49,101 nt of DNA from Bacilli bacterium (lineage in GTDB: Bacteria > Bacillota_I > Bacilli_A > RF39 > UBA660). Of this stretch, positions 1 to 49,101 are shown piece by piece. Location: the NCBI GenBank assembly GCA_017432665.1, contig JAFRIS010000006.1:1-49101 (forward strand), written 5' to 3'. Position numbers and translations under genes: made by a program. The notes under the pieces are model-generated. The model was not told the DNA's origin, made no database searches, and worked only from the letters and a program-made list of their open reading frames with translations. Positions within the stretch are counted from its first letter, which is position 1. The number at the start of each line of letters is the position of its first letter.

Positions 1-519
1 ATGGAAAACTATATTGTAATTTATGCAATAGTACCAAAAGAAATTTATGAAACAAAAATGTTAACACCAGAAGAAAAATTGATTGCTGAACGTATTATAT
101 ACTTATGCAAAAAGGAAGGATATTGTTGGATAACAAATAAAAGATTATCTGAAATGTATAGTATAACAATAGAAACAGCTTCAAGACATATCAAGAAATT
201 AGAAAAGATAGGATTAATAAAATGTATTTATGATCATAATGATAAAAATACTAAAAGGGTTATTCAATTAGTTGATGACATATGGACTAAATGGTCAACA
301 AGAGATAAATCAAATAATCAAGATGATATTGATTGTTCAATCAAACATAATAATAAATATAATAAAAGAAGAGAATATAAATATAATAGTGATAAATATG
401 ATAAAACACCAGTTCCTTGGTGGTTAGATGAAGAAATAGAACAAGATTTAGCTACACCTGAAGAACAAGCTGAAATGCAAAGAATGATAGATGAAATTAC
501 AGGTGGTTCAGATGAATGA
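1..519 (+). CDS. Helix-turn-helix protein of mobile-element replication type
   Basis: The 172-residue protein opens with MENYIVIYAIVPKEIYE, followed by a winged-helix HTH at about residues 20-85. It reads 'LTPEEKLIAERIIYL', then 'NKRLSEMYSITIETASRHI', then 'LEKIGLIKC'. This arrangement resembles the N-terminal DNA-binding domain of replication initiators and replisome organisers of plasmids, phages and integrative elements. The C-terminal half is charged and low in complexity, with a PWW motif near residue 138. The gene overlaps the next one (ATGA-type overlap near 512-519) and so belongs to the integrase/relaxase operon. The start codon is the first base of the window, so its ribosome binding site cannot be seen and a longer N-terminus cannot be excluded. 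The HTH is clear. The replication role is inferred from context. Confidence 0.65.
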   Translation: MENYIVIYAIVPKEIYETKMLTPEEKLIAERIIYLCKKEGYCWITNKRLSEMYSITIETASRHIKKLEKIGLIKCIYDHNDKNTKRVIQLVDDIWTKWSTRDKSNNQDDIDCSIKHNNKYNKRREYKYNSDKYDKTPVPWWLDEEIEQDLATPEEQAEMQRMIDEITGGSDE

Positions 520-757
520 GAGATTAATATATACAGTTCAAGAAGTAGCTAGTATTCTTCATTCAAGTCCTAATTATATTTATGATTTAATTAATGCAGG
601 TTATCTACCAGCTATAAAACTAGGAAGTTTAAGAGTATTAAAAACATCACTTGAAAGATTTTTGATTCAAAACGAAGGTAAAGATTTATCAGATTTAAAT
701 AATGTTAAGAAAATTGTTACTACAATTGAAGTTGAGGTAAAGCATGGCAGAAGTTAG
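512..757 (+). CDS. Excisionase-family (MerR-like HTH) DNA-binding protein
   Basis: The protein has 81 residues if it starts at ATG 512, which follows an AGGTGG ribosome site at 501-506 with good spacing. An upstream start in the same frame has no such signal. The sequence 'LIYTVQEVASILHSSPNYIYDLINAGYLPAIKLGSLRVL' is the typical helix-turn-helix_17 / excisionase motif. It is followed by a short segment that positions the protein on DNA ('TSLERFLIQNEGKDL'). Proteins of this family direct integrases toward excision or act as small regulators of element transfer. It overlaps both the upstream HTH gene and the downstream integrase gene, which fits a co-expressed recombination module. Confidence 0.8.
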   Translation: MNERLIYTVQEVASILHSSPNYIYDLINAGYLPAIKLGSLRVLKTSLERFLIQNEGKDLSDLNNVKKIVTTIEVEVKHGRS

Positions 758-2006
758 AGTAATGAAAAGAGGAAAAGTATATCAATATCAATTTGAAATA
801 GCTTCAGTAAATGGAACGAGAAAATATATTAATAAGAGTGGATTTAAAACTAAAGCTGAAGCATTAGAATCTGGAAATATTGCATATACTGAATATATAA
901 ATACTGGTCAACCTTATAAAGAATCAAAACTATCATATAGTGATTATCTAGATTATTGGTTAGATAATTATTGTAAAACTAATTTAAAATACAATACAAT
1001 TCAATCCTATACAACATTAATTAATAAATATATTAAACCTAAAATAGGAAAATATAGAATATCAAATATAACAAGTGTAGCACTAAATAATTTTATAACA
1101 GATATGGTTAATGAATATAATTTCTCTAGAGTGTACTTTAAGAATCTTTTAAAGGTTCTTAAAGGCTCATTCAGAGATGCATGTAATCTATATGGAATAA
1201 TAAAATATAATCCAGCATTAACTATAAGACTACCTAAAATGGATAAAGTAGAAGAAGATATAAAACATTTATATTCTTTAGAAGAAATAGATAGAATATT
1301 AGATAGATTTAAAGATAATGCAACATTTACTGCTTCATTCTTAACATCGTGTTATACAGGAATGAGAACTGGAGAAGTATTTGCTCTTACTTGGAAAGAC
1401 GTAGATTTAGAAAATGGAATAATATATATAAACCATAATGTATATGATAAACCTAAAGATCAATTTGGAAGATGGTATATAGGTTCAACTAAAACAGTTA
1501 GAGGAACAAGAAAAATAAACATTGGTAATACATTAGTAACAGCACTATTAAACTTTAAAAAAAGACAAGAAATGTTGAAAAAATTATATGGAAAAGAATA
1601 CAAATATTATTGTATTGAAGATGTTAAAAATGAATATGGAAAAGTTATAGAACAAAGAATAGTATTAAATAAGAATCATGAATCCGAAAACTTAGATTTA
1701 GTTTTTACTAGAGATGATGGAACATATACAGGAACAGATTTAATAAGATATCCATTTAAAGTTATTAGAGAAGAATTAAATATTAAATGTAGATTTTATG
1801 ATTTAAGAGGAACATATGCAACTAAAATATTAAATAATGGAACTGAAATTAGAGATGTAGCTGATATGCTAGGACATAGAAACATAGAAACAACTGAAAA
1901 TTACTATATTAGTAGTACTGAAAATAATAGAAGAGATGCAGTATTATCTTTTGATAGATTAACTTCATCAGATACTATTAATAAAGCAATTAAGTTTGAG
2001 GTTTAA
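744..2006 (+). CDS. int: Tyrosine recombinase / integrase (Tn916-Int-like)
   Basis: This 420-residue site-specific recombinase presumably integrates and excises the element. The N-terminal AP2-like arm-binding domain (about 1-55) is followed by a SAM-like core-binding domain (about 65-165, 'SDYLDYWLDNYCKTNLKYNTIQSY') and the catalytic domain. Visible catalytic residues are Arg208 (TGMRTGEVFAL), Arg355 (YDLRGTYAT), His378 (LGHRNIETTENYY) and Tyr387. The usual His of the HxxR motif is Tyr352 here, a substitution tolerated in several integrases of this family. GAGGT at 734-738 supports the start at 744. It overlaps the excisionase-like gene and lies just upstream of the relaxase gene. The target site cannot be read directly. 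See the SEC-C relic entries. Confidence 0.93.
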   Translation: MAEVRVMKRGKVYQYQFEIASVNGTRKYINKSGFKTKAEALESGNIAYTEYINTGQPYKESKLSYSDYLDYWLDNYCKTNLKYNTIQSYTTLINKYIKPKIGKYRISNITSVALNNFITDMVNEYNFSRVYFKNLLKVLKGSFRDACNLYGIIKYNPALTIRLPKMDKVEEDIKHLYSLEEIDRILDRFKDNATFTASFLTSCYTGMRTGEVFALTWKDVDLENGIIYINHNVYDKPKDQFGRWYIGSTKTVRGTRKINIGNTLVTALLNFKKRQEMLKKLYGKEYKYYCIEDVKNEYGKVIEQRIVLNKNHESENLDLVFTRDDGTYTGTDLIRYPFKVIREELNIKCRFYDLRGTYATKILNNGTEIRDVADMLGHRNIETTENYYISSTENNRRDAVLSFDRLTSSDTINKAIKFEV

Positions 2007-2007
2007 T

Positions 2008-3312
2008 ATGAATTATGCAATATTTAGAAGTGAACCTATAAGAACTATTCCTGATTTAGCTCAAATAGGAGCTCATAATAATAGAGATAAAAAAGCATAT
2101 GATTCTAATCCTGATATAGACATTTCAAAGACATCTAATAATATAGAAATAATTCCATTAAATGATACAAAGTATGTTAAGAAGTTCTATGAAATTACTA
2201 AAGAATATAGAATGGAACATAATGAAAGAATGAAAACTGAAAGATCAGAAAGAAGAAAGACATTTAATCAAATGTTAAATAGTTCTCAAAATGTAGTAGC
2301 CGATGATCTAGAATTTAATATGACTAATTCAGAATATGTTAAGAATCTTGATAGAGATGATTTAATAAAATTTGGTAATGTATGTAAGGACTTTGTTATA
2401 AAAGATTTAGGATATAAACCTGAACAAATTCTTCAAATGGTAATGCATAATGATGAAAAAACACCTCACGTTCATTGTACAGTAGTTCCATTAGTTAGAA
2501 AGTATGATAAAAGAACTAATACAGAAAGATACACAATATCTAAAAAGCAATATATTAAAGATAAAATTCATTTATCACAATTACAAGATAAATTTTATGA
2601 AAGATTGATAGAAGCTGGATTTGAAGTTGATAGAGGTATTAAAGGTAGTGATAGAGAACACTTATCAGTAAAAGAATTTAAAAAATTAACTAATTATAAT
2701 GTTAAACAATTAGAATTAAAAGATAAGAAATTATCAGAAGCAATTGAAAAATTAGATAAAGATTTAGAATTAAAAAAAGAAATAATATTTGATAAAAATC
2801 ATGTTAAGATTAGCACTAAAACATTTGAAGATATAAATGATGTTATTCATGAATCTAAGAAAGTTTTGGATATGCAACCTAAATTAGAAGATGCTTTTAA
2901 TCAAATGAGAACATATAGTAAATCACTAGAAAATTTTGAAAAAGAAAATGCTAATCTACAAAAGAAGAATGATAAATTGAGAGAACATAATAAAAGTTTA
3001 ATTAACACAATTAATGAATTACTAGAAACATTAGCAAAACTATTTAGAAAAATACTTCATATAGGAAATGATAAAGATAAGGATAATGCAGAAGATTCTA
3101 TTAAAAGAATCTATGATAAAGGACTATACTCTAAATGGGAAGTTAATGATATAGGAGAAGGTACAAGTAAAGAAATACCACTTAAACGACATGTTGGATT
3201 ACTAGCTAAAGGATATGATAAATATCTAAAAAAACTTAATAGAGAAGCTGAAGAAGATATAGAGGAGTTCCAAGAAAAACATAAAAAGAAAGATGATAGT
3301 CTATCCTTATAG
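2008..3312 (+). CDS. MobV/Pre family relaxase
   Basis: This 434-residue plasmid-mobilisation relaxase would nick DNA at oriT for conjugative transfer by a helper system. The start at ATG 2008 is preceded by GAGG at 1998-2001, and a TTG 12 bases upstream is less likely. The N-terminus has the family signature 'MNYAIFRSEPIRTIPDLAQI' with 'GAHNNRD'. The metal-binding motif HNDEKTPHVH spans residues 147-156 (His147, His154, His156), as in MobM/Pre proteins. The C-terminal third is a long coiled coil (about 225-350). No type IV secretion genes are present, so the element would be mobilisable rather than self-transmissible. A MobV-type oriT lies immediately downstream on the opposite strand. Confidence 0.9.
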   Translation: MNYAIFRSEPIRTIPDLAQIGAHNNRDKKAYDSNPDIDISKTSNNIEIIPLNDTKYVKKFYEITKEYRMEHNERMKTERSERRKTFNQMLNSSQNVVADDLEFNMTNSEYVKNLDRDDLIKFGNVCKDFVIKDLGYKPEQILQMVMHNDEKTPHVHCTVVPLVRKYDKRTNTERYTISKKQYIKDKIHLSQLQDKFYERLIEAGFEVDRGIKGSDREHLSVKEFKKLTNYNVKQLELKDKKLSEAIEKLDKDLELKKEIIFDKNHVKISTKTFEDINDVIHESKKVLDMQPKLEDAFNQMRTYSKSLENFEKENANLQKKNDKLREHNKSLINTINELLETLAKLFRKILHIGNDKDKDNAEDSIKRIYDKGLYSKWEVNDIGEGTSKEIPLKRHVGLLAKGYDKYLKKLNREAEEDIEEFQEKHKKKDDSLSL

Positions 3313-3314
3313 AA

Positions 3315-3373
3315 ACTAACTTTAAAACAAGTTAGTAACACACTACGATATTGGTAGAACCAATATCAGTGTG
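3315..3373 (-). other. oriT: Candidate MobV-type origin of transfer (oriT)
   Basis: Read on the minus strand, a hairpin (9-bp arms GATATTGGT/ACCAATATC, plus-strand 3347-3367) is followed by TAGTGTGTTACTAAC. The known MobV nick context is TAGTGTG/TTA, just downstream of an inverted repeat, and both parts are present. The nick would fall between 3339 and 3338 on the minus strand. A second inverted repeat, ACTAACTT/AAGTTAGT (3315-3336), overlaps the nick region, as the multiple inverted repeats of MobV oriTs do. Its position after the mob gene and its reversed orientation are unusual, since oriT commonly precedes mob. Confidence 0.6.
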
Positions 3374-3407
3374 CCAAGGAAATTCTCCCTTTGAAATCCC
3401 ATTCAAA

Positions 3408-3451
3408 CACCAATACTACAAACTATCGTAAGTAGTAAAGGTGCCTTTTTT
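3408..3451 (+). terminator. Terminator after the relaxase operon
   Basis: A broken hairpin pairs CACC (3408-3411) plus TACTAC (3414-3419) with GTAGTA (3432-3437) plus GGTG (3440-3443). It is followed by CC and six T residues. Confidence 0.5.
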
Positions 3452-3536
3452 ATTTCAACATTGAGTTTCATAAAAAAGAAAAATACTATCGCCACTTTCA
3501 TTACTTCGTAACAAAACGTGCCACGTATTTTTATAT

Positions 3537-3565
3537 GAAAAAGAAGATTAGAAATCCTAATCTTC
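3537..3565 (-). terminator. Terminator of the cytosine methylase gene
   Basis: Minus-strand hairpin with 9-bp arms GAAGATTAG/CTAATCTTC (3543-3551 and 3557-3565) and a five-base loop, followed on the minus strand by TTCTTTTTC. The methylase stop codon lies inside the stem. Confidence 0.8.
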
Positions 3566-4801
3566 ATTTTCAATTATCTTACTTAATTCATTTCCAATAC
3601 GTTCAATAATTCCTACAACTAAAGCATTACCCATCATAAAGTTTCTTTTCTTATCAGTCATGCCTGTATTAGTCCAGTTGTCTGGGAAACAATTTATTCT
3701 TTCACATTCAATTGGAGTTAATAATCTAATCTTCTTAGTTTTATAATCTTCAACTATATGAGTAGTTCTACTTATTCCACCTTCACTAGTTAACATTGTT
3801 CTAGCAGGAGCTTCTAAATTATCAGGACATGGCATAGCACCTTCAGTATAGAAATATTCTTCTCCATTAGGTTTAACTCTTGGAATTCTTTTATTACCTT
3901 TAAGGTATTCAAATTTCTTATAAGCTTCATCACTCAAGAAGAATTTTTGATCAACTTCATCATGTTGAATTATTTTCTTTAATGGGAAAATTTCATCACA
4001 ATCAGCAGATACCTTTGAAGTATAAACTTTACCATTCATCATAATTCCAGCATTATAGAATTGTGCCTTAAATTTATCACTTACTTCAACTAAATCTTTA
4101 TATGAATCTTTTGATAAGTTAGTTGTATTAAATTCTAATTCGATATCTTTAATTGGAAATTGTTTTACAAACATTCCATCTTTAAAAATTATATCTTTAG
4201 GATTGCTCTTTGATAATGATTTGTAATATTCAGTAGATTTATGATAAGCAAAGATAAATACTCTTCTTCTTTTTTGTGGTAAACCATATTCTCCAGCATT
4301 TATAACCCTCCATTGAACTGCATATCCATTATCTAAAAAACTTCTTAATATAATACCGAAATCTCTACCTCTTTGTTTAGCAGGAGATAATAGTAATCTA
4401 TCAACATTTTCTAATAGTACAAATGGTGGTTTTTTAGCTTTTAATATATCGTTGATTGCCCACCATAAAACACCTTTTTTACCTTCAATACCTTTACTAT
4501 TTGAAAGAGTTTGAGCAACTGAATAATCTTGACATGGAAATCCACCAACTAAAAGTGTATGGTTTGGAATCTTCTTTTTATCGACTTGGAATATATCAAC
4601 ATTACTTGCATCTTTATCTCCAAATCTTTTAACATAGCAATCAAATGCTTCTTGAGTTTTTGTAGATGGTTCCCATTGATTAGCCCATACAAATTTCCAA
4701 TCTCCATTTTCTTTTACTTTATCTTTAACAAGTTCAACTTTGTTTAATCCACATCTAAATCCACCAACACCAGCAAATAACTCTACTACAGTTTTTTCCA
4801 T
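3557..4801 (-). CDS. DNA (cytosine-5) methyltransferase, M.Sau3AI-like
   Basis: This 414-residue C5-cytosine methylase carries motif I (ELFAGVGGFRCGL, residues 7-19), motif IV with catalytic Cys90 (GGFPCQDYSVAQ), motif VI (LLENVDRLL), motif VIII (GLPQKRRRVFIF) and motif X (MMGNALVVGIIERIG) near the C-terminus. The length matches M.Sau3AI (about 412 residues). Its divergent neighbour is a Sau3AI/MutH-type endonuclease, so the expected target is GATC with methylation of the C. That specificity is an inference. The start follows GGAGG on the minus strand (about 4809-4814). It protects host DNA from the neighbouring nuclease. Two promoters with GATC in the -35 hexamer precede it, which may link its own expression to methylation. 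Confidence 0.92.
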   Translation of the reverse strand: MEKTVVELFAGVGGFRCGLNKVELVKDKVKENGDWKFVWANQWEPSTKTQEAFDCYVKRFGDKDASNVDIFQVDKKKIPNHTLLVGGFPCQDYSVAQTLSNSKGIEGKKGVLWWAINDILKAKKPPFVLLENVDRLLLSPAKQRGRDFGIILRSFLDNGYAVQWRVINAGEYGLPQKRRRVFIFAYHKSTEYYKSLSKSNPKDIIFKDGMFVKQFPIKDIELEFNTTNLSKDSYKDLVEVSDKFKAQFYNAGIMMNGKVYTSKVSADCDEIFPLKKIIQHDEVDQKFFLSDEAYKKFEYLKGNKRIPRVKPNGEEYFYTEGAMPCPDNLEAPARTMLTSEGGISRTTHIVEDYKTKKIRLLTPIECERINCFPDNWTNTGMTDKKRNFMMGNALVVGIIERIGNELSKIIENED

Positions 4802-4841
4802 GATTTTCTACCTCCTGACATTGTCTAAATCCCCTAAATAT

Positions 4842-4914
4842 ATTATAATATATTTGATTGAAAAGATCAACTTTTGACCTATATTATTATATAATATTAA
4901 ATTAAAAAGATCAA
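4842..4914 (-). promoter_or_regulatory. Two tandem methylase promoters with GATC in each -35 box
   Basis: On the minus strand, TTGATC (4914-4909) is followed after exactly 17 bases by TATAAT (4891-4886). TTGATC (4870-4865) is again followed after exactly 17 bases by TATAAT (4847-4842). The two promoters are 44 bp apart, about four helical turns. Both -35 hexamers contain GATC, the predicted target of the R-M system, within a shared AAAAGATCAAC on the plus strand. A third GATC (4956-4959) lies just upstream of the endonuclease ribosome site. The endonuclease gene has no equally good promoter. A possible -10 is TATACT at 4918-4923. Confidence 0.7.
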
Positions 4915-4973
4915 CCTTATACTTATATTTTAAACTAATTTTTAAATTAAAACAAGATCGAAAGGAGAATTTT

Positions 4974-6362
4974 ATGAAAAAAGGTAGATTATACAACAGA
5001 CAAGAAATAGAAATAATTTCTAAGTCAGCAATTGGTAAATCAATTAATGATATTTTAAATGAAAAAGTAATTACTATTGAAGATAAAAATTATCCTAACA
5101 AGGGTGGTCTAGGACAAATGGTAGAACAATTTCTATTTGGTATTCAAACAAATAGCGATTCTGAACCAGACTTTATGCCAGCAGGTATTGAATTAAAAGT
5201 AACTCCTTATAAAAAATTGAAAGATGGTAAGTTATCAGCAAAAGAGAGATTAGTTTTAAATATTATTGATTTTATGACTGAATATAAAAATGAATTTAAA
5301 TCTAGTCATTTCTGGTTTAAAAATAATACTATTCAATTATTATGGTATTTATGGGAACCAAACAAAGATAGCAAAGATTTAAAAATAACTCATGAGAAAT
5401 TATTAGAGTTAGCAAAAAACGAAGATTTAAAACAAATAGAAGAAGACTGGAACTTTATTATAAATAAAATTAAAGAAGGAAAAGCACATGAAATATCAGA
5501 AGCTGATACAATGTATTTAGGTGCTTGTTCTAAAGGTGCAAATGCTAGTTCCGTAAGACAACAACCATTTAGTGATATTCCAGCTATGCAAAGAGCATTT
5601 TGTTTTAAAAACTCATATATGACTCAATTAGTTAGAAAATATATTGGTGATTATTCAGATGTAGAAAAAGTATTAAAGAATACAACTGATTCATTTAATG
5701 AATATGTTAATAATGTTATTAATAAATATAAAGGTAAAACTCAAAAAGAGTTAATGAAAGAATTTGATATTGATTCTAAAGCTAAAAATATTAATAGTAT
5801 GCTTATCAGTAGAATGTTTAATGTTAAAAGTAAATTAGCTGATACAGAAGAATTCCAAAAAGCAAATATTATTCCTAAAACAATTAGAATAGAAGAAAAT
5901 GGAAGAATTAAAGAATCAATTTCATTCCCAGCATTTAAGTTTAATGAAATAATTGAACAAGATTGGGAATCATGTGATTTAAGAGAAGAATTAGAAACAA
6001 CTAAATATATGTTCTTTGTATTTAAGATGGAAAAAGGAGAATATGTATTTAAAGGTATTAAATTATGGAATATGCCAGAAATTGATATTGAAACATCAGT
6101 TATGGAAATGTGGAAAAAAACATATAACACTATCAGATCAGGTAATATTGTTAGATATATTAAAGATGGTAAAAGAAAAACTAACTTTGTTGGAATGAGT
6201 GAAAATGAAGTTTGTCATGTAAGACCTCATGGAAGAGATTCTAGAGATACATTTGAATTACCAGTAGCTGATAAATTAACAGGTGCTACCGAATATACTA
6301 AACAATGTTTCTGGATTAATAATAGTTATATAATTGAAATTTTTAAAGAATTTATTAACTAG
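4974..6362 (+). CDS. Sau3AI/MutH-type restriction endonuclease
   Basis: The protein has 462 residues, close to Sau3AI (about 489). The nuclease core shows Glu51 (GGLGQMVEQFLF) and the MutH/Sau3AI catalytic pattern D-x6-E-x-K: Asp66, Glu73 and Lys75 in 'EPDFMPAGIELKVTPYK'. The C-terminal half contains the second MutH-like, DNA-binding half of this family, ending in 'HVRPHGRDSRDTFELP' and 'TKQCFWINNSYIIEIF'. It would cut unmodified GATC sites. A strong GAAAGGAG precedes the ATG. It is divergent from the methylase gene across 172 bp. Specificity is inferred from the family, while the family assignment itself is well supported. It is probably cargo of the neighbouring mobile element. Confidence 0.88.
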   Translation: MKKGRLYNRQEIEIISKSAIGKSINDILNEKVITIEDKNYPNKGGLGQMVEQFLFGIQTNSDSEPDFMPAGIELKVTPYKKLKDGKLSAKERLVLNIIDFMTEYKNEFKSSHFWFKNNTIQLLWYLWEPNKDSKDLKITHEKLLELAKNEDLKQIEEDWNFIINKIKEGKAHEISEADTMYLGACSKGANASSVRQQPFSDIPAMQRAFCFKNSYMTQLVRKYIGDYSDVEKVLKNTTDSFNEYVNNVINKYKGKTQKELMKEFDIDSKAKNINSMLISRMFNVKSKLADTEEFQKANIIPKTIRIEENGRIKESISFPAFKFNEIIEQDWESCDLREELETTKYMFFVFKMEKGEYVFKGIKLWNMPEIDIETSVMEMWKKTYNTIRSGNIVRYIKDGKRKTNFVGMSENEVCHVRPHGRDSRDTFELPVADKLTGATEYTKQCFWINNSYIIEIFKEFIN

Positions 6363-6477
6363 ATCTTGTTTTATATATTTGTATAGTGTATAATGTAATT
6401 GCAATAAGAAATTGTATCAATATGCTGAAATTGTTCACAATTTGTTCGCATGATTATAATTTTAATAGAAAAAATAG

Positions 6478-6627
6478 GCAAAAATAGTACATATTTTATT
6501 GTATGTTACCAGTCCTCAAACCGTTGCAAATAAAGGTAATATTGATAGTATAGATAATACTAATAATACTCATAAAAAGCCGGCATGTGGCTCTGGTAAG
6601 AAATACAAACAATGCCACGGAAAGTAA
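6478..6627 (+). pseudogene. secA: Relic 3' end encoding a SEC-C (SecA-type) C-terminus
   Basis: An open stretch of 49 codons without a start ends in 'KKPACGSGKKYKQCHGK' and a stop at 6625-6627. This is the zinc-binding SEC-C tail found at the end of SecA and a few other proteins. The first Cys of the usual CPC is missing, so it looks decayed or displaced. secA normally stands directly before prfB in Bacillota, and prfB is present at 22362. I therefore infer that this is a displaced secA 3' end, probably separated by insertion of the integrase-bearing element. The upstream sequence 6363-6477 has no gene. It holds only AT-rich DNA with two TTGTTC direct repeats at about 6431 and 6443. Confidence 0.5.
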
Positions 6628-6644
6628 GTAATATCAACGGTTTG
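6517..6644. repeat. 10-bp inverted repeat flanking the SEC-C relic
   Basis: CAAACCGTTG (6517-6526) and its exact inverse complement CAACGGTTTG (6635-6644) bracket the SEC-C tail. The 108-base gap is too long for a simple terminator. A recombination-site role is possible but unproven. Confidence 0.45.
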
Positions 6645-6679
6645 CGAAAATCTAAAAGTGAAGAAACATGAAAAAACGT

Positions 6680-6704
6680 GAATTAGATACCTTTTAGATA
6701 CCCT
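6680..6704. repeat. Direct repeat copy 1 (TTAGATACC tandem)
   Basis: GAATTAGATACCTTTTAGAT followed by ACCCT contains TTAGATACC twice with an 11-base period. A near-identical copy occurs at 8455-8480. Both copies lie just before very similar terminators, so the segment between them (two genes) is bounded by direct repeats. In one frame the copies read ELDTF and ELDTFLDTLK before a stop, which could be the tail of a lost gene. Confidence 0.5.
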
Positions 6705-6705
6705 G

Positions 6706-6729
6706 AAAAAGACCAATAAAGGTCTTTTT
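6706..6729 (+). terminator. Terminator after the SEC-C relic
   Basis: AAAAAGACC (6706-6714) pairs with GGTCTTTTT (6721-6729) around a six-base loop, and a T-tract follows. Two closely similar hairpins occur at 7536-7557 and 8494-8515. Confidence 0.8.
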
Positions 6730-6759
6730 TTGATTCAAAACTTAAATATATGTTATAAT
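6730..6759 (+). promoter_or_regulatory. Promoter for the membrane-anchored unknown
   Basis: TTGATT (6730-6735), an 18-base spacer, and TATAAT (6754-6759). The downstream gene starts at 6788 after AGAAAGGAG. Confidence 0.6.
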
Positions 6760-6787
6760 ACTAACATAATAGAAAGGAGTAATTGAA

Positions 6788-7360
6788 ATGGAAGAAAAGA
6801 AAAAAAGTAGTGTAGGATTAATTGTACTTGTAGTTATTTTATTACTAGCATGTGCAGGAATGGGAGCATTTATATTCATTAATAAAGATAAATTAACAGT
6901 TAAGGAGAATACTACAACAGTAGCAAAAAATGAAAGTAATCCCAGTGAGCAAACAACAAGTGATACAAAAGTTGGGGATTTAATTAATAATGGTGAGAGA
7001 ATTGGAACATATTCAATTTATATGGGAAAAAATTCTATGGGAGAATACACTTTAACTTTGTTCTCTACTAACGATAAAAATAACGGATTCTTCTCTTTAG
7101 TTGAAGCAACTTCTATGTCATATAATCAAGTTGCAAGTGGATACTATAGTATTAAAGATTCAAATATTGAATTCTACCAAAATATGCAAGGTGATAGTGA
7201 AAAAAATATGTTTGTAAATGCTTTCTCAATGAAATTATCTGATTTATATCAAGATAGTCAAGCTTTAAGTGAAGGGTATAGTATTCAATATAGGCTAAAA
7301 TTGAACTATGAAAGTGGTAAAATTAGTAATAGTAAGATTTCATTTGAAAAACTATATTAA
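6788..7360 (+). CDS. Membrane-anchored extracellular protein of unknown function
   Basis: The 190-residue protein has an N-terminal membrane segment at about residues 9-32 (VGLIVLVVILLLACAGMGAF). A Ser/Thr/Asn-rich linker follows (about 40-60), then an extracellular domain of about 125 residues ('IGTYSIYMGKNSMGEYTLTL'). The Cys in the hydrophobic stretch has no good lipobox around it, so a plain membrane anchor is more likely than a lipoprotein. The start has a good AGAAAGGAG site. The gene stands alone with its own promoter, between two relic SEC-C tails, and may have arrived as a small inserted cassette. I do not recognise the family. Confidence 0.7.
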   Translation: MEEKKKSSVGLIVLVVILLLACAGMGAFIFINKDKLTVKENTTTVAKNESNPSEQTTSDTKVGDLINNGERIGTYSIYMGKNSMGEYTLTLFSTNDKNNGFFSLVEATSMSYNQVASGYYSIKDSNIEFYQNMQGDSEKNMFVNAFSMKLSDLYQDSQALSEGYSIQYRLKLNYESGKISNSKISFEKLY

Positions 7361-7482
7361 AAGTATACAAAAACTTAGATATTTTTTTTGATAACTATAA
7401 TGCCTAAAAGGTGAAAAATATTGCACAATATATGAAGAACACAGAATTAATTGGGAAGAATATATCAAAAAATATGCAAAAT

Positions 7483-7530
7483 AATTCATGTGAAATTTGA
7501 AAGAAGTACAAGCAATGTCATGATAAGTAA
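7483..7530 (+). pseudogene. Second, decayed SEC-C tail
   Basis: Codons from 7483 read NSCEI, a TGA stop, then KKYKQCHDK and TAA at 7528-7530. Compared with the tail at 6478-6627 (PACGSGKKYKQCHGK) it keeps the KKYKQCH core but has lost the GSG turn and contains an in-frame stop. The core DNA is also similar (AAGAA-TACAA-CAATG). A similar terminator follows directly. The rest of 7361-7703, 343 bases without an intact gene, holds this relic, the terminator and the promoter region of the next gene. Confidence 0.55.
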
Positions 7531-7535
7531 TAATG

Positions 7536-7557
7536 AAAAGATCGAATAAGGTCTTTT
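7536..7557 (+). terminator. Terminator after the second SEC-C relic
   Basis: AAAAGATC (7536-7543) pairs with GGTCTTTT (7550-7557) with one G-T wobble, followed by more T residues. Confidence 0.65.
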
Positions 7558-7589
7558 TTTATTCATAATAAATGATTGTTAATTTATGA

Positions 7590-7616
7590 TAAAATAGAAG
7601 TAGAAATTTAATTTCT
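7590..7616 (+). promoter_or_regulatory. Putative promoter and operator of the XRE regulator
   Basis: An extended -10 (TGA TAAAAT, TAAAAT at 7590-7595) is followed by an inverted repeat AGAAAT-TTA-ATTTCT (7602-7616). The repeat sits at the expected transcription start, where an autoregulating XRE repressor might bind. The leader to the start codon is about 100 bases. Confidence 0.35.
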
Positions 7617-7703
7617 TATTTATTAATTTTAGTAACCCTAGAATCATTTCCTGTTAAATTAATATTTATTATTATATGATTTTAGTGCGAAAGGAGAAAA
7701 ATT

Positions 7704-8420
7704 ATGAATCAAGAGAAAATTGGAAATTTTATAGCAAAATGTCGCAAAGATAAAAAAATGACACAGTCAGAATTGGCAGAAAAACTAGGGGTTACTGACA
7801 AATCTATTGGCAATTGGGAAAATGGTAGAAATATGCCCGATTTATCTTTATTCAAACCTTTGTGTAATGAACTTGGAATAACTATTAACGATTTATTAAG
7901 TGGTGAGAAAATAGGTAAGGATAAATATCAAGAAAAATTTGAAGAAAACATTGTTAATACAATTGATTACTCTGCTAAGAGAATAAGTAAATATAGTAAT
8001 GTAATAGGATTATTATTTGTCATATTTGGATTATTTATATCAATGTCCGCAATTATGATATTTCCAAGTGAAAGCAGTTGGGGATCAATATATTCTGTTT
8101 TTGGAGTAGTAATATTTATAATTGGAATCTCGAAATTAACTAACAAAATAAAGTTGGGCGAAAGATTACTACTGATATTAGTGATTTTCTTGGGAACTTT
8201 GGGTATTTTGTTTTTTACAGATTTCATAAACGTTAAAAGGAATAATGTTGCGCCTATGTTTAGGACAACATCAACTTTTCTTGGAACTGAAGATGGAGAG
8301 TTGCTTTATTATGATACACCATTCTATGACGTGATTAAGTGTAATGATAAATTCAATATAGTTAAAAACAAAAAATATTCACATGGAGACTTATTTGAAT
8401 ATTGTTTAAATAACAAATAA
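7704..8420 (+). CDS. XRE-family regulator with C-terminal membrane helices
   Basis: The 238-residue protein has a classic Cro/CI HTH at residues 1-65: 'IGNFIAKCRKDKKMTQSELA', then 'LGVTDKSIGNWENGRNMPD'. About three membrane helices follow, near residues 99-118, 125-145 and 152-172, then a short hydrophilic tail with a 'TSTFLGTEDGELLYYDTPFYDV' segment. Membrane-tethered XRE proteins of this shape are frequent in Bacillota. Some respond to cell-envelope signals, but no ligand can be named here. The start follows GAAAGGAG. The gene is flanked by repeat relics on both sides and may be part of an inserted segment. Confidence 0.85.
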   Translation: MNQEKIGNFIAKCRKDKKMTQSELAEKLGVTDKSIGNWENGRNMPDLSLFKPLCNELGITINDLLSGEKIGKDKYQEKFEENIVNTIDYSAKRISKYSNVIGLLFVIFGLFISMSAIMIFPSESSWGSIYSVFGVVIFIIGISKLTNKIKLGERLLLILVIFLGTLGILFFTDFINVKRNNVAPMFRTTSTFLGTEDGELLYYDTPFYDVIKCNDKFNIVKNKKYSHGDLFEYCLNNK

Positions 8421-8454
8421 AAATGTTCATAATACTTTGATATTCCAAATAGAA

Positions 8455-8480
8455 GAATTAGATACTTTTTTAGATACCCT
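8455..8480. repeat. Direct repeat copy 2 (TTAGATACC tandem)
   Basis: GAATTAGATACTTTTTTAGA followed by TACCCT matches the copy at 6680-6704 apart from one extra T and one substitution. It directly precedes a terminator similar to the one after copy 1. Confidence 0.5.
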
Positions 8481-8493
8481 AAAATAGTAAATG

Positions 8494-8515
8494 AAAAGAC
8501 CCAAATGGGTCTTTT
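8494..8515 (+). terminator. Terminator after the XRE gene
   Basis: AAAAGACCC (8494-8502), loop AAAT, GGGTCTTTT (8507-8515) and further T residues. An extended -10 (TGATATAAT, 8518-8526) for the next gene starts at the end of the T-tract. Confidence 0.85.
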
Positions 8516-8547
8516 TTTGATATAATGAATATAGAGGTGTAATGTAA

Positions 8548-9291
8548 ATGAATGAGTATATTAATTTAGATGAAAAGAATATTGAAGAAGAACATATATG
8601 TTGTGCAATAGGAGATCCTAAACATCAAGATGGTGTTGATAAAAAGAAAGAATGGATTAAAAATAAATTGAAAGATGGACATGTATTTAGAAAACTAAAT
8701 GCTAGAGGTAAAATCTTTATTGAATATGAACCAATAGAAACAGCCTGGATTCCTGTGAATGGTAAGAACTATATGTATATTTATTGCTTGTGGGTAGCAG
8801 GTAGTTTTAAAGGAAAAGGTATTGGAAAAGAATTATTAGAATATGCTATCGAAGATTCTAAAAAGAAGAAAATGAGTGGGGTTTGTACAATAGTAACTCA
8901 AAAGAAAAAACCATTTATTGGTGATAAGAAATTCTTTGAGCATTTTGGTTTTAAAGTAGTAGATACTATTGATGATTATGAATTAATGGTATTACAATTT
9001 GATGATAAAGATACACCAAAATTTAATGATAATGCTAGAACTATGAAAATAGAAGATAAGGATTTCACAATTTATTATTCTAATGAATGTCCTTATGTAG
9101 AATATGAAGTTAAAGAATTATCTAATTATGCAAAAGAGAAGGGAATCAAATTAAATTTTGTAAAAATAGATTCATTAGATAAGGCTAAAAATGCCCCATG
9201 TATTATAAACAATTGGGCTAACTTCTATAAAGGAGAATTTATTTCTAATACAATATTAAATGCAAATGCTTTTGAAAAATTATTAAAATAG
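8548..9291 (+). CDS. GNAT acetyltransferase with YoaP-type C-terminal domain
   Basis: This is a 247-residue two-domain protein. The N-terminal GNAT fold (about 1-150) shows the acetyl-CoA loop 'LWVAGSFKGKGIGKELLEYA' and 'FFEHFGFKVVDT'. The C-terminal part (about 165-247) matches the YoaP domain, with 'FTIYYSNECPYVEYEVKEL' and 'NAPCIINNWANFYKGEFIS'. The same domain pairing exists in Bacillus YoaP. Its substrate is unknown. The promoter is the extended -10 at 8518-8526, and GAGGTG at 8534-8539 is the ribosome site. Eight bases separate it from the phosphoesterase gene, so the two are co-transcribed. Confidence 0.85.
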   Translation: MNEYINLDEKNIEEEHICCAIGDPKHQDGVDKKKEWIKNKLKDGHVFRKLNARGKIFIEYEPIETAWIPVNGKNYMYIYCLWVAGSFKGKGIGKELLEYAIEDSKKKKMSGVCTIVTQKKKPFIGDKKFFEHFGFKVVDTIDDYELMVLQFDDKDTPKFNDNARTMKIEDKDFTIYYSNECPYVEYEVKELSNYAKEKGIKLNFVKIDSLDKAKNAPCIINNWANFYKGEFISNTILNANAFEKLLK

Positions 9292-9299
9292 GTGATATT

Positions 9300-10025
9300 A
9301 TGAGAATCGCAATTTTTTCTGATGTACATGGTAATAAAGAAGCGCTAACTTCAATCATCGAAGATATAAATAAAGAGAATATTGATGAAATTATCTGTTT
9401 AGGTGATAGTATAGGAATTGGACCAAATCCTAGTGAATGTATGGATATGATTATTGATAATAATGTTAAAATGGTATTAGGTAATCATGAATTATACTTT
9501 TTAAAAGGTACTGATATTGATGCTAGACTTGGTGAAGATGAAAAAGAACATCAAAAATGGATAAAAGAACAAATAACTAACAGGCAAAGAGAATATATAG
9601 AAAAGTGCCCTCTTACTCTTGAAAGGGAATATGATGATAAAAAAGTATTGTTTGAACATTTTCCTGTAGAACATAATTCTAAAGATCAATATCCATTTTA
9701 TGATTTAGAAATTGCTAAAGATGGTTCAATTAAAGAAATTATAGAATCATTAGATTATGACTTAGTATTTATAGGACATGAACATAAAAATTTTTGTATA
9801 GATAATGAGCTATATGATATAGGCTCAGTTGGTTGTACAAATGATAATATTACGAAATATGGCATATTAGATACTGATACATTTATTGTTCAACAAAAGA
9901 GAATAGAATACGATAGAGATAAATTTGAATCTGTTCTATTAAGTTATAAATATCCATGTAGAGATGTAATAGCACAATGGTTCTTTGGACTTGAAATAGG
10001 AAAAGATATTCAAAAAACAAAATAA
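9300..10025 (+). CDS. Metallophosphoesterase family protein
   Basis: This 241-residue calcineurin-like phosphoesterase shows all motifs of the dinuclear metal site in order: 'MRIAIFSDVHGN' (Asp8, His10), 'IICLGDSIGIGPNP', 'MVLGNHELYF' and 'VFIGHEHKNF'. This arrangement is that of the YfcE/MJ0936-like group, which hydrolyse phosphodiesters or phosphomonoesters. The natural substrate cannot be read from sequence. A GGTGATATT start signal precedes the ATG. It is the second gene of a two-gene operon with the GNAT-YoaP gene and is followed by a terminator. Confidence 0.85.
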   Translation: MRIAIFSDVHGNKEALTSIIEDINKENIDEIICLGDSIGIGPNPSECMDMIIDNNVKMVLGNHELYFLKGTDIDARLGEDEKEHQKWIKEQITNRQREYIEKCPLTLEREYDDKKVLFEHFPVEHNSKDQYPFYDLEIAKDGSIKEIIESLDYDLVFIGHEHKNFCIDNELYDIGSVGCTNDNITKYGILDTDTFIVQQKRIEYDRDKFESVLLSYKYPCRDVIAQWFFGLEIGKDIQKTK

Positions 10026-10030
10026 TATAG

Positions 10031-10052
10031 AGACTAATTATAGTCTTTTTTT
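10031..10052 (+). terminator. Terminator after the phosphoesterase gene
   Basis: AGACTA (10031-10036), loop ATTA, TAGTCT (10041-10046), then six T residues. Confidence 0.75.
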
Positions 10053-10053
10053 A

Positions 10054-10082
10054 TGATATACTATATTTAATATTCATTTAAT
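10054..10082 (+). promoter_or_regulatory. Promoter and response-regulator box of the two-component operon
   Basis: An extended -10 (TGA TATACT, TATACT at 10057-10062) overlaps a 21-base element (10062-10082) that contains ATTTAAT twice with an 11-base period (10065-10071 and 10076-10082). The identical 21 bases recur at 12090-12110. Tandem 6-7-base half-sites at 11-base spacing are typical of OmpR/PhoB-family regulators. Position at the transcription start suggests autoregulation. Confidence 0.55.
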
Positions 10083-10115
10083 AAATAAATGATTAACTAT
10101 ATGCGAGGTGAAAAT

Positions 10116-10805
10116 ATGCGAATATTAATTGTTGAAGATGAAGAATCACTAGCGGAATTAGTTGCGAATAGATTAAAAAAAGAAAAATATAGCGTTGATA
10201 TAGCACTAGATGGAGAAGAAGGACTTTATAACGCTTTAGAAGATTTATATGACCTTATAATACTTGATATAATGCTTCCTAATGTTAATGGTATTGAGAT
10301 ATTAAAAGAGATTAAAAAGAATAATATTAAAGCTAAAGTAATAATGCTTACTGCTAAATCTGAATTAGAAGATAAATTACTTGGATTTAGTGAAGGAGCT
10401 AATGATTATATCCCAAAACCATTTCATATTGATGAAGTTATTGCTAGAGTCAATGCTCAACTTAGAACAGAAAAAGTTAAGAATAATAGTCTTAAATTTG
10501 GAGATTTAATCCTTGATTTAAAGACGTCCGATATTATTAATAAAAATAATAACGAAAAAATAAATATTATAAATAAAGAATTTCAATTATTAGAGTACTT
10601 TATGAACAATCCTAATCAAGTGTTATCTAAGGAAATGATCTATGATAAAGTATGGGGATTAGAAAACGATTCTATTTCTAATAACTTAGAAGCATATCTA
10701 TCATTTATTAGAAAGAAATTAAAGATGATTAATTCAAATGTTCAGATTAAAGCACTAAGAAATTTAGGATATAAAATGGAGTATAAAGATGAAAGAATTA
10801 AATAG
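10116..10805 (+). CDS. OmpR-family response regulator
   Basis: The protein has 229 residues from ATG 10116, chosen because GAGGTG (10105-10110) sits five bases upstream. An ATG at 10089 has no ribosome site. The receiver domain (1-115) has the acidic pocket 'VEDEE', phosphoacceptor Asp51 in 'IILDIMLPNVNG', and 'KPFH' with the conserved Lys. The winged-helix output domain (about 130-225) ends in 'ISNNLEAYLSFIRKKLK' and 'IKALRNLGYKM'. The gene overlaps the histidine kinase gene by 17 bases. The repeated 21-base element upstream of this gene and of the 12230 operon is the likely binding site. Confidence 0.93.
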   Translation: MRILIVEDEESLAELVANRLKKEKYSVDIALDGEEGLYNALEDLYDLIILDIMLPNVNGIEILKEIKKNNIKAKVIMLTAKSELEDKLLGFSEGANDYIPKPFHIDEVIARVNAQLRTEKVKNNSLKFGDLILDLKTSDIINKNNNEKINIINKEFQLLEYFMNNPNQVLSKEMIYDKVWGLENDSISNNLEAYLSFIRKKLKMINSNVQIKALRNLGYKMEYKDERIK

Positions 10806-12003
10806 AAAAGTATTTAATACAATATTTTTGATTTTATCAACTTTTATATTTTTTATTGTCTTTATATATAATGTAGAGGTTTATAGAAGAGAATATAGAG
10901 ATATACAAAGAAATCTAAGTTTCATGGAGGAAAGAGATAATAGATCTAATTATATAATTCCAAGTATTGATGAAGAACAGGATGATAGAGCCTTTGAAAA
11001 TATGATGATTATGGATTATGAAGTGTATACCGTTAAACTAAGTAATGGGGAAATAGAAAGAATAGTTAGTCACAGTAGTAATACAAGTAATTTTGATGTT
11101 CAAGGTATTGCAGAGAGAATTATTACTAGGAAACAGGGAACAAAAATTGGTAATCTATATAATAATAAGTATTCATATAATTATACTGCAGATAAAATAG
11201 TTATTATTAATACTAAAAATATTAATGATAGATTAATGTTTATATTAATTAAGTCACTTATAATTTTATTAGTAATTGAAATTGTAATTTATTATGCTTC
11301 TAGGATATTAACTGAAAGAATTATTAAACCAGCTGAAGAATCATTTGCTAAACAAAAAGAATTTATTGCGGATGCATCTCATGAATTAAAAACACCACTC
11401 GCAGTAATTATGGCATCTTCTGATGAATTAAAGAAAGATAAGAAAAATACTAAGTATGTTGATAATATTAAATATGAATCTGAAAGAATGAATAATTTAA
11501 TTAAGAGTTTATTAGACTTATCTAAATTAGAAAATGGAGTATCTATTGATAATTATAAAGAAGAAAATATATCAAAGATTGTTGAAAGAACTTGTTTAAC
11601 TTTTGAAGCAATTGCTTTTGAAAATAGTATTGATATTGATACTAATATAGAAAAGGATATTAAATTAAAATGCAGTAAAGATGAAATAGAAAGGTTAGTA
11701 TCAATAATATTAGATAATGCAATTAAGCATAGTTATAAAGATAGTTCAATTAAAGTTAATTTAAAGAAAGATAAGAATAGTATTATCCTAGAAATAACTA
11801 ATTCAGGAGATCCTATAAAATCAGGTGATGAAGAAAAAATCTTTGAAAGATTTTATCGAGCAGATAAATCTAGGAAAAGAGATAGTAATAGATATGGCTT
11901 AGGTTTAGCAATAGCTAAGAATATAGTTATTAATCATAAAGGTACAATTAAAGCTTATTCTAAAGAAGGGTTGACAACTTTTAAAATAAATTTAAAAAAA
12001 TAA
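10789..12003 (+). CDS. Sensor histidine kinase
   Basis: This 404-residue membrane kinase is partner of the preceding regulator. Membrane helices lie at about residues 8-29 and 146-168 and flank an extracellular sensor of about 115 residues with no recognised domain. The dimerisation domain holds the phosphoacceptor His198 (FIADASHELKTPLAV). The ATPase domain shows the N box (IILDNAIKHSY), a G1/F-box region (KIFERFYRADKSR) and the G2 box (YGLGLAIAKNIV). It resembles EnvZ/WalK-type kinases without HAMP or PAS domains. It starts inside the end of the regulator gene, so translation is coupled. Confidence 0.93.
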   Translation: MKELNRKVFNTIFLILSTFIFFIVFIYNVEVYRREYRDIQRNLSFMEERDNRSNYIIPSIDEEQDDRAFENMMIMDYEVYTVKLSNGEIERIVSHSSNTSNFDVQGIAERIITRKQGTKIGNLYNNKYSYNYTADKIVIINTKNINDRLMFILIKSLIILLVIEIVIYYASRILTERIIKPAEESFAKQKEFIADASHELKTPLAVIMASSDELKKDKKNTKYVDNIKYESERMNNLIKSLLDLSKLENGVSIDNYKEENISKIVERTCLTFEAIAFENSIDIDTNIEKDIKLKCSKDEIERLVSIILDNAIKHSYKDSSIKVNLKKDKNSIILEITNSGDPIKSGDEEKIFERFYRADKSRKRDSNRYGLGLAIAKNIVINHKGTIKAYSKEGLTTFKINLKK

Positions 12004-12035
12004 GAACATTAATAAATATTTAATGTTCTTTTAAT
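12002..12035 (+). terminator. Terminator of the two-component operon
   Basis: An 11-bp stem, AAGAACATTAA (12002-12012) with TTAATGTTCTT (12020-12030), followed by TTAATTTTT. Confidence 0.8.
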
Positions 12036-12089
12036 TTTTATTAAGTAATATTAAGTTGTAGAAAGGAGAAATGATATATAAGAAAGAAT

Positions 12090-12133
12090 TATATTTAATA
12101 TTCATTTAATTTTACAATGGTAAAGTTTATATA
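12090..12133 (+). promoter_or_regulatory. Response-regulator box and promoter of the surface-protein operon
   Basis: The same 21 bases as at 10062-10082 occur here at 12090-12110, with ATTTAAT at 12093-12099 and 12104-12110 (11-base period). A -10-like TATATA (12128-12133) lies 17 bases after the second half-site, so the box occupies the -35 position as expected for an activator-dependent promoter. The genes starting at 12230 and 12535 are the probable targets. Confidence 0.55.
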
Positions 12134-12229
12134 GAAAAGGAGATGATATATGAATAAATCAAGGGATATAAAGAATTAAAAGAATAAATAAAATTAACAT
12201 ATATAAAATAAAATGATTGGAGGTAATAA

Positions 12230-12517
12230 ATGAAAGACTTAATGGGTGAAAAAATAATAATATTTGTAATTGGAGTATTATTTGGTGCAGTAATTGCGAC
12301 AGGGGCATTTATGGTATGTACAAAGACTTGTCATAAAGGTGGCAGAGGAGAAATAATGCAACTACCTAATGGAAATCAACCATCTATGAATAATAGTCAA
12401 AGTGGGCAATCACCATCAGTGCCTAATGGAGATAATAATCAAAATGGTCAACCACCAGAGATACCAAATAATGATAGTAATCAAAGTAATAGTAATACAC
12501 AAAATAATAATGCTTAG
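12230..12517 (+). CDS. Small membrane protein with Asn/Pro/Gln-rich tail
   Basis: The 95-residue protein has a single membrane helix at about residues 9-31 (IIIFVIGVLFGAVIATGAFM), a short Cys/Lys segment (CTKTCHKGG), and then a low-complexity tail built from short Asn-, Gln-, Pro- and Ser-rich units such as 'NGNQPSMNNSQSGQSP'. The tail is probably extracellular and disordered. GGAGG precedes the start. It lies 17 bases before the beta-helix surface-protein gene in one transcription unit and downstream of the response-regulator box, so it may act with that protein. No family is recognised. Confidence 0.7.
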   Translation: MKDLMGEKIIIFVIGVLFGAVIATGAFMVCTKTCHKGGRGEIMQLPNGNQPSMNNSQSGQSPSVPNGDNNQNGQPPEIPNNDSNQSNSNTQNNNA

Positions 12518-12534
12518 TCGGAAAGGAGGATAAG

Positions 12535-13875
12535 ATGAAAGATAAAAAGACATTGACATATATAATTATAATTGTAGTATTAGTTCTAATACTTGGAGTA
12601 ATGTGGTATGTAATAATTAGTGATAATAATCCAAGTAATAATAGTAATAACACTCTACCCGGAATGAATAATAACTCTCAAACCACATACTCTGGAGTTA
12701 AAGAAATAACTAAAGATGAAGATATAACATCAGGAGAATACAAATCATCAAATGCTGATGAAAATGTCATTTTAGCTGCAGGGAATATTAAATCTACTCT
12801 CTCAAATATAACTGTGACTAAAACTGGCGATTCTGCTGGAGGAGATAACACTAGTTTTTATGGAACTAACTCAGCTATATTAGCAAAATCAGGTGCAAAT
12901 TTAACAATTAAGAATGCAACTATTACTACTAATGCTACAGGAGCTAATGGAGTTTTCAGTTATGGAGGATCTGCAACTACTAATAATGCTACTGGTGATG
13001 GAACTACAGTTAATATTAGTAATTCAAAAATTACTACAACTAAAGATAATTCAGGAGGAATAATGACAACTGGTGGTGGAGTAATGAAAGCTACTAACCT
13101 AACTATAAATACAGCAGGAACATCAAGTGCTGCAATTAGATCTGATAGAGGCGGTGGAACAGTAACAGTAAATAAAGGAACTTATAAAACAGCAGGAAAA
13201 GGCTCACCAACCATTTATTCTACAGCTGATATTACAGTGAAGAATGCTACTTTAGTTGCTACTGCATCTGAAGGCGTAGTAATAGAAGGAAAAAACAGCG
13301 TTACATTAGAAAATGTGAAGTTAACTGACACAAATAACACTTTAAACGGTCAATCAACAACTTACAAGAATATCTTTATATATCAGTCAATGTCTGGAGA
13401 TGCTGATACAGGGACAGCAGAGTTTTCATCAAAAAATTCGACTATTGTAACTAATAAAGGAGATTCTATTTATGTAACCAATACTAAAGCAGCTATTACT
13501 TTAGAAAATAATGAATTCACGAATAATGATTCTACGGGAAACTTCTTAAGAATTCAAAAAGATTCATGGGGAAATTCTGGTTCTAATGGTGGTGATGTTA
13601 CTCTAACATTAATTAATCAAAAAGTAAGTGGTAATATAGTTGTTGATTCTATCTCAAAATTATCTATGAAATTAACTAAATCATCAAGTTATGAAGGAAC
13701 TATTAATAGTAGTAATGAAGCTAAAGAAATCAACTTAGTTTTAGATAGTAATTCTAAGATAAAACTAACAGGAGATTCATATATTACATCACTTGAAGAT
13801 GCTGATACTACTTACTCTAATATTGATTTAAATGGTTATAAATTATATGTGGGAGGAAAAGAATTAACTAAATAG
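12535..13875 (+). CDS. Membrane-anchored right-handed beta-helix surface protein
   Basis: The 446-residue protein has an N-terminal membrane helix at about residues 7-26 (YIIIIVVLVLILGVMWYVII). A Ser/Asn linker follows, then a long region (about 55-440) of short hydrophobic/Asn-rich strands with Gly turns, such as 'GANLTIKNATITTNATGANG' and 'VTLENVKLTDTNNTLNGQST'. This pattern is typical of right-handed parallel beta-helices of the carbohydrate-binding or adhesin type. Start signal: AAAGGAGG. It is the second gene of the operon controlled by the putative response-regulator box. There is no sortase motif, so it is held by the N-terminal helix. An adhesin or cell-wall role is inferred from fold only. 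Confidence 0.75.
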   Translation: MKDKKTLTYIIIIVVLVLILGVMWYVIISDNNPSNNSNNTLPGMNNNSQTTYSGVKEITKDEDITSGEYKSSNADENVILAAGNIKSTLSNITVTKTGDSAGGDNTSFYGTNSAILAKSGANLTIKNATITTNATGANGVFSYGGSATTNNATGDGTTVNISNSKITTTKDNSGGIMTTGGGVMKATNLTINTAGTSSAAIRSDRGGGTVTVNKGTYKTAGKGSPTIYSTADITVKNATLVATASEGVVIEGKNSVTLENVKLTDTNNTLNGQSTTYKNIFIYQSMSGDADTGTAEFSSKNSTIVTNKGDSIYVTNTKAAITLENNEFTNNDSTGNFLRIQKDSWGNSGSNGGDVTLTLINQKVSGNIVVDSISKLSMKLTKSSSYEGTINSSNEAKEINLVLDSNSKIKLTGDSYITSLEDADTTYSNIDLNGYKLYVGGKELTK

Positions 13876-13900
13876 ACAAGATAAAATCTTGTCTTTTTTT
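13874..13900 (+). terminator. Terminator after the beta-helix gene
   Basis: AGACAAGAT (13874-13882), loop AAA, ATCTTGTCT (13886-13894), then a T-tract. Confidence 0.85.
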
Positions 13901-13927
13901 GTTGTAATTCAGAAAATCTTTTGATAC

Positions 13928-13951
13928 AATTAATTTGTATACAAATTAATT
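13928..13951 (+). promoter_or_regulatory. OhrR operator
   Basis: A perfect 24-bp palindrome consists of AATTAATTTGTA followed by its inverse complement. With the flanking TAC it closely resembles the OhrR operator of Bacillus subtilis ohrA, which has the same GTATAC centre flanked by AT-rich arms. It lies 17 bases before gpx, in the expected core promoter, and the operon contains an OhrR-type gene. Repression relieved by organic peroxides is the likely control. Confidence 0.8.
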
Positions 13952-13968
13952 TAAAGAGATGATTAATT

Positions 13969-14508
13969 ATGGGTATATATGAATTAAAAGTAAAAACTAG
14001 AAAAGGAGAAGAATTTGATTTAAGTTCTTTAAAAGGAAAAGTATCATTAGTAGTTAATACTGCGACTGGATGTGGCTTTACTCCACAATATGAAGGATTA
14101 GAGATGCTTTATGAAAAGTATCATGATCAAGGACTTGAAGTATTAGATTTTCCATGTGATCAATTTGGTCATCAAGCTCCAGGTAGTAATGATGAAATAC
14201 ATGAATTTTGTACTGCTAAATATAAAACACAGTTTGATCAATTCGCAAAAATAGAAGTAAATGGAGAAAATGAAAGTCCTGTATTTACTGCTTTAAAGAG
14301 CCAACAAACTCATGATGAAATAAAAGGTATGAAGAATAAAATGGCTATGAAAGCTATTGCTAAAATAAGTACTACTTGTAAAAAAGAAGGAGATATTGCT
14401 TGGAACTTTACTAAGTTTTTAGTTGATAAAGAAGGAAACGCTGTTAAAAGATATAGTCCTACTTTTGATCCAAAAGATATTGAAGGAGACTTAAAAGAAT
14501 TATTATAG
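13969..14508 (+). CDS. gpx: Glutathione peroxidase family thiol peroxidase
   Basis: The 179-residue protein has the peroxidatic Cys35 in 'NTATGCGFTPQYEGL', the catalytic Gln in 'LDFPCDQFGHQ' and the Trp/Asn pair in 'IAWNFTKFLVDKEG', completing the Cys-Gln-Trp-Asn tetrad. Bacterial members with Cys in place of selenocysteine usually draw electrons from thioredoxin rather than glutathione. That fits here, since trxA and trxB are in the same operon. It reduces hydroperoxides in the cytoplasm. The OhrR operator lies immediately upstream, and the ohrR gene follows 10 bases downstream. Confidence 0.93.
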   Translation: MGIYELKVKTRKGEEFDLSSLKGKVSLVVNTATGCGFTPQYEGLEMLYEKYHDQGLEVLDFPCDQFGHQAPGSNDEIHEFCTAKYKTQFDQFAKIEVNGENESPVFTALKSQQTHDEIKGMKNKMAMKAIAKISTTCKKEGDIAWNFTKFLVDKEGNAVKRYSPTFDPKDIEGDLKELL

Positions 14509-14518
14509 GAGGAATAAA

Positions 14519-14959
14519 ATGAAAAAAGACGTATTAAAACTAGAAAACCAGATATGTTTTCCAATTTATTTATGTTCTAAAGAAATAATTAGAAAATATA
14601 CTCCGTGGCTAAAGGAATTAGACTTAACTTATACTCAATATATTGTAATGATGTATTTTTGGGAAAAAGAAAAGAGTAATGTAAAAGAAATAGGTAATAC
14701 TTTATTATTAGATTCTAGTACTTTAACTCCATTACTTAAGAAATTAGAGAGTAAAGGATATATTACTAGAGATAGATCTAAAGTGGATGAAAGGAACTTA
14801 GAAGTAATGATTACTGATAAAGGTAAAAAACTAAAAGCTAAAGCTTTATCTATTCCAGAGAAAATGGGTAAATGTATTGATTTGTCTGAAGAAGAAGCAA
14901 CTGCATTATATAAATTAATGTACAAAATATTAATGAATGTTGAAAGGAATGATGGATAA
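14519..14959 (+). CDS. ohrR: OhrR-type MarR-family peroxide-sensing repressor
   Basis: The 146-residue winged-helix repressor reads 'LENQICFPIYLCSKEI' at the N-terminus. Cys13 corresponds to the redox-active Cys15 of B. subtilis OhrR, and the surrounding motif is the OhrR signature. Then follow 'LDLTYTQYIVMMYFW' with the Tyr residues that contact the Cys, and the DNA-binding core 'DSSTLTPLLKKLESKGYI' with wing 'RDRSKVDERNLEVMIT'. An extra Cys19 is present. It follows gpx with an AGGAGG site and overlaps trxA by one base. Oxidation of Cys13 should release it from the palindrome at 13928-13951, inducing its own operon. Confidence 0.9.
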   Translation: MKKDVLKLENQICFPIYLCSKEIIRKYTPWLKELDLTYTQYIVMMYFWEKEKSNVKEIGNTLLLDSSTLTPLLKKLESKGYITRDRSKVDERNLEVMITDKGKKLKAKALSIPEKMGKCIDLSEEEATALYKLMYKILMNVERNDG

Positions 14960-15270
14960 TGAACGTTATAGAAGTAACTAAAGATAATTTTGAAACAGAA
15001 GTATTAAAGAGTGATATTAAAGTTTTAGCAGATTTTAATGCAGAATGGTGTGGCCCTTGTAAAATGTTAAAACCAATGGTTGAAGAAATTGCTGAAAGCA
15101 ATGATAATGTCAAAGTAGTATCAATCAATGTAGATGATGAAGATGAATTAGCAGAACAATATGAAGTATCTTCTATTCCCTGTTTAGTAGTATTTGATAA
15201 AGGAAAAGAAGTTAAAAGAAATGTTGGTTTAATATCTAAAGATGATATTGAATCATTAATAGGAGAATAA
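14959..15270 (+). CDS. trxA: Thioredoxin
   Basis: This is a 103-residue thioredoxin of normal length with the redox motif WCGPCK (Cys31, Cys34) and the cis-Pro in 'SSIPCLVVF'. It passes electrons from thioredoxin reductase to protein disulfides and probably to the peroxidase encoded at the start of the operon. The start overlaps the ohrR stop codon (TAATG). An additional Cys follows the cis-Pro (IPCL), where many thioredoxins have Thr. Confidence 0.94.
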   Translation: MNVIEVTKDNFETEVLKSDIKVLADFNAEWCGPCKMLKPMVEEIAESNDNVKVVSINVDDEDELAEQYEVSSIPCLVVFDKGKEVKRNVGLISKDDIESLIGE

Positions 15271-15271
15271 T

Positions 15272-16183
15272 ATGTACGATATTATAATTATAGGTGCTGG
15301 GCCTGCAGGATTAACTTCTGCTATTTATGCTAGAAGAGCTTCTAAAAAAGTATTAGTATTAGAAGCTAAGACTTATGGTGGCCAAATTATTAATACACTT
15401 GATATTGAAAATTATCCTGCAGAAGAACATATTTCAGGATTTGATTTTGCTACTAAAATATATAATCAAGCTAAGAGTTTAGGAGCAGAAATATTCTTTG
15501 AAAAGGTTGTTAATATTAATGATTTAGGTAAAGAAAAAGAAGTAGAAACAACAAAGAATAAATATAAAGCAAAAGCAATTATTATCGCAACTGGTTCAGA
15601 AAATAGAAAACTAGGTTTAGATAATGAAGATAGTCTTGTAGGAAAAGGTATTTCTTATTGTGCAACATGTGATGGAGCTTTTTATAGAAAAAAGGTAGTT
15701 GCTGTTGTAGGTGGAGGAAATACCGCACTAGAAGATGCTTTATATCTTGCAGATATTGCTGAAAAAGTATACTTAATCCATAGAAGAGATGAGTTTAGAG
15801 GATCAGAATCTACTGTTAAACTTTTAAAAGAAAAAGACAATATCGAATTTATCTATAGTAGTAATGTTACTAAATTAATCGCTGAAGATAAATTAAAGAG
15901 TATTGAAGTAACTAATAAAGAAGGTTCAATTAGAAGCATTGAAGTAGATGGTCTATTTGTTGCTATAGGTAGAATTCCTGAGAATCAAAACTTTGCTAAA
16001 GTTATTAATTTAGATGATAGTGGGTATGCTATTGCTAGTGAGGATTGTCATACTAATACTTCAGGAATATTTGTTGCTGGCGATAATCGTGTTAAAGAAG
16101 TGAGACAATTAGTTACTGCTACTGGTGATGGCGCAGTTGCCGCAACAGCTGCTATTAAATATATAAATGAAATGAGCAAATAA
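15272..16183 (+). CDS. trxB: Thioredoxin-disulfide reductase
   Basis: This 303-residue flavoprotein shows an FAD-binding 'IIIGAGPAGLTSAIYA' at the N-terminus, the redox-active pair Cys130-Ala-Thr-Cys133 (SYCATCDGAFY), the NADPH-binding 'VAVVGGGNTALEDAL', and the C-terminal FAD motif 'GIFVAGDNR'. Its length is typical of low-molecular-weight TrxR. The spacing of one base from trxA indicates one transcript. It regenerates reduced thioredoxin, completing the peroxide-defence operon gpx-ohrR-trxA-trxB. Confidence 0.95.
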   Translation: MYDIIIIGAGPAGLTSAIYARRASKKVLVLEAKTYGGQIINTLDIENYPAEEHISGFDFATKIYNQAKSLGAEIFFEKVVNINDLGKEKEVETTKNKYKAKAIIIATGSENRKLGLDNEDSLVGKGISYCATCDGAFYRKKVVAVVGGGNTALEDALYLADIAEKVYLIHRRDEFRGSESTVKLLKEKDNIEFIYSSNVTKLIAEDKLKSIEVTNKEGSIRSIEVDGLFVAIGRIPENQNFAKVINLDDSGYAIASEDCHTNTSGIFVAGDNRVKEVRQLVTATGDGAVAATAAIKYINEMSK

Positions 16184-16224
16184 ATTGAAAAGAGAAGTTA
16201 GCTATTGCTATAGAACTTATAAAT

Positions 16225-16249
16225 AAAGTTGGGAAAACCAACTTTTTTT
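16225..16249 (+). terminator. Terminator of the peroxide-defence operon
   Basis: AAAGTTGG (16225-16232), loop GAAAA, CCAACTTT (16238-16245), then T residues. The next promoter's TATAAT follows a few bases later. Confidence 0.85.
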
Positions 16250-16281
16250 GTAGTATAATAATAATGAAAGAATGTGATAAT

Positions 16282-16854
16282 ATGGACATATATATTACTA
16301 TTAACGAAGATAAAGAACCGTATATAAAAGATATTACTGATGATAAAATAATTAATCTTACAGGAGAATCAGGTAGTGGAAAATCATATTATGCCGATCA
16401 ATATCTAAATGATGATAATTATATAGTTATTGATACTGATATAGTTTTTAGTGATGAACCATCTGACAATAAAGAAAGCGTAGAATTAAGAAAAGTATTT
16501 GAAGGAGTACCTAAAGATTATACAATAACTAACTTTGATGATTTTTATATAAAATTATTAGAATATTTTAAAGATAGTGATAAGACAATTGTGATTGATT
16601 CAGCTCAATATCGTAATATTAAAGATTATAGTCTTTTAAAGGGAAAAATAATTGTTGTGAGAACTTGTATCAATACTTGTTATAAAAGATGTATTGAGAG
16701 ATGGAAAAGTATTAATAAAGGCTATGCTGAAGAGAAGTTAGAAAAATATTCTAATAGAAAATTAGGAATGTATGAATGGTATAAAGGAATAAATAGATTT
16801 TTAGAAGAAGTAGATAAGATTAGGAGAGATGATTATGGGCAAAAAAGTATCTAA
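16282..16854 (+). CDS. P-loop nucleoside/nucleotide kinase-like ATPase
   Basis: The protein has 190 residues from ATG 16282. An earlier ATG at 16264 sits almost at the expected transcription start of the TATAAT near 16255-16260 and lacks a ribosome site. The Walker A motif is 'GESGSGKSYYADQYL' (near residues 25-32). An Asp-rich strand, 'YIVIDTDIVF', and a second acidic strand, 'KTIVIDSAQYRNI', follow, and an Arg-rich lid-like region ('CYKRCIERWKS') comes later. This resembles AAA_33/adenylate-kinase-like small kinases. The substrate is unknown. It overlaps the start of the metal-transporter gene by 20 bases. Confidence 0.75.
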   Translation: MDIYITINEDKEPYIKDITDDKIINLTGESGSGKSYYADQYLNDDNYIVIDTDIVFSDEPSDNKESVELRKVFEGVPKDYTITNFDDFYIKLLEYFKDSDKTIVIDSAQYRNIKDYSLLKGKIIVVRTCINTCYKRCIERWKSINKGYAEEKLEKYSNRKLGMYEWYKGINRFLEEVDKIRRDDYGQKSI

Positions 16855-17740
16855 AGCAGTAGAAAAGAATATTTTAATTGCATTTATTTTAAATATATCT
16901 TTTTCTTTATTTGAACTTATTGGAGGTATAATTACTAATTCATATGCTATTTTATCTGATTCAGTACATGATTTAGGAGATGCTATTTCAATAGGAATAT
17001 CTTATTTTATGGAGAGAAAGAGTAAAAAACATGCAGACAAGAAATATACTTATGGATATATTAGATATTCAGTATTAGGTGGAGTTATTACTACTACTAT
17101 TTTATTAGTTGGCTCTATACTAATTATTATTGGTGCAGTAGGTAGGTTATTTAACCCTGTAGAAGTTAATTATAGTGGTATGCTAATATTTGCTATTTTT
17201 GGAGTGTTCTTAAACTTTATCGCAGCTTATGTTACTAGAGAAGGAGATTCAATCAATCAAAAAGCAGTTAATCTTCATATGTTAGAAGATGTCTTAGGTT
17301 GGGTAGTAGTATTAGTAGGTGCTATTGTTATGAAGTTTACTGATATTAGAATTTTAGATCCAATTATGAGTATTGGTATTGCTATATTTATCTTGGTTCA
17401 TTCTTTAAAGAACTTAAAACAAGTAGTAGATATTTTCTTGGCTAAAACTCCTGATAATGTTGATATTGATGAATTAAAAGAACATTTATTAAAGATAAAA
17501 GATGTTGATGATATTCACCATATTCATGTATGGAGCATTGATGGTTATAATAATTATGCTACTATGCATGTTGTTACTAAGAGTAAGAATGTTGCTAGTA
17601 TAAAGAAAAAAATAAGAGAAGAACTAGAAGAACATAATATTTGTCACGCTATATTAGAAACTGAAGATGAAGCGTGTGATGATACTGAATGTAATGTTGA
17701 ATTACATGAAGAAGACCATCATCATCACCATCATCATTAG
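16835..17740 (+). CDS. Cation diffusion facilitator (CDF) metal exporter
   Basis: This is a 301-residue divalent metal/proton antiporter. The start at ATG 16835 is eight bases from GGAG (16823-16826). The ATG at 16829 is too close. Six membrane helices are visible. The metal-site motifs are 'LSDSVHDLGDAISIG' in helix 2 and 'HMLEDVLGW' in helix 5, giving an HxxxD-type site typical of zinc/iron transporters. The cytoplasmic domain contains 'DIHHIHVWSIDG'. The protein ends in seven consecutive His residues after HEED, which could bind Zn or Ni. It is translationally coupled to the kinase gene upstream. Confidence 0.93.
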   Translation: MGKKVSKAVEKNILIAFILNISFSLFELIGGIITNSYAILSDSVHDLGDAISIGISYFMERKSKKHADKKYTYGYIRYSVLGGVITTTILLVGSILIIIGAVGRLFNPVEVNYSGMLIFAIFGVFLNFIAAYVTREGDSINQKAVNLHMLEDVLGWVVVLVGAIVMKFTDIRILDPIMSIGIAIFILVHSLKNLKQVVDIFLAKTPDNVDIDELKEHLLKIKDVDDIHHIHVWSIDGYNNYATMHVVTKSKNVASIKKKIREELEEHNICHAILETEDEACDDTECNVELHEEDHHHHHHH

Positions 17741-17748
17741 GAGGCTAT

Positions 17749-18510
17749 ATGATAGAGATAAAGAAAGTATCTAAACAATTTGAAAAGAATGTCGGTAGGA
17801 AAAAAACAGTTAAGTTTTATGCCGATAAAGATATTTCATTTGAAGTAAAAGATGGAGAAATATTAGGTTTATTAGGACCTAATGGCGCAGGAAAAACAAC
17901 TTTACTTAGAATAATTGCTGGAATTATGAAGCCTACATCTGGGGAAGTGATTATTGATGATAAAGACTTAAATAAAAATGAAATTGAAATAAAGAAAAAT
18001 ATGGCTTTCTTATCAGGTAATACTAAGTTATATAAAGATATCTCATGTGTAGAATTATTAAAGATGTGTGCTGATTACTATGATATGGATAAAAAACTAG
18101 CTGATAGGAGAATTAAAGAAGTAGTTAAAAGATTTGATATGGAAAGTTTTAAAGATCAAAGAATAGGTAGTTTATCTACAGGACAAACTCAAAGAGTTGG
18201 TGTATCTAGATGTGTTGTTCATGATCCACATTATTATATCTTAGATGAAGCTACTTCAGGATTAGATATTATTTCTAGTCAAGTTATTCTAGATTTTATT
18301 AAAGAAGAGAGAGATAAAGGTAAATGTATAATTTACTCTACTCATTATATGGAAGAAGCAGAAAACATTTGTGATCGAGTAGTATTAATCAATAAAGGTA
18401 AAATTATTGCGACAGGTACTCCAAAAGAAATAGAAAAAGAGACTAATACTACAAATATAAGAGATGCATTCTTTAAATTGATTGGAGGTAATTATAATGA
18501 AATGGAATAA
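17749..18510 (+). CDS. ABC transporter ATP-binding protein (NatA-like)
   Basis: The 253-residue ATPase has the Walker A 'GLLGPNGAGKTTLLRIIAG', the signature 'GSLSTGQTQRVGVSR' (an LSTGQ variant) and the Walker B 'YILDEATSGLD', followed by the switch His in 'YSTHYMEEAE'. The sequence resembles NatA, the ATPase of the Bacillus Na+ exporter NatAB, and other ABC-2 exporters. The GGAGGC ribosome site sits eight bases after the CDF stop. The following permease gene overlaps its 3' end, so the two form one exporter. Confidence 0.9.
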   Translation: MIEIKKVSKQFEKNVGRKKTVKFYADKDISFEVKDGEILGLLGPNGAGKTTLLRIIAGIMKPTSGEVIIDDKDLNKNEIEIKKNMAFLSGNTKLYKDISCVELLKMCADYYDMDKKLADRRIKEVVKRFDMESFKDQRIGSLSTGQTQRVGVSRCVVHDPHYYILDEATSGLDIISSQVILDFIKEERDKGKCIIYSTHYMEEAENICDRVVLINKGKIIATGTPKEIEKETNTTNIRDAFFKLIGGNYNEME

Positions 18511-19642
18511 TATAAGAATCACAATCTTTAAAGAATTAAGAGGAATTATTAGAGATAAGAAATCTCTTCAAAGATTATTACTTTTACCTATAATAATCCC
18601 AGCTATTATTATGCTATTTGGATTTTTATTTGATTATATGGAAAATTCAAAATATGTTATTGGAGTTAATTATGAATTAAGTACTGCTGAAAAAGCCATT
18701 GCCAAGGATTTAAAAAATATTGAATTTGCTACTTACAAGGACAAAAAGGAATTAGAGAGTAAATACGAATCTAGAGAAATAAATGGTTATATTATAAAAA
18801 GGGATAATGAATATACTATTTATACTGATCCTACTGTTAGTAGTGGAGAAATAGTTAATTCATATGCATATTCTTATTTAGAAAGTTATAGTCAAAGTTT
18901 AGCTACTGAATATTTAATACAAGAAAAAATAGATCCTAATAAAATATTTAATAATATTACAATTAAAGATAAATCATTAGTTAAAGAAGAAACCGATTCA
19001 ATGTTTACTATTTTATTAAGTCTAGTTATTACTTATGTTTTAATGATAGTAGTTTTAGCTTGTTCTGTAGTGGCTACTGATGCGACTAGTGGAGAAAAAG
19101 AAAGAGGTACATTAGAAACTATACTAACATTCCCAGTAAAAAGTGAAGAATTAGTGGCTGGCAAATATTTAGCAACTGCAATCCTTGGTTGTTTATCTGG
19201 AATATTATCATATATCTTAACAGTACCGTCTATTTACTTAGGAAAGAGTATGTTTAAAGCATTTGAAGATATAACTATAAATGTTAATTTAGAATCTACT
19301 TTATTAGTATTATTAGTAATAGTTGTTTCTGCTTTATTATCCGCAGGCGTATGTATTGCTTTAGCAGGTAAAGCTAAAACTTATAAAGAAGCACAATCTT
19401 CACTACAATTTATATCTTTCTTACCAATGATTCCCTACTTTATAAAAGTAATGGATGCGGATACATCTATGTTTAGTTTAGTACCTATTGCTAACTGTGG
19501 TATGGCTTTAAATGATATTACTATGAATAATATAAAATATAATGATTTAGCTATTATTATCATAAGTACAATAGTCTATATAATATTAATAATTATCTTT
19601 ATTTCTAAACAATATAAATCAGAGAAAACATTATTTTCATAA
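18497..19642 (+). CDS. ABC-2 permease (NatB-like)
   Basis: The protein has 381 residues starting at ATG 18497, eight bases after GGAGG. The architecture is that of NatB/ABC-2 permeases: a first membrane helix near residues 25-45, a large extracellular loop (about 50-170) and five further helices, with 'DATSGEKERGTLETILTFPV' in the conserved cytoplasmic loop that docks onto the ATPase. The family exports Na+, drugs or peptides, and the substrate here is not certain. It overlaps the ATPase gene by 14 bases and is followed by a terminator. Confidence 0.9.
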   Translation: MKWNNIRITIFKELRGIIRDKKSLQRLLLLPIIIPAIIMLFGFLFDYMENSKYVIGVNYELSTAEKAIAKDLKNIEFATYKDKKELESKYESREINGYIIKRDNEYTIYTDPTVSSGEIVNSYAYSYLESYSQSLATEYLIQEKIDPNKIFNNITIKDKSLVKEETDSMFTILLSLVITYVLMIVVLACSVVATDATSGEKERGTLETILTFPVKSEELVAGKYLATAILGCLSGILSYILTVPSIYLGKSMFKAFEDITINVNLESTLLVLLVIVVSALLSAGVCIALAGKAKTYKEAQSSLQFISFLPMIPYFIKVMDADTSMFSLVPIANCGMALNDITMNNIKYNDLAIIIISTIVYIILIIIFISKQYKSEKTLFS

Positions 19643-19656
19643 ATGAAATGGACTAA

Positions 19657-19689
19657 AAAGCAGGATACAACCTGCTTTTATGCTATAAT
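19657..19689 (+). terminator. Terminator with immediately adjacent promoter
   Basis: AAAGCAGG (19657-19664), loop ATACAA, CCTGCTTT (19671-19678) terminates the exporter operon. An extended -10 (TGC TATAAT, 19681-19689) for the cardiolipin synthase gene starts three bases later. Confidence 0.8.
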
Positions 19690-19708
19690 ATGAAAAAGGA
19701 GTGGTAGT

Positions 19709-21208
19709 ATGCTAACGGTAATTATTAGAGGGGCTATTGTATTAATAGGTTTAATATTACAAATTTTATTATTCTTATTCACTTATTTATACTTAGGAGA
19801 TCATATTACTTTAATAAATACTATTTATCAAATTGCTGGTTTTATAATAGCTTTGTATTTAATTAGAAATAGTAGAAGTTATTCTTATACTTTGCCATGG
19901 ATAGTAATTATTCTTTTATTCCCTTTGATTGGAACTTTGTTATATTTAATTATTGGTTATAATAAAAAAATGAGTAAGACACTTAAGAGTATTTTGAGAA
20001 GTGAAAGAAATAGTAAGAAATATTTAGTTCAAAATCCCACTATAAAAAAGGAAATAAGGAATAATAGTAGAATTAAATATATTACTGATTATACTAATTA
20101 TCCAGCTACTACTAATAATGATGTTAGTTATTATCCTCTTGGAGAAATAGCTTTCGAAGAAATGCTAAAAGAATTAAAAGATGCTGAAAAGTTTATTTTC
20201 TTTGAATACTTTATAATAGCTCCAGGAGTTATGTGGGATTCTATTCTAGAAGTCTTAAAAGAGAAAGTAAAACAGGGTGTTGAAGTTAGAGTTATGTATG
20301 ATGACTTAGGATGCTTCTCTAGTCTTAAGAGCTCTTATCCTAAAGAATTAGAAAAATATGGAATCAAATGCGTTGTTTTTAATAAACTAAGTCCATTATC
20401 TGGAATATTTATGAATAATAGAGATCATCGTAAGATACTTGTGATTGATGGAAAAGTAGCTTTCTCTGGAGGTATTAATATTGCTGATGAATATATTAAT
20501 GTGAAAAGTAAATATGGTCATTGGAAAGATAATGCGATTAAAGTATCTGGAGATGCTGTCTGGAATTTTACTGTTATGTTTTTAACTATTTGGAATGCTT
20601 TTAAAAGAAGTGATAGTGATTTTGAAAAATATAAACATAAATTTCCTAAGAATAAGGAACATAAAGGATATGCTATCCCTTATGGAGAAACGCCTTTAGA
20701 TGAAGAAGTAACTGGTCAAAATATTTATTTAAATATTATTAATCAAGCGAATGATTATATTTATATTTGTACTCCATATTTAATTATCGATACTGATATG
20801 ATTAATGCATTAACTTTAGCAGCCAAACGTGGAGTTGATGTCAGAATAATTATTCCTGGTATACCAGATAAGAAAATAGTTTATTCTTTATCAGAAAGTT
20901 ATATCGAACCACTAGTAAAATATGGTGTTAAAGTATACAGATATAAACCAGGATTTGTTCACGCAAAAATGTTCATTGCTGATGATAAGATGGCTACTGT
21001 TGGAACTATAAATTTAGATTATAGAAGTTTATACTTACACTTTGAATGTGGTTTATATATGGAAGATGTTAATTGTATTAAAGATATTAAAAAGGATATA
21101 TTAGATACTCTCGAGAAAAGTAAAGAAGTATCTAAAAAAGAAGCAAAACCACCCTTTTTAAAGGCAGTTAGACAAGCTTTATTAAGATTGGTCGCACCAT
21201 TAATGTAA
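19709..21208 (+). CDS. cls: Cardiolipin synthase (phospholipase D family)
   Basis: The 499-residue protein has two N-terminal membrane helices (about 5-30 and 36-55) plus a hydrophobic segment near 60-85 ('WIVIILLFPLIGTLLYLIIGY'), and two HKD motifs: His240/Lys242/Asp247 in 'HRKILVIDGKVAFSGGINIA' and His418/Lys420/Asp425 in 'HAKMFIADDKMATVGTINLD'. The length matches bacterial Cls (about 480-510). It condenses phosphatidylglycerol into cardiolipin in the membrane. It has its own promoter and a GGAG site, and the next small gene follows 12 bases later. Confidence 0.94.
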   Translation: MLTVIIRGAIVLIGLILQILLFLFTYLYLGDHITLINTIYQIAGFIIALYLIRNSRSYSYTLPWIVIILLFPLIGTLLYLIIGYNKKMSKTLKSILRSERNSKKYLVQNPTIKKEIRNNSRIKYITDYTNYPATTNNDVSYYPLGEIAFEEMLKELKDAEKFIFFEYFIIAPGVMWDSILEVLKEKVKQGVEVRVMYDDLGCFSSLKSSYPKELEKYGIKCVVFNKLSPLSGIFMNNRDHRKILVIDGKVAFSGGINIADEYINVKSKYGHWKDNAIKVSGDAVWNFTVMFLTIWNAFKRSDSDFEKYKHKFPKNKEHKGYAIPYGETPLDEEVTGQNIYLNIINQANDYIYICTPYLIIDTDMINALTLAAKRGVDVRIIIPGIPDKKIVYSLSESYIEPLVKYGVKVYRYKPGFVHAKMFIADDKMATVGTINLDYRSLYLHFECGLYMEDVNCIKDIKKDILDTLEKSKEVSKKEAKPPFLKAVRQALLRLVAPLM

Positions 21209-21220
21209 AAGGAGACTAGT

Positions 21221-21433
21221 ATGAAAAAAATTAAAAAAGGGAATAAAGAGCATCTAATAATTTTAATTGTTGCCATTTCTATAATGGGTATAATTCTATA
21301 TCCAATATTTGATTTAATACTTGCTAGATGCATTACAAATTCAAGCTTTGTATATTCAATTCATAGTCATATAATACAGCCAATAATTTTTGGATGTACT
21401 ACCGGTACAGTATTCTGGATAGCTGAAAAGTAA
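21221..21433 (+). CDS. Small two-helix membrane protein, unknown
   Basis: The 70-residue protein has a basic N-terminus (MKKIKKGNKEH) and two hydrophobic segments, about residues 10-30 (LIILIVAISIMGIILYPIF) and 48-66 (IIQPIIFGCTTGTVFWIA). An AGGAG site seven bases upstream supports the start. It sits 12 bases after cls and is probably co-transcribed with it. Its stop codon lies within the following terminator. No family is recognised. Confidence 0.65.
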   Translation: MKKIKKGNKEHLIILIVAISIMGIILYPIFDLILARCITNSSFVYSIHSHIIQPIIFGCTTGTVFWIAEK

Positions 21434-21470
21434 TATCAAAAAATGATATTACTTTTTTTTATGATATAAT
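21427..21470 (+). terminator. Strong terminator followed by promoter
   Basis: A 12-bp stem, AAAGTAATATCA (21427-21438) with TGATATTACTTT (21444-21455), is followed by T residues. An extended -10 (TGA TATAAT, 21462-21470) for the methyltransferase gene directly follows. Confidence 0.85.
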
Positions 21471-21485
21471 GAAATTGGTGATATT

Positions 21486-22268
21486 ATGAACGAAAGAAAT
21501 GAAATACTAAATAAGTACTATAATGAAAAGTGTGATGAAGATAGTCGTTTAATTAAAAATCAAACTCATAAATTAGAATTCATTGTAACTACTACATATA
21601 TTGATAAATATTTAAAGTCAGGTGATAAAATACTTGAAATAGGTGCTGGTACTGGTAGATATTCTATACACTATGCTAATTTAGGTTACGATGTCACAGC
21701 TATTGAATATGTAGAACATAACTTGAACATTTTAAAAAGCAAAATCACTAATAATATGAAAATAGTTGCTGAACAAGGAGATGCAGTAGACCTATCTAGA
21801 TTTGCTGATGATACTTTTGATGTTACTTTAGTCTTAGGACCTTTATATCACTTATATGAAGATAAGGACATTAATCAAGCAATTAGAGAGGCAATTAGGG
21901 TAACAAAAAAAGATGGTATTATCATGATTGCTTATATTACTAGTGATGGAGTCTTTGCTGATTGGGGAGTAGATCACTTATTGAATGGAGAACCTGATTT
22001 TGATGAGAATTTTAAATTAAATAGATTCCCAGAAGGAATATTTGCTCCATTTTATGTTTCTGAATTTAAAGATATTATGAGTAAATATGATATTACTCTA
22101 TTACACAATATTGCTGTAGATGGAATTACTAATCTTATTGAGGATAAAATTAATAACTTAAGTGAAGAAGAATTTAATGTTTGGGTAAAATATCAATTAT
22201 CTACTTGTGAAAGAGAAGATTTACAAGGATATAGTTGTCATATGTTATATATTTGTAGGAAGAATTAA
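21486..22268 (+). CDS. Class I SAM-dependent methyltransferase
   Basis: The 260-residue protein has motif I 'KILEIGAGTGRYSIHYANLG' at about residues 48-67 and the acidic end of strand 2 ('VTAIEYVEHN'). Then come 'GDAVDLSRFADDTFDVTLVLGPLYHL' in shortened form as motifs II/III, and 'IREAIRVTKKDGIIMIAYI'. This is the Methyltransf_11/25 group, which methylates small molecules or modifies tRNA or lipids. The substrate cannot be assigned. A GGTGATATT start signal precedes the ATG. It stands alone between two terminators. Confidence 0.85.
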   Translation: MNERNEILNKYYNEKCDEDSRLIKNQTHKLEFIVTTTYIDKYLKSGDKILEIGAGTGRYSIHYANLGYDVTAIEYVEHNLNILKSKITNNMKIVAEQGDAVDLSRFADDTFDVTLVLGPLYHLYEDKDINQAIREAIRVTKKDGIIMIAYITSDGVFADWGVDHLLNGEPDFDENFKLNRFPEGIFAPFYVSEFKDIMSKYDITLLHNIAVDGITNLIEDKINNLSEEEFNVWVKYQLSTCEREDLQGYSCHMLYICRKN

Positions 22269-22281
22269 TTCTTCCTTTTTT
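22258..22281 (+). terminator. Terminator after the methyltransferase gene
   Basis: GGAAGAATTAATTCTTCC (22258-22275), a perfect 9-bp palindrome, then six T residues. The stop codon lies inside. Confidence 0.8.
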
Positions 22282-22361
22282 ATGTAAATTAACACTTTAA
22301 ATTACTTAAAATGTATTTATATATTGTCATAAATAGAGTAAAATATAATATAGGTGATTAT

Positions 22362-23454
22362 ATGGATATCAAGGAGATTGAAAAGATTTTAGATAATAAT
22401 TTAGAAATAGTTAATAATTTATGGAGGTCACTTTGACATCCCTAGTAAGAAACAAGAAGTAGATAGACTGCAAAAAGAAACAGAAAATGTTAACTTTTGG
22501 AATGATCGTCTACATGCCGAAGAAATTATTAAGAAACTAAATGATTTAAAAGAAGAAATTAATAGGATAGAACTACTTCAAGAAGAAATTAAAACTACTA
22601 AAGAATTATTAGAATTAGTACCTGAAGATGAATCTTTACTAGAAGAACTTACATCAACTACTGAAAGTATTAATGAACGAGTAGAAAAGTTAAATCTATT
22701 AATTATGTTAAATGGACCATATGATAAAAATGATTGTATCTTAGAAATACATCCTGGGGCTGGTGGTACTGAATCATGTGATTGGGCTAATATGCTTTAT
22801 AGAATGTATACTAGATGGTGTGAAAAAAAGAATTATAAAGTAGAAATTCTTGACTATCAAGATGGTGAAGAAGCTGGAATTAAAAGTGTTTCTTTGCTTG
22901 TCAAAGGTAAGAATGCATATGGTTATCTGAAGAATGAGAAAGGTGTTCATCGTTTAGTAAGACTATCACCATTCGATTCTAATAATAGGAGACATACATC
23001 ATTTGCTTCAGTAGAAGTAACACCTGAAATAGAACAAGATACTAATATTGAAATTGATGAAAAAGATTTAAAGATAGATGTTTATCGTTCTACTGGAGCA
23101 GGAGGACAAGGAGTAAACACTACTGATTCAGCCGTGAGAATTACACATTTACCTACTAAAATAGTAGTAACTTGTCAAAATGAACGTAGTCAAATTCAAA
23201 ATAAAGAGCAAGCATTAAAAATATTGAAAAACAAATTACTAATGAGAAAAATAGAAGAAAATGAACAAGAAATGAATAAGATAAAAGGGGATCAAATGAA
23301 TATTGACTTTGGTTCTCAAATAAGAAGCTATGTCATGCATCCATATTCTATGGTTAAAGATCATCGTACTAATGTTGAGACTAGTAATGTAGATAAAGTA
23401 ATGGATGGGGATATAGATATATTTATTGAAAGTAATCTAAAGAAAGGGCTATAA
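22362..23454 (+). CDS. prfB: Peptide chain release factor 2, with programmed +1 frameshift
   Basis: RF2 recognises UAA and UGA. The gene starts at ATG 22362 (GGTGATT upstream). It reads 24 codons to an in-frame TGA at 22434-22436, then continues in the +1 frame from GAC at 22435, giving about 363 residues, the usual RF2 length. The body has the peptidyl-hydrolysis motif GGQ in 'STGAGGQGVNTTDSA' and the family segments 'IEIHPGAGGTESCDWA' and 'KGVHRLVRLSPFD'. The presence of RF2 shows that TGA is a stop codon in this genome. A TATAAT lies at 22344-22349. YitT-family genes follow immediately. Confidence 0.95.
22423..22437 (+). promoter_or_regulatory. prfB programmed frameshift site
   Basis: GGAGGT (22423-22428), an internal Shine-Dalgarno-like element, is followed two bases later by CTT TGA C (22431-22437). 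This is the conserved RF2 autoregulatory signal: low RF2 leads to slippage of the CTT codon onto TTT and continued translation. Confidence 0.93.
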
Positions 23455-23455
23455 T

Positions 23456-24337
23456 ATGAATGTTTTTTCTAAGAACAAATATTTAAAAATAGCAGAGCTA
23501 ATTGATAAAAAAGCCTATGGTAAAAGAGTTCTTGAATTCTTAATAGGTTGTTTAACTGTGTCATTGGCTTATAATATTTTTATTGCGCCTAATCATCTAG
23601 TTCCTGGAGGAGTAGGTGGTATTGCAGTTATTTTAGATAATTTGTTTGGAATTAATAATTCAACAGTAATTGTTATAGCTAATATATTCTTATTGATAGC
23701 TAGTTTAATCTTACTAGATAAAGAAAAAACTAGAGCTAGTTTACTTGGTACTATGATGTTTCCAATCTTTGTAACTTTAACAGAAGATATTAATGTTTGG
23801 TTACAAATAGATACATCTCATATGCTTCTATCGGCATTGTTTGGTGGAATCCTTTATGGTTTGGGTGCCGGAATTGTCTTTAGAGCAGGCTTTACTATGG
23901 GTGGTACTGATATTATTAATCAAATACTTTCTAAGTATTTAAAACAAAGCATTGGTACTAGTATGTTGATGAGTGACGGTTTAATAGTTTTATCATCAGG
24001 TATCTTCTTTGGAATGAATAGTATGTTATATTCAATCATTATATTGTATTGTATAAGTTTAATGGCTGATAGAGTAATTTTAGGTATTTCAGATAGTAAA
24101 GCGTTCTTCATTATTACTGATAAGGAAGAAGAGGTAAGAGAATATGTTCTTCAGACCTTAGGTCATGGAGTTACTGTGTTTAAAGCTAAGGGTGGTTATA
24201 AAAGACAAAAAGAAAATTTACTTATGGCAGTTATTCCAACGAGTGAGTATTATCAACTGACCGAAGGTATTAAAATGATTGATAAAGATGCATTTTATAT
24301 AATAACTGATACATATCAAGTATTTGGAGGTGAGTAA
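23456..24337 (+). CDS. YitT-family membrane protein (first copy)
   Basis: The 293-residue protein has five to six membrane helices between about residues 22 and 200. They include the family signatures 'NHLVPGGVGGIAVILDNLF' and 'FRAGFTMGGTDIINQILSKY'. A C-terminal cytoplasmic DUF2179 domain (about 210-290) contains 'GHGVTVFKAKGGY' and 'MIDKDAFYIITDTYQVFGG'. The biochemical function of this family is unknown. It starts one base after the prfB stop and is coupled to a paralogue directly downstream. Confidence 0.9.
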   Translation: MNVFSKNKYLKIAELIDKKAYGKRVLEFLIGCLTVSLAYNIFIAPNHLVPGGVGGIAVILDNLFGINNSTVIVIANIFLLIASLILLDKEKTRASLLGTMMFPIFVTLTEDINVWLQIDTSHMLLSALFGGILYGLGAGIVFRAGFTMGGTDIINQILSKYLKQSIGTSMLMSDGLIVLSSGIFFGMNSMLYSIIILYCISLMADRVILGISDSKAFFIITDKEEEVREYVLQTLGHGVTVFKAKGGYKRQKENLLMAVIPTSEYYQLTEGIKMIDKDAFYIITDTYQVFGGE

Positions 24338-24338
24338 G

Positions 24339-25196
24339 ATGGAAGATATAAAAAAGGTATTAAAGAAACAAAATAAAACATATCGTATTCTCTTAATTTC
24401 TTTATCTACAATTCTATGGGCTATTTTATATAATTTATTCTTACTACCAATGAAATTAGTAACTGGAGGTACTAATGGTGTAGCTACTATTACTAATTAC
24501 TTATATGGAATAGATCCAGCACTAATGATCTTATTATTGGCGATTGCTTGTGCAATTATAAGTTTTATGTATCTAGGTTTTGAAAGAACAGCAACTAGTT
24601 TAGTAGCAACAATAGCTTATCCAGTTTTAGTTAAATTAACAGCTAATATTACTGATATTATTGTAATTGATTATAGTGATTTTCTACTATTAGTTATTTT
24701 TGCCGCAGTATTATGTGGAGTGGCTAATGGATTAATGTATAAGAGTGGTTATAATAATGGAGGTTTTCCAGTAGTTTCACAAATACTTTATGATAAGTAT
24801 AAAATATCAGTAGCTAAGTCAAGCTTAGTTATTAATGTAATTATTGTCTTAATAGGAGCTTTCTTCTTTGGTACTACTAATGCTTTATATGCGATTATTT
24901 ATATTTATATTAGTAATTTAGTACTTGATAAAGTATTATTAGGTATATCTAATAACAAAGCTTTCTATATCATAACTACTAAGGAAGAAGAAATTACAGA
25001 GTATATCTTAAAGACTTTACAACATTCAATTACTACTTTTGATGTTAAAGGTGGTTTCTTAGATAATAAAAGAAAAGTCATGTTAACTGTTATTCCTTCT
25101 AGAGAATACTATCGTTTGACAGAAGGTATTAAACAAATTGATGCAGATGCTTTCTTCGTAGTAACTGATTCTTATCAAGTTGAAGGTGCAAAATAG
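24339..25196 (+). CDS. YitT-family membrane protein (second copy)
   Basis: The protein has 285 residues from ATG 24339, eight bases after GGAGG, and begins two bases after the first copy ends. It has the same architecture as its neighbour: membrane helices to about residue 200 with 'MKLVTGGTNGVATITNYLYG' and 'GYNNGGFPVVSQILYDKYKI', then a DUF2179 domain ('QHSITTFDVKGGF', 'QIDADAFFVVTDSYQVEG'). The pair is a tandem duplication that has diverged well, so the two may form a heteromer. A terminator follows. Confidence 0.9.
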   Translation: MEDIKKVLKKQNKTYRILLISLSTILWAILYNLFLLPMKLVTGGTNGVATITNYLYGIDPALMILLLAIACAIISFMYLGFERTATSLVATIAYPVLVKLTANITDIIVIDYSDFLLLVIFAAVLCGVANGLMYKSGYNNGGFPVVSQILYDKYKISVAKSSLVINVIIVLIGAFFFGTTNALYAIIYIYISNLVLDKVLLGISNNKAFYIITTKEEEITEYILKTLQHSITTFDVKGGFLDNKRKVMLTVIPSREYYRLTEGIKQIDADAFFVVTDSYQVEGAK

Positions 25197-25204
25197 TGTA
25201 AATA

Positions 25205-25256
25205 AAAGAAGTTCTCAAGGAACTTTCTTTTTTTTACTTTAAAAAAATGTTATAAT
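25205..25256 (+). terminator. Terminator and ftsEX promoter
   Basis: The hairpin AAGTTC-TCAAG-GAACTT (within 25209-25226) is followed by a T-rich run. An extended -10 (TGT TATAAT, about 25249-25256) then serves ftsE. Confidence 0.65.
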
Positions 25257-25284
25257 AAAATAGCTAAGGTGGTGAATAAATTAG

Positions 25285-25986
25285 ATGAGTGATTTAATTA
25301 GACTTAAGCATGTTGAAAAGAAATATAAGAACGGAGTTACTGCGATCTATGATTTAAACCTAGCAATAGAAAAAGGATCTTTTGTATTTGTTATTGGAGG
25401 ATCTGGTAGTGGAAAGAGTACTCTAATAAAGATGCTTTACCGTGAGGAAAGACCAACTAAAGGACAAGTAATAGTTGGTGGATTAGATGTTGCTAAGTTA
25501 AAGAATAGTAAAGTATATAAATTAAGAAGAAAATTAGGAATAGTCTTCCAAGATTATCGTTTATTACCAAAGCAAACCGTATATGAAAATGTAGCATTTG
25601 CTTTAGAATGTATTGGAGAAAAGAAGGATAATATTCGTATTAAAGTATTAAAAGCTTTAGAGGATGTCGGGTTAAAAAATAAAGTTCATGAATATCCTGA
25701 TAAGCTATCAGGAGGAGAACAACAAAGAGTTGCAATTGCAAGAGCTATTGTTAATGAACCTAGGTTGTTATTATGTGATGAGCCTACTGGTAACCTTGAC
25801 CCAGATATGAGTATGGAAATAATGAAAGTTCTTGAAGATATTAATAAGCGAAGAGGAACTACTATAGTTATGGCCACTCATGATAGAGATATTGTTAACA
25901 AGATGAAAAAACAAGTAGTTACTCTAAAAGAAGGTCGTTTAGTAAAATTTAAACAGAAAGGAAAGTACGAAGATGAAGCTATTTAG
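25285..25986 (+). CDS. ftsE: Cell-division ATP-binding protein FtsE
   Basis: The 233-residue ABC ATPase has Walker A '[19 protein letters not shown]', Q-loop '[20 protein letters not shown]', signature '[20 protein letters not shown]' and Walker B '[13 protein letters not shown]'. The 'DYRLL' after the Q-loop is characteristic of FtsE. It drives FtsX to activate the periplasmic or wall hydrolase partner encoded next. GGTGG lies 12 bases from the ATG, a somewhat long spacing. It overlaps ftsX by 14 bases. Confidence 0.96.
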
Positions 25987-26872
25987 AATGTTAGGTAGAA
26001 GCATTAGAGATGCTGTTAAGAGTGTAGTAAGAAACTTTTCTCTTTCGCTAGCTTCAATCTCTTGTATTACAATCACTTTGATTATTGTAGCTATTGCAAT
26101 AATGGCTTCATATAATGTTCAAAATTTTACTAAAGAGATTGAAAGAGATATGACTATTGTTGTTTTCTTAGATAATGATGCTACTGAAACAGATGTAAAA
26201 GATATAGAGGAAGATATTAAAAGTATTTCTAATGTAGATAAATACACATTTCAGTCAAAACAGGAAGTAAAAGAAATGATGCAGGCTGAATCAGATGTTT
26301 TTGATACAGTATTAAAGAATTGGTCTGATAAAGAAAGCCCTCTTAAAGATACTTTTCAAGTAAAAGTAAAAGATGTAGAAAAACTTAAACAAACTGCCGT
26401 TAAGATTCAAGCACTCGATAAAGTGGCTGTAGTAAGATATGGATCAGGAATGGTAGATAAAATGATTGCTGCTTTTAATCAAGTAGAGAAGATTACTTAT
26501 GGTATTGTAATAGCTTTAATTATAGTTACAGTATTCTTAATTATTAATACTATTAAGTTAACTATTTCTGCTAGAAAAAGAGAGATTGGGATTATGAGAT
26601 TAGTAGGAGCTAGTAACTTTACTATTAAAACTCCATTTATTATAGAAGGTATGATTTTAGGAATCTTTGGTTCTATAGTACCTGTTTTAATTACTATGTA
26701 TGGTTATATGGCTTTCTATAAACACTTTGATGGATACTTATATTCACAAATTATTCAACTAATTAAACCAGAACCATTTATCTATCAAGTATCTTTATCT
26801 GTTATAGTTATTGGTATTATCGTTGGTATGATTGGTAGTGCTAGTGCTGTAAGAAAGTATTTAAAGGTGTAA
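25973..26872 (+). CDS. ftsX: Cell-division protein FtsX
   Basis: The 299-residue permease-like protein has a first membrane helix near 23-45 (LASISCITITLIIVAIAIM), a large extracellular domain (about 50-170, 'MTIVVFLDNDATETDVKDIE'), and three more helices (about 175-198, 225-250, 270-292) with the conserved 'RKREIGIMRLVGASNFTIK' loop. It transmits FtsE ATP hydrolysis across the membrane to a peptidoglycan hydrolase. The gene start lies inside the ftsE end, and the M23 hydrolase gene follows at once. Confidence 0.95.
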   Translation: MKLFRMLGRSIRDAVKSVVRNFSLSLASISCITITLIIVAIAIMASYNVQNFTKEIERDMTIVVFLDNDATETDVKDIEEDIKSISNVDKYTFQSKQEVKEMMQAESDVFDTVLKNWSDKESPLKDTFQVKVKDVEKLKQTAVKIQALDKVAVVRYGSGMVDKMIAAFNQVEKITYGIVIALIIVTVFLIINTIKLTISARKREIGIMRLVGASNFTIKTPFIIEGMILGIFGSIVPVLITMYGYMAFYKHFDGYLYSQIIQLIKPEPFIYQVSLSVIVIGIIVGMIGSASAVRKYLKV

Positions 26873-26873
26873 T

Positions 26874-28040
26874 ATGAAAAAAAGAGTAAAAGTAATAATT
26901 ACATTAATCGCAATAACTTTACTTTTACCTATTAAAGCTGCTGCTGTTACTCTAGGAGAATATGAAGCTGCAGTAGAAAAATATACTAAAGAATTAAGAG
27001 AAAAAGAAGCTAAGATAGCTAAAGGTAAAGAAGAAATAGCTGCTGTTAAGAAGACTATTGCTGAAACAGAAGATAAAATTGCCCAAGCGGAAGAAGAAAT
27101 AGAAAAATTACAAGCAGAAATAGAAAAATGTGATAAAGAAATAAAGAAAAAAGATGCTGAAAGTAAAAAGATAATAGAGTATTATCAAATAGAGAATGGT
27201 AATAATGCTTATTTAGAGTATATTTTTGGAGCAACTAGTATTACTGATATGGTATATCGTATGTCTGTTGCTGAGCAATTAACTGATTATAATGATAAGG
27301 TTATGAAAGAATTAAAGGCATTAATTGAGACAAACAAGAAGAAAAAAGCAGAATTAAAAAAGAAGCAAGAAGAACTTGGTGAATTAAAGAAGAAACTTGA
27401 GAGTGAAAAAGAAAGAATTGAAGAAGAAGTAAGTGGAGTAGAAGGAACTGTTCCAAGTACTAAAGGTCAAATTGAATTATATCAAAAGAGAGTTAACTAC
27501 TATCGTAGTAGAGGTTGTAGTTCTAACGACATAATTGGTGTTACTTGTGATGTGCCACCTAAAGTTACTCCTTCATCAGGTGGAGGAAATGTTACTCCAG
27601 GGGCAATCATCGGTGAAAATGGATTTAGATTCCCTGTTAATGGTGGAAGAATCAGTTGGGGATATGGTGGTGGCCACAAAGGAATAGATATTACTAGAGG
27701 CTGTGGAACACCAATCTATGCAGTAGCTCCTGGTAGAGTTTATTATGTAGGTAATGGATTAGATAATTATGGAGCATATATGGTATTAATAGTACATAAT
27801 GTTAATGGGCAATTAGTATTTTCACAATATGCACATGTCCAACCAGGAATTCCAGTTTATGTAGGACAATCAGTTGATACTAATACAGTTGTTGCTTATA
27901 TGGGATCTACTGGATATTCAACAGGATGTCACTTACACTTAGAAATGTCTAGAAATTATGGATGGGCTTATAATGGAACATATTATCAATATGTAAATAA
28001 TATTACGAGTCCATGGAATTTTGTACCAAGTCCATATTAG
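26874..28040 (+). CDS. Secreted coiled-coil M23 peptidase, FtsEX-associated (PcsB/EnvC-like)
   Basis: The 388-residue protein has a signal peptide at 1-24 (IITLIAITLLLPIKAAA), a long Glu/Lys-rich coiled coil (about 30-210), a short linker with 'GGGNVTPG', and a C-terminal LytM/M23 domain (about 255-388). The zinc ligands are His268 and Asp272 (GGGHKGIDITRG) and the HxH of 'TGCHLHLEMS' (His353, His355), so the enzyme appears active. Direct linkage to ftsEX and the coiled coil identify it as the hydrolase controlled by FtsEX during septation. A strong hairpin follows. Confidence 0.92.
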   Translation: MKKRVKVIITLIAITLLLPIKAAAVTLGEYEAAVEKYTKELREKEAKIAKGKEEIAAVKKTIAETEDKIAQAEEEIEKLQAEIEKCDKEIKKKDAESKKIIEYYQIENGNNAYLEYIFGATSITDMVYRMSVAEQLTDYNDKVMKELKALIETNKKKKAELKKKQEELGELKKKLESEKERIEEEVSGVEGTVPSTKGQIELYQKRVNYYRSRGCSSNDIIGVTCDVPPKVTPSSGGGNVTPGAIIGENGFRFPVNGGRISWGYGGGHKGIDITRGCGTPIYAVAPGRVYYVGNGLDNYGAYMVLIVHNVNGQLVFSQYAHVQPGIPVYVGQSVDTNTVVAYMGSTGYSTGCHLHLEMSRNYGWAYNGTYYQYVNNITSPWNFVPSPY

Positions 28041-28044
28041 AAAT

Positions 28045-28071
28045 AAAAAAAGCAATTAAATTGCTTTTTTA
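28045..28071. terminator. Bidirectional terminator
   Basis: AAAAAAGCAAT (28046-28056), loop TAA, ATTGCTTTTTT (28060-28070). It lies between the convergent M23 gene and the minus-strand gene and serves both. Confidence 0.85.
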
Positions 28072-28986
28072 TTTTGTTAATTGACTATTATCAGTTTTCT
28101 GCATTTCTTGTAGTTTCGCAATTGTGTCTGCTTGTTTAGCCATTAATTTATTAATTTCAGTTTGAATATCTTGTATTTGTTGTAATAGATCTTGTTGAGA
28201 AAGTTCACTGTTATTAGAATCATCAACCATTCTACTTATTTCAGTATTTTCATCTTTATCGTTAGTTAAATCTTCAACAATAATTGCTTCCTCATTAGTT
28301 TTTTCTTCTTCTTGCTTATTATCTTTATTAAAGAATTTAGCATATTTTTGTGATACTTCCGTATAAACATCTTGAAGTGTCATATTCTTTGCCATTTGAA
28401 CTTTATTAAGATCAACTCCGCTACTCAGTAAAAAATCCACAGCTTGGAAGAATTGAGGTAAGTCTTTTTGTAAACGTTCCATATCATCAACAGTTTTGCT
28501 ATCTTCTCCATAATAAATTTGAGGAATAGTCTTTTGCATTAGTACATTGAATGTGTCTGCTCCACAACATTTCAATACTAAGTTTATTCGTCTTTCTAAC
28601 TCTTTTTTATCCATTGGTTCATCTGAGAAACTCCTTGAAAAACCTTGTTTTACTATTTCAGTTGCTTCTTCTTGAATAAGCCTATTAGCTAGTGCTGATA
28701 ATGGAGTAACTTCTCCAGTCATACCAAAGTCTTTTAATACAGCCATTCTATCTTCAGCAGATACTTCCATTCTTTTTTCTCTCGATTCCCTAATAGCTTG
28801 ACAAAGATTATCAACTGCAAGAGCTCTTGAGTATTTACCTCTTTGTTCAATAAGTTTATTGTCAAAATAGCGTCCTTTAAACTCTCCGAAGAATTCTTCA
28901 CATATTGCGATTATTTCTTCATCAGTTTTTCCATCAAAAATATCGCGATAAATATCTACTTTTCCGTCTTTATTAAAACTATCCAT
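28069..28986 (-). CDS. Uncharacterised cytoplasmic protein with coiled-coil C-terminus
   Basis: The 305-residue protein has no signal or membrane segment. The N-terminal 210 residues are predicted helical, with 'DEEIIAICEEFFGEFKGRYF' and 'YSRALAVDNLCQAIRESREK'. An acidic linker (about 222-255) follows. The C-terminal 45 residues form a Gln/Glu/Lys heptad-like coil ('LLQQIQDIQTEINKLMAKQA'). A good GGAGG site precedes the start on the minus strand. It is the only gene on this strand between 4.8 and 49.1 kb and is divergent from uvrB. I do not recognise the family. Confidence 0.75.
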   Translation of the reverse strand: MDSFNKDGKVDIYRDIFDGKTDEEIIAICEEFFGEFKGRYFDNKLIEQRGKYSRALAVDNLCQAIRESREKRMEVSAEDRMAVLKDFGMTGEVTPLSALANRLIQEEATEIVKQGFSRSFSDEPMDKKELERRINLVLKCCGADTFNVLMQKTIPQIYYGEDSKTVDDMERLQKDLPQFFQAVDFLLSSGVDLNKVQMAKNMTLQDVYTEVSQKYAKFFNKDNKQEEEKTNEEAIIVEDLTNDKDENTEISRMVDDSNNSELSQQDLLQQIQDIQTEINKLMAKQADTIAKLQEMQKTDNSQLTK

Positions 28987-29095
28987 TGTTTTTACCTCCT
29001 AATATAATACTAGCATATTTATCTTTTCTCGTAAAGGAAGCATCTTGTCTTCTTTACATATAAATGGTAAAATATCTTGGAATTGAGGTGATAAT

Positions 29096-31051
29096 ATGTC
29101 ATTTAATTTAGTATCAAAATTTAAGCCTAATGGTGATCAACCAGAAGCAATAAAAGAATTGGTTGATGGGATTAATACTGGAAAAAAGTATCAAGTATTA
29201 CTAGGAGCTACTGGTACAGGTAAAACTTTTACTATTGCAAATGTTATTAAAGAAACTAATAGACCTACTTTAGTATTAGCTCATAATAAAACACTTGCTG
29301 GTCAATTATATAGCGAATTAAAAGAATTATTCCCAGATAATCGAGTTGAATACTTTGTTTCATACTATGACTATTATCAACCAGAAGCATACGTTCCTTC
29401 TACTGATACATATATTGAGAAAGATTCATCTATTAATGATGAAATAGATGAGTTAAGACATGCGGCCACTTCTGCTTTAATCTCTAGAAGAGATGTTATT
29501 GTAGTCGCAAGTGTTTCTTGTATTTATGGTATAGGAGAAGTAGAAGAGTATAAGAATAAAATGTTAACTCTTTCGGTGGGAGAGACTATTGATCGTAATG
29601 AAATGCTGGTTAAGTTAGTGGAAATGTTATACGAACGCAATAATATGGATTTTAAACGTGGAACTTTTAGAGTACGTGGAGATGTGGTAGAAATAATTCC
29701 GGCTAATCATAATACCACTGGATATCGTATTGAGTTCTTTGATAATGAAATAGATCGTATTAGTGAAATAGATACTTTGACTGGAGCTATTACTAATAAT
29801 TTAAAGAATGTATCTATTTTTCCGGCTAGTCACTTCGTAGTTAGTGATGAAAAATTACATGAAGCTATTGGAAGAATTAGAGAAGAATTAAAGGAAAGAC
29901 TTGAAGAATTAAAGTCTCAAAACAAACTACTTGCGGCAGAACGGCTAGAACAAAGAACTAATTATGATTTAGAAATGCTAGAAGAAACAGGCTTCTGTTC
30001 TGGTATTGAAAATTATTCTGCTCCACTTGCTGGTAGAAAGAAAGGCGAAACACCTACTACTTTGATGGATTTCTTCCCAGAAGACTTTTTGTTAGTAGTA
30101 GATGAATCCCATGTTACTCTTCCACAAGTTAGAGGTATGTATAATGGTGATAGATCCCGTAAACAAAACCTAGTCGATTATGGATTCAGATTGCCTAGTG
30201 CTCTAGATAATAGACCATTAAAGTATAAAGAATTCGAAAGTAAAATCAATCAAGCTATTTTTGTTTCAGCTACTCCAGGAGATATTGAATTAGAATATAC
30301 TAACAACAAATACATAGAACAAATTATTAGACCTACTGGTCTATTAGATCCAACTATTGAAGTTCGTAAGAGTGAAGGTCAAATAGATGACTTAGTTGGT
30401 GAAATTAAAAATAGAATAGAAAATAATGAAAGAACTCTAATTACTACACTTACTATTCGTATGGCAGAAGAGCTTACTCATTATTTAAAAGAATTAGATA
30501 TTAAAGTAGCTTACTTACATAGTGAAATAAAGACTCTAGAGAGAATGCAAATAATTCATGATCTTAGAACTGGTAAATATGATGTTTTAGTAGGAATAAA
30601 CTTATTGCGAGAAGGCTTAGATATTCCAGAAGTTAGCTTGATTGCTATATTAGATGCTGATAAAGAAGGTTTCTTAAGAAGTACAAGAAGTTTAATTCAA
30701 ACTATTGGTAGATGTGCTAGAAATGTCAATGGACATGTAATTATGTATGGTGATAAAATAACTGATTCAATGGATGAAGCTATTACTGAGACTAATAGAC
30801 GTAGGACTATTCAAGAGAAATATAATAAAGAACATGGTATCGTTCCAAAAACAATAGATAAAGAAATTAGAGAAGTTATTAGTAATACAGCTCTTGTTGA
30901 TAATAAGAAGAAGGATAAAAAGATTAGTAAACTTGAAAAAGCTCAAATTATGGAAACAATAGAAAAAGAAATGCGTGAAGCAGCTAAAAGCCTTGATTTT
31001 GAAAGAGCTATGGAATTAAGAGATATTTTATTTGAAATGAAATCTGACTAA
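29096..31051 (+). CDS. uvrB: Excinuclease ABC subunit B
   Basis: The 651-residue UvrB of normal length shows Walker A '[17 protein letters not shown]', the beta-hairpin '[20 protein letters not shown]', Walker B '[16 protein letters not shown]', helicase motif VI '[19 protein letters not shown]' and the C-terminal UVR motif that binds UvrC ('[20 protein letters not shown]'). It verifies damage in nucleotide-excision repair. GAGGTGATAAT precedes the start. No uvrA follows in the window. A hairpin separates it from the surface-protein locus. Confidence 0.97.
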
Positions 31052-31075
31052 AAGCATCATTTGATGCTTTTTTAG
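31051..31075 (+). terminator. uvrB terminator
   Basis: AAAGCATCA (31051-31059), a two-base loop and TGATGCTTT (31062-31070) followed by T residues. Confidence 0.85.
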
Positions 31076-31079
31076 TGAC

Positions 31080-31165
31080 AAAAACTGTAAAACTAAAAAA
31101 AAATTAAAAAAAATGTAAAAAATTGTTTTTTGTCTGTTGCACTCTTGAAAAATTTAAGATATACT
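31080..31165 (+). promoter_or_regulatory. Strong promoter of the surface-protein locus with A-rich UP element
   Basis: TTGCAC (31137-31142), exactly 17 bases, then TATACT (31160-31165). Upstream, 31080-31135 is almost pure A with phased T runs, resembling an UP element. This is one of the best promoters in the window and fits high expression of the genes at 31211 and 31933. Confidence 0.7.
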
Positions 31166-31210
31166 TAATTTATAAAAAATAGAATATTGCGACTACGGTA
31201 TGGTGATGAT

Positions 31211-31930
31211 ATGAATGGAAATGGTGTTGGTGTTAAAGCCAACAAAATATACAAACGCAAACTTGTAGTTCGAATAGTTAAAATTACATTACTATTATTA
31301 CTAATCAGTATCTCAACTATATATCTATTTTTATATGTTGCCTACAAAGGTGGACGATTTACAGTTTCTTTAGATAAAAATATGTCTAACAGAAAGAATA
31401 TCTTTTTGACAGAAACAGGTAAGCAAAATAGTAAAACTAGGGAGTTATCGGCAGAAACAATTGATTATATGGATAATATATCAATTAAGTGGTTGCCAAA
31501 TAACTTAGATACAGCAGCGGATGGTTCTCATAACGGTGATAACTATATTGCTTATAGTTTTTATGTCGTAAACAATGGAAAAGAAACAGTCCATTACTGG
31601 TATGAGTTAGATATAGACGACACTATAAGAAATGTAGATGAAGCGATTAGAATAATGGTATATCATAATGGTAAAAAGACAGTCTATGCTAAGAAAAGTA
31701 AAAAAACTGGTAAGGCTGAACCAAATACTAAAGCTTTCTATTCGAAGGACATAGCTTTGTTGGAACAAAGGAAAAATTTCAAACCTAATACAAAAGATCA
31801 TTTTACAGTGGTAGTTTGGATTGAAGGAGACGATCCAGAATGTCTCAACGATTTATTAGGTGGCGAAATAAAAATGCACATGGACATAACTGAAGAACAT
31901 TTCTCAGGTACAGGAAAGGGAGGAGCGTAA
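31211..31930 (+). CDS. Membrane-anchored TasA/SipW-substrate-like surface protein
   Basis: The protein has 239 residues from ATG 31211 (GGTGATGAT immediately before). An upstream in-frame start lacks that signal. One membrane helix lies at about 19-42 (VKITLLLLLISISTIYLFLYVAY). The extracellular part ends in 'HFTVVVWIEGDDPECLNDLL' and 'GGEIKMHMDI'. This WIEG-D-x-x-C...G-x-I-x-M block recurs near the end of the next protein, so the two share a fold. There is no clear AYA cleavage site, so it may stay anchored, perhaps as a base or assembly factor. It is the first gene of the locus, two bases before the next. Confidence 0.7.
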   Translation: MNGNGVGVKANKIYKRKLVVRIVKITLLLLLISISTIYLFLYVAYKGGRFTVSLDKNMSNRKNIFLTETGKQNSKTRELSAETIDYMDNISIKWLPNNLDTAADGSHNGDNYIAYSFYVVNNGKETVHYWYELDIDDTIRNVDEAIRIMVYHNGKKTVYAKKSKKTGKAEPNTKAFYSKDIALLEQRKNFKPNTKDHFTVVVWIEGDDPECLNDLLGGEIKMHMDITEEHFSGTGKGGA

Positions 31931-31932
31931 TT

Positions 31933-32955
31933 ATGGCTAAGCGCAAAGAAACAAAAAAAGAAAAAAATAGAAAAAGAAAGATATTGTTAGCATTATTACT
32001 TGTAGTTTTCACAGGAGTTATCCTTACTGCAAATACTTATGCATGGTTCACATCAAACAAGACAATTACTGTTAATTCAATTGATGTACAAGTAACTACT
32101 GCAAATGGTATTCAAGTATCTACAGATGCAACTAATTGGAAGACTATTATTACTAACACAGATTTAAATAACACATTGGCTGCTACATCAGCATATAGTA
32201 CTAATACTAACCAATTACCATTAAAATCTACTGAAAATACAGTAATACCTGTTTCAACTGGTGGAACTGTAGCTAGTGGTAAATTAAAAATGTATTCTGG
32301 AGAATTAAGTGCTAATGCAACTACAGGAGTTGCTGAATTAACTACTGATCCTTCAGTAGAGGCAAAAGGAAACTCTGGAGATTTCGTGGCATTCGATTTA
32401 TTCTTCTTAGTATCTCAAAACTCTGTAGTTAAATTGGGAGCTGGATCTTCTGTTACTACTTCAACTGGAGCAAGTAATAAAGGATTAAAAAATGCTGCAC
32501 GTGTAGCATGGATTAATGAAGGTAATGCTGCTACAGGTAATGTTTCTGCAGCTCAAGGTTTATCAAGTGGTACTGCTGCTACTACACTTATTTGGGAACC
32601 AAATAACAATGTACATACTGATGCTGCTATTGCAGATGCATTATCTACTTATGGTATGACAATTACAAGTAGTCAAGTAATGAGTAACTATTATGGTGTT
32701 GATGCTGATATCAATACAGCAGTTAGCTTAAATCCAATTACACCAGGAACTAACTTCAAACAAGTTACACCAGGTCTTAAGACTGCTGACGGAGTTTTAG
32801 CAGCAGATCAAGATTGGTTTTCATTACCTGCTGGAATCACTAAAGTTAGATTCTATTTATGGATTGAAGGTCAAGATGTAGATTGTGAAAACAATGCTTC
32901 TGGTGATGCAATTAGTTTCAACATGAACTTCGTATTACAAGATAATAATCCATAA
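31933..32955 (+). CDS. Probable major secreted subunit with SipW-type signal peptide
   Basis: The 340-residue protein has a very basic N-terminus (MAKRKETKKEKNRKRK), a hydrophobic core (ILLALLLVVFTGVILTA) and 'NTYAWFTSNKTITVNSIDVQ', the pattern typical of SipW-dependent TasA/camelysin-like proteins, with cleavage expected near TYA-W. The mature part is rich in Thr, Ala, Ser and Asn and contains only one Cys, in 'WIEGQDVDCENNASGDAISF', the block shared with the upstream protein. Position behind a strong promoter and before an internal terminator suggests it is the most abundant product of the locus, perhaps a fibre or layer subunit. That role is inferred. Confidence 0.75.
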   Translation: MAKRKETKKEKNRKRKILLALLLVVFTGVILTANTYAWFTSNKTITVNSIDVQVTTANGIQVSTDATNWKTIITNTDLNNTLAATSAYSTNTNQLPLKSTENTVIPVSTGGTVASGKLKMYSGELSANATTGVAELTTDPSVEAKGNSGDFVAFDLFFLVSQNSVVKLGAGSSVTTSTGASNKGLKNAARVAWINEGNAATGNVSAAQGLSSGTAATTLIWEPNNNVHTDAAIADALSTYGMTITSSQVMSNYYGVDADINTAVSLNPITPGTNFKQVTPGLKTADGVLAADQDWFSLPAGITKVRFYLWIEGQDVDCENNASGDAISFNMNFVLQDNNP

Positions 32956-32975
32956 GATTAATAAAATTCATTCAG

Positions 32976-33000
32976 GGCCTTCGTTTGAAGGCCTTTTATT
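32976..33000 (+). terminator. Internal terminator/attenuator after the major subunit gene
   Basis: GGCCTTC (32976-32982), loop GTTT, GAAGGCC (32987-32993), then TTTTATT. Unusually GC-rich for this region. The next gene starts only 16 bases later with no visible promoter, so read-through probably sets a lower level for downstream genes. Confidence 0.8.
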
Positions 33001-33015
33001 CTAGGGAGTGAGAAA

Positions 33016-33249
33016 ATGGACAAACTAAGTACCTTTAATAATGAAGAACTGCTTGAAGTTTATGCTAAAGTTCAAGAAGAGATAAACCACTTAAATGAAT
33101 GTATTCTAGAAGAGGAGCCTGACGTGGAAGCAGAAGAAGAGAAAAATGAAGAAGTCTCTGAAACTGAAAAAACTGAAGAATCATCTGAAGAAGAGAAAAC
33201 AGAGGAAGAAAAAGAAGAAAAAGAGGAAGAAAACAATGAGCAGAGTTGA
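33016..33249 (+). CDS. Small acidic Glu-rich protein
   Basis: The 77-residue protein has an N-terminal 30 residues that could form a helix (LSTFNNEELLEVYAKVQEEI). The rest is almost entirely Glu, Lys, Ser and Thr ('EEKTEEEKEEKEEENNEQS'), hence highly acidic and disordered. GGGAG nine bases upstream supports the start. It overlaps the next gene by 14 bases. The repetitive GAA/GAG DNA opens a Lys-rich reading in another frame, which is not a real extension of the next gene. Function unknown. Confidence 0.6.
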   Translation: MDKLSTFNNEELLEVYAKVQEEINHLNECILEEEPDVEAEEEKNEEVSETEKTEESSEEEKTEEEKEEKEEENNEQS

Positions 33250-34873
33250 TGAAAGTAATTTATTATTAGAAATTGAATCAATTAATGACTACATTGATAA
33301 TTTTGAATTAGAAAGAAAAAGTGGTACTAAAGCGTTAAAAAAGAAATTTCATAAAGAAGCAGTTGAAGGTCGTAATGGCTATGTTAAAGAAAAAATAGAC
33401 TTATATGAAAAATATAAGCGTATTTTGCTTGTAGAATTAGAAAATAGATCTAATGTCTTACTACCTCAAAATAAAAATGATAAATATGCAGAAAGAAAAG
33501 CACAGTTAAACAAATTACAAGAATTACTTATTTATAAAAATCCTTTTGTAAGTAATAATTTTAGACTAGGATTTTATAGATTAATATATGCAATTAAAGA
33601 GAATACTTCTCTTGAAGAATTAAACAGTATTGTTGATAATTATGTAGCTATATTCACTAGAATGGGCATTAAATTAAGTGCTGAAGACTTTGATTATACA
33701 ATGTTTACTAAAGATTATTTTAGTACTTATTTTGGTAGTGTAGAAGCTGCTGACAGAAAGGCTAAATTTGATAAAGTTTATTGGGAATGTCCTAAATTAG
33801 TACTTGAAATCAAACAATGTCTTCTAGCAATCTTAAAAAAATATGAGAAAAAAATTAATGAATATACTAAGGTTCATGAAGGCGAATTAGTAAGAGAAAA
33901 TGAAGTTGATATTGCTCATATTGAAGAAGTATATAATTTAACAAGAAAATCATTAGAAGATGATATTGATTCTGATGAATATACTATTCTAGATGATTTC
34001 TTAAAAGGGAATCATAGCATTAATGATTATTTAAAAGATTCCGCTTCAAGAGGAAAGATATTTGATTCTTTTGTTGCGAGTGGATCATATGAAGAATTAT
34101 CAGTAGATGATAAACTAAAATTCAAAGAAAATATTGTTGAATTATATCATACTTTAAATATTCTGAAAAAATATTATAAATATGAAACGATTATTACTGA
34201 TTTAGTAGAAAAATATAATAATAGAGCTACTGTTAAAGGTAATTTTGCAAATTTAGAAAAAGAATTAGATAAAGACGACAAAGAAAGAGAAAAGCTAAAT
34301 AAAGAATATGAAAAGAGTTGTGGAATAGGTTTCTTAGCTAAAGAATCATCTGATAAACAGAACTTAGCTAAGGTTAAGAGTAATGAAATATTTGATAAGT
34401 TAATGACTGATTTAGCTAATTATGATGAAGCTAAAATATCAGTTGATTTAGATAAGAATTTAAAGGAAAGTGCAAATGTCCATGATTTATTCAAAGTAGC
34501 TTTATCTTCTTATTCATATTTAGTTAGAACTTTAACTAAAATTAATGAAGAAGATCCAAATTTTGATTTAGAAAAAGAAATAGATGATTATATTGATTTT
34601 GTCTGTGATCCTAATGGTAATTTCTTAGATGGAATATTTGCTTTTAATAATTTAGATATAACCGAAACTATCAGTAAAAAATATCGCCTTGTAGGTATTA
34701 ATATTACTAAAGAGAAGATTGATAGAGAAGTGATAGATACACTATTAAATGATGTTTCACTTATCTATTTGATTCAAAATATTGAGAACAATTCCATAAC
34801 TATGGAAAATATAAAATTTATTTGTGATGTTAATAAGATAAAACCAATAGATTTATCTTCTGGATTAATCTAA
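33236..34873 (+). CDS. Large helical cytoplasmic protein, unknown
   Basis: The protein has 545 residues from ATG 33236, which follows GAGGAAG. A longer reading would add only a poly-Lys segment that is the frame-shifted shadow of the acidic gene. No signal or membrane segment is visible. The sequence is Glu/Lys/Leu-rich and predicted mostly helical, with a possible coiled coil around residues 345-380 ('NLEKELDKDDKEREKLNKEY'). It lies between the major subunit gene and the signal peptidase gene in the locus and ends at its own terminator. I do not recognise it. A cytoplasmic assembly or scaffolding partner is one possibility. Confidence 0.75.
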   Translation: MSRVDESNLLLEIESINDYIDNFELERKSGTKALKKKFHKEAVEGRNGYVKEKIDLYEKYKRILLVELENRSNVLLPQNKNDKYAERKAQLNKLQELLIYKNPFVSNNFRLGFYRLIYAIKENTSLEELNSIVDNYVAIFTRMGIKLSAEDFDYTMFTKDYFSTYFGSVEAADRKAKFDKVYWECPKLVLEIKQCLLAILKKYEKKINEYTKVHEGELVRENEVDIAHIEEVYNLTRKSLEDDIDSDEYTILDDFLKGNHSINDYLKDSASRGKIFDSFVASGSYEELSVDDKLKFKENIVELYHTLNILKKYYKYETIITDLVEKYNNRATVKGNFANLEKELDKDDKEREKLNKEYEKSCGIGFLAKESSDKQNLAKVKSNEIFDKLMTDLANYDEAKISVDLDKNLKESANVHDLFKVALSSYSYLVRTLTKINEEDPNFDLEKEIDDYIDFVCDPNGNFLDGIFAFNNLDITETISKKYRLVGINITKEKIDREVIDTLLNDVSLIYLIQNIENNSITMENIKFICDVNKIKPIDLSSGLI

Positions 34874-34887
34874 AAAAGTAACAAAAA

Positions 34888-34911
34888 AAAGGAAACTATG
34901 TTTCCTTTTTT
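34888..34911 (+). terminator. Terminator after the 545-residue protein gene
   Basis: AAAGGAAAC (34888-34896), loop TAT, GTTTCCTTT (34900-34908) and further T residues. Confidence 0.85.
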
Positions 34912-34921
34912 TATTGGTCTA

Positions 34922-34930
34922 TGATATAAT
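34922..34930 (+). promoter_or_regulatory. Extended -10 promoter of the signal peptidase/giant protein genes
   Basis: TGA TATAAT (TATAAT at 34925-34930) with no clear -35. The expected start near 34937 rules out the in-frame ATG at 34945 as translation start because it would leave no ribosome site. Confidence 0.55.
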
Positions 34931-34959
34931 AAAATAAGAATAAAATGGAGTCGTGTGTT

Positions 34960-36210
34960 ATGAAAAAGGTAAAAGCAATTCTAAAATACATTTTTTATAG
35001 TTTCCTAATTTTCTTAGTAGGATTATGTTGCTATGTATTTGTATGCTTAGATATTCTACATAAAGATTATGTTAATATCTTTGGCTATACTTATTTCGTA
35101 GTAGTAAGTGGCTCTATGTCAGGAGAAATAGAAGTAAATGATATTGTTATAGTAGATGTCACTAAGAAAGTAGAAATAGATGATATTGTTGCTTTTAAAA
35201 CTGATAAATCAATAGTAACTCATAGATTAGTACAAAAAAGTAATGGTAAATATATTACTAAAGGTGATATGAATGATACCTATGATAAAGCTATTACTAA
35301 GAAAGATATTATTGGTAAAGTAGTTCATATTATTTCACCTAAATTCTTATTAGAATTTATAGTATTAATATTTATTATCGTGATTGTGCTAGCATTATTA
35401 AATTTTGATGGAGTATTTAAAAAACTCTTCAAGATAGAAGAAAAGGAAATAGTACGAGATCGTCAAAATGTTTTACCACAAGATATTTTCTGTAGTCCAC
35501 AGGATCGTAATAATTTTAACGAACATTCAGGACTAACTATTACAATTCCAATGAAAGAGTTAAAGGATTTGAAGAAAACATTGGAAAAAGAACAAAAAGA
35601 AGAAGATAGTGTAGAAGTATTAGATGATATTGAAGAAATAGAAGTCTTAGACTTAGAGAATGATGACATTTATAAGACTCCTAACGATAAAGAATTAAAA
35701 GAAGAAGAGATTTATAACATTGTCGATGTTGTTTTAAAAGTAAATAACGGAGCATTAGAAACAACACATTTAACTAAGGAATGGCAAAAGAAATATAAAT
35801 ATGTTTATAAATTATGTTTATTTATTCAAAGTGGTAGATATGATTTATTAGATAAAGCTATTAATGATGTTCCTTTTAAAGAATACTTTGATTATGATAT
35901 TGATAAAGTTGGTTTATATAAAGAATTAAGAAATAAAATTTATGATTTACCTATCTATGTATTCTTAAAGATTCTATTTATTGCAATTTTATACAATGAT
36001 GAGCATTTCTTTGATGGAGTATTTAAAATCTTAAAATACAAAGTATTAGTAGATAAAAATGATACCTTTGTAGTAGTAAGAGATAGATATGATAAGAAAC
36101 AATTAAAGTCTTTAATAAACTTCATGGAAAGAGTAGCTAAGAAGTATAAGAAGAATGATGACTTAGAATTAAGTAGAGAAAAGAAACTAGTAGATATAAG
36201 TAATTATTAA
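34960..36210 (+). CDS. SipW-type signal peptidase I with long cytoplasmic extension
   Basis: The protein has 416 residues from ATG 34960 (GGAG nine bases upstream). The membrane helix at about 9-30 is followed by an extracellular S26 domain with catalytic Ser52 (VVVSGSMSGEIEVND) and His88 (SIVTHRLVQK), the Ser/His dyad of SipW and ER/archaeal-type peptidases. A second helix lies at about 129-152. After it, some 260 residues remain, expected in the cytoplasm: an acidic linker (about 205-255) and a helical domain to the C-terminus ('DLPIYVFLKILFIAILYNDE'). SipW proteins normally end soon after the second helix, so this extension is unusual. It probably processes the secreted proteins of this locus. 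Confidence 0.88.
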   Translation: MKKVKAILKYIFYSFLIFLVGLCCYVFVCLDILHKDYVNIFGYTYFVVVSGSMSGEIEVNDIVIVDVTKKVEIDDIVAFKTDKSIVTHRLVQKSNGKYITKGDMNDTYDKAITKKDIIGKVVHIISPKFLLEFIVLIFIIVIVLALLNFDGVFKKLFKIEEKEIVRDRQNVLPQDIFCSPQDRNNFNEHSGLTITIPMKELKDLKKTLEKEQKEEDSVEVLDDIEEIEVLDLENDDIYKTPNDKELKEEEIYNIVDVVLKVNNGALETTHLTKEWQKKYKYVYKLCLFIQSGRYDLLDKAINDVPFKEYFDYDIDKVGLYKELRNKIYDLPIYVFLKILFIAILYNDEHFFDGVFKILKYKVLVDKNDTFVVVRDRYDKKQLKSLINFMERVAKKYKKNDDLELSREKKLVDISNY

Positions 36211-36228
36211 GTTTATAAGGAGGTACAC

Positions 36229-39200
36229 TTGAAGAAGAAAGTATTAACAATAACTTTAACACTTGTTTTTCTTGCGGTTTTCAGTGTAGCCTTCTTTTTC
36301 ATTTACACTGATAAACCAGTGTTAGGGGAAAAAACAGATATAATTTGGGATGGTAGTACAATAGCTACCAGTTTTTCTGGTGGGAATGGAACAGAAGGAA
36401 ACCCTTATTTAATAAAAAATGGTGAAGAATTAGCTTATTTGCAAAAATTATTAGGTGGAGATCAAGCTAATAATTATAACAATCTATATTATGAACTTAC
36501 TGATGATATCAATTTAGGTAGTCATGAATTAGGACCAATAAGTACAGAAACAGCATTTTCTGGATTCTTTAATGGTAAAGGACATACTATTGAAAATATT
36601 TCAATAGTAGGAGAAAACAAAATTGAAGGAACTAATTATTATGGTTTATTTGGTAATGTTGATAATGGTAGTATTAATAATTTAAACATTAGCGGAATCA
36701 AGATTAGCGTTGTAGGTAATGGAATTACTGAATTAGGAGTTTTAGCTGGTAAAGTAGATTATGATACTAAAGATGTTAAAGAAAAAAGCAGTATTAATAA
36801 TATTTCTATTAGAGGTATAGATATTGACTTATCAGAGGCTACCTTGGCTGAAGATTCTAATGTCGGTTTGTTAGTAGGTGAAATAGGTAAGAATTATAAT
36901 TTTACTAACATTACAGTTTCAGGAAAATTAGCAAGTAAGGATAATAAACATATTGGTATACTTGCTAATAGTATTAATTCTGATTTGAAGAATGTTGTTT
37001 ATAGTCTAGAAACTGAATTAGAAATACAAAAAACAGAAGTAGAAAGTAACATAAAATTAACTAACATTTATGAATTTAAAGATAATAAGTATTATTTAGA
37101 AGATAAAGAAGTAGATACTGATGATATCTTAAAAGAATTAAATAAAGACTTAAAAGATTATGAATGGTCTTTAGATAAAGAAGATTTTATTTTAGAACTT
37201 AAGGAAGAAGTTAATGGGCAAAGTGATAATAAAGGTATTATCAAGCCAAAAGAAATGAAATCAGCTGCGATTACATTACATAATACTGGTAAGGACAATG
37301 GTACTGTATATCTTAATGATCTAGAATCAGATGAAGATTTCTATGAGGGACAAAACTATACTGACTGGAAAACTGAAAACACTATTCCGGATTTTACTAA
37401 TAAGAATTTATATAATACTAATAATTTAGCTAAAATTTATATTAGATATTCCGGAGCTAGTATTGATGACAGTACTATAAAGGGGTATGTAAGTAATGAT
37501 GAACTTTATAGCGATTTTATTTATTATAAATACTATCCGATTGAAGATGGTAAAGTAAAGATACCTTTAATCGATAATCCATATGCCTATAGACCTCGTA
37601 AAGGTAATGTGGATTTAGTATTTAATGGTTGGATTACAGATTATACGGGTGCAGTAGTATCTATTGATATGGAAACTTATGATAGATATGTAACTATTCC
37701 AGCACCAGCTAATCCATCTACTGCAACTAGTATTACTATGTACGCAGTATGGACTAAAGGTAAAGTTTATCAAATGACTAGTTCACAAACATTAGCTACT
37801 GCTGAAAGTAGTTTTACTACAGGTATGGTTAGTACAATATCAACTTCTAGAGATTATGGTATTACTGACTTTAGCATATATTATTTAAGAAGAACTGCAG
37901 ATAGATGGGAAGATTATCCAAGAAACTCATATGATGAAAATGGTAATAGTTTATATGGATACTATTGTCGTAGTAGAAATGGATGTACTTATTACATTCA
38001 AGCACCTTCTACATTTGACCCGGATGAAGATTATTATAGATTACAAAACGGTTATATGAGTGCTGCTCCATATACCACTGTAACATCTAACTTTATTGAA
38101 GTTGGAAAATCGACTGCTGGTTATTTTAGGCAAAAGACAATTAGTGGTTCAAGAGTAGGCTATTATAATGCAAATGGTGAACCAGAAACAGGAACATGTA
38201 ATAATTGTACTGTTTATGAGTTAATACCTTATTATGATCAAAATAATACCCCTAATGTTTTAGGTGCTAATGATACGAATACTTATTATTATTTGACGAC
38301 TCGAGATACTAATATTGTTGTCTTAAGAGCAGCTCTTAATTACTCAAATACTAGGTTTACTAATACTAAACCATTGACAGTCACTTCATTACATAATGGT
38401 AATGATTACCGAAGTGATGGAAGTATGAGTATGACTAGTGCTTATGTTTATGCTCAAGCTGATTTAAGAATCGAATATGTTAGACCTACGGGTAATATTA
38501 ATGCTAATGCATCTAATAGTACATATAACTCTGCAGCGCCTCCTAGTAGTTTGTCTAGTAGAAGTATCTTTGGTAATTATCAAAACTTAAAAGTTGGTCG
38601 TGGAATTACCTTCTCAACAACGGATAGTTATGTCAATTTTCAAAGTGTTATTGCGGGTAATGTATCTAGTACAGGATCATCATCTAGTTTAACTAAATAT
38701 AAGATGATTGTAGAAAGTGGGGAAAGTAACCAAATTAGTGTTACTGGAGGAGCTAACTCTAGTAGTACAACTCAATATGTAGATGGAGTGGCTGTTCTTG
38801 GATGTGACTTTGACAGAGCTAGTAACGCTAATAATTTATTGCATGTATACCATGCTACTGCAGCTGGTTGGGGAGGTAACTTAAGAAGTAGTAGTACTGC
38901 TGGAGTTGCAACTCAACAAATTGTTAAGAGTGGTTCATATGGAACTAGTAAAAATAATTATTCCTGCGGTGTCTATGTAGGTGGACGTGGTAGTTCGGGA
39001 AGTTATCATTATTCAGCTCGTGAAGCAATAATTGAAGGTGGATATATCTTCAACTTAATCGGTGGAGCCTTAGCAAATACTAACAAAACTACTAATGATG
39101 CATATATCTTTGTTAAAGGTGGAAATGTTGATTTAGTATTTGGTGGAGCCGGTGTTTCTGAGACTTATGGTAATAGAATTATTGCTGTTACTGGTGGACA

Positions 39201-42200
39201 AGTTAACTATGGTGTATTTGGTGGTTCAAATGGTACTTCTGGTAGTAATTCTAGTAATCAAAGAGGTACTTTATCAGGAGATACATTCGTTTATATAGGA
39301 GGTCATGCCCTAATTGGTGGTGGTGATTCAGCTGGATTGTATAACGTTGCACCTGGAACAGTTTATGGCGCTGGTAATGGTAATAGTAGTAATACTGCTG
39401 GTACTATTGGATCTGTTAACAACTCAAATGTTTTAATTAATGGTGGAACTATTAGAAGTAATGTTTATGGTGGTGGAAACTTTGGTGCCATTGGAACTAA
39501 TTTGAGTAGTGGTACAGTCAACGCAAAATTAAAAATCAAAAACGGAACAATTTCAGGATCTGTCTATGGTGGTGGAAATAACAATGGTGCTGGTACAACT
39601 AATGTAGTTGCTAACGTTGATCTTGAAATGAGCGGTGGAACAGTTTCGGGATCTGTCTATGGTGGATCTCGCGTCAAAGGAACAATTTATGGAAGTACTA
39701 CTGTTAAAGTAAATGGTGGAACAATCAGTGAAGATGTCTATGGTGGTGGAGAAGGAGGTTACCGAAGAGTAGGTAATACTACTTATGATGGTACTTATGT
39801 AGCTAGAAATGTAACTGTCACTATTGGTGATAATAATGTTTCTACAACTCCATCAATTAGTGGAAATGTTTATGGTGGATCTGCTTATGGATCTGTAAAC
39901 GGAACAACTAATAATGGTTCAGCTACTGCAACATATCGTACAACTGTAACAGTTAATAAAGGAACAATTGTCGGAGATGTCTTTGGTGGTGGTAAAGGTG
40001 GTACTGAAGATGGTTCAACTTATACCCCAAAAGAATATGGAGATATTACTGTTTCAATAAACGGAGGTTCAATCGGAAGAGTCTTCGGAGGAAACGATCA
40101 AATGGGTAGCCCAGGTAGAAATGATTATGTCTATCTAAATGGTGGTACTATAGGTAGTGCCTTTGGTGGAGGTAATAATACTGGACAAACTACTACAAAT
40201 ATATACTTACAAGGATCAACTATTACAAATGATTTATATGGTGGTTCTAATGAAAGCGGAAGTATTACAACGACTAATGTTGAAATAACTTCAGGTAGTG
40301 TTAAAAATGTCTTCGGTGGAAATAACTTAGGTGGTACTACAAATACATCTAATGTTGATATAAGTGGTGGAACTATCACTAACAATGTTTATGGTGGAGG
40401 AAATGAAGTGGGTGTAGGAACAACTCATGTGGATATAACAGGTGGAACAGTTGGTACAACTATCTTTGGAGGTTCTAACCAATCTGGAACAGTTACTACA
40501 GCTTTTGTTACTATGAACGCTACTGGTAATTATCCTGATGTTTATGGTGGGAACAACTCTGGAGGTACAACAATTGCCAGTCATGTAACTATCACTAAAG
40601 GAAATATAGTCAATGTTTATGGTGGTGGATATAGAGCAACTACTGGATCTACTGATATAGATATGACAGGTGGAACAGTTACTAATATGTTTGGTGGAGG
40701 TAACTTTGCTGACGTTACAGAAACTGATATTAATATTACAGGAGGAAATCTTACTAATGTCTTTGGTGGAGGAAACAAAGCCAATGTTACTACTGACACT
40801 CTTGTAAATATCCAAGGTGCTACAGCAACAGGTAGTGTTTTTGGTGGAGGAAATCAGGGAGAAGTTCTAGGAAATAGTGAGATTACAATTAAAAATAGTG
40901 CTGTTAATGGAAGTGCTTATGCCGGAGGAAATGAAGCAGATGTTAAAGGAAACACAACTATTACTGTTGAAGGTACAAGTACAATTGGAACTTCATCTAC
41001 TCAAGTGCCAATGGGATCTGTCTTTGGTTCAGGAAACTCTGCTGGTACTGGAACTGCTTCAAATAAAAAGACTGCTACAGTTAATATTGTTGGTGGAACA
41101 GTTTATGGAAATGTTTATGGTGGAGCTAATACTTCAGTTGTTAATGGAGTAGCTAATATTAAAATTGGAACTGCTGCTGTTAATAATAATACTTTAACCG
41201 AAGGAAATATTTGGATTAAAGGAACAGTCTATGGTGGTGGAGAATCTAACGCTGCTGGTTCTGCTGAATATGACTATACCGCTATATCTGTTACTGAAGG
41301 TATTAACATTACAATCAATGGTGATGGTTATGCTAATAACAGTCATACATTTAAATTAAACGGATCAATCTTTGGTTCAGGAAATGCCTCATCTTCTGCC
41401 GGAGATTCAACAATTTATATTAAAAAATTAGGTACTTTAGCAGCACCTAATGACAACTTATCAATTCAAAGAACAACATATTTAACTATTGATGAATCAG
41501 TAATTCATTTAATAGGAGCAACAGATATTACTAACAAGTATAGTAATGCTAAATATTCATTTAACTTGATTGGAACAAAACAACCTGATCAAGACCCAGT
41601 AGGAGGATTAATTCTTAAGAATAATTCAACTCTATTATTAGATGAAAATGCTAACCAATTAGTATCTTTCTACTCAGGTGTTGATACTCAACAAGGATTA
41701 GCTCCTGCTACTGTAACAATTGATGATAGTGAACAATCAGTAGTAAAGAATACTGATAATAGAGTATATATGCTTGCTAATAAGAATTTAAATATTGCAA
41801 CAGATGATGATGCTACTGACTATGGAAAAGTAACTGGTATGACATTCTTTGGGGTATATCGTAACTCTGCTGGAAATATCCATGAAGTAGGTGTATATGA
41901 TCCATCTGTTTATACATACGGACATTCTGCTACTACTGCTGATTTAGTAATTGCAAGTTCTTATGTATTAGGATCACATCATTCTAATCATGATATAACT
42001 AAAGATGGTTTCTATACAAACTACTTAGAAGAGGACACTAACTTTAGTCAGGTAAGAACAGGATATATTCATCCGACACCTCCAGATGTTGCTTACTATA
42101 GATGGCAAATTGGTACTAATTCAATTGAATATGAATTTACAATGACAGCTTCTAAGTATTTATCAATGGGTACTAATACATTGTCATTAATCGACTTCCC

Positions 42201-44070
42201 GAATGGTGATACAACATTCCATGTATTAGACTTTGATGATTCAGAATTAGATCCTAGCTTAACAATGGTTGAGGAAACTCAAGTACCTAAATTTGCTAGG
42301 GTTGGTTCAGATGAATCAAAGAAATTCGGATTAAATATGAAGAGTGAGTCTACTGAGTGGACATCTAGCAATAAAACTTCTTTTGTAAGTGCTAATAATG
42401 GTGAAGCTTTAGGAGACAAAACATATCTAACAAGTAGTGATGCCGGAGCGCCTAACTTGCAATTCTACTTATATCATGCTAAAAACATTGAAATGGAAGG
42501 GGATTTAGGGACTGTTGTTATTACAATGGATGCTTCAACTCCTAAAAATGGTTATGAAGTAGATTTGAAAATGGTCACAATTAGAATTAATATTGAAGCG
42601 ATTAATTATTCTGATGGTAACCATTATGATGCAAGTATTAGTTATGGTAAAAAATATTCAATGCCGGTAACTACACCAGTAAATATAACTCCTAAGTCAC
42701 AATTTACTGAGTATTTCTCATTAATTGCTAATGATGAAATAAATGATATTTATGGTAATAATCATAACTATTATCGTACTTTAGTATCTAGTTATGCACT
42801 TCCAGTGGGAACAACAATTTCAATGATTGATTTATCTAAAGATACACCTGCATATTATTATTACGAAGTGGATGCAACTAACTATGCTCAAAAAGTACAG
42901 GAATTAGCTACTGACAATGAAATATCTTATCGATTGTCGGACTTCCTGGCTATGGATACAACGACTCTGACAAATAAGTATAATGATACCGTGAAGAATC
43001 TTGAATATTATGATACAGACATGGGTATGGCTTATGAAGAATTCTTATTTATATTTGATTTTAAGAATACCAATATAACGACGGCTCAATTGGATAATGA
43101 AATGCTATTTGAGCTTCGTACAAATGATGATAGAACAGCTATTACAGTACTGGATAAACGTTTAGAAGATCGTGATATGGTATTTAATATTCATCAAACA
43201 AGTAATATTGCTTTATCACAAACAATAAGTACTGCTAATACTAACTTCTACTATGATATGGCTAATACAACAGTTTATACTACTCAAGTATCATATTCTA
43301 CTAGTGGAAGTACTTTAAAAGTAATTGATACTAATTATGAAGCCAGTCGAATGGGTGTTAATATTCAATTGTTTGATAGCCATGGTACTAGTGTTAGTTC
43401 ATCAATGTTATCAGGTACAGTAATTAAAATTGGTAATGAAGAACACTATGTTGATAGCGATGGTGTATTTAGAATAAAACTGGCTAATAAAGTTACTAAT
43501 GTTGTTAGAAATTTAAATATAACAGTTGATTCTTTATTACCAGCCGGTGAATATACTGTTAAATATTCTATAATTGCATCTTCTGATGGATTACACGCAT
43601 CTAACTTAGATGCACCTACTTATACACAAACTATTCATGTAGTAAATGCTGATAATGTAATTACCGTATCAAACAATGATAAAACCAAGGTGTTCTATGC
43701 AGATTTAGGCTACAATGAAGCATATAATGCTAGTAATACTTATCAAATTAAATATACTTCGACATTAGTAAATACTAATGTAAGACTAGGGGTTTATAAA
43801 AGAAAAACAGATGTCTATAATTCAACTCAATATGTTGAGACAGAAGCTTCTAAAATATTCTCAAATAATTTACCTGGCACAGGTTCAACAACTTATCCAT
43901 TTGAAGTATCTCTTCCATTTGATAGTTCACCTTATAATGTCCTTCTAACAGTTAATCCTGCTATTAAGAGTGGAACTTATAAATTAGTCTTTAAACTATG
44001 TGATAATGACCAAGTGGTAGATACTGATGAGGTATATTTGATCGTTAAAAAACCTGTTGTACAGGATTAA
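36229..44070 (+). CDS. Giant secreted surface protein (2613 residues) with YGGGN repeats
   Basis: It starts with TTG at 36229 after AAGGAGGT. The N-terminal hydrophobic segment is at 5-26 (LTITLTLVFLAVFSVAFFFI). Residues about 55-160 are GLUG-like beta-solenoid ('GTEGNPYLIKNGEELAYLQK', 'FSGFFNGKGHTIENISI'). A Listeria-Bacteroides-repeat-like segment near 455-505 contains 'LVFNGWITDY' and 'ITMYAVWTKGK'. Residues about 968-1720 hold about 25 copies of a [VF][YF]GG[GSN]N-type turn alternating with short strands, a predicted beta-helix. The C-terminal 800 residues are Thr/Asn-rich beta-sandwich-like. There is no sortase motif or C-terminal anchor. It is flanked by two signal peptidases. Adhesin or matrix function is inferred. 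Confidence 0.9.
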   Translation: MKKKVLTITLTLVFLAVFSVAFFFIYTDKPVLGEKTDIIWDGSTIATSFSGGNGTEGNPYLIKNGEELAYLQKLLGGDQANNYNNLYYELTDDINLGSHELGPISTETAFSGFFNGKGHTIENISIVGENKIEGTNYYGLFGNVDNGSINNLNISGIKISVVGNGITELGVLAGKVDYDTKDVKEKSSINNISIRGIDIDLSEATLAEDSNVGLLVGEIGKNYNFTNITVSGKLASKDNKHIGILANSINSDLKNVVYSLETELEIQKTEVESNIKLTNIYEFKDNKYYLEDKEVDTDDILKELNKDLKDYEWSLDKEDFILELKEEVNGQSDNKGIIKPKEMKSAAITLHNTGKDNGTVYLNDLESDEDFYEGQNYTDWKTENTIPDFTNKNLYNTNNLAKIYIRYSGASIDDSTIKGYVSNDELYSDFIYYKYYPIEDGKVKIPLIDNPYAYRPRKGNVDLVFNGWITDYTGAVVSIDMETYDRYVTIPAPANPSTATSITMYAVWTKGKVYQMTSSQTLATAESSFTTGMVSTISTSRDYGITDFSIYYLRRTADRWEDYPRNSYDENGNSLYGYYCRSRNGCTYYIQAPSTFDPDEDYYRLQNGYMSAAPYTTVTSNFIEVGKSTAGYFRQKTISGSRVGYYNANGEPETGTCNNCTVYELIPYYDQNNTPNVLGANDTNTYYYLTTRDTNIVVLRAALNYSNTRFTNTKPLTVTSLHNGNDYRSDGSMSMTSAYVYAQADLRIEYVRPTGNINANASNSTYNSAAPPSSLSSRSIFGNYQNLKVGRGITFSTTDSYVNFQSVIAGNVSSTGSSSSLTKYKMIVESGESNQISVTGGANSSSTTQYVDGVAVLGCDFDRASNANNLLHVYHATAAGWGGNLRSSSTAGVATQQIVKSGSYGTSKNNYSCGVYVGGRGSSGSYHYSAREAIIEGGYIFNLIGGALANTNKTTNDAYIFVKGGNVDLVFGGAGVSETYGNRIIAVTGGQVNYGVFGGSNGTSGSNSSNQRGTLSGDTFVYIGGHALIGGGDSAGLYNVAPGTVYGAGNGNSSNTAGTIGSVNNSNVLINGGTIRSNVYGGGNFGAIGTNLSSGTVNAKLKIKNGTISGSVYGGGNNNGAGTTNVVANVDLEMSGGTVSGSVYGGSRVKGTIYGSTTVKVNGGTISEDVYGGGEGGYRRVGNTTYDGTYVARNVTVTIGDNNVSTTPSISGNVYGGSAYGSVNGTTNNGSATATYRTTVTVNKGTIVGDVFGGGKGGTEDGSTYTPKEYGDITVSINGGSIGRVFGGNDQMGSPGRNDYVYLNGGTIGSAFGGGNNTGQTTTNIYLQGSTITNDLYGGSNESGSITTTNVEITSGSVKNVFGGNNLGGTTNTSNVDISGGTITNNVYGGGNEVGVGTTHVDITGGTVGTTIFGGSNQSGTVTTAFVTMNATGNYPDVYGGNNSGGTTIASHVTITKGNIVNVYGGGYRATTGSTDIDMTGGTVTNMFGGGNFADVTETDINITGGNLTNVFGGGNKANVTTDTLVNIQGATATGSVFGGGNQGEVLGNSEITIKNSAVNGSAYAGGNEADVKGNTTITVEGTSTIGTSSTQVPMGSVFGSGNSAGTGTASNKKTATVNIVGGTVYGNVYGGANTSVVNGVANIKIGTAAVNNNTLTEGNIWIKGTVYGGGESNAAGSAEYDYTAISVTEGINITINGDGYANNSHTFKLNGSIFGSGNASSSAGDSTIYIKKLGTLAAPNDNLSIQRTTYLTIDESVIHLIGATDITNKYSNAKYSFNLIGTKQPDQDPVGGLILKNNSTLLLDENANQLVSFYSGVDTQQGLAPATVTIDDSEQSVVKNTDNRVYMLANKNLNIATDDDATDYGKVTGMTFFGVYRNSAGNIHEVGVYDPSVYTYGHSATTADLVIASSYVLGSHHSNHDITKDGFYTNYLEEDTNFSQVRTGYIHPTPPDVAYYRWQIGTNSIEYEFTMTASKYLSMGTNTLSLIDFPNGDTTFHVLDFDDSELDPSLTMVEETQVPKFARVGSDESKKFGLNMKSESTEWTSSNKTSFVSANNGEALGDKTYLTSSDAGAPNLQFYLYHAKNIEMEGDLGTVVITMDASTPKNGYEVDLKMVTIRINIEAINYSDGNHYDASISYGKKYSMPVTTPVNITPKSQFTEYFSLIANDEINDIYGNNHNYYRTLVSSYALPVGTTISMIDLSKDTPAYYYYEVDATNYAQKVQELATDNEISYRLSDFLAMDTTTLTNKYNDTVKNLEYYDTDMGMAYEEFLFIFDFKNTNITTAQLDNEMLFELRTNDDRTAITVLDKRLEDRDMVFNIHQTSNIALSQTISTANTNFYYDMANTTVYTTQVSYSTSGSTLKVIDTNYEASRMGVNIQLFDSHGTSVSSSMLSGTVIKIGNEEHYVDSDGVFRIKLANKVTNVVRNLNITVDSLLPAGEYTVKYSIIASSDGLHASNLDAPTYTQTIHVVNADNVITVSNNDKTKVFYADLGYNEAYNASNTYQIKYTSTLVNTNVRLGVYKRKTDVYNSTQYVETEASKIFSNNLPGTGSTTYPFEVSLPFDSSPYNVLLTVNPAIKSGTYKLVFKLCDNDQVVDTDEVYLIVKKPVVQD
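39130..41395 (+). repeat. Coding repeat array: about 25 YGGGN-type units
   Basis: Within the giant gene, units of roughly 25-35 codons end in GTTTATGGTGGTGGAAA-like DNA encoding [VI]-[YF]-G-G-G-N. Examples are VYGGGNFG, VYGGGNNN, VFGGNNLG, VYGGGNEV, VFGGGNKA and VFGGGNQG, with 'GGTVTN' or 'GGTISG' strands between. Spacing and flanks vary, so this is a protein repeat, not a mobile or CRISPR repeat. Confidence 0.85.
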
Positions 44071-44101
44071 AATGTATGTTAAAATTAGGATGGTGATATA
44101 A

Positions 44102-44701
44102 ATGAAAAAGGTTATTTCCTGGGTATTAGGAATAGTTGAAGCCATAATAATTGTCTATGTAATTTTCTTAACAAGTTGTTTATTATTTGTTAATGATTTT
44201 GGCAATACACAATTTGGTAAATATACATTAATAGAAGTTAACAAAGGACAAGCATCTTTATTAGAAGGTGTTGAAGAAGGAGATCTTTTAGTAATAAAAG
44301 ATGGTAATGATATTGTTAAGGGGAATGTAATTTATTATTATAGTGTTATTAATGAACAGTATTTTGTTAAAAAAGCTATGGTAACAGATATTAAAGAAGA
44401 TAATTTCGATTCTATATATACAGTTGATGTAGCTAATAAAGGTGAAACTAATGCTATTCAAGGTAAAAAAGTAATAGGTAATTATATTTCTATTCATAGA
44501 AAATTAGGAAAGGTACTAACTGCTTTAGAATCAAAAGTAGGATTCTTATTCCTAGTATTATTACCAATGCTATGTATCTTTATTTACCATGTATATTCGT
44601 TCATAATAATTTTAAAATTTGAGAAAGTTGACCCTGAAGAAGAGGATATTGAGATATTAGAAGAAACAAAACCTAAAAAGAAGAGAAAAAAGAAGAAGTA
44701 A
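44102..44701 (+). CDS. Divergent S26 signal peptidase with possible Ser/Lys dyad
   Basis: The 199-residue protein has membrane helices at about 8-30 and 146-168, the same layout as SipW-type peptidases. The segment 'KGQASLLEGVEEGDLLVIK' aligns with the catalytic-Ser region (Ser52). 'EQYFVKKAMVTD' aligns with the region carrying His in SipW and with the 'YIKR' Lys region of bacterial signal peptidase I, so Lys90 could be the base. The C-terminus is a basic tail (KPKKKRKKKK). GGTGATATAA precedes the start. It follows the giant gene directly. The usual SM dipeptide is replaced by SL, so activity is likely but not certain. Confidence 0.65.
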   Translation: MKKVISWVLGIVEAIIIVYVIFLTSCLLFVNDFGNTQFGKYTLIEVNKGQASLLEGVEEGDLLVIKDGNDIVKGNVIYYYSVINEQYFVKKAMVTDIKEDNFDSIYTVDVANKGETNAIQGKKVIGNYISIHRKLGKVLTALESKVGFLFLVLLPMLCIFIYHVYSFIIILKFEKVDPEEEDIEILEETKPKKKRKKKK

Positions 44702-44716
44702 TTCTTCTTTTTTTAG
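44687..44716 (+). terminator. Terminator after the second signal peptidase gene
   Basis: AAAAAGAAGAA (44687-44697) pairs with TTCTTCTTTTT (44702-44712), with further T residues. It overlaps the stop codon. Confidence 0.7.
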
Positions 44717-44745
44717 TTCATTTTGTTTAATTTCAATAATAATTA

Positions 44746-44754
44746 TGGTATAAT
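44746..44754 (+). promoter_or_regulatory. Extended -10 promoter of the three pilin-like genes
   Basis: TGG TATAAT (TATAAT at 44749-44754). The -35 is unclear (TTGTTT at 44723-44728 is 20 bases away). Confidence 0.5.
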
Positions 44755-44777
44755 TAAATCAAACTAGGGTGAAGTTT

Positions 44778-45368
44778 ATGAAAGATAGAAATAAAAGAGT
44801 ATTGTTGGTTACATTATTAATATTTTGTTTCATATATTTGGTTGTTAGGGGTGTCCAAGCAGCTTATGAATCAACTATTTCTGGAAAGGCAGAAAATGAT
44901 ATAGCAAACTGGTCAATTAAAGTTAATAATCAAGAAATTAGTAGTGATACAGTACAAAATATTGACCTAACATATACCGTTAATGACTTAACTAACATTA
45001 GATCTGGAAAAGTTGCCCCAGGTGTTAACCTTAGTTATCCTATTCAAATAGATGCTTCAGGTAGTGAAGTAGCTGTTAAAATTACTTTTACAATTACAGA
45101 TAAAACTATTGATCCTGATAAATATTTAACTTTGACAAGTGTTACTTCTAACAGCTTAACAATTGTTAAGGTTGATGAAGACAAGTATAGTGCTGTTATT
45201 CCTAAAGCTAGTTTAAGTGGTGTAAAAACAGTTACTTTAAATATGTCTTGGATAGATACTGGAGATTTAATAGAATATGATGATACAGTAACTGATGATA
45301 ACTTTATGGAGGTTAACTTTAATGCAATTCAATACACAGGAGAAGTATTAACTCCATACAGTGGCTAG
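44778..45368 (+). CDS. TasA-like secreted protein, copy A
   Basis: The protein has 196 residues from ATG 44778, five bases after AGGGTGA. It has a basic start (MKDRNKR), a hydrophobic core (VLLVTLLIFCFIYLVV) and 'RGVQAAYESTISGKAENDIA' followed by NWSIKVN. This is the typical N-terminus of mature TasA/CotN-like SipW substrates: Ala cleavage site, aromatic residue, then a short spacer to 'ANW'. The mature domain is a predicted beta-sandwich with 'GVNLSYPIQIDASGSEVAVK'. It is the first of three consecutive small secreted genes. A minor fibre subunit is a reasonable guess. Confidence 0.75.
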   Translation: MKDRNKRVLLVTLLIFCFIYLVVRGVQAAYESTISGKAENDIANWSIKVNNQEISSDTVQNIDLTYTVNDLTNIRSGKVAPGVNLSYPIQIDASGSEVAVKITFTITDKTIDPDKYLTLTSVTSNSLTIVKVDEDKYSAVIPKASLSGVKTVTLNMSWIDTGDLIEYDDTVTDDNFMEVNFNAIQYTGEVLTPYSG

Positions 45369-45379
45369 TAGGTGATAAT

Positions 45380-45979
45380 ATGAAAAAAGAAAATTTAATT
45401 GAATCACTTGGTGTCGAAAGAACAAAGAAAATTTTCAAAGCAACTTTGGTTTTAGTTTTCTTTCTATTACTAGGTTTCTTTTTTGCTCAATCATATGCTA
45501 AATATGAATCATCTGTTAAATTAAGTTCTAATGTTGATAAAGCAATTTACTTACTTAAAGATGAAAAAATGACTTTTAACCTAGATCCAGATGCTATAGT
45601 ACCTAGTGATACAGATTATACGTATACATTTACGGTATCTAACTTTGATGGTAGCCAAAATGGTGATATTAATTTGAAATATTATATTCAAGTTAAAACA
45701 ACAACCAATCTACCAATTACAGTTAAATTATTAAGAAATCAAGCTTATAGTCCTTCAGGAACTAATATTATTCCAGGATATGAGTTAGTTCAAGATGAGG
45801 ACGGAGCTTGGTACAAACTATATACTGCCTCACCAAGTTATGAATTTCAATATAATACTAGAAGAACGGATAGTTATGTATTAGTAGTAGAATATCCAGA
45901 AATTAATAAATCTAATTTAGCTTATACTGGGGTACCAGAAAACATTGAGGTAGCAATTTATTCAGAACAAAAAGTTTAA
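45380..45979 (+). CDS. TasA-like secreted protein, copy B
   Basis: The 199-residue protein starts at 45380 after GGTGATAAT. It has a hydrophobic segment at about 21-40 (ATLVLVFFLLLGFFFAQ) and the cleavage-like 'QSYAKYESSVKLSSNVDKAI', matching the AYAKY pattern of SipW substrates. The rest is beta-rich ('DYTYTFTVSNFDG', 'YYIQVKTTTNLPITVKLLRN'). It lies 11 bases after copy A and 9 before copy C. The three are similar in layout but diverged in sequence, so they are likely distinct subunits rather than redundant copies. Confidence 0.75.
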   Translation: MKKENLIESLGVERTKKIFKATLVLVFFLLLGFFFAQSYAKYESSVKLSSNVDKAIYLLKDEKMTFNLDPDAIVPSDTDYTYTFTVSNFDGSQNGDINLKYYIQVKTTTNLPITVKLLRNQAYSPSGTNIIPGYELVQDEDGAWYKLYTASPSYEFQYNTRRTDSYVLVVEYPEINKSNLAYTGVPENIEVAIYSEQKV

Positions 45980-45988
45980 GGAGAAATT

Positions 45989-46930
45989 ATGAAGTATATT
46001 AGAGAACATAGAAAACTTAGTATTATTACCCTAATAGTTCTAGTAGGGGTTTTAATGTTGGGTTTAGCTTATGCTAAGTACTTCTTAAATATAATTAACA
46101 ATTACATATTAGAAACTAAGAGATTTTATTTTAATAGTTCAGTACTAACGGTTAATAATAAACATTATCAAATAAATAACTGGGATGGTGTTAGTACTTA
46201 TCCTATTACAATAGATTTAAATAATCGTAAGAACGCGGAAAGATATACAACTAGTGATATTGAATATACTATTCATGTTGTTTGCGATACATCAAAATTA
46301 AATTGTTCACTTAGTAAAACATCAAGTATTCTTAGAGAAGATGATCATACTGATAGTTATCAAATAACAGTTTCACCAATAGTTAATTTCAATGCTGGAG
46401 AAACAGTAAGTGTTCATACATATGTTGAATCAAGTTCACCATATGTTAAACAATTATCTGCAACATATGACTTAAATGTTATTAATAGTAGATTTACTTA
46501 TGATATTGAAGATAAAGCCGGAGATTTGGCATTAAACTTAAATCTAACTAATTCAATGGCTTATTATGAAGTAGAAGAAGCTTTTGGAAATTACTCTGTA
46601 GGTGATGAAATAAGTAATGATGTTTACCTAACATTATCGGATACTAATAAAGCAAAATGCTTCTCTGCTAAAGTAACGTTAACTTTTGATCCAAGTGTAG
46701 TCATCTTAGATTCTACAGATAATTCAATAAAAAATCGATTGTCATCTCCATATCAGACAACTACTATAAATGGTAATAGTTATGTGTCGAAATATGCATT
46801 TAAAGTAGATGCCGCGACGAATAAAAACGTTATTTTTTATAAAACTAATCCGTATGTTAATTACACATATCCAAGAAATAATAATAGTCCAATTATTCAA
46901 GTTGATGTCCAATTGGCACGTACTCAGTAA
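45989..46930 (+). CDS. TasA-like secreted protein, copy C (longer)
   Basis: The 313-residue protein has a signal region at about 9-29 (LSIITLIVLVGVLMLGLAYA), followed by 'AKYFLNIINNYILETKRFYF', again the SipW-substrate pattern. It appears to have two beta domains. The first is about 40-165 with two Cys (VVCDTSKLNCSL). The second is about 175-313, beginning 'DIEDKAGDLALNLNLTNSMA' and resembling cohesin-like or pilin sandwich folds ('VEEAFGNYSVGDEISNDVYL'). AGGAG precedes the start. It ends the three-gene unit. A tip or branching subunit is possible, but nothing in the sequence proves it. Confidence 0.7.
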   Translation: MKYIREHRKLSIITLIVLVGVLMLGLAYAKYFLNIINNYILETKRFYFNSSVLTVNNKHYQINNWDGVSTYPITIDLNNRKNAERYTTSDIEYTIHVVCDTSKLNCSLSKTSSILREDDHTDSYQITVSPIVNFNAGETVSVHTYVESSSPYVKQLSATYDLNVINSRFTYDIEDKAGDLALNLNLTNSMAYYEVEEAFGNYSVGDEISNDVYLTLSDTNKAKCFSAKVTLTFDPSVVILDSTDNSIKNRLSSPYQTTTINGNSYVSKYAFKVDAATNKNVIFYKTNPYVNYTYPRNNNSPIIQVDVQLARTQ

Positions 46931-46956
46931 AATACTTTTAAACAGAACTATATATA

Positions 46957-46965
46957 TGCTATAAT
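46957..46965 (+). promoter_or_regulatory. Extended -10 promoter before the 338-residue protein gene
   Basis: TGC TATAAT (TATAAT at 46960-46965). No terminator precedes it, so this gene may be read both from its own promoter and from upstream. Confidence 0.5.
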
Positions 46966-46990
46966 TTAATAGAATAGATAGGGTGATAAG

Positions 46991-48007
46991 ATGAATAATA
47001 TAGTTGATTCATACAAGAAATTTAAAATTTATTACCTAGGGAAGATAGGAAAGATATTATATACTTCTAAAGAACCAAAATCTATAGATATTTTGGATAG
47101 ATATCTAAATAACTATTTCAACGCTAAGTTTTATAATATCTATGAAACAGTTGAAGATGGACAACCATTTTCTTTTGAAGTTTTACAAGAGGAATTTGAT
47201 GGTTTAGAAATAGAATTATTGGAGACAAATAAAGAACTTACTAAACAAATAAAAGAATTAAAGAAAGTAGCTTACTTTATTTGTAATTTAGATGGAATAT
47301 ATCAAACAGAAGAAGAAATACAAAAACTAATTGAAGAAGAAGTAGTAAAAGAACAATATATTCAAATAATTCTAGGAAATAAGAAAGAACAATTTATAAA
47401 TGCTTTTATAGAGATGTCTCGTAAAGAAAATAAAATATTGGAGACTGATATTAATGAGTTTTTTGAATTAACTAGTCACCAACAAGATAATATAGTGATA
47501 ATTGACATGGCTCATAGTATTAAATTATTAAATAGTTATCGTAAGACTTTAGTTAATCAAGTATATAAAGATCAAAAGTTATATTTAAAGAAAGCAGTTA
47601 ATATTCTTGATAAAATAGCTTTTAAGATTTTGAAAGATAGATGTTTAGGGCTAGATGATAAATTAAGATATGTTGTTTTACTTGAAAGTCCAGCTATCGT
47701 AAATGGTGATTTTGCTAAAGAGATAAAGGATATTATCAATGATCCATTAATTATTAAAAAACTTGGAGTTGCTTTATCAGATGATGTATTGTTCACAAGA
47801 GAGAATTTATTTAAGAATAATGCAGTTCGATTATCTTGTTTCAGGGATATGACATATGTTAATGATCTTGATAAAAAGTTTACTACAGTATTAGCTTTAC
47901 CAATAGAATACTTTATAATTACAAGTTATAAAACTAAACGCGAAGCAGATATAATCGCTCATGCTGATATTGATGATAGAATAATAATATATGAGGAGGA
48001 TAACTAA
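46991..48007 (+). CDS. Helical cytoplasmic protein, unknown
   Basis: The 338-residue protein has no signal peptide or membrane helix. It is predicted mostly helical with a Glu/Lys-rich coil near 72-95 ('EIELLETNKELTKQIKELKK') and a C-terminal part ending 'PIEYFIITSYKTKREADIIA'. GGTGATAAG immediately precedes the start. Its stop overlaps the ATG of the AAA+ ATPase gene by one base, so the two are translationally coupled and may work together. I do not recognise the family. Confidence 0.75.
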   Translation: MNNIVDSYKKFKIYYLGKIGKILYTSKEPKSIDILDRYLNNYFNAKFYNIYETVEDGQPFSFEVLQEEFDGLEIELLETNKELTKQIKELKKVAYFICNLDGIYQTEEEIQKLIEEEVVKEQYIQIILGNKKEQFINAFIEMSRKENKILETDINEFFELTSHQQDNIVIIDMAHSIKLLNSYRKTLVNQVYKDQKLYLKKAVNILDKIAFKILKDRCLGLDDKLRYVVLLESPAIVNGDFAKEIKDIINDPLIIKKLGVALSDDVLFTRENLFKNNAVRLSCFRDMTYVNDLDKKFTTVLALPIEYFIITSYKTKREADIIAHADIDDRIIIYEEDN

Positions 48008-49101
48008 TGGATACATTTATAAGATTTCTTTATGAATTTATGTCTGTGTTCTTTGAAGGATTTCTTGGAATATTCAAAGGAATAGTCCTAGGATTTATTC
48101 AGATGTTTAATATTAGAGAATACGGATATGTAATATCTATGTATCGCAAAGACTTCCATATGGGGGAATGGATTCTAGTAGTGATAGCTATTCTAGTATT
48201 GGTTATAGTATTAGCTTTAATAGTTTTACTAATCTGGTTTATTATTAGAAAATATATTAGATTTAGAAAAACATTAGTAGAACAAGAATCAATGCTTGAA
48301 GAAATTGGTAATTTGCATAAAGAGGTAGCTAAATTATCAAATGAAAAAGATAAATTATTAGCTATGAAAGTTTCTCAATTAGGTTTAAAACCTGATGAAG
48401 CTGAAGTACTTAGTGAAGAAGAAACTGGAGAAGAAGAGAAGAAAGAAGATGTTGTTGACTTATCTAATATCAGATTTAGTAAATTACATGAAATTGATGT
48501 TGAATTTGCTAACTATAAGCCAGTTAATTATGGTAATAACTTTACTCTTGAAGAATTAGTTGAACACTTTAGAAACTTTGCTGCCTCTAAGTTGAAACTT
48601 TACTATACAACTGAAATGATTAGATTATTCATATCAGGTTTAAGTTGTACTAGACTTGTTATCCTACAAGGTATTTCTGGTACTGGTAAAACTTCCTTAG
48701 CTTATGCTTGGGGTAAATTTATTAAAAATGACGCAATCATTGCTTCAGTACAACCGTCTTGGAGAGATAGAACTGAGCTATTTGGTTACTTCAACGAGTT
48801 CACTAAGAAGTTCAATGAGACAGATGTCTTAAAAGGTTTATACAAAGCTAACTACACAGATGATGTATACGTAACAGTACTGGACGAAATGAATATCGCC
48901 CGTGTCGAGTATTACTTCGCTGAAATGTTATCTATTCTAGAAATGCCCAGTCGTGATGAATGGATAATTGAGTTAGTTCCTAGTACATGGGATAGTGACC
49001 CTAAGTTATTAACAAATGGTAAATTACAAATACCTGGTAATATGTGGTATATTGGTACAATCAATAACGATGACTCTACATTCGCTGTTACTGATAAAGT
49101 G
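48007..49101 (+). CDS. Membrane-anchored McrB-like AAA+ ATPase (3' end beyond window)
   Basis: 365 codons are visible and open to the window edge. The N-terminus has an amphipathic hydrophobic stretch (about 5-35) and a strong membrane helix at about 56-80 (ILVVIAILVLVIVLALIVLL). A coiled coil (about 90-125) and an acidic linker (about 137-150) follow. The ATPase domain has Walker A GISGTGKT (residues 222-229), then 'VQPSWRDRTELFGYF', Walker B VTVLDE (289-294) in 'LDEMNIARVEYYFAEMLSIL', and sensor-1-like 'MWYIGTINNDDSTFA'. These are hallmarks of the McrB/GTPase-type AAA+ group, but McrB itself is soluble and paired with McrC. The membrane anchor and coupling to a surface-protein locus suggest a role in assembly or secretion. 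Confidence 0.85.
   Translation, partial: MDTFIRFLYEFMSVFFEGFLGIFKGIVLGFIQMFNIREYGYVISMYRKDFHMGEWILVVIAILVLVIVLALIVLLIWFIIRKYIRFRKTLVEQESMLEEIGNLHKEVAKLSNEKDKLLAMKVSQLGLKPDEAEVLSEEETGEEEKKEDVVDLSNIRFSKLHEIDVEFANYKPVNYGNNFTLEELVEHFRNFAASKLKLYYTTEMIRLFISGLSCTRLVILQGISGTGKTSLAYAWGKFIKNDAIIASVQPSWRDRTELFGYFNEFTKKFNETDVLKGLYKANYTDDVYVTVLDEMNIARVEYYFAEMLSILEMPSRDEWIIELVPSTWDSDPKLLTNGKLQIPGNMWYIGTINNDDSTFAVTDKV

What the first reader, a model, noticed from the sequence alone, without database searches (positions are those of the whole stretch)
31080..49101. Possible undescribed surface-fibre assembly locus: SipW-type substrates, two signal peptidases, giant adhesin and a membrane AAA+ ATPase
From one strong promoter to the window edge, all genes are on the plus strand, tightly spaced, and of only a few kinds: five TasA/SipW-substrate-like proteins, two S26 peptidases, a 2613-residue repeat protein, an acidic small protein, two unknown helical cytoplasmic proteins and a membrane-anchored McrB-like AAA+ ATPase. 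Bacillus TasA operons need only SipW, TapA and TasA. Cytoplasmic partners and an AAA+ motor are not part of any such system I know. I infer a dedicated apparatus for assembling or exporting a surface structure.
Basis: partly seen in the sequence, partly recalled or inferred. Interest (0 to 1): 0.82.

Follow-up and report, generated by a model that had tools for sequence, protein, structure and literature searches.

The report
Membrane McrBC-like motor with surface-fibre genes
This gene cluster in uncultured, mostly gut-derived, bacteria joins export-processing enzymes and TasA-like surface proteins to a membrane-bound relative of the McrBC DNA-restriction motor that has no conserved nuclease; it is strongly conserved, so it is probably a real machine for building a surface structure, of a kind that had been named (CoCoPALM) but hardly described.

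Summary
The window's last 18 kb is one plus-strand cluster whose gene order is conserved across dozens of related genomes. The window cuts it off inside the AAA+ gene; the rest is on contig C10 of the same genome: AAA C-terminus, a DUF2357 (McrC-like) protein without a conserved nuclease motif, a third S26 peptidase and another SipW-type substrate. [quoted passage not shown] 2024 with details deferred. So the machine is not undescribed, but its cargo and partners appear to be. New here: (1) SipW-type substrates go with it (47 of 50 genomes with the B340 family also have the AAA). (2) B340's predicted fold ranks the TasA fibre and other strand-exchange filaments first, weakly (Z about 5). (3) One S26 (S26b) is a conserved pseudo-peptidase, like streptococcal SipA. 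(4) The 'helical' 338-aa protein is half a degenerate EAL domain, fused to an S26 peptidase in distant members. (5) A terminator-like hairpin follows B340 in all genus members examined. Best reading: a membrane-anchored, probably GTP-driven assembly platform for a TasA-like fibre. Whether the motor drives, regulates or quality-controls assembly is untested.

The parts
31187..31930 (+). A247: N-terminally membrane-anchored protein sharing B340's C-terminal W-x-E-G-x-D-x-x-C motif but without the SipW cleavage motif; possible anchor or initiator (likely start ATG 31211)
   Evidence: hhalign A247-B340 97.7% probability over 44 columns; conserved across genus and other families
31933..32955 (+). 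B340: SipW-type substrate, likely major subunit; Y-A-W-F invariant after the hydrophobic segment; predicted beta-sandwich
   Evidence: TIGR04088 20.4 bits, cut-off 19; alignment A2; model pLDDT 85.8; best VIA match TasA fibre 8aur Z 5.2
32974..32995 (+). Terminator-like hairpin between B340 and downstream genes, probable partial terminator (the next ORF starts 20 nt later)
   Evidence: hairpin at this place in all other genus members tested, with different stem sequences
33016..33249 (+). 77-aa acidic protein; small ORFs (62-74 aa) at the same place in G001, G018 and G003
33236..34873 (+). C545: soluble protein, no family hit, no predicted TM; usually with the A247-B340 module
   Evidence: no hhalign similarity to H338
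34945..36210 (+). S26a: SipW-type signal peptidase (Ser and His kept) with a C-terminal extension of about 200 residues
   Evidence: PF00717 above cut-off; TIGR02228 6.8e-13; Ser/His in 15 of 16, the 16th a partial sequence
36229..44070 (+). Giant 2613-aa surface protein: N-terminal TM, GG repeats of about 24-26 residues at about 1000-1670, no C-terminal sorting signal
   Evidence: no Pfam hit; orthologues of 2600-3080 aa in genus
44102..44701 (+). S26b: signal-peptidase-family protein lacking the catalytic Ser/His pair (pseudo-peptidase)
   Evidence: 0 of 65 orthologues have both residues, against 110 of 110 for S26c
44769..45368 (+). D199: SipW-type substrate-like protein; homologue on the minus strand downstream in most loci
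45380..45979 (+). E199: SipW-type substrate-like protein, related to D199
   Evidence: hhalign 97.0%
45989..46930 (+). F313: SipW-type substrate-like protein, related to E199
   Evidence: hhalign 95.2%
46991..48007 (+). H338: soluble; helical N-domain plus degenerate EAL domain (154-338); fused to an S26 peptidase in distant genus members
   Evidence: Model pLDDT 90.2; Foldseek EAL 2.6e-4; VIA Z up to 13.2, all 50 rows shown EAL; fusions
48007..49101 (+). McrB-like AAA+ with N-terminal TM and coiled coil; truncated by the contig end (365 of about 512 aa)
   Evidence: NF008457 McrB 5e-6 on an orthologue; E. coli McrB 6hz4 6.4e-6; NxD motif in 142 of 149 relatives; C-terminus on G000:C10:2-298

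Best explanation
A CoCoPALM-type surface-structure assembly system. Proposed working: B340 (major), D199, E199, F313 and the downstream substrate are made as membrane-inserted precursors with SipW-type signals and are cut by the active SipW-type peptidases S26a and S26c. A247, which keeps its membrane helix, acts as an anchor or first subunit, as TapA does for TasA. B340 polymerises outside the cell by strand exchange, and the giant repeat protein is an associated adhesin. Pseudo-peptidase S26b binds precursors without cutting them and hands them on, as SipA is proposed to do in streptococcal pili. On the inside, the membrane-anchored McrB-like AAA+ hexamer, stimulated by the DUF2357 protein, uses GTP or ATP hydrolysis to load, release or pull precursors at this platform. 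H338, a degenerate EAL domain, links the motor side to the peptidase side; S26 and H338 are fused in distant members. Shown: gene content, conservation, co-occurrence, active-site states, folds of B340 and H338 (predicted), and NxD, TM and DUF2357 features. Inferred: fibre formation, the anchor role, the precursor hand-over and every mechanical role of the motor.
For: Gene order: DUF2357 follows the AAA in 18 of 18 genus loci and 79 of 80 further loci (the exception ends at a contig edge); S26c next in 18/18 and 77/80; H338 or an S26+H338 fusion precedes it in 18/18 and 77/80. In other families A247-B340(n)-S26-AAA-DUF2357-S26-substrate recurs, and these AAAs form one clade. In the same 392 genomes B340 is in 50 and the AAA in 84, with 47 shared (Fisher p 8e-34, not corrected for relatedness). 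B340: SipW-signal model above cut-off, YAWF invariant, and the nine best VIA matches are all strand-exchange filament subunits, TasA fibre first. S26c active in 110/110, S26b dead in 65/65. A hairpin after B340 is conserved in place with changed sequence, as expected if B340 is made in excess. S26-H338 fusions. All 125 AAAs of this size carry an N-terminal TM.
Against: B340's structural match to TasA is weak (Z 5.2, below the reliable range; Foldseek E > 0.03). Many B340 profile hits outside the window's family cover only the signal and first strand. A nested AAA subclade keeps AAA + DUF2357 beside a giant surface protein without S26 or substrates (L180, L182, L192, L193, L207), and AAA + DUF2357 pairs with AAAs of about 900 aa lack both. 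No experiment shows fibres, cleavage or NTPase activity. H338 was seen only in the window's family.
Confidence: 0.55

Rival explanations
1. The AAA-DUF2357 pair is a quality-control or extraction device: it removes or unfolds stalled SipW-type precursors from the membrane, or gates the peptidases, and does not itself drive assembly.
For: Same genomic data. The AAA has an N-terminal TM and coiled coil, and H338 is soluble and fused to an S26 peptidase in distant members, which fits a regulator of peptidase or precursor as well as a motor.
Against: Nothing specific; relatives sit beside giant surface proteins without signal peptidases, so the motor need not act on peptidase substrates.
Confidence: 0.2
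2. It is an anti-phage system of the CoCoNuT / type IV restriction kin whose membrane anchor and surface proteins sense or block infection.
For: McrB/DUF2357 ancestry; AAA matches PADLOC candidate PDC-M26A (2.5e-37); Bell et al. treat CoCoPALM as CoCoNuT-like.
Against: No conserved nuclease motif in the DUF2357 proteins; flanking genes look like housekeeping genes by eye, not defence genes; present in 15 of 16 genus genomes at least 90% complete, unlike patchy defence systems; constant linkage with exported proteins. PDC-M26A scores higher on the relatives of about 900 aa.
Confidence: 0.12
3. The surface product is not a TasA-like fibre but another exported layer or adhesin complex (giant protein plus small exported subunits) that the platform assembles.
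For: Weak TasA match; giant proteins recur beside these AAAs even when B340 is missing.
Against: B340 follows A247 at the start of the operon, recurs in 1-3 copies, and its top structural matches are strand-exchange filaments.
Confidence: 0.2
4. Chance adjacency: a surface operon next to an unrelated AAA operon.
For: The two sub-cassettes swap order and are sometimes separated.
Against: Conserved neighbours in at least 10 families, 47/50 co-occurrence and S26-H338 fusions.
Confidence: 0.02

Closest known systems
[quoted passage not shown] eLife 2024, PMC11090510
   Same: NxD McrB-like AAA with N-terminal TM and coiled coil, DUF2357 partner, signal-peptidase-family neighbours
   Different: That text does not describe SipW-type/TasA-like substrates, an anchor protein, the split between active and dead S26, a degenerate EAL protein or giant adhesins; details were deferred and no follow-up was found in the library; its supplementary files could not be read
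Bacillus tapA-sipW-tasA fibre operon (PMC9674648)
   Same: SipW-type peptidase processing small beta-sandwich substrates; best structural match of B340 is the TasA fibre
   Different: Here an AAA motor, DUF2357, pseudo-peptidase, EAL-like protein and giant repeat protein are added; no sequence-level match of B340 to TasA
Streptococcus pyogenes SipA in pilus loci (PMC4049620)
   Same: A signal-peptidase-fold protein without catalytic residues encoded with surface-polymer genes
   Different: SipA belongs to a sortase pilus system and lost Ser/Lys; S26b is SipW-like and lost Ser/His; none of the sortase matches listed lies in the window's cluster
McrBC type IV restriction
   Same: AAA and DUF2357 domains
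   Different: Membrane-anchored, NxD, no conserved nuclease motif

Membership tests
CoCoPALM | McrB-like GTPase domain with NxD rather than NxxD motif | tested here: met
   NxD in 142 of 149 relatives, next residue D or E; N353 and D355 invariant in A1. The window's own copy reads NNDD, so it also fits NxxD formally; relatives with NxDE settle it
CoCoPALM | N-terminal FtsB-like domain (TM plus coiled coil) fused to the GTPase | tested here: inconclusive
   TM in 125 of 125; coiled coil by eye; homology to FtsB/FtsL/DivIC only at E 0.008-0.1
CoCoPALM | DUF2357 (McrC N-terminal) partner | tested here: met
   PF09823 E 1.8e-11, above cut-off, on the G001 orthologue; own-genome copy on C10
CoCoPALM | Associated signal-peptidase-family proteins | tested here: met
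CoCoPALM | Coiled coils fused to the McrC homologue (said to be usual) | tested here: inconclusive
   Not obvious in the 362-aa window-genome copy; long charged helical C-terminus by eye in G055; no coiled-coil predictor was run
McrBC type IV restriction system | PD-(D/E)xK nuclease in the McrC partner | tested here: not met
   No conserved acidic or lysine nuclease signature in the C-terminal part of A4; no structure was computed
TasA fibre family | SipW-type signal peptide | tested here: met
   B340 TIGR04088 above cut-off, motif conserved
TasA fibre family | TasA jelly-roll fold | tested here: inconclusive
   8aur ranked first, Z 5.2 over 139 residues, rmsd 3.9; no sequence match
TasA fibre family | Forms fibres by donor-strand exchange | not testable with these tools
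   Needs purified protein and electron microscopy
EAL phosphodiesterase family (H338) | EAL TIM-barrel fold | tested here: met
   (Z 10.5-13.2, rmsd 3.5-4.1, about 160-181 residues)
EAL phosphodiesterase family (H338) | Conserved metal-binding and catalytic residues | tested here: not met
   No invariant column in A3; Pfam EAL does not detect it

The most novel reading that the evidence does not exclude
A nucleotide-driven machine, evolved from a DNA-restriction motor, that assembles strand-exchange fibres across the membrane of Gram-positive bacteria. TasA fibres are described with only a peptidase and a nucleator, so an energised assembler with a pseudo-peptidase chaperone and a degenerate EAL regulator would be a new way of building a surface fibre.
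Probability: 0.33. Interest if true: 0.85.

Novelty: new variant of a known kind. Interest (0 to 1): 0.66.

Why it matters
A restriction-system motor re-used at the membrane for building surface structures would be a striking change of function, and it would give the CoCoPALM label its first defined cargo. The system is common (AAA relatives in 107 of 296 class genomes and at least 570 loci; the counts include related subtypes without S26) in uncultured gut and rumen Bacilli. Several members have a closed single-contig genome, so tractable hosts for a test may exist. The pseudo-peptidase, EAL and attenuator findings are directly testable.

Tried and rejected
Sortase pilus: sortases exist in these genomes (3-13 each) but none of the matches listed lies in the window's cluster, and the giant protein's LPxTG lies inside the protein with no membrane segment after it. 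Active c-di-GMP phosphodiesterase: H338 conserves no catalytic residues and Pfam EAL finds nothing in 10 of 11 genus genomes. Common origin of C545, the S26a extension and H338: no hhalign signal. PDB sequence searches for B340, H338 and the DUF2357 protein gave nothing credible. Foldseek listed no significant match for B340.

Full report
WHAT IS THERE. The window is contig C25 of a 1.19-Mb, 71%-complete genome and ends at residue 365 of the AAA. The C-terminus lies at the start of contig C10 (G000:C10:2-298, found by profile). It is followed by a 362-aa DUF2357 protein, an S26 peptidase and a 255-aa SipW-type protein, then an ABC transporter, and a D199 homologue on the other strand (L235). 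About 49 AAA residues are missing between the contigs. Joining C25 to C10 is an inference from relatives in which these genes are contiguous.

CONSERVATION. In 18 genus loci the order H338 - AAA - DUF2357 - S26c - SipW-type protein never varies; in three distant members H338 is a domain fused to the preceding S26 protein. A search of GTDB-species contigs gave at least 570 relatives; the best 80, all uncultured genomes, show DUF2357 next in 79, S26 next in 77 and H338 before in 77. These 80 overlap with the genus set. The module A247-B340-C545-giant lies upstream in some lineages and downstream in others but stays close, which argues for a functional link of the two modules. In other families the form A247-B340(1-3)-S26-AAA-DUF2357-S26-substrates recurs. 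On a FastTree tree these AAAs of about 500-560 aa form one clade, largely grouped by host family. Within it a sub-clade sits beside 2300-2980-aa giant proteins and lacks S26. Outside it are S26-linked AAAs of about 600 aa, tandem AAAs of about 450-480 aa with giant proteins, and AAAs of about 900 aa.

CO-OCCURRENCE. The same 392 genomes were searched with both profiles: B340 in 50, AAA in 84, both in 47 (counted from the lists). Of the three exceptions, two match only the signal region and one lies at a contig end. Fisher's p of 8e-34 ignores relatedness. Many distant B340 matches cover only the signal and first strand, but one search shows full-length ORFs beside the AAA. Of 16 genus genomes at least 90% complete, 15 carry the AAA.

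THE MOTOR. The AAA matches McrB (NF008457 5e-6; E. coli McrB structure 6hz4 6.4e-6). It has the NxD motif (142 of 149) and an N-terminal TM (125 of 125 of this size). Its partner is DUF2357 (PF09823 1.8e-11), with conservation confined to the N-terminal two thirds and no nuclease signature. This is the profile that Bell et al. call CoCoPALM (PMC11090510): GTPase fused to an FtsB-like TM/coiled coil, signal-peptidase neighbours, named for pilus assembly. The paper postponed the details; no later paper in the library uses the name in this sense. The FtsB-like homology itself was only weakly seen here.

THE CARGO. B340 carries a SipW-type signal above the curated cut-off, and YAWF is invariant in 30 homologues. 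Its AlphaFold model (pLDDT 85.8) is a beta-sandwich. In the second-look alignment the nine best chains are all strand-exchange filament proteins (TasA fibre Z 5.2, archaeal thread Z 5.1, type 1 pilus FimA/FimH), but Z near 5 is within the range of unrelated beta-sandwiches and Foldseek alone gave nothing significant. A247 shares the C-terminal motif (97.7%) but keeps a plain membrane helix. D199, E199, F313, the downstream protein and the minus-strand homologue are related to one another. A hairpin with a T-run follows B340 in all genus members examined, with differing stem sequences, and in many more distant loci where a gap exists. In the window the next ORF starts 20 nt later, so a partial terminator that raises B340 relative to downstream genes is the likeliest reading.

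PEPTIDASES. Alignment to the S26c profile: S26c has Ser and His in 110 of 110; the copy before E199 in 29 of 29; the copy before the AAA in other families in 24 of 25; S26a in 15 of 16 (the last a fragment). S26b has both in 0 of 65. A conserved dead signal peptidase next to surface-polymer genes recalls SipA, essential for streptococcal pilus polymerisation and also without catalytic residues (PMC4049620).

H338. Modelled at pLDDT 90. Residues 154-338 match EAL domains (Foldseek 2.6e-4; VIA Z up to 13.2, all 50 shown rows EAL, including FimX and LapD). No column is invariant and Pfam EAL misses it, so it is a degenerate EAL fold, not an enzyme by these criteria. Whether it binds a nucleotide is unknown.

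MECHANISM AND RIVALS. The statement of the best explanation gives the preferred reading; the mechanical role of the AAA is inference. Defence cannot be excluded: the AAA domain also matches PADLOC candidate PDC-M26A, more strongly in the relatives of about 900 aa. Against it are the lack of a nuclease motif, housekeeping-like flanks and near-universal presence in the genus. Quality control of precursors remains a serious alternative.

NOVELTY. The machine type has a name; its cargo and several partners appear not to have been described in the literature searched. I file it as a new variant of a known kind. Most papers of subscription journals and all supplementary files could not be searched.

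Noticed in passing
L043:11893-16062 (G003); similar in G026, G014, G005: 1000-1430-aa proteins with type IV prepilin-like N-termini (GFTLIELL...), near two small glycosyltransferase-like genes, several kb downstream of the cassette
   Followed up: no
L213:6964-12926; also L186, L189, L214: Cassettes of three AAA genes with a DUF2357 gene between the second and third, followed by giant TM proteins; the first AAA lacks the Walker A and NxD motifs
   Followed up: partly
L180, L182, L192, L193, L207: AAA + DUF2357 directly beside a 2300-2980-aa giant surface protein and a TM protein of about 430-470 aa, without signal peptidases
   Followed up: partly
L178, L179, L194: AAA (about 900 aa) + DUF2357 (about 520 aa) pairs; those tested (L179, L194) match PADLOC candidate PDC-M26A most strongly
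   Followed up: partly
G000:C32:16401-16829 and 9 other genus genomes: A GGDEF-domain protein of about 685 aa in 10 of 11 genus genomes, absent in G017, which also lacks the AAA; Pfam EAL found only in G007
   Followed up: no
L235:5253-5855 (minus strand): A D199 homologue on the opposite strand downstream of the cassette in most loci
   Followed up: partly
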